Assembly (NCBI GenBank): GCA_004369045.1
Contig: ML213506.1
Coordinates: forward strand, 803,799-867,798
Source: Heliocybe sulcata
Taxonomy: Eukaryota; Basidiomycota; Agaricomycetes; Gloeophyllales; Gloeophyllaceae
Reading direction: 5' to 3'
Length of the DNA: 64,000 bases
Made by a program: the position numbers and the translations under genes. The notes below the pieces were generated by a model that saw only the letters and a list, made by a program, of their open reading frames with translations, searched no databases and was not told the origin of the DNA. Shown piece after piece: positions 1-64,000 of the stretch; positions within the stretch are counted from its first letter, which is position 1; each line of letters opens with the position of its first letter.

Positions 1-430
1 GCGACGAAAGCCACGTGCGCTGTGACAAACTGAGCAGGAGCATTTCCAGTTCGGGATGAATAAAGTCTCACGCTTACCTTCACGTCCTTCTCTACCACTT
101 TTTCTTTTCCTCGACGAAGATCTAGCTGAGTAATAGGTAGTCAAGTCTGGACAAGGTTAATGTCAACAGCTTACCTTGTTGATTACCAAGTAGAATCAAC
201 AGCAGATCTCCATAGTTGTGATTTAATTCGCCTTCAGACTTCGGAGGTTTCCGCTATGGGTCGAGACAACGGCCTGCTAGCAGCGAACGGGAGCAAGGAC
301 GGTCCACCTTCCAGAACTGAATATAACAGTACCACAACGGGTGATTTCTCTAAAGGCCCAGTAACCATCTGCCGGGCACGAATGATGGCTCCTTGTCGTA
401 GTCGAAACTGCGAGAGCATCCATGGCGCAA
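1..430 (-). repeat. Promoter-side flank of a further copy (copy 0) of the multi-copy locus
   Basis: These bases align by eye along nearly their whole length with 6679-7090, the region just upstream of gene A. The match includes the CACGTG motif (12-17 here, 6691-6696 there) and ends close to the TATA side of that promoter. Differences fall at every position and include a short deletion, so the open frame seen on the + strand (160-609) is not obviously protein-coding. Because the left edge stops inside the promoter, the gene it drives should lie to the left, transcribed leftward like gene A. Confidence 0.8.
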
Positions 431-2269
431 CACCTCGAACACAGGATGTGATCTTGACTATCTCTGAACTGACTAGGTCAATGTTCACGATGACAGGAGC
501 TCTACGAGATGCGTACGCTCATATCAAGGCCATGGCCAGCGAAAGGGATTCCCTTCAGTATAAGACTGCCGTTAATTTGACGGAAATCACGATCAAGGCC
601 TGGTACTAAGATCTGAAAACTCGGCGTATGAGAATGAGTGACACTCGCAGGATAATCGAAAAATAAACATACAATTTCATTATCACGAGGATCGGATTTA
701 GGATATTCAGAGATGACACTCGAGATTCAAAAAGACAGCGTGTACCTCGAGTGCTTTTCCCGAGTACTCTCCCTGTGGAAAAAAGAGATCTCGGTGAGCA
801 TCAGTACTATACTCCGGTGACATGTGCTGTCAAAGAGGACTCATCCACAGCTCGGATCATTACTGGTAATATCCGTGAACGCATTTCTTGATCGTGTCTT
901 CTAAGATTGCAGGTCTACATCGTGGTCGAAATTGAAGAGATGTGTCACGCGGACGTGACTGATCGCGTCCTGATCACATCTGGATACTTCTCAGCCGTGT
1001 GTATACATCGCCCCTGATATTCCTCAAGACCGAGCCATCTGCATTGATATTGCGGAAGGACGAGCAAAAGCGATGATGGCTCTTCCTCGTCTTACCCAGC
1101 TGGAGGGCGATATCCTGGGCTGCCTTTTCTCCCTGCGCAAACTGCAGGCGATAGTGCTGGGGACTTCGATACCCGTGTATCTCTCTTGCGTGATAAAAAT
1201 GACTTATGCTAGGTTCTGACGCCCTCTCGGACGATTCCATGTAGCCTGGCCTGCCATTGTCAGATAGGGAGAGGACCCACTGCAGACGATTCAGATGGGC
1301 CGAAGCCACGGTTTCCTCAGGTATCTAACACAACACTGGGTGCAAGGACTACTCGTACCTGTCCGCCACAGCTTCGCCATCCAATAGGGAGGGCGTAGGA
1401 CAACCTCATGAGGCCTGATCACTGAAGTCGTGTTCTGTTTCTCAACATGAAGAAGGAAAAGCGTAAAAATGATACTTTTTGGTGTATTAGAGCAATAACA
1501 AGACCGTAGCCCATGGCACAGATAAGACGAGGCAGCAGGCAACACCACCACATATCATATATCACCGCTGACCCAGGTGTACTGAATGACAACACGCCAG
1601 TGGCGGAAATTGGACCCGAAATCGTGAAAATACGCACCCTGGCCCTCGACTTGCGCAGACCCGTCTTCTTTCTCCCACTGTTCTCGGATCTCTCCTCGTC
1701 AACTTCGACCTCCGTAACACCAGGTCCGCCGTCTCCGCCTGTCTTGCCTTCCGCACCTCCGCCTCCTTGTCCCGCCGCGCCTGCACGAGTTGCTGTACCT
1801 CCTTTACCTGCTTGTCCTCCTCGGCTCCACCCGGGGCGCCCATCCTCGCTTCGTCCGGAGTCGGTAACAATTCCGCAGACTCGTATCTGATGATGCGAAA
1901 TTAAGCTATGTTAATGGCACCCTGCCAATCCAGTGCCGTTATGCCTGCGGTTTCCCCTTGGCTCCGCAAATATAACCCCATCTATCATAGAATCTCGAAT
2001 TGTTGTCCGGCTGTGCTGGCAGCTCGTTACTTCTGCAACTTCCACGACCGTTGTCCTGCCACATACTCCTATGCCTGAGCTGAAGAGTCCATGGTATAGT
2101 AAGCTGTTCGACAGGCTATATGGGGAGCCAGAGTTCTCCAGCAGATCTTCGAATATCGCATATGGCATACTAGGCTCAGAAAGGAGTCAACGACTGCGCA
2201 TTATATCACCTATGCCCCAATGACAGCCTCCAGTCTGAGCTGTATGTTCTCGTTCAAGGGCACGCGAGC
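431..2269. other. Intergenic stretch between copy 0 and copy A
   Basis: No convincing complete gene. Apart from the possible coding fragment at 1562-1893, open frames here are short, overlap on both strands and carry no recognisable motif. The similarity that defines copies A and B fades at about 2270. Confidence 0.4.
1562..1893 (-). pseudogene. Possible truncated coding fragment, Glu/Lys/Arg-rich
   Basis: An open stretch on the minus strand begins after a possible acceptor near 1893 and encodes an acidic then strongly charged segment rich in E, K, R, Q and A, of the kind seen in coiled coils (for example EVQQLVQARRDKEAEVRKAR). No upstream ATG or downstream partner exon could be linked to it, and the frame becomes featureless toward 1562. 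I cannot assign a family. It may be a relic exon, or a chance open frame produced by biased composition. Confidence 0.2.
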
Positions 2270-3960
2270 TTATGAGAGAATAGTAGAATATATTAATGAG
2301 ATGACAATACATGCAATGATACGAGGAGAGATGACGAGATCCGAATCCAAAGAGAAAGATACAATACAAAACGAATCCTGAGATGAGCCGGCTCGGAGAT
2401 ACACCCATGAGAGATAATGTTGGCGTGATAGTATGATATATGAAATAGAAAAGAGGAGGGATACTAGAGGCATTGCAGGCTGGGAAGCGCGACACGCGTG
2501 ATAGTGAGCCCGTGGACTGGTGTTGACTGGTGAAAGTGAGGACGGAGGGAGACGCCGGCGACGGAGACAGGAGGCAGGATCGCGTGCGAGGCCAGCACGA
2601 TCGGTCGACTTGAATTCGGAGCCATGGATGGAGGTGATGGCATGGCTTCCGAATCTGTGATGGTGAATCGAGATGCCTCCAAGAGTTGACTCTTGCATCA
2701 CAAGAGCAACGTCCGGAAGACGGTACAGGAGCCTTACCTCCCAACGAGGGTCGTCGTTCTGGCGTGGCCATGAGGCCAGAGATTGTCAGCTACAGACTCA
2801 CCTGAACATACCAGGAGTCGCAAAGGCAGCGGGCGGGTACTCGGGCAAGGGCTATCACGGTCTCTTGGAGCCTGTGGGGTGCTGTCGTCGATCTGTCTAA
2901 TTAGGGGCTGAGCTGGTAGAGCCGCTCTTAGAGCGGGTTTGTCCCCGAAGGGAGGTCGGGAACCTGGGTGACAGTCAGGATCGTCGAACTGAAAATTTGT
3001 ATGCGACTTACGTTATGCACGAGTTTAGGACGCCAGCATGCCCACAGAGGGAGAAAGATTTAGAGGGTGCTGTGAATATGGTATGGAACCCTTAGCAACC
3101 TACAAAACGTTGTCAGCATACAGCATCGCGCAGGTCAGATGAGAAAACATACAATGCAATGCAATGATGGCAGCAGGTGAGCGTAATGTCCTTTGTACAC
3201 AACGATCCGACCTGGAGAGTATCCGTCAGGATAGGCTCGAGAACCATACGGCAGAACAGACGACGTACCCAGCGCTGATGAAGCACATGCAGTTGCCGCC
3301 CCCGACGTCGACCGTCTCCTCCGGTGGCTCCGTGCCGCGATGCCCAACAGCCCTTTCGCCGCCCACGTTCGATGCTTGTCCCAGTCTATTCAATTGAAAT
3401 CCGTAGAACAATCCCTACCTGTCTCGAGCTACTCGAGCACCATATTGAACGACCCTCGACGTCTGGGGAGGCTGTCAATAGGCTAAACGGAGAAGAATAA
3501 GCATCCCGTCCAGGAAAGAGTAATAGAACACTCACCCAGTCTGCCGTCTTCCAGGCTGGTACGATTGGTACCCTGTCTCCGGCTGACAAGATGATGCGCG
3601 CCCAGCCCGACCATCGACGATGGGAGAGTGTGTCGAAGCGCACAGGGCATGCGCGTTGTGGTCGGGTGGTGAGGACGGCGGAACTTTGTCGAGGTGCGCA
3701 TGGTAAAATCTAGCGAATAGCGTCAGGATATGGAGACACCAAAGAAAGGATGCTACTCACCTCCAGTCGCTGTCCAGCTGCACCTTCAGTCCGATGCCAG
3801 GTATCCCAGAGGAGAGAGGGTATAAGGAATAGAAGAATGAACGAGATAGTGGGGTATAGAGCAGGGTATCTCCGAGCGATAGTATAGGAAATAAAGATAA
3901 GAAAGATGACAGAGGATATTAAGAAAATGGAAATCCTGCACCGCCCCCCCTGCGCGCGCA
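2270..3960 (-). repeat. Downstream block of the multi-copy locus, copy A
   Basis: Read on the minus strand, this block follows gene A and matches 15150-16960, which follows gene B. The matches include several splice-like signals in corresponding places: donors at 3770, 3535 and 2801 and acceptors ending at 3710 and 3472 in A, against donors at 15327, 15560 and 16341 and acceptors ending at 15379 and 15612 in B. Between them the similarity is interrupted by indels that are not multiples of three. The block could be a separate spliced transcription unit, non-coding or encoding a small protein, or a long spliced 3' part of the gene A transcript. Confidence 0.6.
3386..3701 (-). CDS. Possible small spliced ORF in downstream block, copy A (83 aa)
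   Basis: Joining 3701-3536 to 3471-3386 (intron GTGAGT...ACAG, 64 nt) gives an 83-residue frame that starts MRT and contains WCSSSSR near its end. The equivalent spliced frame in copy B (15389-15678) has the same start and the same WCSSSSR segment, but the middle is shifted by small indels and does not align as protein. The donors and acceptors correspond between copies. No signal peptide, domain or known family is recognisable. It could equally be a non-coding spliced RNA. Confidence 0.25.
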
Positions 3961-3970
3961 CACACTCCGT

Positions 3971-6627
3971 TCATGCAGAAGAAGCGCCCCCAAGGTCGTC
4001 GTCCGAGTCGGGTGGCATCTCTGCGTCGTCGCCGTTCGGTTTCTGTCGACGACCGACTGCAGAATCGTCTGAGGCACTCGCATACCCGCTGTCCTGTTCG
4101 ACGTACATCGTTTGGTCCGCAGTGGTAGATGGGGAAGACGGTCCGGCGACAATACCAGGGGACTCGAGCTCAACAGAAGACGAAGACGAAGAACCACCGA
4201 GCGAGAAAGCACCAAGAGCGTCCTCGAGGTCAGCTTGTCTCTTCCTGTCCTCATCGTGTTTCCTGATGGTGCTGCCCCATCCCTTGAGTTTCAGTGTTAT
4301 TGGACGCTTCGACTCAGGGGCCGCTTCTTTCTCTTTGCCTTTCCGGCTCGGACCACCGTTTGCGTGGCCGTCGACAACCATGGTCTCCAGATGGCGAATG
4401 GAAGCATTGAGCTCCACATCTTCCCGCTCTTGAACATGCTCAGGATTGGCGTCGAACAGTGCACTTGATCCAAGCGAGACAGAAGGACCGGCACCGTTCC
4501 TAGTAGAGTCGACGGCAGTAGAAGATGAAGTCGAAGACCCAAGCGTGAAGCCAGCTAGAGCATCCTCGAGTTCTTTCTCTGCCTTCTCGCGCTTCCGAAT
4601 CTTCTCCATATTAGAACGCCACTTGATCTTGATGACGTTCTTCTTCGGAGGAGTTGGCTCTGGAACCTCTACGTCCTTGTCGCTGCTGGTCGGAGCGTCG
4701 TCGATGCCACGGTCGACAGCCATGCTGTCTGGGCCGCCAGTGGGGAAAGCGTGTTCGACCTCTTCTCCTTCGTGGGCAGGAGCGTCTTCAGTGACCGAAG
4801 TGGTTTCACCAGCATCGTCATCGTCCTCGGCCTCCTCGTCTGTTGCTTCATCCGCGCTGGCCTGAGGCTCCTCTTCAGCACCCGATTCCTGTTGCCCAGA
4901 AGCATCGTCCCGATGGGTGGCCGGAGCCACAGCGATTGGGTCATCGGCAGGCTCGTCAGTGTCCATCGGCAAGTCGGTCCCGTCAATCGCCTCCTCCATA
5001 GCCACGTCAGCAGATCCGCCGGTCGGTGCTTCCTGAGGGAGAGGCTCGCTGGGAGTGGTGTCCTTGACCACAGGCGCGTCGAGAGACATGTCCTCCGAAG
5101 GAGCGCTTGCAGCGGGGGTAATGACAGTCTGTCCTTGATTGAGTGGTTCGGCGGCACCGTCGGCGCGAGCGGCAGACGTCGGCGAGGACAGAGGAGCAGA
5201 AGCAAGAGTAGTAGCTATGAGGTCATTGATGGTCTCGACTTCGTTGGCCAATGCTGCCGGGGTGGTGCTCGAAGATCCAGACGTCGATGCGTACGCAGAA
5301 GTAGAAACGCTAGCAGCAGAAGTATCGACAGGCTCTTCTGGGTTGGGCACTTCTTCAAGAACAGTGGCCTCGGTGATAGACGTCAAGCCAGGAGCAACAG
5401 GAAGAGGCGTGCGCTCGGACAAAGCTTCAGGACGAACGAAGGAAGAAAGAACGGTCTCCGTCGTAGCAGCTTGCTCGGGTGTCTGTGCTTGACGAACGTT
5501 CTGAGCCTTGGACTTAAGTGCCTCCCGTTTACTTCGATGAGCCTTCGCCTTCTCCACAGCTTCAAGCCGACGTTGACGGCCCTTGTTCTCCTTGCCGGAG
5601 CTGACAACACGGAGCTTGGCAGAACGTACTGGAGTGCTCGATGTTTGCTTGGTACGACGGGAGACATCGCCAGAAGCGGGAGGCGCAGCCAGTGAGCGAG
5701 GAGCAGCAGAGGCGGAAGGGGAGACAGAGCACTCTTGGTCCTCCATGACGTCAGGAGCAGGCGTAGTCAAAGATTGTTCATCTTCAGAGCCTGCGACGGA
5801 TGCCGCCGAGACGACGTGCGAGACACTTGCAAGAGAGTAGGCTTTGGCCTTGGCAGCGTGCAAATCCAGTCTGAGTAAGAAGGACTGACGACGACGACAG
5901 ACGGTGAGCAGCAAGCAACGATGGAGAACGACGTCCTACTGACCATATCACCCTTCTCCTCGGGCTTAACATGAGCAACGGAAGCGTGAGCATTGACGAC
6001 CAAATGGGAGACAATCTAGACGACGCCGGCGTCAGTCACTCAACAGTGGGCTATCATTTGGATACATACCCGGCGACCTTCCAAAAGCTGCCCCAGCCAT
6101 ACCTCATGGTCCACAAAGGAGGCCATACACGCGTCCCTCTCGTCCCACCTTGCGACCGTGCAACGCTTGGTAAATGCTGGCCGAGAGTCGTCGACCTCGT
6201 GCTGGTCCGCATGGGGGTCGTAGCCGTCGTAGCCGTCGCGACGTCGCTTTCCGCAGGATACCTTGCCTTTCCCGTCGTAGCCTTCGGTTAATTCGCCGTG
6301 TCGAACGCGTCGGAGGTGGGGGACCGCGTCGAGCTCCCTTCGGCGTCGCTCGTGCAGACGACAACCAGCTAGGAATACCCGGATGTACTTGTGCTTCCGT
6401 TGGTACCAGCCCCAGTCAGACTCACCATCCCAAGGTTCCGGTCGTTGAAGGCTGTCCAGTTGACGGTCGAGGCGGCGGACGGCGTTGAGGGGGCAGGGTA
6501 TGTTCGGCGGGGGAGAGAGGCGGACCATCCAGGCGACCGTGCTCGACAGCGGGGCGGTCCCAAAGGTGAGTCCTGAGGAGGAGTAATCGAAGATAATATT
6601 CGCAATAATGTTTGAGCTTGTAGACAT
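3971..6627 (-). CDS. Gene A: unrecognised, mostly disordered protein of a duplicated family (847 aa)
   Basis: Three exons: 6627-6070, 6015-5944 and 5884-3971, with introns GTATGT...CTAG and GTCAGT...TCAG, both phase 0. The N-terminal ~210 residues align with gene B: a PEPWDGESD motif, YQRKHKY, a charged RRRRELDAVPHLRR segment, DDSRPAFTKRC, and the end of exon 1 at LLEGRR. Both introns are at the same places in gene B. The remaining ~637 residues are low-complexity, rich in Ala, Ser, Glu and Asp. Near the C-terminus two similar units each combine a basic Lys/Arg stretch, a helix ending LEDAL and a Ser run. I chose the start MSTSS because it lies shortly after the conserved CACGTG/TATA promoter; an upstream in-frame ATG at 6693 overlaps those elements. 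Function unknown; the basic/acidic make-up would fit a nuclear or nucleic-acid-associated role, which is only a guess. Confidence 0.75.
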
Positions 6628-6670
6628 CGTGAAGTTCAATGGAGAGAGCCAAACGCGAACCAACGTCGCG

Positions 6671-6696
6671 TTCATATAGGCGACGAAAGCCACGTG
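6671..6696 (-). promoter_or_regulatory. Gene A core promoter: CACGTG plus TATA-like element
   Basis: On the minus strand CACGTG (6696-6691) is followed about 12 nt later by CCTATATGAA (6680-6671), about 45 nt upstream of the chosen ATG. The same pair with similar spacing and a shared downstream GCTCTCTCCAT stretch precedes gene B, and CACGTG is also present in the flank at 12-17. CACGTG is the classic bHLH E-box core. Confidence 0.6.
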
Positions 6697-7090
6697 CGGT
6701 GTGACAAACCGAGAAGGACCATTTCCATTTTGGGATCAACAAAGTCTCACGCTCACCTTTCACATCCCTCTCTACCACTTTTTCTTATCCTCGACGAAGA
6801 TCGGCCTGAATGACACCTAGTCAAACCTGGATAAGGTCAATTTCAACAGCGTACCTTGTGGATTACCATGTAGAATTAACCCCAGAGTTCCATAGTCGTG
6901 ATTTAATTGGCCTTCAGACTTCAGAGGTTTCCGCTGTGGGTCGAGACAACGGCATGCTAGCAGGGAACGGGGGCAAGCCTGCCAGAACTGAATATAACAG
7001 TACCACCGCGGATAATTTCTCTAGAGGCCCAGTAGCCGTCTGCCGTGCACGAATGATGGCTCCTTGTCGTAGTTGAGACAGAGAGCATCC
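6679..7090 (-). repeat. Upstream flank of gene A duplicated at 1-430
   Basis: This flank is the second copy of the sequence at 1-430 and contains the gene A promoter. It has a small deletion near 6976 relative to the first copy. The + strand open frame 6810-7076 is the counterpart of the one at 160-609. Its stop codon falls where the other copy reads on, which argues against a conserved protein. Confidence 0.75.
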
Positions 7091-7219
7091 ATGACCCAAC
7101 ATATCGGAGACCGAACGTAGGACGTGAGCTTCATTATCTCTGCATATAATACATCATCTGAAGTCCAAGAACATAAAACAAATAAGATACTCCAAATCTA
7201 TCTCACCTCCCAGTCGCAT

Positions 7220-9351
7220 TTAAAACTCCACCCTCTCTGGCCCGCTATCCTTCCCCGAAACCTTGAACGCTGAATTACACGCGCTCCACACCCACCTAAG
7301 ACCCTCCACCAGCGCGCTTACGCACCCCAGTGTCCCCCTCCGGCACGCATTGATCCATTCGCTGGACCTCGAATAGAAGTAGTCAACGTCTGTATGCTCC
7401 TTGCCTGCTATTGGCGACACTTTCGGCTAATATCCAGACAAGGTGAGTTCGCGAATTAAATGAAGCCGACAGTGACTTACGTTCCGCGCTGTATCAGGCC
7501 TCTCCGCCTCCTTCAATATCCGCTCCTCGTCCTCCCTATCAGCAGCAGCCCACATCTCGCGGAAAAGCCCGACAAAGTGCAGACTCTCCGTAAACCGATG
7601 CAGGGTCTGCATCAGCGCAACAACTTCAGAGCGTTGTAGGAGATTCGAATTCGACCGAGGGCTGCGTGGCATCGTCAGCAAAACAGTTGCGGAAAGTGAG
7701 GGTTCAACGCTCACTCCAAGGTCTTCTCGTCAAGCTCAAAGAGAATCTTCAGCGCCGTGGCCACGCCGGTCGTCTGCACCTTGCCCCACAGCCGGCACTT
7801 ATCGCACCCTACACAATCCATGATTCGCGACACGTTCCGGAAGTGCTGCTTGAACTCCTCCTTCAAGACCTAGTTTACCAAACTGTCAGTATGCGCCGAC
7901 AACCGGATAACAGGATGCATCACCACCCACATTGGCATTCTCTCCTCTAAACAGCACCGACTCATCAAACTTCCCGGCCTCTGTCGCCAAGCCCACCACT
8001 TTGGTGACCACGTCTAACGTCCGCTGATCCTCTTCATGTGTCCCACTAGAGCAGTAATCGTACGCGGATAAGTAGGGCGCGATCCGGCTGACCGCGCGGA
8101 GCAACAGAACATTGTTGAAGTAGATGTATTGCAGCCGCTCCGGATGATTTGCCACACGATTAATGAAACAAGGAAGGTTCGGACCCTAAAGCGGACGACT
8201 ATTAGGAGTGAAAGAGACCGAGACCGAGAAGATTAACGTACCCATTCGCCTGTAGTTTGATTAAAGTATTCCGCGCAGATGTGCGTAGAGATGGATGCAT
8301 GCAGGCCTGTCGATACTCGATCAGTCACCCAAACTAAAGAATAATTTATGTCATCTCACCAGAGATAATCTTGTAATACACCCTCTTCTCCAGACACTGC
8401 TGACCCTCATCAGAAGCAGGTTTGAGACTGTCGCCTAATACAAGCTTAATGCCCTGTATCTTCCTGTCATGATGTATGCCATACCTGAGGGGGCGCTTAG
8501 CTCGTCCTGTGCATCATCTAGCCCGAAACAATTCTCCTGGTATATCGACGACCAGATACGGTGGGCGGAGGGCCCGATATAGCCAGTGAAGCGTTCAGGG
8601 TTAGCGGACAGGTCTATGTAGTCCCCTTCAGTCATATCATCGAGATAGCAGTAGTCGGAGTCTCGGTAATAACAACCCGGAAGCGTTTCCCGCTACATGC
8701 GCTGTGCTGAGTCGGAGGTCTAAATGAGATGTAAGATGCTTACCTGCTCCTCAGACGGCAGTTCTACTTTACTCAGTGCTGCTGCTCGCCATTTCTCCGG
8801 TATTTCACTCTGCGCATTGAGAGCTTAGATATCGTGCCACGATTGTCTCGAGCTTCAGGTCACTCACCTCGTCCACAGTAGTGATTCCGCATTCGCGGTT
8901 CATGCAGAAGCCATGCTCTTCCCAGAATGGGCAATCGCGATATAGGTCGGCCTAACAGAGGAGCGCCATGTAGCCGCAGTAAACAGCAGCGCATCCACAA
9001 GCACTCACTCGGAAGTATTTGAAGAATGGTGTCTTCACCAGCTCGCTTAAGTTGGTGAATAGCTCTTCGTTCACACTCTCCACAGTCTCGTAATCGCATA
9101 GTGTGGTTTCAATCGGACCAGTCAACTGAACGGCGACACCACTCCGTCAGACAATCTGGCATCGTGCACAGTGAGCCAAAACGCACCGTGGTATCCTGTC
9201 TGCATGTGCTATCCTTCGCCGGCTGGTGCTCCAGGACATCTTGAACTTGGTTCTCGTTCACCACTTCCTTTGTAAGGAACGAGCTTGATGCCGAAGCGAC
9301 CGGAGACTGCAGGCAGGCTGCAAGGAGAAGTAGGAGGCTGGTCGGGAGCAT
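7220..9351 (-). CDS. ERO1: ER oxidoreductin 1 (ERO1 family thiol oxidase)
   Basis: Eleven exons: 9351-9187, 9125-9009, 8951-8868, 8809-8744, 8692-8485, 8453-8360, 8306-8242, 8185-7931, 7869-7715, 7661-7481 and 7426-7220 (about 531 aa). ERO1 is the FAD-dependent ER enzyme that re-oxidises protein disulfide isomerase and passes electrons to oxygen. Visible hallmarks are an N-terminal signal peptide, [15 protein letters not shown], the [10 protein letters not shown] region, [37 protein letters not shown] and the CVGCDKC redox/FAD motif. The donor after exon 5 is good, but exon 5 has one base too many to keep frame. A run of five G (8489-8493 on +) is the likely spot, and one base fewer would restore frame at a CAG|GTATGG donor. 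Because ERO1 is essential in yeast, a base-call error is more likely than loss. Confidence 0.9.
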
Positions 9352-10761
9352 ATGTGATAATTACGAGGATAATCAAGGGGCAGGAGTACTTTTGTAGGTG
9401 CTGCGACGGGCAGCGAGTGAATGAGAGCTTGGCTAGAGCTCGGAGGAGCTGCCGAGAGCGTTATTCAGGCCGAGTCGAGACGGAGGTAAGCAATCCAGAG
9501 GCGATGTGTCTGTCCGGGTGGCGTTGCTCGGGGCAAGCCTTTCACGAGTGGACCTCGGATACCAGCTTCCACAGATATATACTTCCGTATAAGAATGTTC
9601 TCAGTGGTTTCAAAACCTGGGAAATCGGCAGAAGTTAAGAACTGGATGATTGTGAGTCGAAATAGCTTACAATTACGGATTGTCTCTCAGCCTCGCCTCC
9701 TATGAAACACCACTGAAAGGGGCATACAGTGGCTGGGTCGAATGGCGCGTGCACCGAGGATAAGAGAAGGGGCAACAATTGTTTAAGATGGCTACACTTA
9801 TATACATGCAGCAAGTGTGAAGAAGTACGTGAAGAGTGGAAACATGCCGTCTGTCAGCATTAGTACGATCGGAGTCCTGTTGTCAGTCCACCAGAAAGAT
9901 ATCTGAGGGAACCTCCGTAGATCGCTAACCTTACTTTGACTAGGTTTACGGGGTCTTGCTCTAATTAGCCATTTGTAGATGCTTATGTTCTCACGCAGCC
10001 CTCATCACTTCCACGTGTGTCCACGTCAGTAGACGATCGAGGCCGCCACGCCCGCACTGAAGCCACACCGCCAGGCCTTTTGCTAAGGATCCATAGCTAT
10101 ACGGCTCGAGCCATACTCAGGCATTAGGCCATTGCAAAGTCTTTGCTCTGTTGGATTGCTACAGTCTTTTCCGACACTCGCAGTTCTACGGTCCTGAAGC
10201 TGTGATGTCTATCAATCGCGTGCTGGCTCAGAGGGCCCCAGGGTCTATGCATAAACCGCCAACACCTTTGATGCTTGATGTGGCCCCACTATATATCTTA
10301 TCACCCGGGCATCCCAATCAAACCTTGAGGCTTGAGCGCTTCGACTGAGCGCTTGACTGGCGGCCTTCCGTCTCACGACATCCGCCTCCGCCTGGTGTGA
10401 AATGCTCTCGGGCTCTCTCAGGTCTGTTATGGGCTCCAATGGTCAGATGGTCCAACGACGCCCTAACGCACAGCTCGCGACAGGTCTACCTGAAAGGCCG
10501 AAAGGCAGGATCCCCAGCATAGAATCGGACCGCGTATGAGAAGAACGAGCTGCGCCATTTTAAGAGTCCCGATGGCTTCTTGTTGGCCGCCCTCTCCTCT
10601 ATCACGGCTCCCACTCTATCCTCTTATCGCCAGTACTTCCATAGTTCAAGGGGCTCGAGTTGCTGCGTCGCCGCCACCGTATCTCAGCATCTTTTTTGTA
10701 TATAGAGCGAGAGTATCATGGGCGCTCTCTGTCTCCGCACCATCTCACTTGGTCCTACCGT
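9352..10761. other. Intergenic region between ERO1 and permease
   Basis: It lies between divergently transcribed genes. No coding segment is supported. A TATA-like stretch (TATATAGAG, about 10699-10707) lies about 55 nt upstream of the permease ATG and is a plausible core promoter. Confidence 0.4.
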
Positions 10762-12633
10762 ATGGATATCGAGAAACGCGAATTTAAGGGGGCGAATGCC
10801 GAGGAGACTGTTGTTTCGCTGCAAGAGGGCGATGAGCAGACTGTGAGATCAAATCCGTACGGAGAAACGCACCGCGGCTTGAAGAGTCGACATATACAAC
10901 TGATTGCTATCGGTATGTCGTATACAAATACAACTTCCTGTAAATGTCTAATTGACGGCACGCTTCGTCGACTAGGCGGTACAATCGGTACTGGTTTGTT
11001 CGTCGGATCGGGAGCCATCTTATCCACGGTTGGTCCGGGCAGTCTGTTCATAGCCTATGTTGCCATGTCCTTCATCCTGTGGATCGCCATGAACTGCCTC
11101 GGGGAAATCACTACGTACCTTCCAATCAAGGGAGCTTCCGTCTCCTATTATATCGACCGGTTTGTCGACCCCAGTCTTGCATTTGCCGCAGGTAGGGTGT
11201 ACCCGGAGTCGTAATCATACGAGACTGACATGGGCATAGGATGGAATTACTGGTATGTCTGGGCGATGCTCGTCAGCGCGGAGGTATCGGCAGCGACGTT
11301 GATCGTCCAATATTGGACCCACGCCATCCCCGTAGCAGTCTTGATTACCATATTCCTCCTCGGTACGCTCCCATAGTTAGTGGCTCACATCCGCATAGCC
11401 TGACTCCTCCGCAAGTCATCTACCTCCTCAACATCTTCGCCGTTTCCTATTACGGCGAATCTGAGTTCTGGTTCGCCTCGCTCAAGATCTTAGGCATCAT
11501 CTCCCTCATCATCATCGGCATCGTCCTCTTCTTTGGCGGAGGGCCTACGCACGACCGCCTCGGGTTCCGTTTCTGGGAGCACCCTGGCGCGTTCAAGCCG
11601 TACATGGCTCCAGGAGCGACCGGCAAATTCTTGGGCTTCTGGACCGCGCTTGTGCGCGCGGGGTTTGCCTTCGTCCTCTCGCCCGAGTGTATCACGACGG
11701 CAGTAGGAGAGTGCGAGGCTCCGCGCAGAAATATCCCGAAGGCGGCGAGCAGGTTCGTCTACCGCGTGATTGTCTTCTATGTTCTAGGAAGCCTTGTAGC
11801 GGGCATCATCACACCCAGTGATGATCCCAGTTTACTGCAAGCCATCAGTGCCGGTATGAGTGGGGCAGGATCAAGCCCATTTGTGTTGGGGATTCAGAGA
11901 GCGGGGATTGGCGGTTTGAATCATGTGTATAATGCCATGATCCTGACGTCTGCGTGGTCAGCAGGGAACTCCATGGTTTTTGCGAGTTCCCGGTCATTAT
12001 ATAGCCTAGCGTTGACGGGACAGGCCCCGAGCGTCTTCAAAAGGTGCAACAGGAAGGGCGTGCCGTACGTGGCTGTGACTGCAACTGTCTTGGCGTCGTG
12101 TGTCGTCTATCTCAATGTTTCGAGTGGGGCTGCTGTCGCGTTCCAGTGGTTCGTCAATTTGACGACGATCAGTGGGTTCATCGCGTGGATAGTCTTGTTC
12201 GTGTGTTATATTGTACGTCTACTAAACACCACTGCACCTGTCCCTAGCTCATATTTTCTTGACTTTGTAGCGCTTTCGTCAAGCTGTCGTCTATAACAAC
12301 GTCCTGGATACCCTTCCCTTCCGGACTCCCCTACAGCCCTACGCGGCCTGGTTTACTCTCCTATTCATCACTCTCCTCACCATCACGAACGGCTTCCAGG
12401 TCTTCTTTCCAGGACAATTCACGGCGTCCTCCTTCCTCTCCGCGTACATCACCATCCCACTCTTCCTAGCTCTCTATTTGGGCCACAAGGCGTGGTTCAG
12501 GACACCGTGGCTGAGACGCATCGAAGAGATTGATGTGCTTGCGGGGAAGGAGGAAGCGGACCGGCTGGAGGAGCAGGATGTCCCTCCGGTGCCGGAGAAT
12601 GTTTTGCAGAGGATATGGTATTGGCTTGCGTGA
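10762..12633 (+). CDS. Amino-acid permease, YAT/AAT family (549 aa)
   Basis: Five exons: 10762-10912, 10976-11191, 11240-11362, 11416-12212 and 12271-12633. The protein has a polar N-terminus, then RHIQLIAIGGTIGTGLFVGSG, the first transmembrane segment and substrate-binding signature of fungal amino-acid permeases. A typical set of about 12 hydrophobic segments follows, including the TM3-TM4 region (GWNYWYVWAMLVSAEV), the ECITTAVGECEAPRRNIPKA loop and a hydrophilic C-tail ending WYWLA. It should import amino acids by proton symport across the plasma membrane; substrate range cannot be read from the sequence. All introns have GT-AG ends and keep frame, so the gene looks functional. The start MDIEKREF is the first ATG in frame after the TATA-like element. 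Confidence 0.93.
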
Positions 12634-13237
12634 ATGCATGGAACGCGAGTATTGGCATTTACGGACTGCCAACTAGTTTTAGCTATGGCTAGGAATGACC
12701 GGAAGGTTGATGCGTAGGCGTGAAGTTTGGAATATTCTGCCGTACGTTCTCTGATGCAACCATGAACTAGTTCTTATCGTCGGTGAATTGCCAGTGCTCT
12801 CGCGGTCCTGTACCGCGAGATTACCCCCGTATGGACGGGTAATTCTATCATTTCTGCCCATTCGTAGTAAGCAAGGGAACCCGAGTTTCCAGGGACCACG
12901 GTTCTGAAGGGCCAGGTACGTGCCGACATTTAACATCCATAATAAGAGATGCTGAAGTACTACAGGAGTCTGATCAGCTCAATTATTCTGCAGGCGGAAA
13001 TATATTCAATTATTCAGTGAGTGTGGGGTTGCTATCCGAGCTGAAATCCGTCTAGCAAGCAGAAAAGGGGAGAGCGATGTGAAGGTCAACGTGGGAACTC
13101 AATGTATCCATATATGGAAGTGCTCCTACCCTGTAAGTCACACGGCACGTGACACGCCCGCGCCTATATGAGGGCGACCTGGTTCGAGTTTTGCTCTCTC
13201 CATCGGTCTTCCACCACGTTGACAGATATCCAGAGTT
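12634..13237. other. Intergenic region with a short hairpin (12798-12820)
   Basis: No gene is supported. It holds a perfect 9-bp inverted repeat, TCTCGCGGT/ACCGCGAGA, at 12798-12820 with a 5-nt loop. The right end contains the gene B promoter and a weaker match to the upstream flanks at 1-430 and 6679-7090. Confidence 0.4.
13146..13170 (+). promoter_or_regulatory. Gene B core promoter: CACGTG plus TATA-like element
   Basis: CACGTG at 13146-13151 is followed 13 nt later by TATATG (13165-13170), and the gene B ATG is at 13238. Spacing and the flanking bases (CGCCTATATGA, then GCGAC and a GCTCTCTCCAT stretch) match the gene A promoter on the opposite strand. Confidence 0.6.
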
Positions 13238-15087
13238 ATGCAAAGCTCTAGCGTTTATAACAACCTTCCTGCGCCTTCGTCCTCGACTGACATTAGTCCC
13301 TCGATGGATCGACCTCCCGCCTCCCTCAACGCCTTCACCTACCCTCGTCACCTTCAACGTATCAACCGCCCTGTTCCCTGGGCCGGCGAAAGCGACTACT
13401 CCTACTACTACCGCAAGCACCGCTACGCGCGACAGCTTATTGAGAAGCAGCGATTTGAGCGACGCCTTCTTGAGAGTATCGCAGCAGACAACGCTAAGCT
13501 CGACGCCGTACCTCACAACCGTCGCAACATGTACGGGGAACATCGAGAACAATACAACGAGTCTGATATGGGTAAGCGTCGTCGCTGTTGTTATAGCTTA
13601 CGCGCTGCGGGCAACGCCCTCGACGACTCTCGCCCTGCGCTGGTTAAACGCTGCAGCACGTCGTTATGGACGGGCAGCACCGCAACCATGACCGTCGAGC
13701 TGGAGGACCCACTGCTGTGGGAGAGCGAGATGAAGGAAGGTAGACAGGTGCGTACACGGTTGCCTTCTGTTGGAGCTTGTGTACTAAGCTACTCGCCGTC
13801 CAGGCCATCTGTGTCGCTGCTGATTTCATTACAGCTTGGACCTCGGTGCAAGGTCGCGTGAACGTCGAAGTAAGTCTCTTGCCCTTGGCTGCTATCCTGT
13901 GTCTCATTGGTACCCGCGGCGGCCAGACCTTCACGCGACGATGGGATTATTGCCTTCAGACAGGCACGCCGTTCTGGGAGCCCGCCCCTCAGCCAATCAC
14001 CACGAGCGACGTCTCGGACATGCAAGTTGACGTTGTTTCGCTTGTGGACGTCTCTATGCCTAACGCATCGACTATCCCGCGACCTCTCGAGGACTCTCAA
14101 CCAGACAGCTCTGACATGGACTTGGACAGCTTTGACGACGCGCAAGGTGGCCCACAAACGATTCAAACGTCTGCCACGACGGCCAGCCAACCCTTAGTCA
14201 ACCATCGAGCTCTTCCCTCCGAAGCAACAGAGAATTTCCAGACTCGCCTCCAGGCTGCTTTCGCTACTGCGCCCGAGACATCCGCTCAAGTCACTCCTCC
14301 ATCTGACCTGGATACTGGTTTCATCTTTGAAGACGTTGAGCAAGCTGCTACTACTCCTGTCGCCGTCCCTGAAACTGTAGGCCCTCTTGGTGACAACTCT
14401 ACGCCGGTCAGCCACCCTGTCGAGGGCGACGACGATCAGGCCGACTACGACGACATCTTCGCCAGTGTCTACAATGAAGCCTACGAGGCCTGCGAAGCTC
14501 AATATCCTGAAGCCATTCTGCAACATCTCGAAGAGCCGCTCCATTCTCCCGCATATACCAGCTCAGAACAGGTGGCTGCTCAGGTTTATGACTCCTACGA
14601 CTCGGACAGCGACGACGGCTACCAAGTTAGCCTCGGTTCTGACGACGGCTACCACTGCAGCCCCGGGCGCGACGACGAATTCTATGGCAGCGTCTCTGAC
14701 AGCACTGAGGACGCTGAACGCTACTATCCCGAGGACGTGGCCAACTCACTGGAGTACAGCAACCCCAGGGTCGTCGATTCGGACAGCACGCACGCCAGCA
14801 TTGAAGAGACCGAAACGTACTTCGACGACGAGGTCAAGGACTCGGAGACAAGCGCTGTAGAAGACCTGCATGCTAGTGAAGGCACTCCTGAACCAGAATA
14901 TCCTGCGACGCTGGCGAATAACCTGGATTTCGGGCTTGATGATCTCGTCGATACGGGCGCGGCGGACTTCCTGCATTTCGTTGCGCATGTACAATATGCT
15001 CCCCCTGTCGTTAGTCCGGGCGACGACAAGAACTACAGCGGCGATTCTCGCGGAGGTTCTCAGGAGGGAGAGCGGAGATGCGTATGA
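13238..15087 (+). CDS. Gene B: paralogue of gene A, acidic disordered tail (578 aa)
   Basis: Exons 13238-13747, 13804-13869 and 13927-15087; introns are 56 and 57 nt, both phase 0. The N-terminal ~170 residues align with gene A: RPVPWAGESD, YYYRKHRY, an Arg/Glu-rich helix, KLDAVPHNRRNMY, DDSRPALVKRC and exon end EGRQ. The 22-residue middle exon and the start of exon 3 (TFTRRWDYCLQTG) correspond weakly to gene A exons 2-3. The rest is different from A: very acidic, rich in Asp, Glu, Ser and Tyr, with repeated SDDGY motifs near residue 440. So the N-terminal domain is conserved while the tail has been replaced or has diverged beyond recognition. Function unknown. A (GGT)10 run follows the stop codon. 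Confidence 0.75.
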
Positions 15088-15114
15088 GGTGGATGGGGGG
15101 GAGGTGGGGACGGG

Positions 15115-15144
15115 GGTGGTGGTGGTGGTGGTGGTGGTGGTGGT
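15115..15144 (+). repeat. (GGT)10 microsatellite
   Basis: Ten tandem GGT units lie just after the gene B stop codon, in the presumed 3' UTR, preceded by a G-rich stretch. Gene A has no comparable run at the same place. Confidence 0.95.
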
Positions 15145-15149
15145 GATTT

Positions 15150-16960
15150 GTCATGGATGAGTTCTGTTCTTTCTGGTTTTCTTTTATCTTTATTAGCTAT
15201 ATATCGCTCGGAGACGCCCCTTTATACCCTCATTCTATCCTTCTATTCTGTATACCCTCTTTAGTCTTCTTCCTTCTGGGATACCCTGGCATTTGGACTG
15301 AAGGTGCGACTGGACTGCAATTGGAGGTGAGTGGTATTCATAATTTCCTCTGCTGCATTCAACTAATGCTGTTCTCTAGATTCTTTGGATGCGCACCTGG
15401 AAGTCTCACCCTCCTCATTACCAGCCGGCCAATATGCGCAGTCTTTTGCGCTTCGACATATACTCTCTTTTCAACGTCGATGGTCGGTCTCGGTGCGCAT
15501 TCATCTGTCAGCCGGAGATGTGGTATCAATTCGTACCGGTCCGGAGGACTGCATACTTGGTACGTCCGCACGTGAGATTCCTCGAACACAATACTTACAT
15601 GATTCCGTTCAGGCCTTTTGTCGACATCCTGACACTTCAGGGAGTTGTTCATTATGGTGCTCGAGTAGCTCGAGATAGGTAGGGATTGTTCTGTGGATCT
15701 TACTTCCTGAATGTATTAGGACGAGCTTCGGAAGCGGGCGGCAAACTGGCTGGTGGGCATCGCGGGAGGAGTACACTGGAGGAGACGGTCGACGTCGGGG
15801 GCGGCAACAGCATCTATTCTACCAGCTCAAGGTACGTTGTCTCTTGCGCTCTGTGTGACTCTCGAGCGGATGTTGATGCCTATCTCTCAGACTCGGGATG
15901 TTGTGCACCAGAGGACTCGGATATCCGCGACGGACTGACAGTTGGTTAATGAGCTCTGCCAGTGGCAGCCACCATGGTACGTGTTTCCAGTTTTCTTGTA
16001 GGGCTCTCGTACTAACAGACCGAATCCTGTCTCGGGTGGCGGGCGCTTTACGGCACCCTCCACCCGTCTTCCCCCGCCAGGGCAACCCCTGGCGGGCTCT
16101 CCCAGTTGGACGACAGCGCTCATCCATGGTGCACAACGTGAGTTTCTGTTTGACGGATGCAATTCTTTGACGATTCTGACTGCCTTCCAGTTTCCGACTT
16201 CCCGTCAGGGAACCAGCCCCTCTATCAGCCAATGAGCCCTAATTCGACAGATCGACGACAGCACCCCACAGTACTCCTAATCTCGTGTTTGCCCTTGCCG
16301 AAAGCCGCTTGCCCGTTGTGACTCCTGGTACGTTTGGGAGGTGAGTCTGCAGTTAATGGTTCCGGGCCATAAGGCCACACCAGAAGAACGACTTCCGCTG
16401 TGGATAGGACGAGACGGTAAGGATCTTGTATGCGTCTTCCGGACGTCACTCCTGTGTCGCAAGAGTCGACTCTTGGAGGCATTTCGACTCACCACTACAG
16501 GTTCAGAAGCCATTCAAACACATACTACCATGGCTCCAAACCCAAGTCGACCGGTCGTGCTGTTCCCGCACGCGATCTTGCCTCTGTTCTCCGTCGCCGA
16601 CATCTCCTTTCGTGCTCCTCTCACCACCAATATCACTCAGCGGGCTGACTTTAGGCATGTCGCCTCTCCCCGCTTGATGATGCAGTCCGCTCCGCAATGC
16701 CTTTGGTATCCCCCATTCTTCTATCATTTTTACATAACATTCTATGCAACCACCACGCCATCTCTTCGCTAGGGTGCGTCTCCGAGCTGTCTCAACACTG
16801 GATTTGTAGCGTATCTTTCTCGTGTCTCTTTGGATCTGTTCTCTCTCTCCATGTATCGTAATTTCTCAATCAATATATTCTTCGTTTGATATCATATCAT
16901 CGCGTAAGGCATGCCTCTCGGATGGTCTGACTTGTACCATTTGGCATTGAGCCGCTACCA
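15150..16960 (+). repeat. Downstream block of the multi-copy locus, copy B
   Basis: This block is homologous to 2270-3960 (minus strand, clearly diverged). Its distal part, about 16500-16960, is almost identical to the reverse complement of 63540-64000. Splice-like donors at 15327, 15560 and 16341 and acceptors ending at 15379 and 15612 correspond to those of copy A. No frame runs through the whole block. It ends next to the 3' end of SDR1, so the two are tail-to-tail. Confidence 0.7.
15389..15678 (+). CDS. Possible small spliced ORF in downstream block, copy B (78 aa)
   Basis: Joining 15389-15559 to 15613-15678 (intron GTACGT...TCAG, 53 nt) gives 78 residues, starting MRT and ending WCSSSSR. 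The spliced frame in copy A shares the start and the WCSSSSR segment but not the middle, because a 4-base and a 1-base indel shift the frame in between. No domain or signal peptide is recognisable. A non-coding transcript is an equal alternative. Confidence 0.25.
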
Positions 16961-17059
16961 CTATATGGTACTCGAGCGTCGCATCTCTCACCACTGATGC
17001 CGAGACATGGACACAGACACAATTTCATTTCCTGCTGTTACAAGTCCGCTATCGTCACT

Positions 17060-18305
17060 CTACACCGTTAAATATTGCTTGACTATCTCAGTGACCTTGG
17101 GCGTCGTCTCACTAAGAATCTCGATGGTCTCGTCCCAAATCCTATCCTCACATTCCTTGCCCTCCTTGCTGATGACAAAGTCACTAGGCTCCGCAATCTC
17201 GTTCTCGGATGTATAGGCTCCCCTGATGCCGTCGACCTGTGCAAGGGCGGCAAAGACGAGCTGGCGCGCGCCCTCCTCGCAGGTCCAGGAGACAAGGGCG
17301 AGCTTCTTGCCCTCGTGGATGATGGACGGCGGTGTCCAGCCGGGGAAGTCCCTGGTGAGCTCCGAGTCGCAGAGACCGGGGTTTGAGGTGGTGGTGATGA
17401 GCGGGGACGTTGGAGGGAGGTGGGCTGTGAGGGCGCGGACGAAGAGGACGTTGAGGACTACGGTATGGTTAGCTTTCCTCCTGACAAAAGAAATGTTGGT
17501 GGGCGTACGTTTTGATTCTTGGTACCGGCCGGTAGTACTGGACAGCAGATTAATCTGGTAGGAAGGTGGTGCGATAATGGTGTGCGTACCCTTGCGGGAA
17601 GGACTCCTTCTCGTTCAGCTTCTTTAGGATATTCGGGCTGTTCCTGACTGGCTCAGTTATGCTGGTCCAGTAGTGGACTCCGCTCGATACCACGACGAGC
17701 CTGGTCTGCACCCCGAACTCGGACGCGGTTTTGAGCAGGCGTGGGAGTAGCAGGAGAGAGCACAGGGCGGTGGCGAGGTGGTTCACGTGCAAGCTGAGCG
17801 GAAGAGTATTAGTTATCCTGGGGACAATGGGACAAGATGGGATGGCCTACGTGGATTCCCAGCCTTCCATCTCCTGGTAGTCTTGGACGGCGATCCCAGC
17901 GTTCATGACGAGGATGTCCAGCCTGCCGCCCTCTTTCTCGAATCTGTCGGCGAATGCGACGACCGAGGCGAACCGGCTCAGGTCCAAAAGCCAGAGCTCC
18001 GCGTTCTTCAGCCCCGTCGCCTTCTCGACCTCTATGAACAGTCCATCAGTCCGGTCTGACCTTCAGCTAGTAGGGGGGGATGTGGGCTCACGGGCGACGG
18101 CTCTCTTGCCCCGCTCCTCGCTGCGGCAGGCGAGTATGAACTTGCTGGGGTTCATGGACGCGAAATGCTTCGCGGCCTCGAGACCGATGCCGGTGTTGGC
18201 GCCGACTATGATGACGGTCTTGCCCGTGAGATCAGCCTTGACGGCGAGCTTGGGTGCGCCCGCTTGCTGGATCATGATGGCGTCTTGCATGGTAAGTTTC
18301 CCCAT
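17060..18305 (-). CDS. SDR1: short-chain dehydrogenase/reductase (341 aa)
   Basis: Five exons: 18305-18092, 18031-17851, 17793-17590, 17537-17509 and 17457-17060; all junctions keep frame. It belongs to the classical/extended NAD(P)-dependent SDR family close to retinol-dehydrogenase or WW-domain-oxidoreductase-like fungal enzymes. Visible motifs are the Rossmann TGxxxGxG variant VVGANTGIG form (IIVGANTGIGLEAAKHFA), NAG in LDILVMNAG, the cat. Ser region VVVSSGVHYW and the YxxxK pair YQESK. It should oxidise or reduce a hydroxyl/carbonyl substrate of unknown identity in the cytosol. A TATA-like CCTTTATAA at 18364-18372 precedes it. Its paralogue at 62164-63430 has the same exon layout but is frameshifted. 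Confidence 0.92.
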
Positions 18306-19364
18306 CGTAAAAAGGCGGGATAAGTCGAGGAGGGGTCAAGTTCTTTGGGCGTGCCATGGCGTGCCTTTATAACTAGCAGCTCAGTAAATCAGGAGCTCAG
18401 TAAATCGCCGGGGAGTTAATGCTCATCGCTGTGACGTAATCAAACAGGATCGCGGTCCTCACGGATTGTGCAGCAGATGTGCAGACCAAGGGCATGCCGC
18501 TGCAGTCGCAGTACACGCGTCCTACCGGCATAGAGTGATTCAGTAGGGGCGACAAGAATCCTGTGCTGCGAAACTTGCGCAAATATCAGAGTCCCTTGAG
18601 AGTACAATGTGGTAGAATAGCTTGTAGGTTCAGACTATGCAGCCAGTTTTCTTGGGCGAGCACAGGTGAAATAATAATTACCGAGTCAGACTAAGCAGAC
18701 GCGTCACGCGAGACGCGCTTGTGGCGTGCTCCGCTCGCTTTGACTACGACCTATAGGGCTTCGTAAGCTGTACGCTTCTACGCATTCCTGCCCTCCCCAT
18801 GCACTCGTTCTGCGACACCACCTCCTGGCTTGCGCCCATCGCCTCTTGCAGCATTGTCATCGCTCTTACCTGCTTTCAACATATCGGCTTCACTGAATTC
18901 TCTGACATGTTCACGCTTGCAAGACCTACCCGATGACAGGCTAGTCTAGAATCCAATATCGATACTCGTTTGTCCGGAAATAGCGGCTAGGTAAATCGGT
19001 AAGCGGAACGTCTAACGCGTAGGCCGGATCCTGAGGGATACGCGGCCCTTGCAGCGGTACCGTGAAACCCTCGCCCATCAACAGTTTTCTGCGCTGGACC
19101 GACGGTATGGCGGTTCGGACCGCGCAGGCGCGGTCGGGATCGCAATGCCTTCAGAAGGCGCCCTTGCCGCGCAACGGACCGAAATGAACTACCCTGTCCT
19201 CGCCGGCCCATCTTTTTTTTTGCCTCCGCGGATTTGACTCTCTCAGAAAGGTATAAAAGGTGTGCGGAATCCACGACTTCTCATCAGTTCAGTTCCTACA
19301 TCTCTCCACTTCTATTACATTTCACAACATCATATCAGCCATACTAGTTTGTGCAGGTCACATC
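18306..19364. other. Intergenic region between SDR1 and the Ser-rich gene
   Basis: It lies between divergent genes. No coding segment is supported. It contains the SDR1 TATA-like element (18364-18372, minus) and a strong TATA box, GTATAAAAGG, at 19251-19260 on the + strand for the next gene, preceded by a T9 tract. Confidence 0.5.
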
Positions 19365-20504
19365 ATGTCTTACTCTTCATCCTCATCTTCGCTTCGGGTT
19401 TCATCCCTTACCATCCCTTCTCTGGGATCCCTGTCTTCCTCTTCATCCTGCTCCCTGAGCTCGATCTCCACCAGCCGGTCTGGTTCGCAGCTATGGGACT
19501 CTTGCCCATCCGAATCCGACCTGACCGACATCACCGCGCCGGGCACGCCCACCAACGACGATACCACCAAATCCGTCATCGAAGCTAGCCTTCTGACACT
19601 GGCCGCCCTCAAGGAGGAACACCGGCGGGCATTCCCGTCTCCTCAGAATACCCCAATTGTCCCGGTCGACCAGGGCGACGCGGGATACGAAGCTGAAGCT
19701 GAGGAATACCACGACCTACCACGCACATCCAGACGAGTCAAGTTTGGCGCTCTCCCTACCAGACCCCGCCGCCACAGGCGCCGCACTCCCGTCTCAAGCC
19801 CGTGTTCGCCTCCAGCTGGGCTGGGGTTCTACACCGCCGCTGGCGACGCCTCGCCCACTACACCTACCAATGCGAGGAAGCCAGGCTGCTTGCGGCCGGC
19901 GCATGTCGCACTATCACCCATCACGCCTTACGTCTGGGAACGCAAGGACCGCAAAGCTTATGTTGGGCTGGGCCTCGGTTTACCATCTACTCACCCTCTG
20001 CAATCGATACCTGAGACGGAGGTCCTGGCGTCACCCGGACTCGAACTCGATTCGGCCTCTGCGCCTAAGGAGCTCTCTACAAATCACCTGCCTCCTCGTG
20101 CTTCGTCGCGACCATCCGCTCCGCCGCTTGCTGGGCTAGGAATTTACCCGCTCCAAACAATATACGAGACCCAAGTCTTGGAGACTCCCAAGTCCACCCT
20201 CTCATCGTCGCCTGTTGAGCTCGGCCCCTCGCCCCAACTCCGTCCGCACCTCCCCACTGACTCGCCGTCTCCCATCCTGGCCCTGCCGCCTCTCCTATTA
20301 CCATTCGACGCGCCCCAACCCCAGGCCACCGCCGACTCGTCCGCTTCTTTACCGTCGACTCTCCTTCCGTCGACTATGACGAGGCTGAGGCTCCGCAAAC
20401 CGGCTGCCCGATGGGCACCACGTCGGGAAATACCCCGCATTACAAAGCTTTCGGACCGCGGTCGTCCTCTCATGTCGCCCATCTTGGAGGAAGATGAGGC
20501 TTGA
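19365..20504 (+). CDS. Ser/Pro-rich low-complexity protein, unknown function (379 aa)
   Basis: A single exon. The first in-frame ATG (19260) overlaps the TATA box, so I start at 19365 (MSYSSSSSS), about 110 nt downstream. The protein has a Ser-rich N-terminus, a short helical segment around residues 65-85 (SVIEASLLTLAALKEEHRRA), a basic patch (TRPRRHRRRT), then long Pro/Ser/Leu-rich stretches. Two related segments occur: one with HPLQSIPETEVLASP and one with YPLQTIYETQVLETP, each preceded by a GLG motif. The C-terminus is basic and then acidic (EEDEA). I recognise no domain. The composition is typical of fungal regulatory or scaffold proteins, which is inference only. Confidence 0.7.
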   Translation: MSYSSSSSSLRVSSLTIPSLGSLSSSSSCSLSSISTSRSGSQLWDSCPSESDLTDITAPGTPTNDDTTKSVIEASLLTLAALKEEHRRAFPSPQNTPIVPVDQGDAGYEAEAEEYHDLPRTSRRVKFGALPTRPRRHRRRTPVSSPCSPPAGLGFYTAAGDASPTTPTNARKPGCLRPAHVALSPITPYVWERKDRKAYVGLGLGLPSTHPLQSIPETEVLASPGLELDSASAPKELSTNHLPPRASSRPSAPPLAGLGIYPLQTIYETQVLETPKSTLSSSPVELGPSPQLRPHLPTDSPSPILALPPLLLPFDAPQPQATADSSASLPSTLLPSTMTRLRLRKPAARWAPRREIPRITKLSDRGRPLMSPILEEDEA

Positions 20505-20957
20505 TACCATTTTGTACCCTGTATTTTATGCTAAGATATTGCTTTCATTACGAAATATAACCTCTTCAAAAAAACACTCTTCCCAGTGTGCCTTCTGAGC
20601 AACCGTTTTCATTCTCCAGAATGAAATCGCTTTAAAAGACATATTTTTCCTGGAGAGCCTGTTATACTTAGCATTCAATTGTGTTCGTGACTGACGAACG
20701 TCGTCACTCTGGTGCGTCTATATCCTTGGAACGATCGATCGACCTTCTCGTTACTGGAAGAATGTGTAATGAAGATATGCGTATATCATCAGCACTGCCC
20801 AACGGCGCTACCGGTATGTATGTCCGCAATCATACATGTGCGGAGGTCAATATAATTAGTACAAGACTGCGATACGTCCCTAACAAGCCTAAGATGATGC
20901 GATATGATACAGATACAAGACAACAACAACACAATCTACGGTCCACAACAACACCTA
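20505..20957. other. Convergent intergenic spacer
   Basis: It separates two convergent 3' ends. No coding or RNA feature is seen. AT-rich sequence after 20505 is consistent with polyadenylation signals for the Ser-rich gene. Confidence 0.4.
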
Positions 20958-22843
20958 CTATCCTCCTCCCAAGTCCAACGCCACAGGGCTCAGCGACGTG
21001 ACCACCTCCACACGCCCCTGCCCCGTCTTCCTCGCCCACTTCACGTTCGGCCGCGCGCCCCACCCCACCCACCCGTCCATCCGCGACGTCGCATTGTAGT
21101 CTACCTGAAACGTCCGTGACCGGCCCTGCCCCAGCGGGTCTGCGGCGCGCATCATACTCGCCGCGTCCGTGCCGAGCACCAGCACGTCGTCGAACTTTGT
21201 CTGCACCGAGAACGTGCCCTCGAACTTGTCGTCGAGCGTCACGCTCGAGGCCCCGAGGTTGTTTTGGCATCGGAGGTGCATGTGGGTGGGCGCGGTGTCG
21301 GGGTCGTGCACGACGCTCAGGTTGAGGTCGCCGCTGAAGGTCGTGACTTCGGACAGGAACTGGGGAGCTAGGTTTGAGGTGGTTGTTGGCGGCGCGGTTA
21401 TTGAGAGAGTGACGTTGGCACTTAGTCCACTGCGGAGATCGTCGGTCACACTTGATATGTATTCTAAGGCTTAGGGAACGCCTTACCTATTGCCAGTGCT
21501 GACGTCCAGGATAGTGGGTCTGCCACACTTCCGAGGATTCGTCAGGGTGATGTTCGCAGTAATGGGTCTGGAAACGAGCATTGAGCATCCAGCTTAAGTG
21601 AACGAAACGTCAACTTACGCAGCCATCGTGTCAAGGATTAGGGAGTCGGAAGCATTGAACGTGCCTGTGATAGGAGCTAGCGAGCTCTTCACCACAAGGG
21701 CCTCTGCTTGCAGAGACTGCAGCGCGATGTTAATTCAAGCCACAAGGCATATCGAGGGTTGCGGACTTACACCGACAGTGATGGCAGACATAGGGCCTTC
21801 AATTGTCGTCTTTGTGAAGTGAACCGCCGGATACAATGATCCGAGCCTCTGGGTAAACGAGGGGAGGAATGTAACGAGTTGCTCTATGTTGATTGAGCCA
21901 TTCGAATTAGAAGGGAGGAGGACAGTCATGTCGAAGTATAATGAATCAGATACGGCCAGATTTCGAGGGACCTGCAGCCACCGCTGTGAGAATCCGTCTG
22001 AAGGAAGGAGAAAAGGCGTAGGCGTACTGTGATAGATACCCCATCGCTCCCTAGACCCCTAATATGGCATACATTCGTCGCCTTCAAAAGAGGCGCGCTA
22101 GAGTAGTTGAGGTTGACATAGACGAGTGTCTCGTCTTCTGAATGGTCGGGGTTGAGGTCGACTAGTAGGTTCCCCTGCACAAGCCGTGGCGCCTCCATAT
22201 CATGTGTTACGTTGGATTTGAACACTATTGAGCTCGTGACTGGGAACTTATATTCCAGACTGGATGCGGCTTAATGATCTCGTCAGGGACAAAGATGCTA
22301 GCAGGGAGACTCACACAGCTTGTCCATCGTCCCCTCCACTCTGCCATGTATTACAGTCGACCACTTGCCCATCCGATATTGGTAGAGCAAGCAAAGCACT
22401 CGCACTCTCGTCTCCCCATGGTGGGCCGAAGGCCTTCTTTTCTCGCTGTTGTCGTAACCGCTGGAGGTGATTCAGTCACTGGTTCCCGGAATACGGCTCT
22501 GTCCGAAACGCACCAGAACAAGTAACGGAACGGCAACCGCGATGGTGATGAGGATGTAGATGATTAGGGCATATAGTGTCGCTCTCCAAAACCTCGCATC
22601 CGAGTTAAACCCAAAAGCACAATACCAGCACTTCCGCCTCTTCTTCCCCTGCTTCACCGGCACTATCTCGTGCTCCTGCTGCACATGTGATGTTCCGTAG
22701 TCTTGTAATGCTTGCGATGTCTCATAATCGGGTAGGCGGTCTCTGCCGGGAACAGCATCTTCTGGGTTTCTTGAAGTCGGACCAGCGACAGAGGAAGGTC
22801 TAAGCTTGCGTTGGTGCTGGTCTTCTTCGTCGAGAAGGATCAT
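20958..22843 (-). CDS. Single-pass membrane protein with large extracytoplasmic domain (521 aa)
   Basis: Seven exons: 22843-22514, 22445-22315, 22259-22028, 21971-21771, 21716-21619, 21567-21487 and 21450-20958. The N-terminal ~85 residues are hydrophilic and end in a basic KQGKKRRKC stop-transfer-like stretch. One hydrophobic helix follows (about residues 90-110, LYALIIYILITIAVAVPLLV). The rest is a beta-rich, Asn/Thr-rich domain with several potential N-glycosylation sites (NVT, NYS, NGS, NIT, NVT, NLS, NAT). This topology suggests a type II membrane protein with its bulk outside the cytosol. The layout resembles uncharacterised basidiomycete proteins of the DUF7330 kind, an assignment I cannot confirm. 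It is convergent with the Ser-rich gene. Confidence 0.8.
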
Positions 22844-23645
22844 GGTAGAGTCGAGCTCATCGACCAGCCAGCAGCGAAAGGAAAGTCGGGAGCAGGAGTA
22901 ACAATACTAAGGAGCGAGCAATGGATTCAGATGGAAGCCTGGCAACACCGCAGAAGTCGACGCTGACCACAGGGACCAAAGAAGGTACCCGGGGTCCTTC
23001 TCTACAGCCATCAGGAGTAGCGACCCCAGAAACCTGTTCGGGTGTTGCTGCGGACGTCGCCCCGGTCATCTCCTTCTTGTCAATGAAGCTACCTTACGCG
23101 CACCTTACGCGCACACAGATGGGCTATCTTGCGCAAGGATCAAGAATTAATTCTGCAACCCAACCAACATAGTTCGCAACTTCAACAGTACTACCATCCG
23201 GGTCCCTTCTCCTTCGTTCCCCCCCCGCTCCAGTCCTGACGCACGGTTCCAAGGCTTGAGCGGAAGTGGAGATGATCTAAAATCGTCAGGCCTCTCCTTG
23301 AACTCAGGAACACGATGTCGTGCTTTGTGGCGAAGCACAGGTCTGCACTGCTTCAGTTGCTTCTCCCGCGTGGGGCTTGAAGCTTGATCTTTGCGTGTTC
23401 ATGACTGATCTTGCAAAGAACCCGCAGCAGGCACAGTGTGGCCAATACGATCATTCCTTCGAAGTGCGGAGCAGTACTGGATGTTGTGGCGCGGTCACCT
23501 TTGGGGTAAGATACGAATGCAAACAAGGTACCATTTCTTCAGGTGAGTGTGATAGAATTATACATGTCGTGATTCATAACGACCTCGGTTCAGATCATCC
23601 TGGCGCCTAACCTTATCATCGAACGTGGAACCATCACTCCGCCGG
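22844..23645. other. Spacer upstream of the membrane-protein gene
   Basis: No gene is supported. It holds the promoter of the membrane-protein gene on the left and the 3' flank of the GFA gene on the right. Short open frames on both strands overlap and have no recognisable motif. A direct repeat CACCTTACGCG/CACCTTACGCG-like unit (ACCTTACGCGCACCTTACGCGC) lies near 23091-23112. Confidence 0.4.
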
Positions 23646-24698
23646 TCAAGAGTCAGGCCATGGCGTCGTGATAAAATGGGTCTCCATCTGCTTGAGAAGC
23701 GGTTTGTTTGTCGCATATTGCACGTAGCTGACCCTCCTCTCCCAGTCCAGCCAGTCTTCCGCCCGGACCCCCTTCGCCTTCAACAGCCCGACACTAATAT
23801 CGACCACGCCGTCCCTCCAATCAGCACACCAAAACACAGTGGCCCCGCAAGTCTCACAAAAGCATCGAAACGATCCCTCCGCCGTCGGGCTATAAAGCTT
23901 CTTCAGCGTCCCCGCCTCAAAATGCAGGGGTCCCCCGTCTGCCATGAAGATATTGCACTCGGGTACGAACGCCCACGCCTGGATATCCATCCCAGTCGCC
24001 TTGACGCAGCTTGTGCACGTACAAAGTGCTGCCATGTACTTCTTCCCTCCTGCGCGGAGCCACCATGTCTCGCCCTTCTGATTATCGAAATTCTTTGGCG
24101 TCATCGACTCAGGAAATGGCGCCTTGCGTGGCTGGCGAGAGGCGTCGTCCGGGCGCGTGATGTAGAAGGAGACACCCCCGCAGTGACACCCTGCCCATAG
24201 CTTTTCTTCTTCAGGTCCATCATTCTGGCTCGTTTGTCCAGGCCAGCTCGGGGGAAGCAGCTCGCTCTTGTTCTCCTCGCCCTTCCACAAAGGTATCTCC
24301 TTCCCGCCCCACTTTGATAACCAAGTCGTGAACCCTCCGTCACCGGTATCCTCTACGAACTCGTGCCCTACAATCTCTACAGCGGGCTGCAGCTCCTTCA
24401 CATCCAATAGTCCTGGGTTGACCGCCCACCCCGCCGCGGTCTGTCCAAAGATGTGCGACCCGCATTCTGGGCAGAACCACTTCGTGGATACGGTCGAGAG
24501 ACGGTATGTTTTGAGGAGGTCTGTGCTAGACGGCGTACCGATAATCGGGAGGCGATATACGTAAAGACCTCCTGACCAGTGGCGACAGCTGTTGCAATGG
24601 CAGGGTGCTTTGGCGATAGCAGGCGAGCTGCAATTGACGGTCACGGACGTTTTGTATCTGCCACAATAGCAGGACACTTGAACTGGAGGTTGAGACAT
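23646..24698 (-). CDS. Protein with two CENP-V/GFA zinc-binding domains (350 aa)
   Basis: A single exon. The first GFA-type domain (residues ~7-120) has cysteine pairs SCYCGRYK, CHCNSC and CPECGSHIFG. The second (~165-330) has GCHCGGVSF, CTCTSC and CFCETCGATVFW. These are the zinc ligands of the Mss4-like glutathione-dependent-formaldehyde-activating family. GFA proteins bind zinc and are linked to S-(hydroxymethyl)glutathione formation in bacteria; fungal members are mostly uncharacterised. A spacer rich in Trp, Pro and charged residues separates the domains. It is divergent from the lyase gene, sharing about 290 bp of upstream sequence. Confidence 0.9.
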   Translation of the reverse strand: MSQPPVQVSCYCGRYKTSVTVNCSSPAIAKAPCHCNSCRHWSGGLYVYRLPIIGTPSSTDLLKTYRLSTVSTKWFCPECGSHIFGQTAAGWAVNPGLLDVKELQPAVEIVGHEFVEDTGDGGFTTWLSKWGGKEIPLWKGEENKSELLPPSWPGQTSQNDGPEEEKLWAGCHCGGVSFYITRPDDASRQPRKAPFPESMTPKNFDNQKGETWWLRAGGKKYMAALCTCTSCVKATGMDIQAWAFVPECNIFMADGGPLHFEAGTLKKLYSPTAEGSFRCFCETCGATVFWCADWRDGVVDISVGLLKAKGVRAEDWLDWERRVSYVQYATNKPLLKQMETHFITTPWPDS

Positions 24699-24990
24699 AC
24701 TGATACCGTCCGATGAGTAGACAGCGCTCGTTCGCGAATGTTAGCTGGATCAGTGTTAACGACGACTCGGGAGGCGTCGCATTATCGGATTTATGTCGGT
24801 CTCTGACGACATGCAGAGAGCACGGGTTGCTCCACTGTGCATGTAGACGCCGGGTCCCCTTCGCCTATCTCAATGGCAATCGATAAGCGCGGTCTCTCTA
24901 ACACAGTACATATCTTTGACTCGCAGAAGGTAAAGCTGGGATTCAGATAGTTTGACACGCATCGGATTGATCTCATATACAGGCGACAGT
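24699..24990. promoter_or_regulatory. Shared upstream region of divergent GFA and lyase genes
   Basis: Only 292 bp separate the two start codons, so the stretch must hold both promoters. No clear TATA box is seen on either side. Confidence 0.4.
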
Positions 24991-26398
24991 ATGGCCACAG
25001 TAACAGACTCCGTGATCTTCCGAAACATCTTTTCCACTTCAGAGTGTTCTGCGGTCTGGTCCGACGAGGGACGCACAAAGCGTTATCTCGAAATCGAAGG
25101 GTCCCTGTGCAGGGGCAGCTTGGCATCATTCCACGAAAGGCGGCAGAGGAGATCGGGAAAGCGTGTAACATCACTCTCATCGACTGGGATGAGCTGCGCA
25201 AGCAGACAGAGCTCATCGGGTACCCTGTCCTCGGGGTCGTCAAACAGATAGTCAAAAAGGTGAACGAGGTAGAGCCAGGACTGGGCGAATGGGCTCACTG
25301 GGGTGCCACAACGCAAGTATGCCGCGTTCACGGGTATAGGCGAATACTTTCCAGACTGACAGATAGTTGTGCCAGGACATCACCGACACGGCAACGGTCA
25401 TGCAGCTGCGTGACACCCTCAAGCTCATTGAGAAGTCTCTGAACCGGATAATCGCCGGTCTAAGAGAACTCTGCGAAAAATACAAGGATACGCCGATGGC
25501 AGGTCGAAGCAATCTGCAGCAGGCGGTCCCTATAACATTCGGATTTAAAATGGCTCGTCTTCTCGCTACCTTCATGAGGCATGAAACACGTCTTCAAGAA
25601 ATCCTGGACCGTCTGCTCGTCCTCGAATTCTCGGGAGCAGCTGGCACGCTGGCGTCCCTCGCATACACAGGCAAGGCCATGGAATGTCAAGCAGAACTCG
25701 CTAAGGAGCTTGGTCTCAAAGTTCCTGAAATCGCGTGGCACACTGAACGTGATCGCATTGCGGAGGTCGGCGGTCTCTTCGCGATGTTGAGCGCTACCTG
25801 CGCCAAGTTCGCACTGGACGTGAAGCTGATGATGCAGACGGAAGTCGCAGAGGTGTCTGAGCCCTTTGTAATGCATCGCGGCAGCTCGAGTACGATGCCA
25901 CAGAAAAGAAATCCCATCGGCAGCGTGTACATCACCGCCATGGCTGCGACGGTCAGGCAGCTCTCGACGTCGCTCTACGAGGCCATGGTGGAGGACCATG
26001 AGAGAGCGACTGGGCCTTGGGAGATTGAGTGGATAGTGTTGCCGCAGATTTGTACCCTCACCCACGCTACATTGGAGCAAACAGGAAACCTTGTACAAGG
26101 ACTAGAGGTCCATCCAGAGGCCATGTTGCGCAATTTAGCGATGACGCAGGGCGCTATTGTTTCCGAGAACGTGATGATGGGCCTTGGTCCGAAGGTTGGC
26201 AGGCAGTATGCACACGACCTGGTTTATGATCTGTGTAGGAAGGCTGCGATAGAGGACCGCCCGTTGCTTGACTTGCTCTTGGAAGAAGGACGGGTGAATT
26301 CGATCTGCTCCAGGGAGGAGCTGGAGCAGCTATGCGACCCGAGCAATTACTTGGGACTGTCCGTGCAGATGGTCGACAGAGTTTTAGGGGACTCGTAG
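24991..26398 (+). CDS. Class-II fumarase/aspartase-superfamily lyase (PcaB/adenylosuccinate-lyase-like), 5' frame break
   Basis: The coding region runs from ATG 24991 to TAG 26398 with a clear intron 25317-25375 (GTATGC...CCAG). The superfamily signature SSSTMPQKRNP is present (~25885-25920), as are GATTQDITDT, MQTEVAEVSEP and the helical core. These enzymes eliminate fumarate-like products; the pattern is nearest to 3-carboxy-cis,cis-muconate cycloisomerase/ADSL-like proteins, exact substrate unknown. The N-terminal part (MATVTDS...RTKRYLEIE) and GQLGIIPRKAAEEI are both family-like but lie in different frames, meeting near 25105-25115. The family usually has a few more residues there, suggesting a short deletion. 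Alternatively a 59-nt intron from GTCTGG (about 25056) to GCAG restores frame but removes the conserved helix. It may be a recent pseudogene. Confidence 0.8.
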
Positions 26399-26712
26399 AT
26401 CGTTGGTGAGTGAAATATATAACCTCTATTCCTGATAGTCTGCCTTTCTGCTGTGGCGTAGTTGTCCCGCAAGTGATGTCTTGTCGTGTATCGAAAGCGG
26501 CAGATCGTGTATAATTAGGCGAGTTGTAAATATACAAGAATAAGATACGAGATCAGGTAACCGAAGGAGGGTGCGTGCAAATACCACAGTACAAGTGAGT
26601 GACAACAGTAGCCCGACAAAATTAGCCCATGCAGAATAACAATAAGTCGATAAGAAATACAGATAGAGCCTCGCCAAAGGTACCATAACGGGGGACTATG
26701 CAGCAGAGTAGC

Positions 26713-29192
26713 TCAGTTTTCCCACTCGAACCAGCTGGATTCCTCGACGTTCCATGCCTCCATAGGCAAGGCCACAGGCTCTCCAGGTCCATCAAGGTTA
26801 GGCCGCACCTTGGGTACATACAAAGTCTTGTTGGCATTATGGTAGCGAGCCTGCGCTTCCAGCCTAGTCTTAACTGAACGATGGATTTTGACTTTGCCTC
26901 GTTCCATGATGGGCTTGTGAATCTTTCTGCCCACGCCACGGTTCCAGCTATAAGGTGGCAACGTGAGCTATGGTCGACCATCTTACTATGACGGAGGTGC
27001 CACTTACACCAACTGATAAGTGTCCTGATCAGCTTGGTCGCCGTACTTCTTCGTGCGGAACGGGAAGAAGTCAATGAGACGCCAGAGCCACCGAAGCTCC
27101 ATCTGGTCATACACCGGGGAGATGGCGTCTCGACGCTCTTCCTCAGCCTCGCCTAGTGACTCTCCAACCTTAGGAAGCTCCTCTACAGACTCCAAGCGCC
27201 GGTGTACGAAAAATGAATAAGGGATTGCGATCAGACTAAAGATGAACTTGAAGAATGCTCTCGTGAAAGTCTGCGTTGGCGGATTCTTCATAATCTCGTA
27301 ATCGCGGCCCTCGAGAGATTGCACAGGCGGAAGAGGCTTATCCTTGACCTTGGTGGGCGTCCCAGCGGCGTTGCAGTCTAAGTCCAGGCCAGCGACGTCG
27401 CGTAACTTTTTGGCGTCAAATATCATGCCGGTGTTTGCGAGGAAGCACTCCCGGATCATCCAACGGAGAGGAATACGGGCTAGACTGTGACGCTCAGAGT
27501 TTCGGACTGATCCGCCGCCAACATCTGCGGATAAAGGCCGCATCAATAGTGGTCCAGCAGGTAGGACGGAAAGATGCTTACCACAGTGTGCACCAGCAAA
27601 CCAAACCTCTTTAGCATCAGTGATCGCAGCCTGCGTCGCGGGATCGCTGCTCTCAGAAGATTGACGATAAAACGTCGGGATAAATTTGCCGCGCCGCTCA
27701 TCCAGGGCCAGAGCGTGACGGAAGACACGGATACCATCATTAGTACCAACGAAGGGAAGGTCCTTGGTGACTAATCCGGTCGACGCCACGGTGTCCCTGG
27801 CGAGCAATCGATTGGTTGACATGCGGGACTGACAGCGAAAGTGAACATACCAAACCCCGACAAAGTCAATCTTTACGTCGATCGAGAACGTATCCTTGAA
27901 GAGGCCGGCCATGGTCTCTGCACCGTTGTCGTCGCTTTTGTACACATTATACGCGAACGGCAGGTGCTCGGAGTTGCCTTTGGACAGGAGCCCGACCTGC
28001 GAACCATTTCAGTTATCTCCACGGAGACGCTACGGATTGAATGATCCCACCCTACGGAGCATTCCTGCCAAAGCTCTAGCGGTATAGGCTCCTCGAGAGA
28101 ATCCAAAGATGCATATCTTGTCACCGGCGGTGTCTATAGCATCCATTAGCCTGGACAGCACCGGAGTCCTTGTATGAATGCGCACAATTGTCCATCAAGA
28201 ATTCATAACCGTCTGTTGCATTTGATTAGTAATCCGTACACTAGGGATAGACAAACACACGTGCCTTTCATGTGCTTGTCGAGAGTGAAGGCGAACATCG
28301 TATCCAGTACCTTGAATGTCTCCGCCACCATGGTGGTAACAATCCGAGGATCAGCAGTTGTCCCAATGCCCGTCTAGAGACTGATCAGTTAAGCTATGTA
28401 CAACAGGCCAAGGATAGTTACCTGATAATAGACAAGCTGCTTGGTGGTATCATCCTTTCTGAGGAAAGACGCCAAACGGACGACATTCGAAGGCTGCGAA
28501 GGAACGGTCAGCACAGCGCCTAAGGAGGATATACCTAGAAGTACCGTAGAATCGAAGGTATCCGATGTTCCATCGAACAGCAAGACGATAGTACGACCCG
28601 TATCAGCGGGAACAATACGATCTTGCTTGTCCAGCTTGGTGCGACCAGGCTTCTCGGTTTTGATAGTGTTGTAAGCATGGACCCACTTGCGATTTTCCTC
28701 AGGCTCCCAAAGGCACTCGCTGCATGCCGGATCGTCGGTATGACCCTTCGGAGAGTATTCGGAGTCCGAGCCGTATGTGGAATCGTGCTTGTGAGGCGGC
28801 GAGCGCGGTGTTTCTTCGACCGGAGCGGGCGTATTGCGAAGATCTTTGGCAGGCAGTGGCTGGGCTGCGACGGGAGGCGATCCGGGTACAAGTGCGGGGG
28901 ACGCTGGCTCCGTATCGACCCAACCCACGACATCTGGGTCTAAGCCACCCTCAGTGTAGTGATCCAATCCCTGGACGTGCGCATGAGGTTGATAAGGCTC
29001 GTCGGGGGTGCCATGTGTACCATCGGAATGAGGCCGTTCTCGAGACACTCGAGAAGAGATGGCATCCCGCTCCCGGAATGAGGAGTGACCCCGCTCTCCG
29101 GAGCTAGAGGACTGGATACGTGTGATGGTCGTTTTAGCAGGGGTGTAGTGACCGTGGTCGTTTGAATCAGGCAGCCTCAAATAGCCGTTCAT
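26713..29192 (-). CDS. DUF2235 / Tle1-like phospholipase-domain protein (685 aa)
   Basis: Nine exons: 29192-28545, 28493-28422, 28373-28259, 28212-28186, 28133-28051, 27996-27851, 27796-27582, 27524-27008 and 26947-26713. An N-terminal ~190-residue disordered region (Ser/Pro/His-rich) precedes the catalytic domain. The domain shows TIVLLFDGTSDTF, NVVRLASFL, YYQTGIGTT, the nucleophile motif GFSRGAYTARALAGML (GxSxG), DFVGVWDTVAST, RHALALDERR and WFAGAHCDVGGG. These are hallmarks of the alpha/beta-hydrolase family shared with bacterial type VI lipase effectors (Tle1). In fungi the substrate is not established; phospholipid or other ester hydrolysis is expected. The C-terminus is basic. The fourth donor (GTGTTT at 28258) is weak and less certain than the rest. 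Confidence 0.9.
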
Positions 29193-29558
29193 TATCTGTT
29201 ATTACTGAGGTAGGCAAGTATGCAGTGGAAGACGAGGATGGATTGATGTTTTCATCCATCTCTAACATGGACGAGTTATTATACCTTCGAGCAGACGTTC
29301 TGGACCCAGGGTCGGTATTGGTGGCGAAGAGGGTACCGCCCTCGACTGTATTTCCTTCTGACAGAGTGTCGGGAGCGTGCCTCGCCGACACTGCTAACTG
29401 CTCGAATATCGTTCGAACTGTCAGAAGTGTCAATGAGAACTCCCACTGTCCGCTCCGAGGATGCTGAGGATAGATCGCGTGCCTTGTAGACATCTCGTAA
29501 CGGTGGACAGCATCAGCACTAACTTCCTAGGGTAAGGTTATAAATAAACATGGCAACT

Positions 29559-29969
29559 TCAGCATCTCGAGTCCGGCGCATAGTCCAGTCGGTTGTACAA
29601 AGCACCGTCCTTCCATGCAGGCACGATGGCACGTTCCTGGTGATTCCAAGTAGCCAGGGCGGGAGGGTATAGTCCGCGCCGACTCGCATCAGCATACGAC
29701 GTATCTTCTCGAGCCATGTCGAGCAAGCCTGCATTGAGAGAGTCAGAGTCGGAAGACAAAAAGTTGCGAACAATACATGTTCCTGAGGAATCTAGGGGAG
29801 CGGGTCGAAACTGCCAGCTCTCAAGTCGATAATTGAATATTCCGAGGCATACAGCCAAGTACTTAGGCTCAGAGTGAAGGCCGATAAATAGTGCAGATTG
29901 CGCATTGTTGCTTGCCAATGTTATACTTCTCGACAGAGTATCCGCAGGGGCCAGAACAGTAAGAGGCAT
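29559..29969 (-). CDS. Small unknown protein (about 120 aa), two exons
   Basis: Exons 29969-29777 and 29728-29559 are joined by a convincing intron (GTATTG, CTGAC branch-like element, TGCAG) that keeps frame and yields SGTC|LLDMAR. The ATG at 29969 (MPLTVLAP) is the simplest start, but the frame stays open further upstream, so extra 5' exons are possible. The product has no signal peptide, membrane segment or domain that I recognise. It lies between the DUF2235 gene (same strand, 367 nt away) and eL15 (divergent). Confidence 0.45.
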   Translation of the reverse strand: MPLTVLAPADTLSRSITLASNNAQSALFIGLHSEPKYLAVCLGIFNYRLESWQFRPAPLDSSGTCIVRNFLSSDSDSLNAGLLDMAREDTSYADASRRGLYPPALATWNHQERAIVPAWKDGALYNRLDYAPDSRC

Positions 29970-30299
29970 GTCATGGTCGCAAACTGGAACAGTGGAAGTA
30001 CTTGCTCAGTCTTGCTGGAAGCGCAGCCGGCAATAACCGGAGTGTTGCCGAGAAGCCGACCAGCCCATAGTACCATTCTAGTCGTCCTCAATACTGTTCG
30101 ACACATCCTCAAGACAAGACCGTTCCGACTGGTGAGTCCATGTTCAATGATGCAATGCTGCATGAGGTCTAGGGAGAGGCTGCTAGTGTGCTGGAATGAA
30201 AGAGTTGAGAAATCGGATGGATTGCAGGTTTTGGATTCGGATGACGGTCTTCGGTGTGTCCTGAACTTCATTGCTAATTCTGTCATACTAGGCTCGACG

Positions 30300-30771
30300 A
30301 TGGGTGCCTACAAGTATATCGGCGAGCTGTACAAGAAGAAGCAGTCGGATGTCCTCCGTTTCCTGCTCCGCGTCCGGTACGTGTCCAGTCTATTCAGACG
30401 ATATGCGAAATCTTATATCACATTCGATATGAAGCTGCTGGGAGTACCGCCAGCTGAAAGTCATCCACCGTGCTTCGCGCCCCTCTCGTCCCGACAAGGC
30501 TCGCCGCCTGGGCTACAAGGCTAAGCAGGGCTATGTCGTCTACCGTATCCGCGTGAGGAGGGGTAACCGCAAGAAGCACGTCCCTAAGGGTACATATGAC
30601 TTTCGGAATCAGTGTATTCTCCGATATTAACGAATCTTTCAGGTGCTACCTACGGCAAACCCGTTCGCCAGGGTGTTAACCACCTCAAGCCCCAGCGGGG
30701 CCTGAGGAGCGTCGCGGAGGAGCGCGTCGGCAGACGGTGCGGCAACTTGCGTGTCTTGAACTCGTACTGGA

Positions 30772-30808
<37 letters not shown>

Positions 30809-31132
30809 TCTTGTTGATCCCAATCACAAGGCCGTAAGTCATGAGAGGACCTGTAGTAGGCGCGATGTGCTGAATATTTGAGATAGGTTCGCCGCGACCC
30901 CAGGATCAACTGGATCTGCAACCCCGTTCACACGCGCCGTGAAGCTCGTGGTCTCACCAGCACCGGCAAAAAGGTCAGTCTCCTCTGCTACCATTCGAAT
31001 GTCGGGCATCCCATACTCATCTTTATAATCCTCTAGAACCGTGGTATGGGCAAAGGCCACCGCTACAACCACACTCCCAAGACGGCCACTTGGAAGAAGC
31101 ACAACACCCTCAGCCTCCGCCGCTACCGGTGA
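30300..31132 (+). CDS. rpl15: 60S ribosomal protein eL15 (201 aa)
   Basis: Five exons: 30300-30376, 30435-30589, 30643-30833, 30887-30973 and 31037-31132. The encoded protein starts [18 protein letters not shown] and carries the conserved [44 protein letters not shown] and [19 protein letters not shown] segments of eukaryotic L15. It is a core component of the large ribosomal subunit near the exit-tunnel side. Its length is close to the usual 204 residues. All splice junctions are canonical. It is convergent with the PP5 gene, about 395 nt apart. Confidence 0.98.
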
Positions 31133-31527
31133 AAGTTGCTTTTCCCTGCTGTCCTCTTTTGTCCTTTGCTATGTCACTGTCTACTACCTCGTTACCTACA
31201 CATGCCGTTCCATGTCGCTCATGGTTGTATGCTCCCACCCAAAATTCATTCGGAGATGACGTTGTGCTGCTCAAGTTCGATGTTCGGTCATAAGTTGTCA
31301 ATTACACCGTGCCAAGTCTCCATGGCTGTCAGAGTTCGAATGCTTGAACTGAAGCCAAGGGGATGAAGCATCATTCTTGTCGACTCTATGGATACATCAC
31401 TACAGCTACAGTGCGCGAATACGCTGCAGAGATACCCGTTGCTCCTCTGCAATGCTTTATCCGAGTTCGCCGACTGGTTGCGGTTTGCTAGAGCAGTAGT
31501 TGGCCGCCTCACCATAGTCTCGCAAAC

Positions 31528-33810
31528 TTACATCATCATGAGATTCGACAGTCCACCGGCGTATGCCATAGGCTTCATTGGTGGATGCGGCTTCGCCTCG
31601 AACTGCGTGTATTTTCTGTTACCTTCAGAGTCGATGCGAATCTTGTGAGTGCCCACAACGTCAGCAAGCGAATCAAAGTGTACGGAAGGAGGACGGCGTA
31701 CGAATGCGCCCTTGTTCCCAGCCTGGTCAACGTAGTTTGGCGCTGAGAAGACCTAGAGAAATTTATGCTCGTTGAGCCGACGCTACTCTGGATGGGCCGA
31801 CGGTGCTTACAGTTGTGCAGAGCCCGTCGTGTTCGATGGCATACCCATCTTGACGGACTTCGTGACTCCTGATAATGCCCGTTACGCCGTTTGCTTCGCA
31901 CCACCGCTTGGTGACGTCGGGACCGAAGCCGATACCAACGCCCTGTAGATTACGGATTAAGCACATGCAACGGCACACAGGCGAGCATGATAACGAGGAG
32001 GCGTACCCGTTTGCTTGGCCCACGACCCGGTGCCTCTTGCGGGTCCGTCCACAGCAGCTCGCCTACCAGCATATATCCAATTAGTCCGTCGCTATACGCG
32101 TTCGGCAACCACGCAGATCACTCACACATGATCCCCTCCTGCCCAGGCTGCCTTCCGATGCGTTCGACCTTGCGGATATCCTCGAGTGTGACGTCGTCCT
32201 TGCTGAAAAGCCCGCCGTGCACGACGAAGAATCTGCGGAGGCCTTGCGGGGAGAGGATGGCTTTGGGATCGGGGGTGGAGGGAGGCTTGGTGGCGGAGAC
32301 GAGGGTTGAGAGAGGGACTGCAGACGAGAGAGTTAAGGGTTAGTGCAGGAGACCGGGGAGAGGGAGCGACTTACGGGTTGTGAATACGTGTGCGAAGAGC
32401 TGGAGTAGAGGCGCGGGGGTCAGAGAGAAGGGTGGGTCATGCAAGGTGGGCTACCTTGTATGTTTGCTCGCCGTGCTTGTGCTTCGCTTCGCCTTCGAAG
32501 CCGTATGTTCGGTTCATGTCCTTTGCTTCGTGATTGCCCCGGTTGATGTACATGTTCTTGGGGTACAGCCCTGTCCGACGCACACAGTCAGATAAATCTG
32601 GCGTGAGGACTTAGCGAGGGGAAATTGATCACTCACATTTGAATGCAAAGGCAGTCAGGATAACTTCGATTGACCATGACCCGCGATCGACGAGGTCCCC
32701 GTTCATGAGCAGACAGTGCTTCCCACCGGGCTCACCTGTGAGCTCGTACAGATGCAGCAAGTCATAGAATTGACCTGACAGCCCGTAAGCGAGCGACCCA
32801 CCACATGCCCCTGTAACGTCCGACTCACCATGCACGTCCCCAATAACATCACACGTCCACCCCTCCTCCAGCTTCACTTCCACCAAGCTCTCCTCCTGGC
32901 TAAACCACTTCCACGCACCCAACACTATCTCCCACACATACCTCCTCGGGAGCTTCTTCCCATCCTTGAACCACGCTATCATCGCATGCACAAACTCCAA
33001 GTTAATAGTGAGCTTGCCCGTGCCGTTGTCGACTGGTAGTTTGGGGCCAGTGTAGTCTTTCTCGACCCCGCAGGCGCCCTCGGCAATGATTTCGAGGCAG
33101 CGGTCCGTGGGCGGTTTCTCCTCCTCCACCTCGATTGCTCTCTCGAAGTTGATCCTGCGCACGAGCTTTTGCGTCGTGTCGAGCTCTTGCTTTACGACTT
33201 TGTTGGCAGGTTCCAACGCGACGACTTTCTTCAAATCCAGCACTGCTTTCTCGGGTTTGAGGGTTTGTAAATAGCATGTTGCGCGTCTGTTCTCCGTGGG
33301 GCATGAGGGGACTTTGGAAAGAGACTGCAAAAGGAAGATCTACCGATAGTACGCCTTTATGTATTTTGGATTGAGTTCGACGGCCCTGGCTATGATACAA
33401 TATGTGAATGCGCGGGTTATTCAAGAACCGGGGAGATGTAGCGTACTAGCGTCGTTCAGAGCATACCCGTATTCCTCCAGCTTAATCCGCGCATAAGCAC
33501 GGTTGCACCATAGTGTCGCGTCCGCCGGGTTCAGCTCAATTGCTTCGCCGTACAATGTGGCAGCATTCGAGTAGTTATGACCTGCGATCCGCATTCCGGT
33601 GAATATCATCCACACGAATCACAATACACTGGCTGAGCGCGTACTCGAGAATGCCTTGTTCGCCTCGGCCTTAATCTTCGCTGCCTTTTCCTTCTCCTCG
33701 TCCGACACGTCTCTTATGGACAGTGCCGAGAGAGCCGGGCTCGGGGGCAATGAAGAGGGCGGGGTAGACCCAGGGGTGGAGCCAGAGGCAGAAGTCTCAG
33801 ACGCGCTCAT
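31528..33810 (-). CDS. PPT1: Serine/threonine protein phosphatase 5 (TPR-PP2Ac, 562 aa)
   Basis: Eleven exons: 33810-33645, 33581-33447, 33389-33344, 33286-32829, 32774-32637, 32570-32455, 32399-32375, 32317-32126, 32062-32007, 31942-31811 and 31752-31528. N-terminal tetratricopeptide repeats ([54 protein letters not shown]) are followed by a linker and the metallophosphatase domain. The latter has [35 protein letters not shown] and FSAPNY. This is PP5/Ppt1, an Hsp90-associated phosphatase autoinhibited by its TPR domain. All metal- and phosphate-binding motifs are intact. The C-terminus extends to [19 protein letters not shown]. Confidence 0.97.
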
Positions 33811-36800
33811 TCTTGTCGCGTTATGCGGGCTGAATTAGCAGATTTTTGCCAGTAAAAAGTTTCGATAAATGCCTCAGTAGCTGCAGACGATATGTACGAG
33901 AGTTCGTAGAGCGATGTAACCGCCAGGACTATGAGGAGGCGCGTTCGAAGCTGTGTGAGAGTGGGGACAGGAATTCTTGCACAGCCACCGTTGGCACTTG
34001 GAGAAGCGGGCCACTGCGTTGCATGGCATTTTACGAGTCCTGAGGCCTGAGGCCTGAGGTCCAAGTAATATTTTAATTATACAATATATCCTCTGCTTAA
34101 ATAATTATATAACATGGTGCAGAGATAATGAATCAAACCATCAACTAGACACATAATTAAAATTCTGAGAGCACACAAACACACATGAATTCCTGTAAGT
34201 CTACTGGGTGCCACCACGGAGAGACCAGAGCCAATCGAAATCCCGACGACGCGACTAGGACCCAAACAAATCACTTCATGTAGTGGGTTCCCACGGTAAG
34301 AACGATCTCCGGCAAAGACGACCGCGTAGAAAATCACAATACATACGGTAATTCACAGAAATATTGATAAACACGCATGCGAGTAATAAGACCTTATATT
34401 AGAAAGTACAAGTGGATCTGCGCAGAACTGCGTGACAAGGGACAAACGGAAGCGGAACGGACACTACAAAACGCGGTTTGTAGGCATTTTGTAGTCACGA
34501 ATACAAGCAGATGTTGAAGCGGAGCTTCAATCCTGTAATGAGCACTACGCAAAATAACTCTCACGACTTCTCGGCATTGGCTTCCCACGCTGCTGCTGTT
34601 CGGCAACCCGCCCTACTTTTGAGCGTAAGGACTCCTCCTTCGTTACCTCAGGACTCGTAACTCATCCGAAGCATCTGGATCTATTCATTGGCCGAAAGCT
34701 TTACGTCCGCTGAGTCTGCGTCGCAAAATACACTCTGTCGCAAAATACATTCTATGGCACAGAACACAAGCAGTCGCTTTAGGCTCTATATGCAGCGCCC
34801 CTTTCCGACCTTGTAACTCTGCATGTTAGGCCAGACAACACGGTTGCGGGCCTCCCGAGGCTACTTCAGCTATTATGACCGCACATCGGTACCCAGCAGA
34901 CTGAAGATTGGTGCACAGAGACTAGATTATACTTGCTCCTGGCACTGTCCGTGCATCTTATTCCTTTTCAGTGACCATCTGGAGAAATGCAAGACCCGAA
35001 AATCCCAATATATTACTGAGAAAAGCTCATGTTCCAGTCTTCACCGGTCGCCCTCCCTGATAACATGCTACACCTCTCTTATCTCTACGTTATGTCCACC
35101 TCCTTTTCCTATCAGAGAATTACTTCAACCCGTGGCGCCGTAAGCCCTTTGCGCCCTTTCTCGTCGACTGAACTGGCTTGATTACTGGTCACACGCACAA
35201 GTAGTCCTAGCTCTTGGTTTTGCTTCGAGCGGGCACGAGAATAAGCGACTGGGACGTGCATGGGCTATTGACTTTGCCCATCTCGGCGCTCCATCAGTTC
35301 TACCACCCTATCGTCTGTACTTCCATGGTGTCGAGCACGAGATGCGAAGGCAGCGACCTGGAGGCCGATACAGACCGTCCTGTGTCCGCTGTATGACGGA
35401 TAACCGTCGAAGTCTACTGCTTCTGAAAGGCCTCGATATCGAAGTTTCTCGACAATATAACCTTTAAGCCTGCCACATGTAGGACAGCATCCAGCGATGC
35501 AATTGTCGAGAATTGAAGCTCGCCGACTACTTCATGTCAATAGGAACAACCGTTTCCAGGCGTCAGCCTGTAGCTGCGGCGTCGATATCCAGCCTGTTCA
35601 GGCCAAGTCGTTCCTACTCATCTCGGTCTCTGTGATTTAAACGAGTCATTGATCTGTCCCTCCAAAGCATTCCTTATATCCACGTGAACAGAATATTGTC
35701 TCCGCCCTATCTAGCCTTCAAACTCTTTATCAGACGGCTCTGATTTTCCAGCTCTAGCTTGTCGCGACGTGTCAGCGACCCCGGGACCGACGGTGATTAA
35801 TTAGCACGCCATCGCTGCTTGTCACGGTGTGCCGGGGAGACGCGTAGGCGTTCTTGTGGGTGAATCAGCCACCACGCCGTCCCGTAATGTTGCTGATCTA
35901 ACTTGCTAACAGCGGGCAAAGACCACCGCTCCATCTTGAAGTTAGTGGCACAATGGAATATCCGGAAATATGTCAGGAAATGCGAGAATGAGACTAGGTA
36001 TGCGACCCTTGTTGGGAGTCTTCCCTGCTGCCACTGAGGAATGTCCTAGCCAGATCCAGCCGTCGAAGCTCGGTGTATTATCTTTATCCACTGGTTGAGT
36101 ATGTGACTTCGACATCAAGTGAGACGCTTGCCTTCGCCCGCAACGGACTCGGCGACATTATGCCGTGACTTACCGCGGCGCTCCTTCTCGTCATTGCGCC
36201 GGACCCAGAATGTTGTATAGATGCGTATATTCGTATATTCGTCATGCGCGCGCTCACAACTCACCTGCAAATACCAAGAACGTGATAGGCACAGCCCACT
36301 AGCCCTGTCGCCCGCAGGTGGGCCGACTCCATCGGCCGTAGCCCATACGAGACACCCTCCATGCTCTCGCGGTGTCTCACAGACTCCGAACCCGACGACG
36401 ACCCATAGCACCATTTGGCTAGATCAGCAGAACTCTAGGATGGCAAAGGATTCTCTCGTCGCCGCCAACGCCGCCACTTACGATGCCCGACAAAGCGCGA
36501 AATGTTAGTCACGCGGGTTGTGTCAGACCGTTGATCATCACAAAGCAGACGAGCTTAAAGTCTGCATTATGATGCATACTTGAGAATATTGGCGCTGCGC
36601 GGCACGCCTGGCACCGATTCCCGGACTTTAAAAGGTAGCTCAGGCTCCGGGGGTTGGCCAGTAAAGAGAAGATCAAGCTGGATTGTATACGCGTATATGT
36701 ATGAACTGTTCACGTATTGTTCATGACCTATTAAACGTTCACGACCAAAGATTCCGTCCATCAATATTTCAATCCCTCCATTAAGCATGTATAAACTGGC

Positions 36801-36816
36801 AGTAAGACATTGCCAT

Positions 36817-37042
36817 TTAAGTGACGTTAACACTGAGCGAACTCGATAGGACCAGACGCTTGTCAGCACTGAGCCGCTTCCTCTTGCTCGGCACAGCATC
36901 CTCGTCCAAATCCCGCTTCAATTGTAAGGCGCCTGCAAAGGCCAGTGCCTTTCGCACCTTCTTGTCCACTTTCTTACGCTGCTCTTCATCGATCATCCAT
37001 CGCGAGTTTCGCAGTGTCCCGTTTCTCTATCGCATCAGACAT
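36817..37042 (-). pseudogene. Frameshifted short coding relic, basic/charged
   Basis: From ATG 37042 a frame encodes MSDAIEKRDTAKLAMDD and then stops. One frame over, starting at the same point, the sequence reads EEQRKKVDKKVRKALAFAGA, then a charged segment with SKRKRLSADKR, to a TAA at 36817-36819. The two halves look like one ~75-residue protein separated by a single-base shift near 36994. No family is recognised, and it may be the broken end of a larger gene. Confidence 0.35.
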
Positions 37043-37904
37043 TACTATAAACACAAAAAAATGTGGATTGCGATCGACCAGAAAGTGTTCAAAGTGCTTA
37101 GGGCATGTATGAATTGGATGGCAAGGAGATTTACTCTTAGCGGTAGACCCCCGGATATGTACGAGGCGCTTTCAAAACCGATCCATGGCTGTCGGCGTTG
37201 GCAAAGTGCGGCGGAACCCAAAATAGGATCAACCCCTGTCCACCGTTCCTGGCCAGTGAGACCATGCTGGGAGATGATAACCGATTCTTGGGGAATCGGA
37301 ATTTCGCAGGCACTGTTTATCGTATCACAGGTTTTGTTTGATGGATATCATTCTGTAAACATAGCGAATTTCCGGAATGGACAAAATAATAGTGGCGTTA
37401 AACCAGGCCTATGAAACGCAAAATGACCGCTAAATTGTTGTCAACCCTGAGCCAAAAACTTCAATAATGGAAGAGAAGGCCGACTCGATGCCTAAGGTTG
37501 GAACCATCGCGGTCACGAATAGCAATGGAACCTGCAGAAATCTTCCTGCATATCCGAGGCGGTGAGTCAACTCAACGCGCAATAGGGGGCGCTACAAAGA
37601 AGCACCTCGGCTCCGTGCATTGCACAGCCACGGAGAAATGATCGGTGGCGATCGAGGCGGAGGCCAATGGTGACGTGCAGAATTGCATTGCAGCCGTGCT
37701 CTTGCAGGCTCGGTCGCGTGCAAAGGGATGCGCAGTAAGGGAGATTTTAAGTAGGGTCCGAAATGCAAAGGGTTGCTGGATCATAGTCTCTGAGGGATAG
37801 GAATGAAGAACGCCCGTTGCGCCACGAGAATGCCGTGCTGCCCGACGCGGGCGGACCTAGAGAGGAGCACGGAATGGTCCAAGGGCGCACACGCTCAAAC
37901 AGGG

Positions 37905-37961
37905 CAATGAACGAGTCACAGGGCAACCCCTCCTGTCCGGGACAGGAGACACGATTCATTG
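37905..37961. repeat. Nested inverted repeat (hairpin)
   Basis: Outer arms CAATGAA (37905-37911) and TTCATTG (37955-37961) enclose a perfect 9-bp inner stem CTCCTGTCC/GGACAGGAG (37930-37938 / 37940-37948) with a single G between the arms. There is no neighbouring gene that it clearly serves. Confidence 0.5.
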
Positions 37962-39446
37962 CGCGTTGCTCCTGAAACGGCGGGCAGGCGCGGTCAGACG
38001 ACGGGTCCTAAGCTAGATGGAGTATTCGCAGCAGAGTGAAGACGGACATCCACTCCGGGAAACGTGTCTTCCGCGCGCCTCGCACAGCCTTTGCAACCCG
38101 AGGCGCGACGGGTAACGCTTGAGCTCCGGAGACGAGGAATCCCACGGAGAGGCAACCGCGGGCATGTGCAAGCGCCGGAACGTGGGAGGTCTATACCGCG
38201 GAGAAAAACGTGAAGGACGTCAGCTCGGGTTGGAGGATGGGGCAGCTCCAAAGCATACGTGCTATTCAGTTTCAGAGCTCGGCGACCCAGCCGCCACGAC
38301 TGAGCTTGGCTACGGCTGAAACGTGCGGAACAATCGCTCACCACGATGTAAACGCGCGGTCCAAGCACCACAGCCGAGGCCACCATGTCTCGAGCCGGAC
38401 GCTTGCCACGTATCCAGGAAGAGGGACAAGGCCAGAGCACAGACTGGAAGACCCCAGACAACATGATTCATGTCCATTTGCTGCCTTCATTACGTGTGAG
38501 AAGGCGGGATCCAGCTAGATACCAGCACCCGTCACCAGATGCTGTTCGACAAGTCATCAGATTAGCTTGATAGAGATAGCAACCGAGTATAAAGGATCTT
38601 GGGCGAGATGCTCAGAATCAATCAGCCTCGGGATTACAAGGCAACGCAGGAACCCGGGGAAGAACCGCGGACAATGGCGCCACTGCCCACTGAGTCAGAT
38701 CCAACGTCAACTGGACCGAGGTACTTTCAGTAGGCTTTCTCAGGATGCGAAAATAGGACTGATGAGTCGGTAGACGAGAGGCGCCCTCCGGGATAGAGAA
38801 CTGAGCCCGGGGCCTCGGGTCCGGGTGCTGTCTATGAAGTCCGAGCATCTTCCATGATATCCTTTCGGTAAGCCTAGAGTAGTGTCATATTATACTCGGA
38901 CAGACTATGGAAGAAGGGAGTAGCCATACTTTAGTAGGCTGGGCCAGTGAGTCACGGTTCATAGAACAAGAAAGACGCGGAGGAGGTCCGATGGGAAACC
39001 GAGAGTCAGACTATTCCCGTGGCAGGCGCGGGTGATGCATCCGCCACTTGTCCGGCCAAGGCCCAAGAGTCACTAATCATGATCCAGATAAAATTTAAAC
39101 ATGACATCTAGAAACAATAGGAGCCCGTGCCAGGCCGTCGTGCGCAGCAGCGGCGTCGGAGGGCAGTGAGCGGAGGTGTAGCGGGTGAATCATACGGAGG
39201 CGTGGGAGGATGTCGGGTTCGCCCGATGACTCCTCGGAGAGGTTATAACCAAAGCCGGTGCTGTTGGATCCGTTCCCGACTGAAGCTGCTGTGTTAACCC
39301 GCCTGTTTTACACTCTACCCTCGATCCAAAGCTCTCAAGTTATCCCAGGCCTACTATAAAGTTCTACTCGCGCTGCGGTAGAGCTTTATATCTCTGGACC
39401 GTCCCAGTCAGCGACTAGGACGTCCAGGTCGACTCCCTGAGTCAAA

Positions 39447-39581
39447 ATGTGTTCTATCATCCGTTACCGTTTCTCCCAGCCGTCCCGAACCGTCTCTCCC
39501 CTTCTCGCCGTCTCGTCTGGAATCAACAACATAGAAGATATTGCCACCCCATCGACCAGTGCCGCCTATGCTACCATCTGA
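39447..39581 (+). promoter_or_regulatory. Upstream ORF (44 codons) in the cyclin-gene leader
   Basis: The first ATG after the TATA-like element (about 39354-39362) opens a 44-codon frame ending TGA at 39579-39581, 66 nt before the cyclin ATG at 39648. It is in the expected 5' UTR and would be met first by scanning ribosomes. Its coding status is unknown, but its position suggests translational control of the cyclin. Confidence 0.5.
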
Positions 39582-39647
39582 ATAATCCCCGTTACCCAGA
39601 ATCCCCGCTTAGTTTCCCGGACCGTCTCGCCTATTTCGTCTCAGGAT

Positions 39648-41678
39648 ATGTATGCCGTTTCTTATTCGCTAGCCCATCGTGGCCCTGGCGCGACCCGCGC
39701 CCGAGCCCGGTGGCAGCCTTACGCCTCTCCGTCGCCGTCTGTTTCTTCGTCGAGGCCACCCGCTGCAAGCAATTATCTCAATACCCCGGCCTCTTCTGTA
39801 TCCTCGTCTCCTCCAACCTCAATTCATGTCTCCTCTATATGCGAATTTCAAACTCTTCCCAAGAACATCAACCCCAATCCTCCCACGATCTCCCAAGCGC
39901 CCAAGGAGTTGCACTTCCGGGACACGCAGAAAGGGAAATATTTGACCAGTTTAGTCGGTGCGTGTTATGTATGAGCGTGCCTCGATCAGCATAGTAAGTC
40001 CTCCTGGTTTACAGACCAGGCTGTCAAATCGCTCGGCGAGATATGGCACCCCTCCGACATCCCGGTTGTCTTCCAAACCACTGCACGTGTGCCCTTTTGT
40101 GCGCCACCTTCGACGGCGCAGCCGGAGACCTTCAATCCAAAGATCCAGTCCCATCCCCAGTCCCATCAGCACCACACGCACAATGTACAGCTCTTGTCTC
40201 CAGTCTCGCCAACAACCCCATACTCGCCATCTTCCCAATGCTCAACATCCGCGCTTTCAGACCAACCTTCGGGCGGTCCTACTGGGGCCGCCCAGTTGTT
40301 AAAAAGCGCTCATACTCAGAACAACCTCGCACCGCTCAAAACATTTGTCCACGAAGTCCTAAAGCGCTCCCGGACCTCTGGCTGCGTCCTACAAACGGCC
40401 CTATGCTACCTCGAAGCCATGCGCGGCAAGGTCCCCGAACTCGCGCGCAAGGAGCGCAGTTCCGAAGGCGTCAGGGGCGAGCCGGAATCGGCTAGTCGCA
40501 TCATCCTGGCCGAGGAAGAGGACCTTGTTTCTCTTGAGCAAACTCTATCGAATATTTCTCAGTGCATCAGCCCGGCAGATTCCTCCAACGAGGATACGGA
40601 CACGGACATGCGCCAGCAGTCCCAGGCCACCGCCGGACGGTCTACGTACCAAGAGATGCAAGCCACCGCTCCCGCTATGGACGATGGCCAGCAGAAGAAG
40701 CCGAGAGGCCCCTCCGCTCCGCTCGAGCCGATGCCGTCGCTCCCGTCGCCGCTTTTGTGCCCTAGACGCACGTTCCTCGCGTCGCTGATCCTCGCATCCA
40801 AGTTCATGCAGGACAAGTGCTACAGTAATCGCGCGTGGGCGAAGCTGAGCGGGCTGCACCCGAGGGAGATTGGAAGGTGTGAGCGGGCGCTGGGGGAGGC
40901 GCTGGAATGGAGGTTGTGGGTGGGGAAGATGCCGAGCAGCAGGGCGGTGACGAGGTGTAAGAGTGAGGCCGATTTGTTGGTGCCGACGAGTAGTGCGGAG
41001 GAGGGTGGGTTTCTGGCCGCGAGGTCGGAGCCTGCTAGTGCTCGTCCGAATATGCTCAGGAGGAGCTCGACAGTGCCCGTCTTGCCGAGTGGAGGGTTTG
41101 GTGGGGTTGGTGAACAGCCTGCGTACGCTTCGTCGATGATTGTGGATCCTCAGCCTGCAGCGTTGGGGTTCTCTAGTCAAGATTTTGCGCGCACCTCAAG
41201 TCTATCCGCTTTATTCCTCGAAGGCGGTTCTTCCAGTTCCCTTTCGAGCATGGACGTCTGCCGCACGTCAAGTTCAGCATCACTGCTTACCGCGCCCGTG
41301 AATACCTACGCGAACACGTACCGCGCTTACGCCAATGTATGCCCCCCTACCCCAACCCTGACCTACTCGCCGACGTCCACTGCGAGTTCGTCCTCGTCGT
41401 CCGACGGGGACAGGACCATCCAGATGACGAACCTACCAGACTCGGACGTGCCGACGCCGCTCTTGCAGTTCCCGCCGCTTCTTGGTGGCGGTTTTGACGT
41501 TGCAAAGAATGTGCAGTCCTCGTTCGGCTATGGTGCGCCTATGCCGGTGGTCGTCAATGGGTCCCAGCCGCAGGTGGAGGTCTCGATGCCCTGGCCTCAA
41601 TTTGGGGGGTACAGCGCGTCGATGGCTCCTACGGGTGCTTATGGATACGCGTCGGGAGGGCCTCTGTATCGCGAATAG
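39648..41678 (+). CDS. PHO85-type (Pcl5/PclA-like) cyclin, 657 aa
   Basis: Two exons: 39648-39957 and 40015-41678, with GTGCGT...TACAG. The cyclin box runs from about LKTFVHEVLKRSRTSGCVLQTALCYLEA to LEWRLWVGK. It is split by a Ser/Glu/Gln-rich insert of roughly 100 residues between the first helices and CPRRTFLASLILASKFMQDKCYSNRAWAKLSGL, the most diagnostic segment. An N-terminal Ser/Pro-rich region and a long Ser/Thr/Gly-rich C-terminal tail flank it. Such cyclins activate Pho85-type kinases in nutrient and stress control; yeast Pcl5 promotes Gcn4 degradation. The large insert and tails are typical of basidiomycete members. A uORF precedes it. Confidence 0.88.
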
Positions 41679-43659
41679 CCTTGTATCTATGTACTGTTAC
41701 CCTTTCCTCTCTTCTTCTCTACTTTTTGCTCTCGTTTCTCTGCGTACTTTCTTACTTGTGTGGTTGCGACTGTGTTGATGTATGCTTCCCGTCTTCTGGT
41801 GAGCATTGTACATAGTATATCAGATTGTCTGCTTGGCATGATTGTGATTGTTGTCCCCCAAATATATGAGGTGCTGGATATGTTGTGAGTGCAGTTGCTT
41901 TGTGCATGCTTTCTAGTTTAGTTAGGTTGTGTAGGTGTAGGTAGATACCCTATAGAGATCAGGCGGAGGGACGATATTGGACTGCAGACGTCGTGAGACG
42001 TTATTTCTCTGTAATGAATAATTACTTGGTCGAGATGTGCTACATTCATAATCAGGCGCCATGCTATGGTATCGTGCCCGCTGCCGATGGATAGGTCTTT
42101 GTAGTATCCATGTCTGATTCAATTGCATTCGGGTTTGGGAGATATTTTATACTAGTTGCATTACAACATCGCAGTCCATGCTTGCCAAGTCTGAGAAATG
42201 TGCGGTAACGTTTCTGGGTCAGATGGCATCGACGGGGTAGTATATATGTGCCCGAACATTCGCCCGAGAGTGGGAGGCAGACGACCAGTAGAACAAATTC
42301 CACTCTCGAGAAAGACCCACACAACTGGATAGCCTGAATGACACCGGTCATGAGAAAGGCTTGAGCGAAACGTTGGTGAGTGCAGAGACTATATAAGGCA
42401 TACTAGGTTTTCAGAGACTAACTGATTCCAATAGCCGAACTGGTAGCGGGCATGAAGAGGCCTGCGTCGGCGGTTGGTGGAGTGCCGAGTGTACAATGCA
42501 CAGCAGCTTGTCGGTGGGTGACTGAGTCAAGATGCGTGCAGATATGCTTCCGGTTTCCCGCTCGGTGGATAGTCGCGCAGCCAAAGGATATGGTGAACCC
42601 TAGCGTATCCAGTGATGCATTCCAAGAACGAGACGCACATGACGCCGCGAACTAGATCCTGTCATGCATTCTGGTTAGGCTGAGACGCAGAGGATATCCG
42701 TACGTTCGGGGGAGGGCAAGAGATGCCACAGAGACGCGTATTGGGAGTGCCCGTCCCGTTTGGCGGGATGCAGGCCTTGATACCCATGAGCAGGGTAGGC
42801 TTGAAGCTTCCTGGGATAGTGAACTAGGCACCATTCAGTCTATCGTGCGCCATTGATGTAACCTAGACCCAATATTAGAACGGAGAAGCGCCGTCATTCT
42901 CCGCAGCAGCCACATTCGCATAAAGCAGGGCCTGAATGTGTTGATACGCAGAGTCGCCCTTCAATACCTCTGCCAGTGTCACAAGTGAGCCAACAGCTGA
43001 TCAGTGAAGTCCCAAGTGTGCGACTATGCCAGACGCTGGGTGCACAGAGACGGCTTCGGCCGGCTCCTTGATATACTTGGACGGTATGTTCATCGCTGGC
43101 AAGAACTTTCGACTCATGTAATGCTGGGCATCAGGACGAACTTCATGAATCAAAGCATGAAACGCTCCTCACCGCGTCGAGGTCGCAGTGTATGGAGCAG
43201 AAAGCGAAACGCGGGGCAAGGGTGCTTCGTTAGATCGGAGGGACATGACTACAGATATTGGGGTGCTTACGCCGGCCTTCCTGCAGCAGCCCGCAGTCGA
43301 GACCAGAGCCAGGTCCTGCTACACAGCGTCATAAACAAGCTATCCTGTGCTCTACCTCTGCTTTCCCCGTCGAGGCTGCTTGAATACTGGAGTCGCCGCC
43401 TGGATATTGCTTGGGCAAGCGAGCGGGAGAGGATGCCCGCGAAGGAAGCAGGCGCGATCCGATTGGCTGGGAAGCCTCAGAAGGACACCGCATTTCCTTG
43501 GATGGCATTTACCGACGGCTGGCTTCGTCCAAATCTCCTCAACAACCCCTCCACTCCACCTCATTCCCCCCGCCTGCTGAGTCCACGCTCAGCCTGCTGT
43601 TTCGTCTCAATACCTCACCCTAGTCGCTCTCTTTTTCCTGTCACTCTCAGAATTTCAAG
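41679..43659. other. Intergenic stretch, 2 kb
   Basis: No gene is supported. The first ~250 bp, pyrimidine-rich then AT-rich, look like 3' UTR and terminator sequence of the cyclin gene. A long frame at 43004-43663 lacks an ATG start and a domain. The final ~100 bp are C/T-rich, as is common before basidiomycete start codons. Confidence 0.45.
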
Positions 43660-45030
43660 ATGAAGAGCTTCACCTTGTATGTTCTTTTGGCTTTGGTTGT
43701 TGCGATTACCGCCGAATTGCACGACAACACGCCCCTCGGACGTCTCTCTCGTCATCATAACAAGCCCAAGCGGAGGTCAACTCCGGCGGAAAGGTGCAAG
43801 AGGAGGAACACAAAGCCATCCAGCACCAGCGTCGCTGTGAGTGAACTTTGTTCATACGTATCTTTCTCCATGGAGATAGAGAGACAATTTGCTGGTCGCG
43901 ATATTGCCGTTGTGGAGCTGGTTCTATATGCCCAGCCTGAAGGCTAGCAGAGTAGCAATGTTGCAGGCGACTTACCTTTTGCCTTCATTCGAACAACTAA
44001 TTGCGCACCTGCTTGTTTCTAACGTCAATTTATACGCAGGTCAACAATGCACTTGTACAGACGAGTGCAGCAGCTCCGCCCCCTCCTCCGCCTGCCCAGA
44101 CATCTCAGGCCCCTGCACCTCCGGCCCCAGTCCAAGGTCTCCTCAACGTCAAGTCCAACTGCGGTGACATCGGAGCAACTTGTGTGTATTGATCCCAAAC
44201 ATGCAAACTCTGGACTCGCCTCTGACGTCTCATTCTACAGGGGATATCACTGCGACTTCTGGCCCCAACGGGAACATTGACTGGTTGAATTGCGGTCTCA
44301 ACGACGGCGGCTGGAACCCTCCCTACATCCGCGTCGAGGATGTTGTTACCAAGGACCTCGGCGAGGCGGTGAAGGATCCTAACAGCGCATTCAAGGCTTG
44401 CTCTGCGTACATCGACACCTTCCAGAAGTATGCTTGGCAATATGGCGTACCCCCCATTATGATCGCCTCGTTCGCTATGCAGGAGTCGGGCTGCAACCCG
44501 GGCACCGTCGGCGGTGCGGGTGAGCAGGGCCTCATGCAGCTTACCTGGGATAAGTGTCTGGCGGCTCCTGGTGGCAACTGCCAGGACATTGTAAGTGCTC
44601 TTGCTCGCATTCCACGTCGACTGGCGATTGACATATAATGGCATGTAGGATTATAACATTAAGACTGGTACCAAGTACTTTGCTGACAGTCTGAATGGCA
44701 ACGGCGGAGACTTACTCAAGACCATCGGCGGCTACAACGGATGGGCGACTCACATGACCTTCGTGAGTCTCCTTATACTACCTGTCCCTGGCTGTTCTTA
44801 ACTAACGTTCTTGTCCCAGGCGGACGCCACTGCTGCTGCCAACACCGGCTGCTGCCGCTGCCAGAGGAACGTGGACTAGTGCGTCTATTCTGTTCATTCG
44901 CACGTACCATCTGACTAACGCATTTACTCCCAGCTTGCACCAGTTCCTGAACGGCTGGCTCCAGAACGTCAACGCCTACTCGAACAACCCACGCCTCGGC
45001 AAGTACTTCAACTTGAACAAGTGCAGCTAA
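43660..45030 (+). CDS. Secreted lysozyme-like transglycosylase (SLT/GH23 fold), 312 aa
   Basis: Six exons: 43660-43836, 44040-44181, 44241-44590, 44649-44762, 44820-44878 and 44934-45030. A signal peptide (MKSFTLYVLLALVVAITAE) is followed by a basic stretch with possible dibasic processing sites (KPKRR, CKRR), a Pro/Ala-rich linker (~residues 65-90) and the catalytic domain. The domain shows FAMQESGCNP, where Glu is the expected catalytic acid, and GAGEQGLMQLTWDKC, the SLT GLMQ motif, then GGYNGW and Cys-rich CCRCQRN. GH23-type enzymes cleave peptidoglycan between MurNAc and GlcNAc. In a fungus, an exported form suggests action on bacteria; that role is inferred. Confidence 0.9.
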
Positions 45031-45507
45031 GCCTGGTGCCCCCCCTTTCCTCTCCATACGCCCGAGCATCTAGCATGTTCACATTTGTTCGCCACCTCAC
45101 TTTCGTATCTTCTTTATAATGTTAGGACGGGATTGGATACCCTCGCCGCTTGTATATTATCCTCGCCCGCGCTGCGTCACCGTACTTGCACCAATATACC
45201 CCGGGAACATGGACCCACTTCATATTTCGGAGCCATTGTGTCTGACCATATTGCGAAGCGAATCACGTTGAAAGCTGTCTTACAGTCCTACTGAGTGCCC
45301 CGTACTTGGCACCAGGAGGTCGTGGGAACGTTTTTAGGGGAGGGTGTACAAGTTGCGTGTCTACATCTGCGGCTACACCATAAACTCGGCTCAGTTAGCA
45401 CTTAACGTACGCGATAAGATTCCCCTGCCTACAGGATTTCATCCCAGCTTGAAGGATCTAACCGGGTTTCGAGCCTGGCTACCTACAGTGTACACCACAA
45501 CACCGTA
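45031..45507. other. Intergenic spacer
   Basis: It holds the 3' flank of the lysozyme-like gene and the upstream region of the F-box gene, which is transcribed in the same direction. No other feature is seen. Confidence 0.4.
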
Positions 45508-47159
45508 ATGCACGCCCTCCTTGGCAGCGCCGACATTCTATATGAGATTTTTGGACAGCTCGCAGACGAGTACGACGCGGCAGGTGGTTATGAAGTCCCT
45601 AGGCGTAGTCTGCACAACACGATGCGGTGCTCTGCTCTCACTTGTCGCAATTTCATGGATCCCGCTCTCGACGCTCTCTGGAGGAACTTGGATTCATTGC
45701 AACCTTTGTTCCGTTTGTTCGAATGCTTTTCTCCCGAAGACGGTCGACTAGTGTATGAGCAAGCTGCTTATATTGTTAGACTCTTCTAACTGTGAGGCAG
45801 CTGTCAACACAACCAGTCGGCGGATATGAGCTGCAGCGCTATCGTGCATATGCAAGACGCGTACGTAGACTCAAGTACAATTCCATACTGGGCAATGAGG
45901 ATCCCGTGGGTCCGGCTGCGTGCATCGCAGTGTACCACGCCCTGGGATCACCGCTCTTACCTTCACTCCGCGTCCTGGTGTGGAGTGTATACGATGGAAC
46001 TGCTGTGCACTTGTCTACTCTCGTAGCTCCCACCCTGCAGATCGTATCCATAAACGTTCCCTTCACGCACCGCGAGGTTGACGGAAACCGCAACAGCTGG
46101 ATAGTCGAACGGGGCAAGACGCGACCTCAAGCCGTGAGCGGATTTTTGTACGAGTTGGCTCGTACCGCTCCGGACGTCCATAGCCTAACCTTGAGAGGCG
46201 TGCTGGCTGGTGTAGAGCTCGACTCCGTCTCCCGTCTGAGAAGTCTGAAGGACCTTGCTGTTACCGGCCACGGCCAAGGTGGTGTTAACCTGGCTCCCTT
46301 GCCATCGGCCGTGACCTTCAAGAACCTGCTGGAGTTCTCCTGCATGAAGAGTCTGACCTGTCTTTGTCTCAAAGTTACCTGGATTGAGATCCCGGCAAAC
46401 GCAAAAGATCTCGAGTTTTCATCTGTGCGAGCCGTCAAGCTATATGGACGAACCTCTAAAGTGGCTGCCTTCTTAGCGCTGCTAAGACGAACCGCACTCC
46501 GGGATATCAGCGTGTGGCAGATTGAAAAAGACGATGTGCCAGACTACCCATCTCTGTTCCGGAGCTTGGCCTTCCCTGGCCTGCGCATATTATCCGTGAA
46601 TACGAATGACTTCGTGGATCAAAATCGTGCGACGACCTCCTTCAAAGCTGCATCTCTTTTGGAACCTCTTTTGGGATGCTCCGAGTTAGTGAGCGTTCGC
46701 GTGGTGCTCCACGAATTCGAAGCACCAATGATACATACCACCAACAGAGATCTTCTCTCTATGGCTCAGGCTTGGCCAAGTGTAACTGATCTCACTTGGT
46801 ATGTCAACTCAACACCGGGCATGATGCCTACTATACAAGGCCCATCGGCGTTCGCGGACCATTGTCCCTCTCTGGAATCTCTGTCCGTCACCTGCAATGT
46901 GAATATCACTTTCCAATCTTCCAATGATATTCCATTCTCTCGACATCCCTTGCGAAGACTCTCTCTGCATGGCACACACCCAGACGATGTCCTATACACG
47001 GCTCAGTGGGTTTATTATCTTTTCCCTTTCGTGCGGGACGTGGTCAGTAACCTGGGGACCACCGGAAAGTGGAACCAGCTCCAGAGAACCGTGGATGCTT
47101 TTCAAGGCGTGAGATCTGCTTGGGAGAAGCAGGTGGTCGCACAAGCAGGCGCCCCGTAG
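45508..47159 (+). CDS. F-box protein with leucine-rich C-terminal region (533 aa)
   Basis: Two exons: 45508-45750 and 45801-47159. The intron is 50 nt with a CTAAC branch-like element. The N-terminus (ALLGSADILYEIFGQL...LHNTMRCSALTCRNFMDPALDALWRNL) is the degenerate F-box typical of the large Agaricomycete F-box families. The remainder has irregular Leu-rich repeats (SLTLRGV, LKDLAVTG, LRILSVN, LESLSVTC, LRRLSLHG). Such proteins link SCF ubiquitin ligases through Skp1 to substrates held by the repeats. The substrate is unknown. Confidence 0.85.
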
Positions 47160-47807
47160 TAATCTTTGAATACATGTACTTATCAAGTTCACCAAGATAG
47201 TCAGCTCGCGATGTTGCCTCCTGCCCTGCGGGAGCAATACCTTGCGACTCGCTCGCTCGGTGGGCGTACCTGCCATGTTTCATTTGAACCTGACAATCCA
47301 TGGCATCACGGTCGCGAGAGAAGACCAATTCCGAGCTCGGAAGGTTGTACAATCTGTATTCCAGAAAAACACACGCAAGCAAGCAACTATGTACCAGGGG
47401 AATATGTAGCAGCGAAAAGGAAAGATCCGAAACCGAATGAATCCATGAAGAGTATTCAAAGAAGAGAAGTATGTGCAAGAAAACTATGTGTAGATGAACG
47501 GTGGACTGTAATGCAAATCCTATGAAAAAGAAAAAGACGTCGAGATAAAGATAACGGCAAAACTCATGATAATACAAGGTGCAATGGTCGTTAGCAAAGG
47601 CAAATCCAATGTGCAGCAAAGCTTGAGCAAACGATGAGTGGGGATAGGTCGAGAACAGGGTGCAAGTAGAGGCGACAAGCAAAGCAAATAGGTAGCACTG
47701 GAGAACCTGCAGGTCATTATGGAGAGGATATCGTAGCGGCTAACCAAACTCAGTCAGGATATTGAACCACAGCGGATGGTAGGAGACGACATACCAGAGG
47801 GAGTGGC
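47160..47807. other. Convergent intergenic spacer
   Basis: It lies between convergent 3' ends. The A/T- and purine-rich tracts look like UTR and terminator sequence. A minus-strand frame of over 200 codons is full of Phe, Tyr, Cys and His in a pattern expected of the complement of A-rich DNA, and I do not treat it as a gene. Confidence 0.45.
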
Positions 47808-48551
47808 TCAATTTCTCTGCCCGTTCCGCAGTTTCTGTTTGGAGCGTCCCTTCCGCGGGGTGCGCTCCAATTTATTCAAGTAGACATCGTCGTAGCTCCT
47901 GAACGTGCAAGTGCCCACGAACTCGTCATACTCAGCAAGTGTGGCCCATACGCAATGCCACCGAGAGGGCATATCGTCGCCTTCTGAGGGGGCGAACTTG
48001 AACGCGAGGCCGAGGTGGTTCTGGTCCCATTTCGACTCCCTGCCGAAGCTGGGGGCAAGGCGCGGCCAAGCGACGTCCTCATCTTGAATCTTCTGCCTCT
48101 CAAAGGCCTTATCCGTCATGCGGATAAGCGCGCAAGCGGTGATGAGCTTGCCCTTCGCCAGCTTCCCGCCACTGGCCGACCTGCCGCGCTGTCTCTCCGA
48201 CTTGGCAGTGCAGGCCTCCAAAACGCCCACAAATCCGTCGTCCATCTCGAGCTCTTTAGGAACGCCTTTGTGCACGGGATCGTAGCCGTCGACGAGTATT
48301 TGAAAGCTCGTGTTGTCCGAGAAATGCAGGGTGAGCGCGGGGTGGGATGGCGAGCGGCGGATAGTCGTCAATGTCTTGCCAACGAGTATAGAGGGGTCGA
48401 GTCCGATAGAATTCAATCGGAGGGGCTGTGGCATCTGGCGAGGCTTGGTAGGAGTGGTGGGGGATGGCGGTGTCGCGCTCGACGAGCTCGACGACGTCGA
48501 GCGGCCAGAACCTGAGCCGGAGCGGTTTCTTCCGCGGGTTTGTCCAGCCAT
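47808..48551 (-). CDS. Conserved-looking basic protein of unknown function (247 aa)
   Basis: A single exon. The frame extends upstream to 48704, but the start MAGQTRGRN at 48551 begins the region with protein-like composition. The N-terminus is Ser/Thr/Pro-rich. The core (~residues 50-230) looks folded, with motifs such as LVGKTLTTIRRSPSHPALTL, FQILVDGYDP, HLGLAFKF and RWHCVWATLAEYDEFVGTC. The C-terminus is strongly basic (RTPRKGRSKQKLRN). I recall similar architectures in Agaricomycete genomes but no named family. Confidence 0.7.
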   Translation of the reverse strand: MAGQTRGRNRSGSGSGRSTSSSSSSATPPSPTTPTKPRQMPQPLRLNSIGLDPSILVGKTLTTIRRSPSHPALTLHFSDNTSFQILVDGYDPVHKGVPKELEMDDGFVGVLEACTAKSERQRGRSASGGKLAKGKLITACALIRMTDKAFERQKIQDEDVAWPRLAPSFGRESKWDQNHLGLAFKFAPSEGDDMPSRWHCVWATLAEYDEFVGTCTFRSYDDVYLNKLERTPRKGRSKQKLRNGQRN

Positions 48552-51500
48552 GTCGATGGATAATTTAGAAGGATGGAATATGCGGAGAATGGGGATATAT
48601 CGCAAGAGTATAAGTAGCTCTTCACATACGATGTGTGGCGAGAGGGGGTGGATTAGACGAAGCACCCTAATTTGCCTTTCCTGGCAATTTCGGCCAGCGC
48701 CCACAGGACAAAATAAGCAAATATCGGGTCAAATACTGGCAAAGAGCATCAGCGCCACAGCGCTTGGACCGTTGCCACTGTGTGCTTTGTCTCTTTGCTC
48801 CACACAACGCCTGGGGTACCGTACTCATTGACCAGCAGAGAGTCTTGGATATACAGGCTGTAACATGGATAAGAACTTTCTGGGTCTGGCTGGAAAAGTC
48901 TGTGCTATATTTCCGACCGGGATCGCTCGACATCTAGTGCCACTTGCAAAGGCGTCTCTGCAGCTTTTTGCGCAGCCAGCACTCTTGCCCGGATGCAAAT
49001 CGGTGATTGCCTGTCGACTTGGCCTTGATTCATCACACTGGCCCGCGGATGGCTCTGCGCGCTCGTATTCTCGTTTAACAGGTCCCTCAGGTCAAACAAT
49101 GCTGCTCTCCTCCATCAACTGTGGAATTGAATGGATTGCACCGCTCTTAGTGGGAATCCACTGGGAAGATAAGATCCGGAGCCACGAGAGCGCAAGTGTG
49201 CGGTCCATACGATCGCGGCGAGCTCGATGCCACAAACCTTCCACCTTGCTTGCCGTTTCCACCTCTCAGATGCTCAGTCGGACGAGTTGGCGGCTGCTTG
49301 TGCTTATGTTCAGACTAGCTGAGACGAGCGGCAGGATCTCCTTTCCTATTCTCGAGCAACTGCGCTGCTGCATCTGTTCTTTGACGGGAATTATCATGAT
49401 TCTATACCCCGCATGCCTTCGTTAGTGCACTCCTTGCCATAATAGCGCCTAACTCGTTGGGATGTAGTCGAGCGCGTGGCCATCGTCCGTCCTCAAGGGT
49501 CGCTTCCCCATCGCCATGATCTCCCGCTCCTGGGTCTGACGCCGTTCGCGCCATTTCGCCTGGACACATCGACCATCGCTCCACGTGCTACGAGGCGATC
49601 GCATGACTAGCTTACGACATCTATGCCTCAGCCCCTCTGAATAGCTCTGGGAGGTCTCACTATCAATATCCTTGCTCGTCTGCGCCATTGCTCTGCTCTG
49701 ATAACAAACCATCGTGAAGGTTCAGATTGCTTGTCCAGATACTTTCCTCTGCGGGCGCTTTTCGTCCGGACTGGTCTCCAGCACCGAGGAGGATCTCATC
49801 TGTGTCCGGACTGTCGAGCGGTATACCTCCCGCACGGCATCGAAAGATGTCTCCTCCATGCCGCAAGGATGACTTGTGTGCGCATTTTGATTCACTTTCA
49901 AGGCCGGGTGAGAGGGGGCCTGGAGCTCGACCGGCGCTTGACTTATTCTACGGCCCCCATGTTCCGACTGGTGCTAGCCTCATCACCCACGGGTCCGCAG
50001 ATTTCGACCGCCATTTCTGTGATTACATTTCTCGGTACCTTTTGTGTCTCTGCGACGAAACTCTATCCCCATTCGTGCCATGCTTGCTATCCTCCAGTTC
50101 AGGTCCGGGAAATAACAGCATTGCTCTTCCTGCTCCGACCTAGCTTCGAGAAGCGCCATCGCAGTACCGCTGAGCTCGGGGCGATAGCTGAATCCGAAAA
50201 CGCCGTCGATCGATTGTCATAGGGCCCAGCGTCGTGTGGCATGTCCAATACCGTATAGTCCAGGTCCATACTGTGTTCTGGCCATCTCCTCTGCACCTTG
50301 ATTTTATTGGGTCGGAGACTACTCGCTAGCTTCCCGCGATGGATACGTACTTCCGTTCACGGAGTCGGGCGGCGGAGAGGTTCCTGAGATTGCCCTTGCC
50401 CGCCCTTGATGGCTCCGCACGCTTCTTCTTTGGACTTTTGCGCACAGCCGGGCCTGTCATTGGCGGCGTTTATATCCTGGTGCTTGCTATTGATATTAGA
50501 CTCGGGTTTACGGCATTTTGACGTTCGCAGCGCCAGAGGACAGGGAGTAGTCCGCTCTTGTCTCGGGCTCTATTGCTTCGCCTAGATGTCGGAGGTGTGT
50601 TGAGATAGCGGGACAGAGCAGGTTATCCTCTGGCGTTCGATCGTTTGAGCTGTCTATCAGCGCTCTGCTACGTGCCTGGCGAGCACAGCATAGCGGTATT
50701 ATCAATCGTAGGATGTTGTCTGCGACTTTGCTGTGCTATCCGCTCTGACTCGGTTCCTGCGCCTCAGTCCAGGTGCGACTACGGTCTTCCCAGCTTTCTA
50801 GGTAAGGTTTGTCCCCTGCATTTGCATGCTCAGGTTCACATAACGAATAATAACGTGATGCATATTACGTCTGCATACGCTGGCAGATTGTGATGACATA
50901 GACGCCGGAGAGATGAACGTAACCGTTGCTGTCAGTGGTGAACGACAGATGGATGGTCCTGGAAGATTATGAATATTCCTGTGCGCCGGGAGGATCTTCA
51001 AGTTCTCATCACCCATGTATTTCACTGGGAAAGTGGTGCATGCGTCTCTTATCAGCGACACGCATTTATCATGAGCTGGGAGATCGTTGCAGTCCGAACC
51101 TAAACATACCGGTATCCATGTTGCATCAATCCTAGGAGCCGTCGGGAAGATGTAAGGCGGCCTTCCGCAGGCTTGGATCAACGACCTCAGAATCATCAGG
51201 AATCGAGATTACAAGTCGGTGGTTGTTCTGTAGAGGACCCAATTGTTGCTAACGAGCCTCTCACTGTCTGTTCAGGAATTTACTCGGGACTGTCCTGGTC
51301 GAAAATCCCATCAGGTGATGAAATAGTGAAACATAAGGCCTGTTACGAAGACACGATCTGAGCGGGGAGCTGCGTCGCGGTATGGGACAAGAGTGGTGAT
51401 TGCGCATCACAGAGTTGGTCCTAGTGCAAGTGCAGAGGGTAGGCTACTGCGGAACCGGATGGTTGTGCATACATCGTGGTTGGAGTGGGAAGCCGCACAG

Positions 51501-54413
51501 CTCAGCGTCGATGTTGTCCGCTGTATGTTTCACGGCGCAGACAGAGGCTCCCGGTCTCGGAGATTAGGCATCGTGGAGTCACCGCCTACTCAGGCTTGAC
51601 AACTTCTCCCGTTGACTGATGGGCAGATCCCCATCTCCCTGCTTGTTGGCGTAGGGGATTGCATAACCATTGCCACCGTCCAACTGCCGGTTTACACGGG
51701 GTACGGCGTTAGGTGGTTGCGTGCATATGAAAAGTCTACGTAAGGACGTTCACGTATGTTGAGAATGGCGAGTCTCTGGAGGAAAGAACGGTGCCTGTCA
51801 ATGGGACCATTGCTGTCCATGGAGTCAAGACTCGGCGGAAAGATACGAAGTCTCTCCTGTGTCTCGATAAACTGACAGCACAACGCTGGGAATAGATGCG
51901 TCAAGATCAGCAGAAGCGTATTTGAGTACGACACCTTATGGTACAAGACGACGGCGTCGGAATGTCAAAGACGTCGCAGAGTAAGCTGGAGACTGGTCGC
52001 CGCTCTCGTCCCACGGGAAGTTCCTACTCTAGAAGCGCGTTGCCGTTAAGAGGGACCTACAGCGCTCCGGGCGCTTTAAGCCTGGATGAATATCCGCGGC
52101 TACTGGGCGCATGGACAGCTGGATTCTGGAAATAGATCCGCTGAAATATCCGAGGCGGCAAGCGGGGATCGACAGGGGCGGCTATGGCCTCCCGCGAGCG
52201 TGTCCCCAAGCGAGGACGCAGTGCTCTCCGGCAACTCACCGGTCTCTAAGAACGGCGGGGAGTCGCATCAGGCCGCACCGTCCAACTGAGTTGCAAAGTC
52301 AAGACGTTTGATTCCATCTCAGGGGCGCCCGAGCTGTGACCGTAGCCAACACCTCAGTCCGCAGTAACGGGCCCACGACGGGGAGCAAGTCTCTTATCCT
52401 CAGCGTCCGATGCAACGGAAGAGGCAGTCCAAGTCTACGATCGATTTCGGGGAGGCGTCAGCTCTCCGAGCATGCAGGAGATCCAGCCAGGTCGAGCTCA
52501 GTAGCCCGCTGCGTGTACCACCTCATTCCATCCGCACGGCGTATTAGTGGTGAGATCTAGAGTCCGATCATTCGCTGCTACTGAGCACTTGTGGCGTCGT
52601 TAGCAGCAGGGCGTACGACCCACTCTGCACCCGGCACTGCCGACCCACTCTCAGGGCACCCCAACATGCTATTCTCAACCACCCTGAGTGGTCAACTTCT
52701 GTCTCGAGGTCACATTGACGGACGACGGCCTTGTGTAGCCCATCTCCATGATTCTGCCGTCTTTGCCGCAGCTAGACACGACGCTATCAGAGATCGTGGC
52801 TCGTAAGTACTCCGAGGGCAGGTAGGGACCGTGCTTCCAAGCGTCTTCTGTCCTGGCCGCCGTTTTACGGCATAGAAGGACTGTATCTAAAGGTAAGATG
52901 GGTCGGGTATGGCGCACTACCGCTTCGCTAAGCCCTTGGTCAGGGATTCCGAGGCTTCATTTGCATGCACCTGACCGTCCTCCAGTTTTGATCGAGCTTT
53001 GGACTCCGGTCCGTAGAGCGCAAGCAGACGACCCGGTATCCTAACGTGCTTCTACCGAGCTTACCCTGTATGATGCCCCACCGCTTCCCCATCGAGCCTC
53101 CATACCCGGAAAGCGAGGCGGCACGGTACGATCGTCATGCATGCATCCACAGAGCGTATTGAGATTGCTCAGCTTAAGTAGTTGAAGGAATGAATTGGTC
53201 GACAAGGACTTTGAAGAATACTAATCATTCTCCATAACAAAGACAAGCCCACCGGTTGGCGGCCGCAATGGAGACGGACGCCCCAGGGTCGGGGCGTGCT
53301 GCGCACCATGTCGAGAACTCATCCGTCCGACCGCCCTCGCAACACAGCTCTGCACATAACATTCGGGCATGCTTCAGCTCCAAGTCGTCTTCCTGATGGT
53401 ACGAGAATCTGAGATTATCAGGGCGTCCGTACACGTTCCGCTGACCCAGTGGTCGGCCCGAGGAAGACGAGGTCGATCGTGTTGGACTGACGACGCGCTG
53501 TTACTGTTCGCACTGCTCTCCGAGTTGATCATTAATCATTGGTGATATTAACTTTTAGACTGCAGGTTGATGATGTTATGTTTCAGATCAAGATATGTGG
53601 ACCGCAAGGCAGGTATGTCGAGCGCAGCCCGAAGCAGGATAGGTGGGAAGCAGTCTCACCGCCATCTTTTACGTCTTCTGTGTGACAGACGGGTCGTTGC
53701 CTACTGAGGGATAGAGGATCGCCACGTCGAATCTGCGCGCATGTGATAGATCAGACAAAGGGGGAACCCATCATCGGATTAACACTGCTGGGCTGCCTTG
53801 GTCGACCTTGTTGGAACGTGGTGGCATGCATCTACGTTGTACGTACAAATGTAATTGTTGTCCGATAAGATAAGTTATGACGGAGACAATTTCGGTGTCC
53901 TTGCGCCGGTAATCTAAGTATATAATGCAGAATAAAACATAGCCAACTCGGAACAGACCGGGACTGGTATTTTTGAGCAGCATCAAAGTCTGCGACGTCC
54001 CTGACACCGAAATTATGGGGTGGGAAAAAGTCGTTGGAATTCTCGGGTTCTCTCCCTTCCGGCAAGCTGCGCCGTCGGTTTGGGTGATTGACCCATTCGC
54101 CTGATCTTTCTTACAGACATGCGCGCTTTCCCCTTTTCGTCCCTGTCGTGCGTCTCCTGTAACACGGGGCAAGCACCATTTTGCGCCATTTTCTGATAAA
54201 AATCATGGAAAATCACCAACTTCCTTCCGAGAATTCACAAGAATCAGCCCGTCGCAGACCTCAGATCTCGTCGGCGATGTTTCCCGATATGCGATGATCC
54301 GCAAAAGGGCAGCGTTTCCTCGTTGCCACTCCTCAGATCCACTCTCCTTGCTATATTATTCCTGACTGCGATCCCCAGACCACCTCCACGTCTCCCGTCT
54401 GCCACCTCCAGAC
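48552..54413. other. Gene-poor stretch, 5.9 kb
   Basis: I found no supportable gene, RNA or intact transposon. Open frames on both strands are short to medium, lack motifs and cannot be extended through plausible splice sites. The longest (48865-49425, +) has random-looking composition. No terminal repeats or target-site duplications were obvious. The last ~100 bp form the upstream region of the Zn2Cys6 gene. Confidence 0.5.
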
Positions 54414-57288
54414 ATGTACCAGTGAGTTCTCATCTCCCCGCCACTCGCAACTCTATTCACTCCCACCCAAGCCCGTCTACGAATCATTATATGACGCCCT
54501 CGTATTTCCCCCCTCCGCCACAACCGGGGCATATGCACTTGGTGGCACCCTTACCTCGCCCGACTAATGTCCCCCCCCAACGAAAGCGTCCGAAGTATAC
54601 CCGCAGCAAAACGGGCTGTCTGACTTGCAGAGCAAAGAAGATAAAGGTGTGTCCTGGCGCGACGACGTGCGCAGCACCATCTGACGTGCCACCTATCAGT
54701 GCGACGAGACCAAGCCAAACTGCCTGCGATGCTCGCATGGCCAGCGAGAGGTGAGCAGTCTTGATCCTTTCGTGACTCTATATTCATCCTTCTGTAAAGT
54801 GCACCTGGCCGGAAGGCGTCCCCGCACGCAAGAAGGTTCCCGTCAAGAAACAGTCGGCGCAAGCAGACACTCGCCCTTCGACGGCAGAGTCGTCCGGAGT
54901 CTCCGAGTCCTCTACCCCCCCGACGCGCAATCTGACGCCTCCGAAGCCCGAGAACGGCACCATGGAACTAAGTCTGCCGCCCCTAGCGTCGACAAGGCGT
55001 CACAGGTAAGCACGCAGTCGACACTTCTACGCACGTCTCTGACTCGAGTAGTGAGCCCTACTTGACCTTGCCGCCTGCCACCGACCAAGGACCTGGACCC
55101 CGTCGTCAAAGGTATGCGTTCCAGCCCTTCCTTTGTGGTAAATGGCAACCTACGTGTTACGATAGCATCCCCAGCAACCAAGCGACGACTCACGGATACC
55201 CGACCCACTCTCTTCCCTCTCACGCATTATCTGTAATACCGGAAATGGCCCAATCATACCCTGCACAACGATATCATTCGGCATATTCTTCTACTCCCCT
55301 GCACGCACATTCCCCAGGACATCACTCTATCGACAGCGCACATCTCTCTTCTCGTCCTTCATCGAGCAGCAACGGCATTCGTCGCGTGGACACCGGCCCT
55401 CACCACACCTCCCACTGGGTACCTAATCATAATTCTCAACTAATACACCCCGTGGACCCTATCGAACCATACGTACGTTCTCTGACCATATTAGCAGCCG
55501 CAAGCCGCTAATCCCGTGTTCTCTAGTTCCAGACAGTCCAGGAGAGGCACTTGGTGGGGCACCATTCGTCCAATAATCATCCATTTAGATACCAATGAGA
55601 TCCATTTTTGTTTCCCTCTATCTTAAGATCCGTCACTACTGCGACACGTCGTTAAGCATCATCATGGCGGTCCCGTATGAGAACCCTATTGCGGCAGCAA
55701 ATGTATCGCTTGTATTCAATCGCCCTCTGCGGAGTGACCCCGCGACTGAGGCGCTGCGGCTCGCGCTGCTGGGCGTGGCGGCGGTGCACGAGTCCTTCCA
55801 GATGGGCCGCGGCGGCGCCTCGCCCGGGGCGTCCGTGAACATGATGCACCTCGCGCAAGCGTACCGGGGCGAGTCGACAAAGTGGCTGACCGCGGCGTGC
55901 TCGACGGCGGACGGCGTGCAGAGCGACGCCGCGCTGTCCGCGTCGATCACGATTGCTCTCATTGATGTGAGTGGATACGTTGCATGTGTGCTGGGTGGAC
56001 CGACCGATGGACATAGATATTTACGGGCGGGCATCGGTGGCAGAAGAATATGAATGTGGCGAAGGGGCTGGTGCAGAGCCGGGGGGGACCCGGGGCGATG
56101 CTCGCGCAGCGGGTGGCGTCGAGACCCGGGACGGTTATTGGCACGTCGCGCGCGAAGTTGCTGCTTGAGATACTGGCGGTTTACGATACCTTTGGTAGGC
56201 CCTGAATGCGTGGTCGCGCGTGGTGCTGATCTGACATGGCGCGTATGCAGGGAGTCTGGCGACGGGACGGGAACCGACGATCCTGGGCACTGGGTCGGTT
56301 GACTGGTGGTGCGTTGCTAGTGTGGTGTACAGACAGTCACCTAACCAGCGACCTCAGGCACGACGATACCCTTGTGAAATCCCATGTCGAGATTGTCTTT
56401 GGCATATCTCGTACACTGGTCCCTCTACTTGCTCAGGTCAGCCGCGCCAACTACGCCCACTCATCGGACGCTCATCTTGGGATACAGGTCGTCGCGTCCG
56501 TCGCAAGAGCCCTCAGCGGGAAAGCGCACATTCTGGAACTGCCGGACGATGTGGCGTCGGGCGCGGACCCGACGTCCGAGTGCACCCTGCTCTACAACGA
56601 CCTAGACAACTGGGCGCCTCCCCCGTCGGAAGGCATACCTGCGCGTGTGCAGACGGGCAACATGATCTACGTCAACACGGCAAAGGTAGGCCCACTGCAT
56701 GCATCGAGTCATGCATGCACTGACGGCGCCTAGATTATTCTACTTCGAGATGTCGGCCAAGTCCCGCCCACGGACCCTATCGTGCAACGGTGCGCCGAGA
56801 CGATCCTGGCGCTATGTCTGCGCTGCGCAGAAAACAAGCTCAGTGTCGAGTGCGTAGACGTATTCATCCGCTCCGTAATTATTTTGTGAATGCTGGACCG
56901 CAGTTTGAATTGGCCGGTCATCATCGCGGCTTCGCATGCCTTTGGTGCGTGCAGGCGTCAAGTCCTGGATCTTTTCGAAGCGTTCAGGTGAGCGACTCTC
57001 CTATCGGATTCTGCAGGGTCTGACCGTCCGCTTCTGCTCAGGGCCCAATGTAAGTATCCTCACTGCTCCCCCCCACCGAGATGTGGAGCTGACATGCACG
57101 CAGGCTGCTACGAGATCGATACCTCCGAACAAATCGTGTTAGAGGTGAGGCTCGACGCAGAGGGTGCTCTCATCATCCGCAGTCGCTGATGTGATCCGTA
57201 GGTATGGAAACGTCTCGATCAAAACCACCCCGGCGCGGACTGGCGATCAGTCATGAAGGACCTCAATCTCGACGTCTTGATCCTCTGA
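54414..57288 (+). CDS. Zn(II)2Cys6 transcription factor with Fungal_trans_2-type domain (690 aa)
   Basis: Sixteen exons: 54414-54421, 54472-54646, 54700-54750, 54800-55005, 55052-55111, 55166-55472, 55527-55553, 55628-55966, 56017-56194, 56251-56308, 56358-56685, 56734-56849, 56904-56987, 57042-57049, 57104-57144 and 57202-57288. Every junction keeps frame. The binuclear zinc cluster is CLTCRAKKIK|CDETKPNCLRCSHGQRE|C, interrupted by two introns and preceded by a basic TRSKTG. The C-terminal two thirds match the fungal-specific regulatory domain (RHYCDTSLSIIMAVPYENPI, LRLALLGVAAVHESF, GPGAMLAQRVAS, RVQTGNMIYVNTAK, CCYEIDTSEQIVLEVWKRLD). It should bind CGG-type sites in the nucleus; target genes are unknown. 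Exons 1 and 14 are only 8 nt. Confidence 0.92.
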
Positions 57289-57885
57289 AACGAAAAGCAC
57301 TCCTGTCGTCCATGTGTAAGACTGCAGGGAGGAGCTTCGACGTCTGCAAAATAGTCTGGCGGCGGGGCGGCGTCGCTTTCGTATACCTAGTATCTCGTGT
57401 TTTCGATATGTATTGATATGTAGTCGCGATGTTTTTCAAGTGCTTTGTTTTAATTGTTAATCCTGCTTTGTTATCTGCAGCTTGAAACCATTGTGCCATT
57501 GTGCCAAACGCGACGCTCAGAATGGACACACCCTTGTCTCAATGAAACACGAAGCTGTTCATGTGCAGGGATGTTGCAGGGCCACCACGATCATGAATGG
57601 CATGACGCACGCTTCGCGAATGCTTCCGCAGTTTTCACGCCAGATGAGGCCAGATATAGCCGGTCGTGAGACGAGCGTTCAGCTCCGCGAAGCACAGGGG
57701 GAAGCGAACACTCTCGCTGCACGTGTTCGCGGTGACGATTATCCGAAGAAGCACGGAAGTATTTCATTAGGCCTTAAATTCTTTTGTCTGAGGCAGCAGG
57801 CAAGATTGTAATCGTGATAAACCGTCCAAGCGAGGAATCTTGGACCCTGCAGAATTTGCCTTGTTGCCCCAAAGTAGCGAGGCTT
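57289..57885. other. Convergent intergenic spacer
   Basis: It lies between the 3' ends of the transcription-factor and protease genes. No coding feature is supported. Confidence 0.4.
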
Positions 57886-59573
57886 CTAATGACCTATTGC
57901 GTATGTAAAACAAGAACTCGTGTCAGATCCCCCAATAACACGCGGAGATAGCAGGAAAATCGTACCGGTCGGTGCGAAGCCCATGCGCTGGTTGCCAATA
58001 TCCCAGACACTGTAGTAGTGCTTCATGACGCTGCCCCCGACAAGGTCGAGGCCGTCATATGCGTTGATGAGGGTCTGGCATGTGGAAGGGTCGCTCGCAA
58101 AGGGGCCAACGCTGAGCTCGCTGCTGGGGATGGTCAAGTCGAAGGCGGTGCCAGAGGAGGATGTGAACGCCAGATCGATCACGGCGGGCAGCGAATCGAT
58201 CTGGCTGCACGGGATACCGTAAGTGCCAGGCTCATCGTCGAACGCCTGGATGTCGGGCGAGATGAGCGCGTAGATAGCCTGCAGGACCGAGCGGCGGATC
58301 AGATAGGCGGCGAGATAAAATTCGGCGATCCTACCTCGGCGGTGGACGTTGAGAACAACACGTTACTGGTCCCTGAGTCGAAGATAATCGTGCGCCGCCG
58401 CTTGAGCGTACTCGTGGTCTTTCCATTCACAGAGATCTGAGGCGATGAGAGCTGCCATGTGTCGCCGGAACCGCTCGGAAGAGAGGCGTACGTCAACGAA
58501 CCTGCAAATCATGCATGAGCTTAAAACACGCGTCTACAACGCCTATCTGAGAGGTGGGACCCACCATGGTACTTGCTGCTGTCAATTCCGCCGATGGTGA
58601 GCTCGGCATTCCCGACCGCATTAGGGGTAAAGTACATTCCGAATACAGCTATGCACAAAAGGTCAGAGCACCGCCAAGGTCATCAGAGAGCGGTGCGGAC
58701 AGGGCAAGCCTTGATTAATGAGAGAGGCGAAGAAGCCTTGTGCACGAGCACTCATTCCTGATCGGGCAAGAGTTAGTTGAAGTCCGTGAACGCTCTAGCA
58801 TAACACACCTTGGATGCCATCAAATGGATCGATGGCGAACGTCGGTGTTTGGTCCGTAATGAGATACAAGTCCGTATTTTTCGCGGCTAAGCCACCAACC
58901 GTCACCGTGTCACGGCCACTGCGTAAGTGCAGCTGATAGTTGTCCCCTTGTACTGGATCCACGCCAACACCGGTGGCGAAGGTGAGCGTAGTAGTGCGTC
59001 CCGTATCAACGAATGTCGAGCTTTCAGAGGTGTCGAACTGGTGTTGATTCCTGCAGGGGCTGCCACATGCACTACCTTGGAATGGTCAGGACGTGAATTC
59101 TTCAGGACGGAACAAGGTTGCCGTACTGGGAAACTCAAGAGTAGAACTGCCGGTATCGAACACGACCTACGCGAAGACAAAATATTAGGAGGGCATAAAC
59201 TACCAGAGACTCGTAAGCACGAACGGAGATTGTCTGCCCTGGGGTGCCGACTACAAGGGCGGTTAAACGGGTTGCTTGCAACGACAGGTTTCTTGGAACA
59301 GCACGCACCGGAGATATTGCCATACCATCTTGAATCATTGGTCAAATACTGCGATGATGTTATGTATTCCGTTACGTACTGAAGGTCGGTTCCCTTGTAG
59401 AAGTCACTCAAGGGAACATTGGCAGCAGACAAAGCCCGCCGCCTCAAAGGAGAGTTACTTGGTGCCTTGCGAGCCGTCAACTGCATCTTGTGAGGACTAT
59501 GGGGCACATCTTGGCCCTGAACACCTGCGCAGACGGCAAGCAGCGTCAAACCCAAAGCCAAGGCAGTCGACAT
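57886..59573 (-). CDS. Secreted pepsin-like aspartic protease (A1 family), 408 aa
   Basis: Nine exons: 59573-59309, 59250-59225, 59166-59127, 59075-58809, 58757-58701, 58648-58565, 58501-58335, 58278-57966 and 57893-57886 (an 8-nt last exon). The signal peptide (MSTALALGLTLLAVCAGVQG) precedes a short propeptide. The mature part has WYGNISVGTPGQ, the first active site VFDTGSSTLE, LPSVFGMYFTPNAVGNAELTIGGID and the second active site IIFDSGTSNVLF, then YYSVWDIGNQRMGFAPT. Both catalytic Asp are present. It should be a secreted acid endopeptidase. The last exon adds only Gly-His before the stop. Confidence 0.92.
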
Positions 59574-60214
59574 GGCGGTTACTAGTCTAGAGGGGCGGCC
59601 AGTGACGGTCGTCAGCCGCCGCCCGACCGTGATTTATACATGGCCGTCGGAGTCAGAACACGACTTCCACAATGCTCGGATGGCGCTGACTGTGTGGATT
59701 GTCTATTCGAAGAAGGGCGACCAGCTGGAGAGAAGCGTCCGGACCTCGGAGTAGCACATGGGACGATGCGTATATGTGACGCATTGGGATGATGGCTATA
59801 CATCGAGACCGGGGACGACGGCGAAAGTAGCTTCCATTAGACAAGTACTGGTGTCTACGCACGATACGTCTCTCACGAGCGAAAAGCTTCCTATGGTGTC
59901 CAAATTCAAGCCTGGCATGTCTCCGATTTCTTATATTTCGCGGAGCAGATTAGCGCGAATAAAACAGAGCAGCGTAAGACGAGACTGAAGATATCGACAG
60001 CAATAGTTCAGCGACTGTGCATATATATAGCAGAGCGCAGTCTTCCCTTCAGGAAGTACTGGTGATGCAGTGATGGATGAGTGTCAGTCAATAGATCTCC
60101 TTATCAATATTCCATTGCGCGCGAGCCGGACATTGCCGCCCGCATTGATCTTGGCGCCACAGCTTCCAACAGCGACATCTGCTTTATTCCTCCTATCGTC
60201 CACTTTCACTTGCC
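59574..60214. other. Divergent intergenic region
   Basis: It is the shared upstream region of the protease (minus) and the small unknown gene (+). No coding segment is supported. ATATATATAG at about 60020-60029 is a possible TATA element for the + strand gene. Confidence 0.4.
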
Positions 60215-60845
60215 ATGGGTAAGTGACTCCACCCCGTAATGCATGGGAAGGGACCTTCTGATTCAAGTTACGTTGCCCACAGCTTCATCTGAGGAGATTG
60301 TCTTGAACGACCCGCATTCCCCTTCCCCGAAAGCCATCGAGGCTTTCAATCACATATTACCGACTATCAAGTCAGAGATCATCAAATCGCGCCACCATTG
60401 GGACAAGCACGAGCCCAAGATGTGGTCGCGCGCCGCAGGAATATCAGATGCTGCCCTCGTCGACTTCACAATCGAGAATGACCTGGTGCAGTGCCGCAGC
60501 GCGCCCACATCGTACGGTACAGTCATCCTCGGGAAGATCAGACTTCCCGCTGTGAAGGATGGAGAAGGCGAGGGGTTCATGCATATTAGGTTAGTGATAG
60601 AGCGCTTTAATGGCCGACGGTACTAATATGAGGATCGGATCAACAGGATCCACGACCCTCCGAACAGAGTGAGTAGCCCTCCGTCTCCGGTAATGAGTTA
60701 ACCATGACTCTTTGTCCAGGGCACCGACGACATCATGTTCCACTCTCTGTTCACTGATGAAGGGAACAGGGATGCGGACGGTCGTCCTACGACTTGGCGC
60801 GCCATCCAAACCGCTCAGGCACCACTGGAATTCTTCAATGAATGA
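60215..60845 (+). CDS. Small unknown cytosolic-looking protein (152 aa)
   Basis: Four exons: 60215-60218, 60283-60589, 60647-60668 and 60720-60845. The first exon is only 4 nt (ATGG), and the donor GTAAGT and acceptor CCACAG are strong. The start gives M-A-S-S-E-E-I. The protein has no signal peptide or membrane segment, with a mixed alpha/beta-like composition (HPHSPSPKAIEAFNHI-type helix, SYGTVILGKIRLP strand region). I do not recognise the family. A start at the in-frame ATG 60243 within the intron is possible but less likely, because the predicted splice sites are good. Confidence 0.65.
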
Positions 60846-61106
60846 TAAACTGAAGCGTCGCTAACGCAGTGTAATATTATTGCTCCTGATAAGTGAATAT
60901 TAGGAGGACTGCATCATGGATGGACTGTAATGCATCTGCTGTGATCTCCCCCAAATCCGGCGCGTAGTTATTTCAATGGATATATCGTCGAGGTATTTAA
61001 GACGAGATAGGACGCGCCTGGGACCGCACGTAGGGCATAATGGCGAGGAGCTTTCTGGTGAGGAGCTTTCCATTTAGTCCGCAAAAACATAACACCACTA
61101 TTTCGA

Positions 61107-61201
61107 TGACAACGACGAGATTCGAACTCGCGCGGGAAGACCCATCACGGTATGCCTTGACAGACCTAAACGTGACGCCGTAACCACTTGGCTACGTTGC
61201 C
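61107..61201 (-). tRNA. tRNA-Leu(UAG) with a 14-nt intron
   Basis: On the minus strand the sequence folds as a tRNA. The acceptor GGCAACG pairs with CGTTGTC, the D-stem is GCC/GGC, and the anticodon stem is TCACG/CGTGA. A long variable arm (GGG-TCTT-CCC) is typical of type II tRNAs, and the T-arm contains TTCGAAT. The anticodon TAG is at 61168-61166. A 14-nt intron (61164-61151) sits one base 3' of the anticodon, the usual eukaryotic position. The discriminator base is A. The long variable arm plus anticodon support leucine. Confidence 0.9.
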
Positions 61202-62090
61202 ATATGAGACAAAGATAATATAACATACATATACACATTAATTACGTTTGCGGAGCTAATGTTTCCACTACGGAAGCCGCCCTTCGCTCAGTGCTTTGCT
61301 TTGCTACAGTTCGCCCATGGTATGCTGACCCGTAGATTTGACTAACTCGCTACTGAAGCAAAACGGCGTGCAAATACATCCTAGGCCTCTTGCGATTCAA
61401 GACTTACGGCGTCTCTTCTCATGAGCTAGCATTCACTAAAATAACCGTGAGCCTCTCCTGAGTCGCCCTCTCGCAGGGGAACACGAGTATAGCGTGGACT
61501 AGTACCGAAATTATTGATGCGATCCCGTGACGTCGTCGATGTGCCGCCAGGACACGTAGAACAGAAGTATTAGATCGGCATACTCTCCGTCTGCCACACT
61601 ACTTGGGAGTTCCCGAGCTGACTGTTCCAAGACCGCGCCAGTCGGTGCGTATGTGATGTATTACATCACAAAGGTGTGTGCTAGCTCTCCGGGATGACTA
61701 CGGTGAGTTTCGCGCTATAGTATGACTAGTAACAGGGAATAACATCATTTCCCCCGCCTTATCTTCATCCACATGAATGGCGCTTCAGATGTGAGTCAGC
61801 CTTGTATTATCTATCCATTGACAATGGCCAGTCCGGTACATCTAATCTATATACTCTCTCAGACTATTCGTGCGTTCAGCTCGAACACCATCAGTACTCC
61901 CAGTGCTTTTCGATCTGCAGATACTACCTTTCTCCGTGCAGTGGATATTAGCAACAAGTCGTGACATAATCGGACGATTAGCTGTGCCCAGTGTCCGCAG
62001 ACATCTTAAACAAGGCAGGTAAAAGGATATTATTACTCCGCCGATTGCCTCCGCTGGATCTCAGTGAATACGCATGGTGTCCTATAAAAG

Positions 62091-62100
62091 GAGGGCATGC
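62091..62100 (+). promoter_or_regulatory. TATA box upstream of SDR2
   Basis: CCTATAAAAG lies 64 nt upstream of the SDR2 ATG. A TATA-like element also precedes SDR1, but at a different surrounding sequence. Confidence 0.6.
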
Positions 62101-62163
62101 ATATTGCCATGGCCAACCCAAATTGGTGTCCGTTGAAGTCCCCGGTCTCTGCAAAATCACTCC

Positions 62164-63430
62164 ATGGGCCGACTGACTCGAGAACAGACCATCCTCAGAC
62201 AGCTTGCCGGAGCTCCCAAGCTCGCGGTCAAGGCTGATCTTGCAGGAAAGACCGTGATAGTGGTAGGTGCCAACACCGGCATAGGTCTACAGGCAGCCAT
62301 ACATTTCGCGTCCATGAATGTGAGCAAGGTTATCCTAGCCTGTCGCAGTGAAGAGCGAGGCAAGAAAGCCGTTGCTGGTAAGCCCCGTTTATTGTTGTCG
62401 CCTGCATAAAATGCGCTAACTGGCCGGCAATAGAAGTTGAGAAGGCCACAGGATTGAAGAATGCGGAGCTCTGGCTCCTCGACCTCAGTCGCTTTGCTTC
62501 GGTCGTAGAGTTCGCCGACAAATTTGAGAGAGAGAGAGAGAGGGAGGCTAGACATTCTCGTGATGAACGCTGGTGTTGGTAACATGCAGTACGAGGAAAT
62601 GGAAGGATGGGAGTCCACGTGGGTCATTTATTCGATATACGTGCGCTATCACTAACGGGAGGTACGCCGTAGTTTGCATGTGAATCACCTGTCCACTGCA
62701 TTGTGTGCTCTCCTGTTGCTATCTCGCATGCTGAAGACATCATCCGACTTCTCGGTGCAAACCAGACTTGTCGTCGTATCCAGTGCAGTCCACTACTCTG
62801 TGGCTATCACCGAGGACGTAGCTAACAGCCCCAGTATCTTGAAGAAGCTGAATGACAAAGAGTACTTCCAGGTCGGGTAAGCGGGTTTAACTGCTTCGCG
62901 TCGTAAGGTGCTAACAAACGTCCTCATGGTCCAGTACCGGTGTACAAGCATACATGATTTCAAAGCGTGCGTGTCCATCCGCTTTTTCTAGCCGGCGTCG
63001 AGTCTGACATGTCGCAGTGCTCAACATCTTCTTTGTCCGCGCTCTGACCGCTCGCCTCACCCCGAGCTCTCCCCTCATCACTACCGCCGTGAACCCCGGG
63101 TTCTGTGACTCCGAACTCCGCCGCAACTACACCGACTTCACACCGCCGTCCATCGTGCACGAAGGGAAGAAAATCGAGCTTGTCGCCTGGACCTCCGAGG
63201 AGGGTGCGCGCCAGCTCGTATTTGCCGCCCTCGGCCCTGTGGACCCCGCGGAGGTTGATAGCATCAGAGGTGCTTATATATCCGAGAACGCGATATTGGA
63301 GCCCAGTGACTTTGTCATTAGTAAGGAGGGCAAGGAATGTGAGGATAGGATTTGGGACGAGACGATCGAGATTCTTAGTGAGACGATGCCCAAGGTCACT
63401 GAGATAATCAAGCAATATTTGACCGTGTAG
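62164..63430 (+). pseudogene. SDR2: short-chain dehydrogenase paralogue, frameshifted in a GA repeat
   Basis: The exon layout equals SDR1: 62164-62377, 62434-62618, 62673-62876, 62935-62966 and 63018-63430. Exons 1 and 3 have identical lengths in both genes (214 and 204 nt). The Rossmann motif (VVVGANTGIGLQAAI), YMISK catalytic pair and C-terminus are conserved. Exon 2 is 185 nt against 181 in SDR1. The 4 extra bases fall in a GA run at 62526-62542, shift the frame before LDILVMNAG and lead to a stop near 62579. The shifted downstream frame is otherwise intact, so the break is recent, or an assembly error in a repeat. It lies tail-to-tail with repeat copy C. Confidence 0.85.
62526..62542 (+). 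repeat. (GA)n dinucleotide run causing the SDR2 frameshift
   Basis: Eight to nine GA units lie inside SDR2 exon 2. The corresponding SDR1 codons are GAG AAA GAG GGC GGC AGG, without a repeat. Confidence 0.9.
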
Positions 63431-63539
63431 AGTAACAGTGGCGATTTGTACGTCGGGAAGCAAATGAAGTCGAGCCTCTTACTTGATCCGCATGAGTGGC
63501 GAGCTGCAAGGCTTGATCGTGAGCGCGTGAGCACTAGTA

Positions 63540-64000
63540 ACTCCCCCATGTCAAATGGTACAAGTTGAGACCATCCGAGAGGCACGCCTTACGCGATGGT
63601 ATGATATCAAAGGAAGAATATATTGATTGAGAAATTACGATACATGGAGAGAGAGAGAATACAGATCCGAAGAGACACGAGAAAGATACGCTACAAATCC
63701 AGTGTTGAGTTGAGACAGCTCGGAGACATACCCTAGCCAAGAGATGGCGTGATGGTTGCATAGAATGTTATGTGAAAAATGATAGAAGAATGGGGAATAC
63801 CAAAGGCATTACGGAGCGGACTGCATCATCAAGCGGGGAGAGGCGACATGCCTAAGGGTGAGCCCGCCGACTGATATTGGTGGTGAGAGGAGCACGAAAG
63901 GAGACGTCGGCGACGGAGAACAGAGGCAAGATCGCGTGCGGGAACAGCACGACCGGTCGACTTGGGTTTGGAGCCATGGTAGTATGTGTTTGAATGGCTT
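63540..64000 (-). repeat. Distal downstream block of the multi-copy locus, copy C
   Basis: This is the reverse complement of about 16500-16960. In the last 40 bases I find no mismatch to copy B, and one mismatch in the next 60. The order SDR 3' end then block is the same as at copy B but inverted. The rest of the copy, including a gene A/B homologue transcribed leftward, is expected to the right of the window. Confidence 0.85.

Follow-up and report, generated by a model that had tools for sequence, protein, structure and literature searches.

The window, the whole 64,000-nt stretch of Heliocybe sulcata DNA analysed here (C4:803799–867798), contains copies of a unit in which a CACGTG/TATA promoter is followed by a three-exon gene and then by a ~1.5-kb block (Table 1). 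All four traces of this repeat described in the initial annotation were recovered when the window was compared with itself. In addition to the match listed for copy 0, copies A and B match each other in inverted orientation (3235–3900 vs 15867–15184, 72%; 2318–2988 vs 16857–16166, 70%) and in their promoters (6631–6772 vs 13211–13070, 74% identical). At the right edge, 2285–2648 matches 63615–64000 (69%) and 16507–18280 matches 64000–62189 (76%). The least significant of these matches has an E-value of 9e-14, and the shared blocks are not low-complexity matches. The similarity reaching beyond the block, to 18280, is due to the neighbouring short-chain dehydrogenase gene, which lies on the other strand outside the repeat unit. 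The order of promoter, three-exon gene and intron-bearing block that had been proposed is borne out as a repeated unit, the splicing of the block being predicted. Copy C is the distal part of a block, as had been stated. Copy 0, described as a promoter flank, does hold the promoter, and a full gene (a3) adjoins it just left of the window, with its ATG 53 bases outside (C4:803746; protein match C4:803162–803746).

Table 1 Features of the repeat copies in the window (window positions)
Feature	Position	Strand	Basis or remark
Copy 0: promoter and upstream flank of gene a3	1–466	−	83% match to 6680–7142 in window self-comparison; CACGTG part alone, in 1–22
Copy A promoter: CACGTG then CCTATATG	6673–6699	−	Pattern match
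Copy A exon 1, 186 codons, conserved N-terminal region	6070–6627	−	
Copy A exon 2	5944–6015	−	
Copy A exon 3, low-complexity, acidic, including stop	3971–5884	−	
Copy A downstream non-coding block	2278–3809	−	
Copy A block introns 1–4 (predicted)	3760–3710, 3535–3483, 3268–3212, 3152–3100	−	
Copy A block introns 5–7 (predicted)	3011–2964, 2801–2759, 2737–2655	−	
Copy B promoter: CACGTG then CCTATATG	13143–13170	+	Pattern match
Copy B exon 1	13238–13747	+	
Copy B exon 2	13804–13869	+	
Copy B exon 3, including stop; whole protein 578 aa	13927–15087	+	
Copy B downstream block	15276–16888	+	
Copy B block donors (predicted)	15327, 15560, 15832, 15977, 16138, 16341, 16417	+	
Short-chain dehydrogenase gene adjoining B	17057–18308	−	Pfam
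Copy C: 3' end of block (last exon)	63608–64000	−	Remaining block in N-run outside window

Searching the genome (31.6 Mb in 51 contigs; copy counts are lower bounds) extended the repeat beyond the four traces, which are themselves real, to at least six gene copies. All of them lie on C4 between 777.1 and 871.4 kb: a1 (777802, +), a2 (783872, +), a3 (803746, −), A (810425, −), B (817036, +) and C (871059, −). The locus had been called dispersed, with clustering on one scaffold suggested as a check; the gene copies turn out to occupy a single stretch of ~95 kb and to fit tandem and inverted segmental duplication. The region 777156–788628, carrying a1 and a2, recurs inverted at 799463–810940, carrying a3 and A, in pieces that are 80–93% identical and include the intergenic DNA. 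These four copies are an inverted duplication of a tandem pair, and the spacer between the duplicated pairs holds an ATP-sulfurylase/APS-kinase gene. B and C are likewise inverted, ~50 kb apart, and share 95% identity across 1165 bases where the gene begins; DNA resembling the short-chain dehydrogenase gene on the B side is also found beside C. Most of the copy C gene is covered by an N-run (C4:867799–870263), beyond which its exon 1 is legible. Copy a1 is also incomplete, at C4:777723–777732. Homologous intact copies in tandem and inverted arrangement, with C known from exon 1 alone, make this a locally duplicated gene family, and the arrangement as such is ordinary.

A transposable element or other mobile unit could also produce a repeated unit with fairly constant borders, and contig 2 does hold a stray 335-base fragment of exon 3 of gene A. 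No terminal repeats were found around A or B, however, and the frames scanned hold neither a transposase nor a reverse transcriptase family, in agreement with the initial annotation, nor an integrase family. The gene copies are moreover confined to the ~95-kb stretch, where segmental duplications carried intergenic DNA along. We therefore consider a mobile unit very improbable.

The three-exon models are open in A and B, the two copies that lie whole within the window, and the predicted proteins measure 847 aa (A), 578 aa (B), 972 aa (a2) and 814 aa (a3). Reading frames are open in A, a1, a2 and a3, in a1 from the second ATG. Exon 1 is 93–95% identical among the A-type copies (A, a1, a2 and a3), which share 43% with B and 41% with C; outside exon 1, the protein looks disordered by composition. 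The initial annotation had proposed an unknown protein, and the A-family proteins indeed match no family at the curated cut-off in Pfam, NCBIfam or PHROGs, just as B exon 1 has no curated cut-off match in the PDB. Pattern matches in collections of viral (55 stretches) and prokaryotic (38 stretches) sequences gave no confirmed relative, and none of the literature titles and abstract openings among the matches listed describes this gene family. Residues 58–94 of B resemble primosomal protein PriC/N'' far below the cut-offs (Pfam E 0.056, NCBIfam E 0.07).

Across all six pairs of A, a1, a2 and a3, dN/dS in the N-terminal region is 0.20–0.52; it is 0.34–0.58 in the middle, 0.23–0.62 in the central cassette and 0.72–1.19 in the C-terminal tail. 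Judging from these ratios, the N-terminus is under purifying selection, and constraint is clear in the first parts of the protein only. Two types of the central cassette occur (A/a1 and a2/a3), with 91–100% identity within a type and 49–62% between types in four central rows of the comparison, while the flanks are mostly 80–98% identical. Outside the cassette, dS in A-type pairs is 0.012–0.29. Along 400 alignment columns the block sequences of a1 and a2 coincide completely (100%), which suggests gene conversion, and such conversion confounds rate comparisons among the copies. Tandem and inverted local copies, conversion tracts and a variable central cassette are all features of ordinary clustered gene families; what distinguishes the present family is the conserved, intron-rich non-coding block behind its copies, which is also found separately from the family.

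This block of ~1.5 kb is present after every stop codon that is legible. A second protein gene within it was rejected on account of frame-breaking indels: the indel lengths in block exons are 1, 9, 1, 8, 1, 6 and 1 between A and a1, and 1, 1, 1, 6, 1 and 6 between a2 and a3, so that 9 of the 13 indels separating near-identical copies are not multiples of three and the block does not look coding. The longest frames in the spliced blocks span 90–137 codons across six copies. We modelled seven introns in A, 43–83 bases long (41–84 across copies). At the donor positions chosen in A, GT is present in 35 of 35 cases in a1, a2, a3, B and the related block on contig 15 described below (C is illegible); 30 of the 35 have the form GTRNGT, and the seventh donor is GTAAGG in every copy. 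Acceptors are retained with small shifts, except that B intron 4 has no AG at the aligned position and the intron 1 acceptor on contig 15 is displaced. Counting intron-like segments gave six in A, five in B and two on contig 15 on the sense strand, against zero, one and zero on the antisense strand. Dinucleotide shuffles averaged 0.3–0.4 and reached the observed count in 0 (A), 0 (B) and 16 (contig 15) of 500 cases; the excess is clear in A and B and modest on contig 15.

Block exons diverge less than introns in all six A-type pairs (Fisher p < 0.05 in four of the six, the pairs being non-independent). The contrast persists between A and B (exons 69.3%, introns 62.8% identical) and fades with distance, both between A and contig 15 (57.2% and 56.0%) and between B and contig 15 (58.9% and 60.5%), mainly through the good conservation of modelled introns 6 and 7, a pair that may belong to the RNA rather than be introns. 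At its end the block has a T-rich, poly(A)-like region.

The initial annotation did not foresee that the block also occurs alone, behind an unrelated protein gene on contig 15 (C15:379.9–380.9 kb). This occurrence is 79% (over 308 query bases) and 73% (over 375) identical to B and 67–76% identical to the A-type copies. A conserved 31-base motif from the block, allowing up to three mismatches, is found at six places (five on C4, one on contig 15; copy C is hidden by Ns) and at none in the control. The block sits behind a modelled low-complexity protein of 1738 aa that has no Pfam family at the cut-off and no similarity to A (hhalign score 15.3; five shuffles 15.0–19.2). CACGTG is absent from the 19 kb examined around it; the promoter is therefore not shared with the C4 copies. 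Two more intron-like segments lie between stop codon and block on contig 15 (a looser pattern, used without shuffle control; none on the antisense strand). Block similarity thus persists where protein similarity is undetectable, which is the strongest hint of selection on the non-coding part itself.

Taken passively, the block would be a decayed multi-exon protein gene or a functionless 3' UTR whose copies are alike through duplication and gene conversion alone. The frame-breaking indels agree with such an origin, the fully identical a1/a2 stretch points to conversion, and exons are no better kept than introns between B and contig 15. Covariation support is also absent. Its terms in the block are near nil, and for the whole spliced block the sense term of −3.4 is weaker than the shuffle mean of −7.9. 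The fold energy of the spliced block has a z of −10.9, nearly equalled by the antisense strand (−7.4), and single block windows pass z −2.5 on both strands; lacking convincing covariation, a conserved RNA structure was rejected. Decay or passive inheritance would, on the other hand, leave the retention of donors in all three lineages to be explained, together with 67–79% identity across contigs beside unrelated proteins and the lower divergence of exons in every A-type pair, and we regard it as improbable.

The main rival takes the block for an independent non-coding RNA gene of several exons, driven by a pyrimidine-rich promoter of its own, duplicated together with a neighbouring protein gene on C4 and having another neighbour on contig 15. 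The 70 bases before the block consist of 76% (A), 76% (B) and 80% (contig 15) C+T, which would suit such a promoter, and the upstream proteins at the two places are unrelated. An mRNA with seven introns 3' of its stop codon would also presumably be open to nonsense-mediated decay. The position of the block speaks for a joint transcript instead: all six fully legible loci have it downstream on the same strand (what is visible of C before the Ns agrees), A-type copies stay similar from promoter to block end, interrupted by the coding cassette and, in a3, by a deletion, and on contig 15 intron-like segments lie between stop codon and block. A separate gene is rather unlikely in our estimate, though it is the alternative we take most seriously.

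We favour the reading that this is a locally duplicated gene family in which each copy forms one transcription unit with a functional, spliced non-coding 3' RNA, a proposal with about equal chances of being right and wrong. A single transcript would run from the CACGTG/TATA promoter through the three-exon frame, encoding a largely low-complexity protein, into the intron-rich non-coding part of ~1.5 kb. The mRNA would be spliced through the block, and the RNA tail would either work within the mRNA or be processed off, the non-coding part being maintained for its own sake as an RNA. The unit would have spread locally through segmental duplication, both tandem and inverted, and gene conversion would have kept the copies partly alike. 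On C4 the block lies on the gene's strand a short distance after the stop codon, which supports one transcript. Similarity drops near the promoter and the block end in most pairs, continuing upstream in a2/a3 and downstream in A/a2. Several observations count against this reading: exons are no better kept than introns over the longest distance, the acceptors of B intron 4 and contig-15 intron 1 deviate, covariation is lacking, conversion confounds the rate comparisons, and the pyrimidine tract before the block would equally suit a promoter of its own.

More tentatively, the block might be a spliced lncRNA module with a selected function of its own: the same eight-exon RNA would be linked with two or more unrelated protein genes, and together with one of these it would have multiplied to six copies. 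What is present in either case is a real family of clustered genes, followed by a conserved non-coding tail that is unusual and that no family tested accounts for; the tail hints at a conserved RNA. Conserved spliced non-coding RNAs are difficult to recognise in fungi, and seven loci with two kinds of protein neighbour in one genome offer a natural comparison in which selection on the RNA can be told apart from that on the protein. Should the reading be confirmed, the multi-copy state and the sharing between unrelated genes would be unusual, to our knowledge.

Two known classes of RNA resemble parts of this arrangement. According to the review PMC12566771, the telomerase RNA of Ustilago maydis derives from the long UTR of the emi1 transcript, so that there, too, a long non-coding RNA lies 3' of a reading frame in an intron-bearing transcript; the likeness is one of working only. 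The block, too, is conserved, non-coding and positioned 3' of a same-strand reading frame; if confirmed, it would join this telomerase RNA as a functional RNA derived from a protein gene's 3' portion. It differs in lacking a telomere template and an Rfam match, in being present in six to seven copies and in following unrelated proteins at two places. Short TTAGGG runs stand at the starts of contigs C1 and C30 (five matches in all, one for the control pattern), and a longer telomere-repeat pattern found no telomere run. No 8- or 9-base permutation of the template occurs in any of the six predicted spliced blocks (C is illegible), each of which has one CCCTAA, and a telomerase RNA was rejected on this ground.

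Fungal snoRNAs often lie within introns or exons (PMC3596301), and the non-coding host genes of that source share with the block a multi-exon unit and short introns. The modelled introns of the block differ in mostly (six of seven) measuring about 41–61 bases and in lacking shared C/D boxes, no C/D box pair being common to the copies. An intron of this size is small for a snoRNA. No Rfam family reaches the gathering score in the blocks either, and a telomerase RNA or snoRNA host gene is the most remote of the explanations weighed. Sub-threshold Rfam matches in the blocks (best E 0.11) were treated as chance; the one match at gathering level in the window is a tRNA.

An isolated 335-base piece of exon 3 of gene A lies on contig 2, with 84–87% identity to the four A-type copies of the gene (A and its further copies a1, a2 and a3 on ML213506.1); its surroundings share only two further short matches, of 51 and 37 bases, with the region of the six-copy cluster. 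Left of that cluster, a stretch matches the intergenic DNA between A and a3 in inverted orientation (850 bases, 73%). The spacer between the two arms of the inverted duplication contains an open frame of 658 aa, which has no Pfam match. The start of a1, outside the window, holds a 10-N gap with the first codons of the gene on either side, which is likely an assembly artefact.

Coordinates of the features described
Feature	Sequence	Position	Locus
Exon 3 piece	contig 2	294123-294457	L015 4124-4458
Inverted match, left of cluster	ML213506.1	772951-773785	
Inverted match, A-a3 intergenic	ML213506.1	804866-805641	
658-aa open frame	ML213506.1	795423-797396	L012
10-N gap	ML213506.1	777723-777732	L010
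Dehydrogenase gene at B	window	17057-18308	
Similar DNA at C	window	62145-63454	
Third dehydrogenase copy	ML213506.1	872387-873659	
ERO1 gene (minus)	window	7221-9322	
tRNA gene	window	61107-61201	

A short-chain dehydrogenase gene adjoins copy B and similar DNA adjoins copy C; a third copy is found on the same contig, and contig 13 carries a weak relative. A short distance upstream of the promoter of copy A lies the end of an ERO1 gene on the minus strand. For the tRNA gene (Rfam, 47.6 bits), ARAGORN called an odd, four-base anticodon, perhaps due to an intron.
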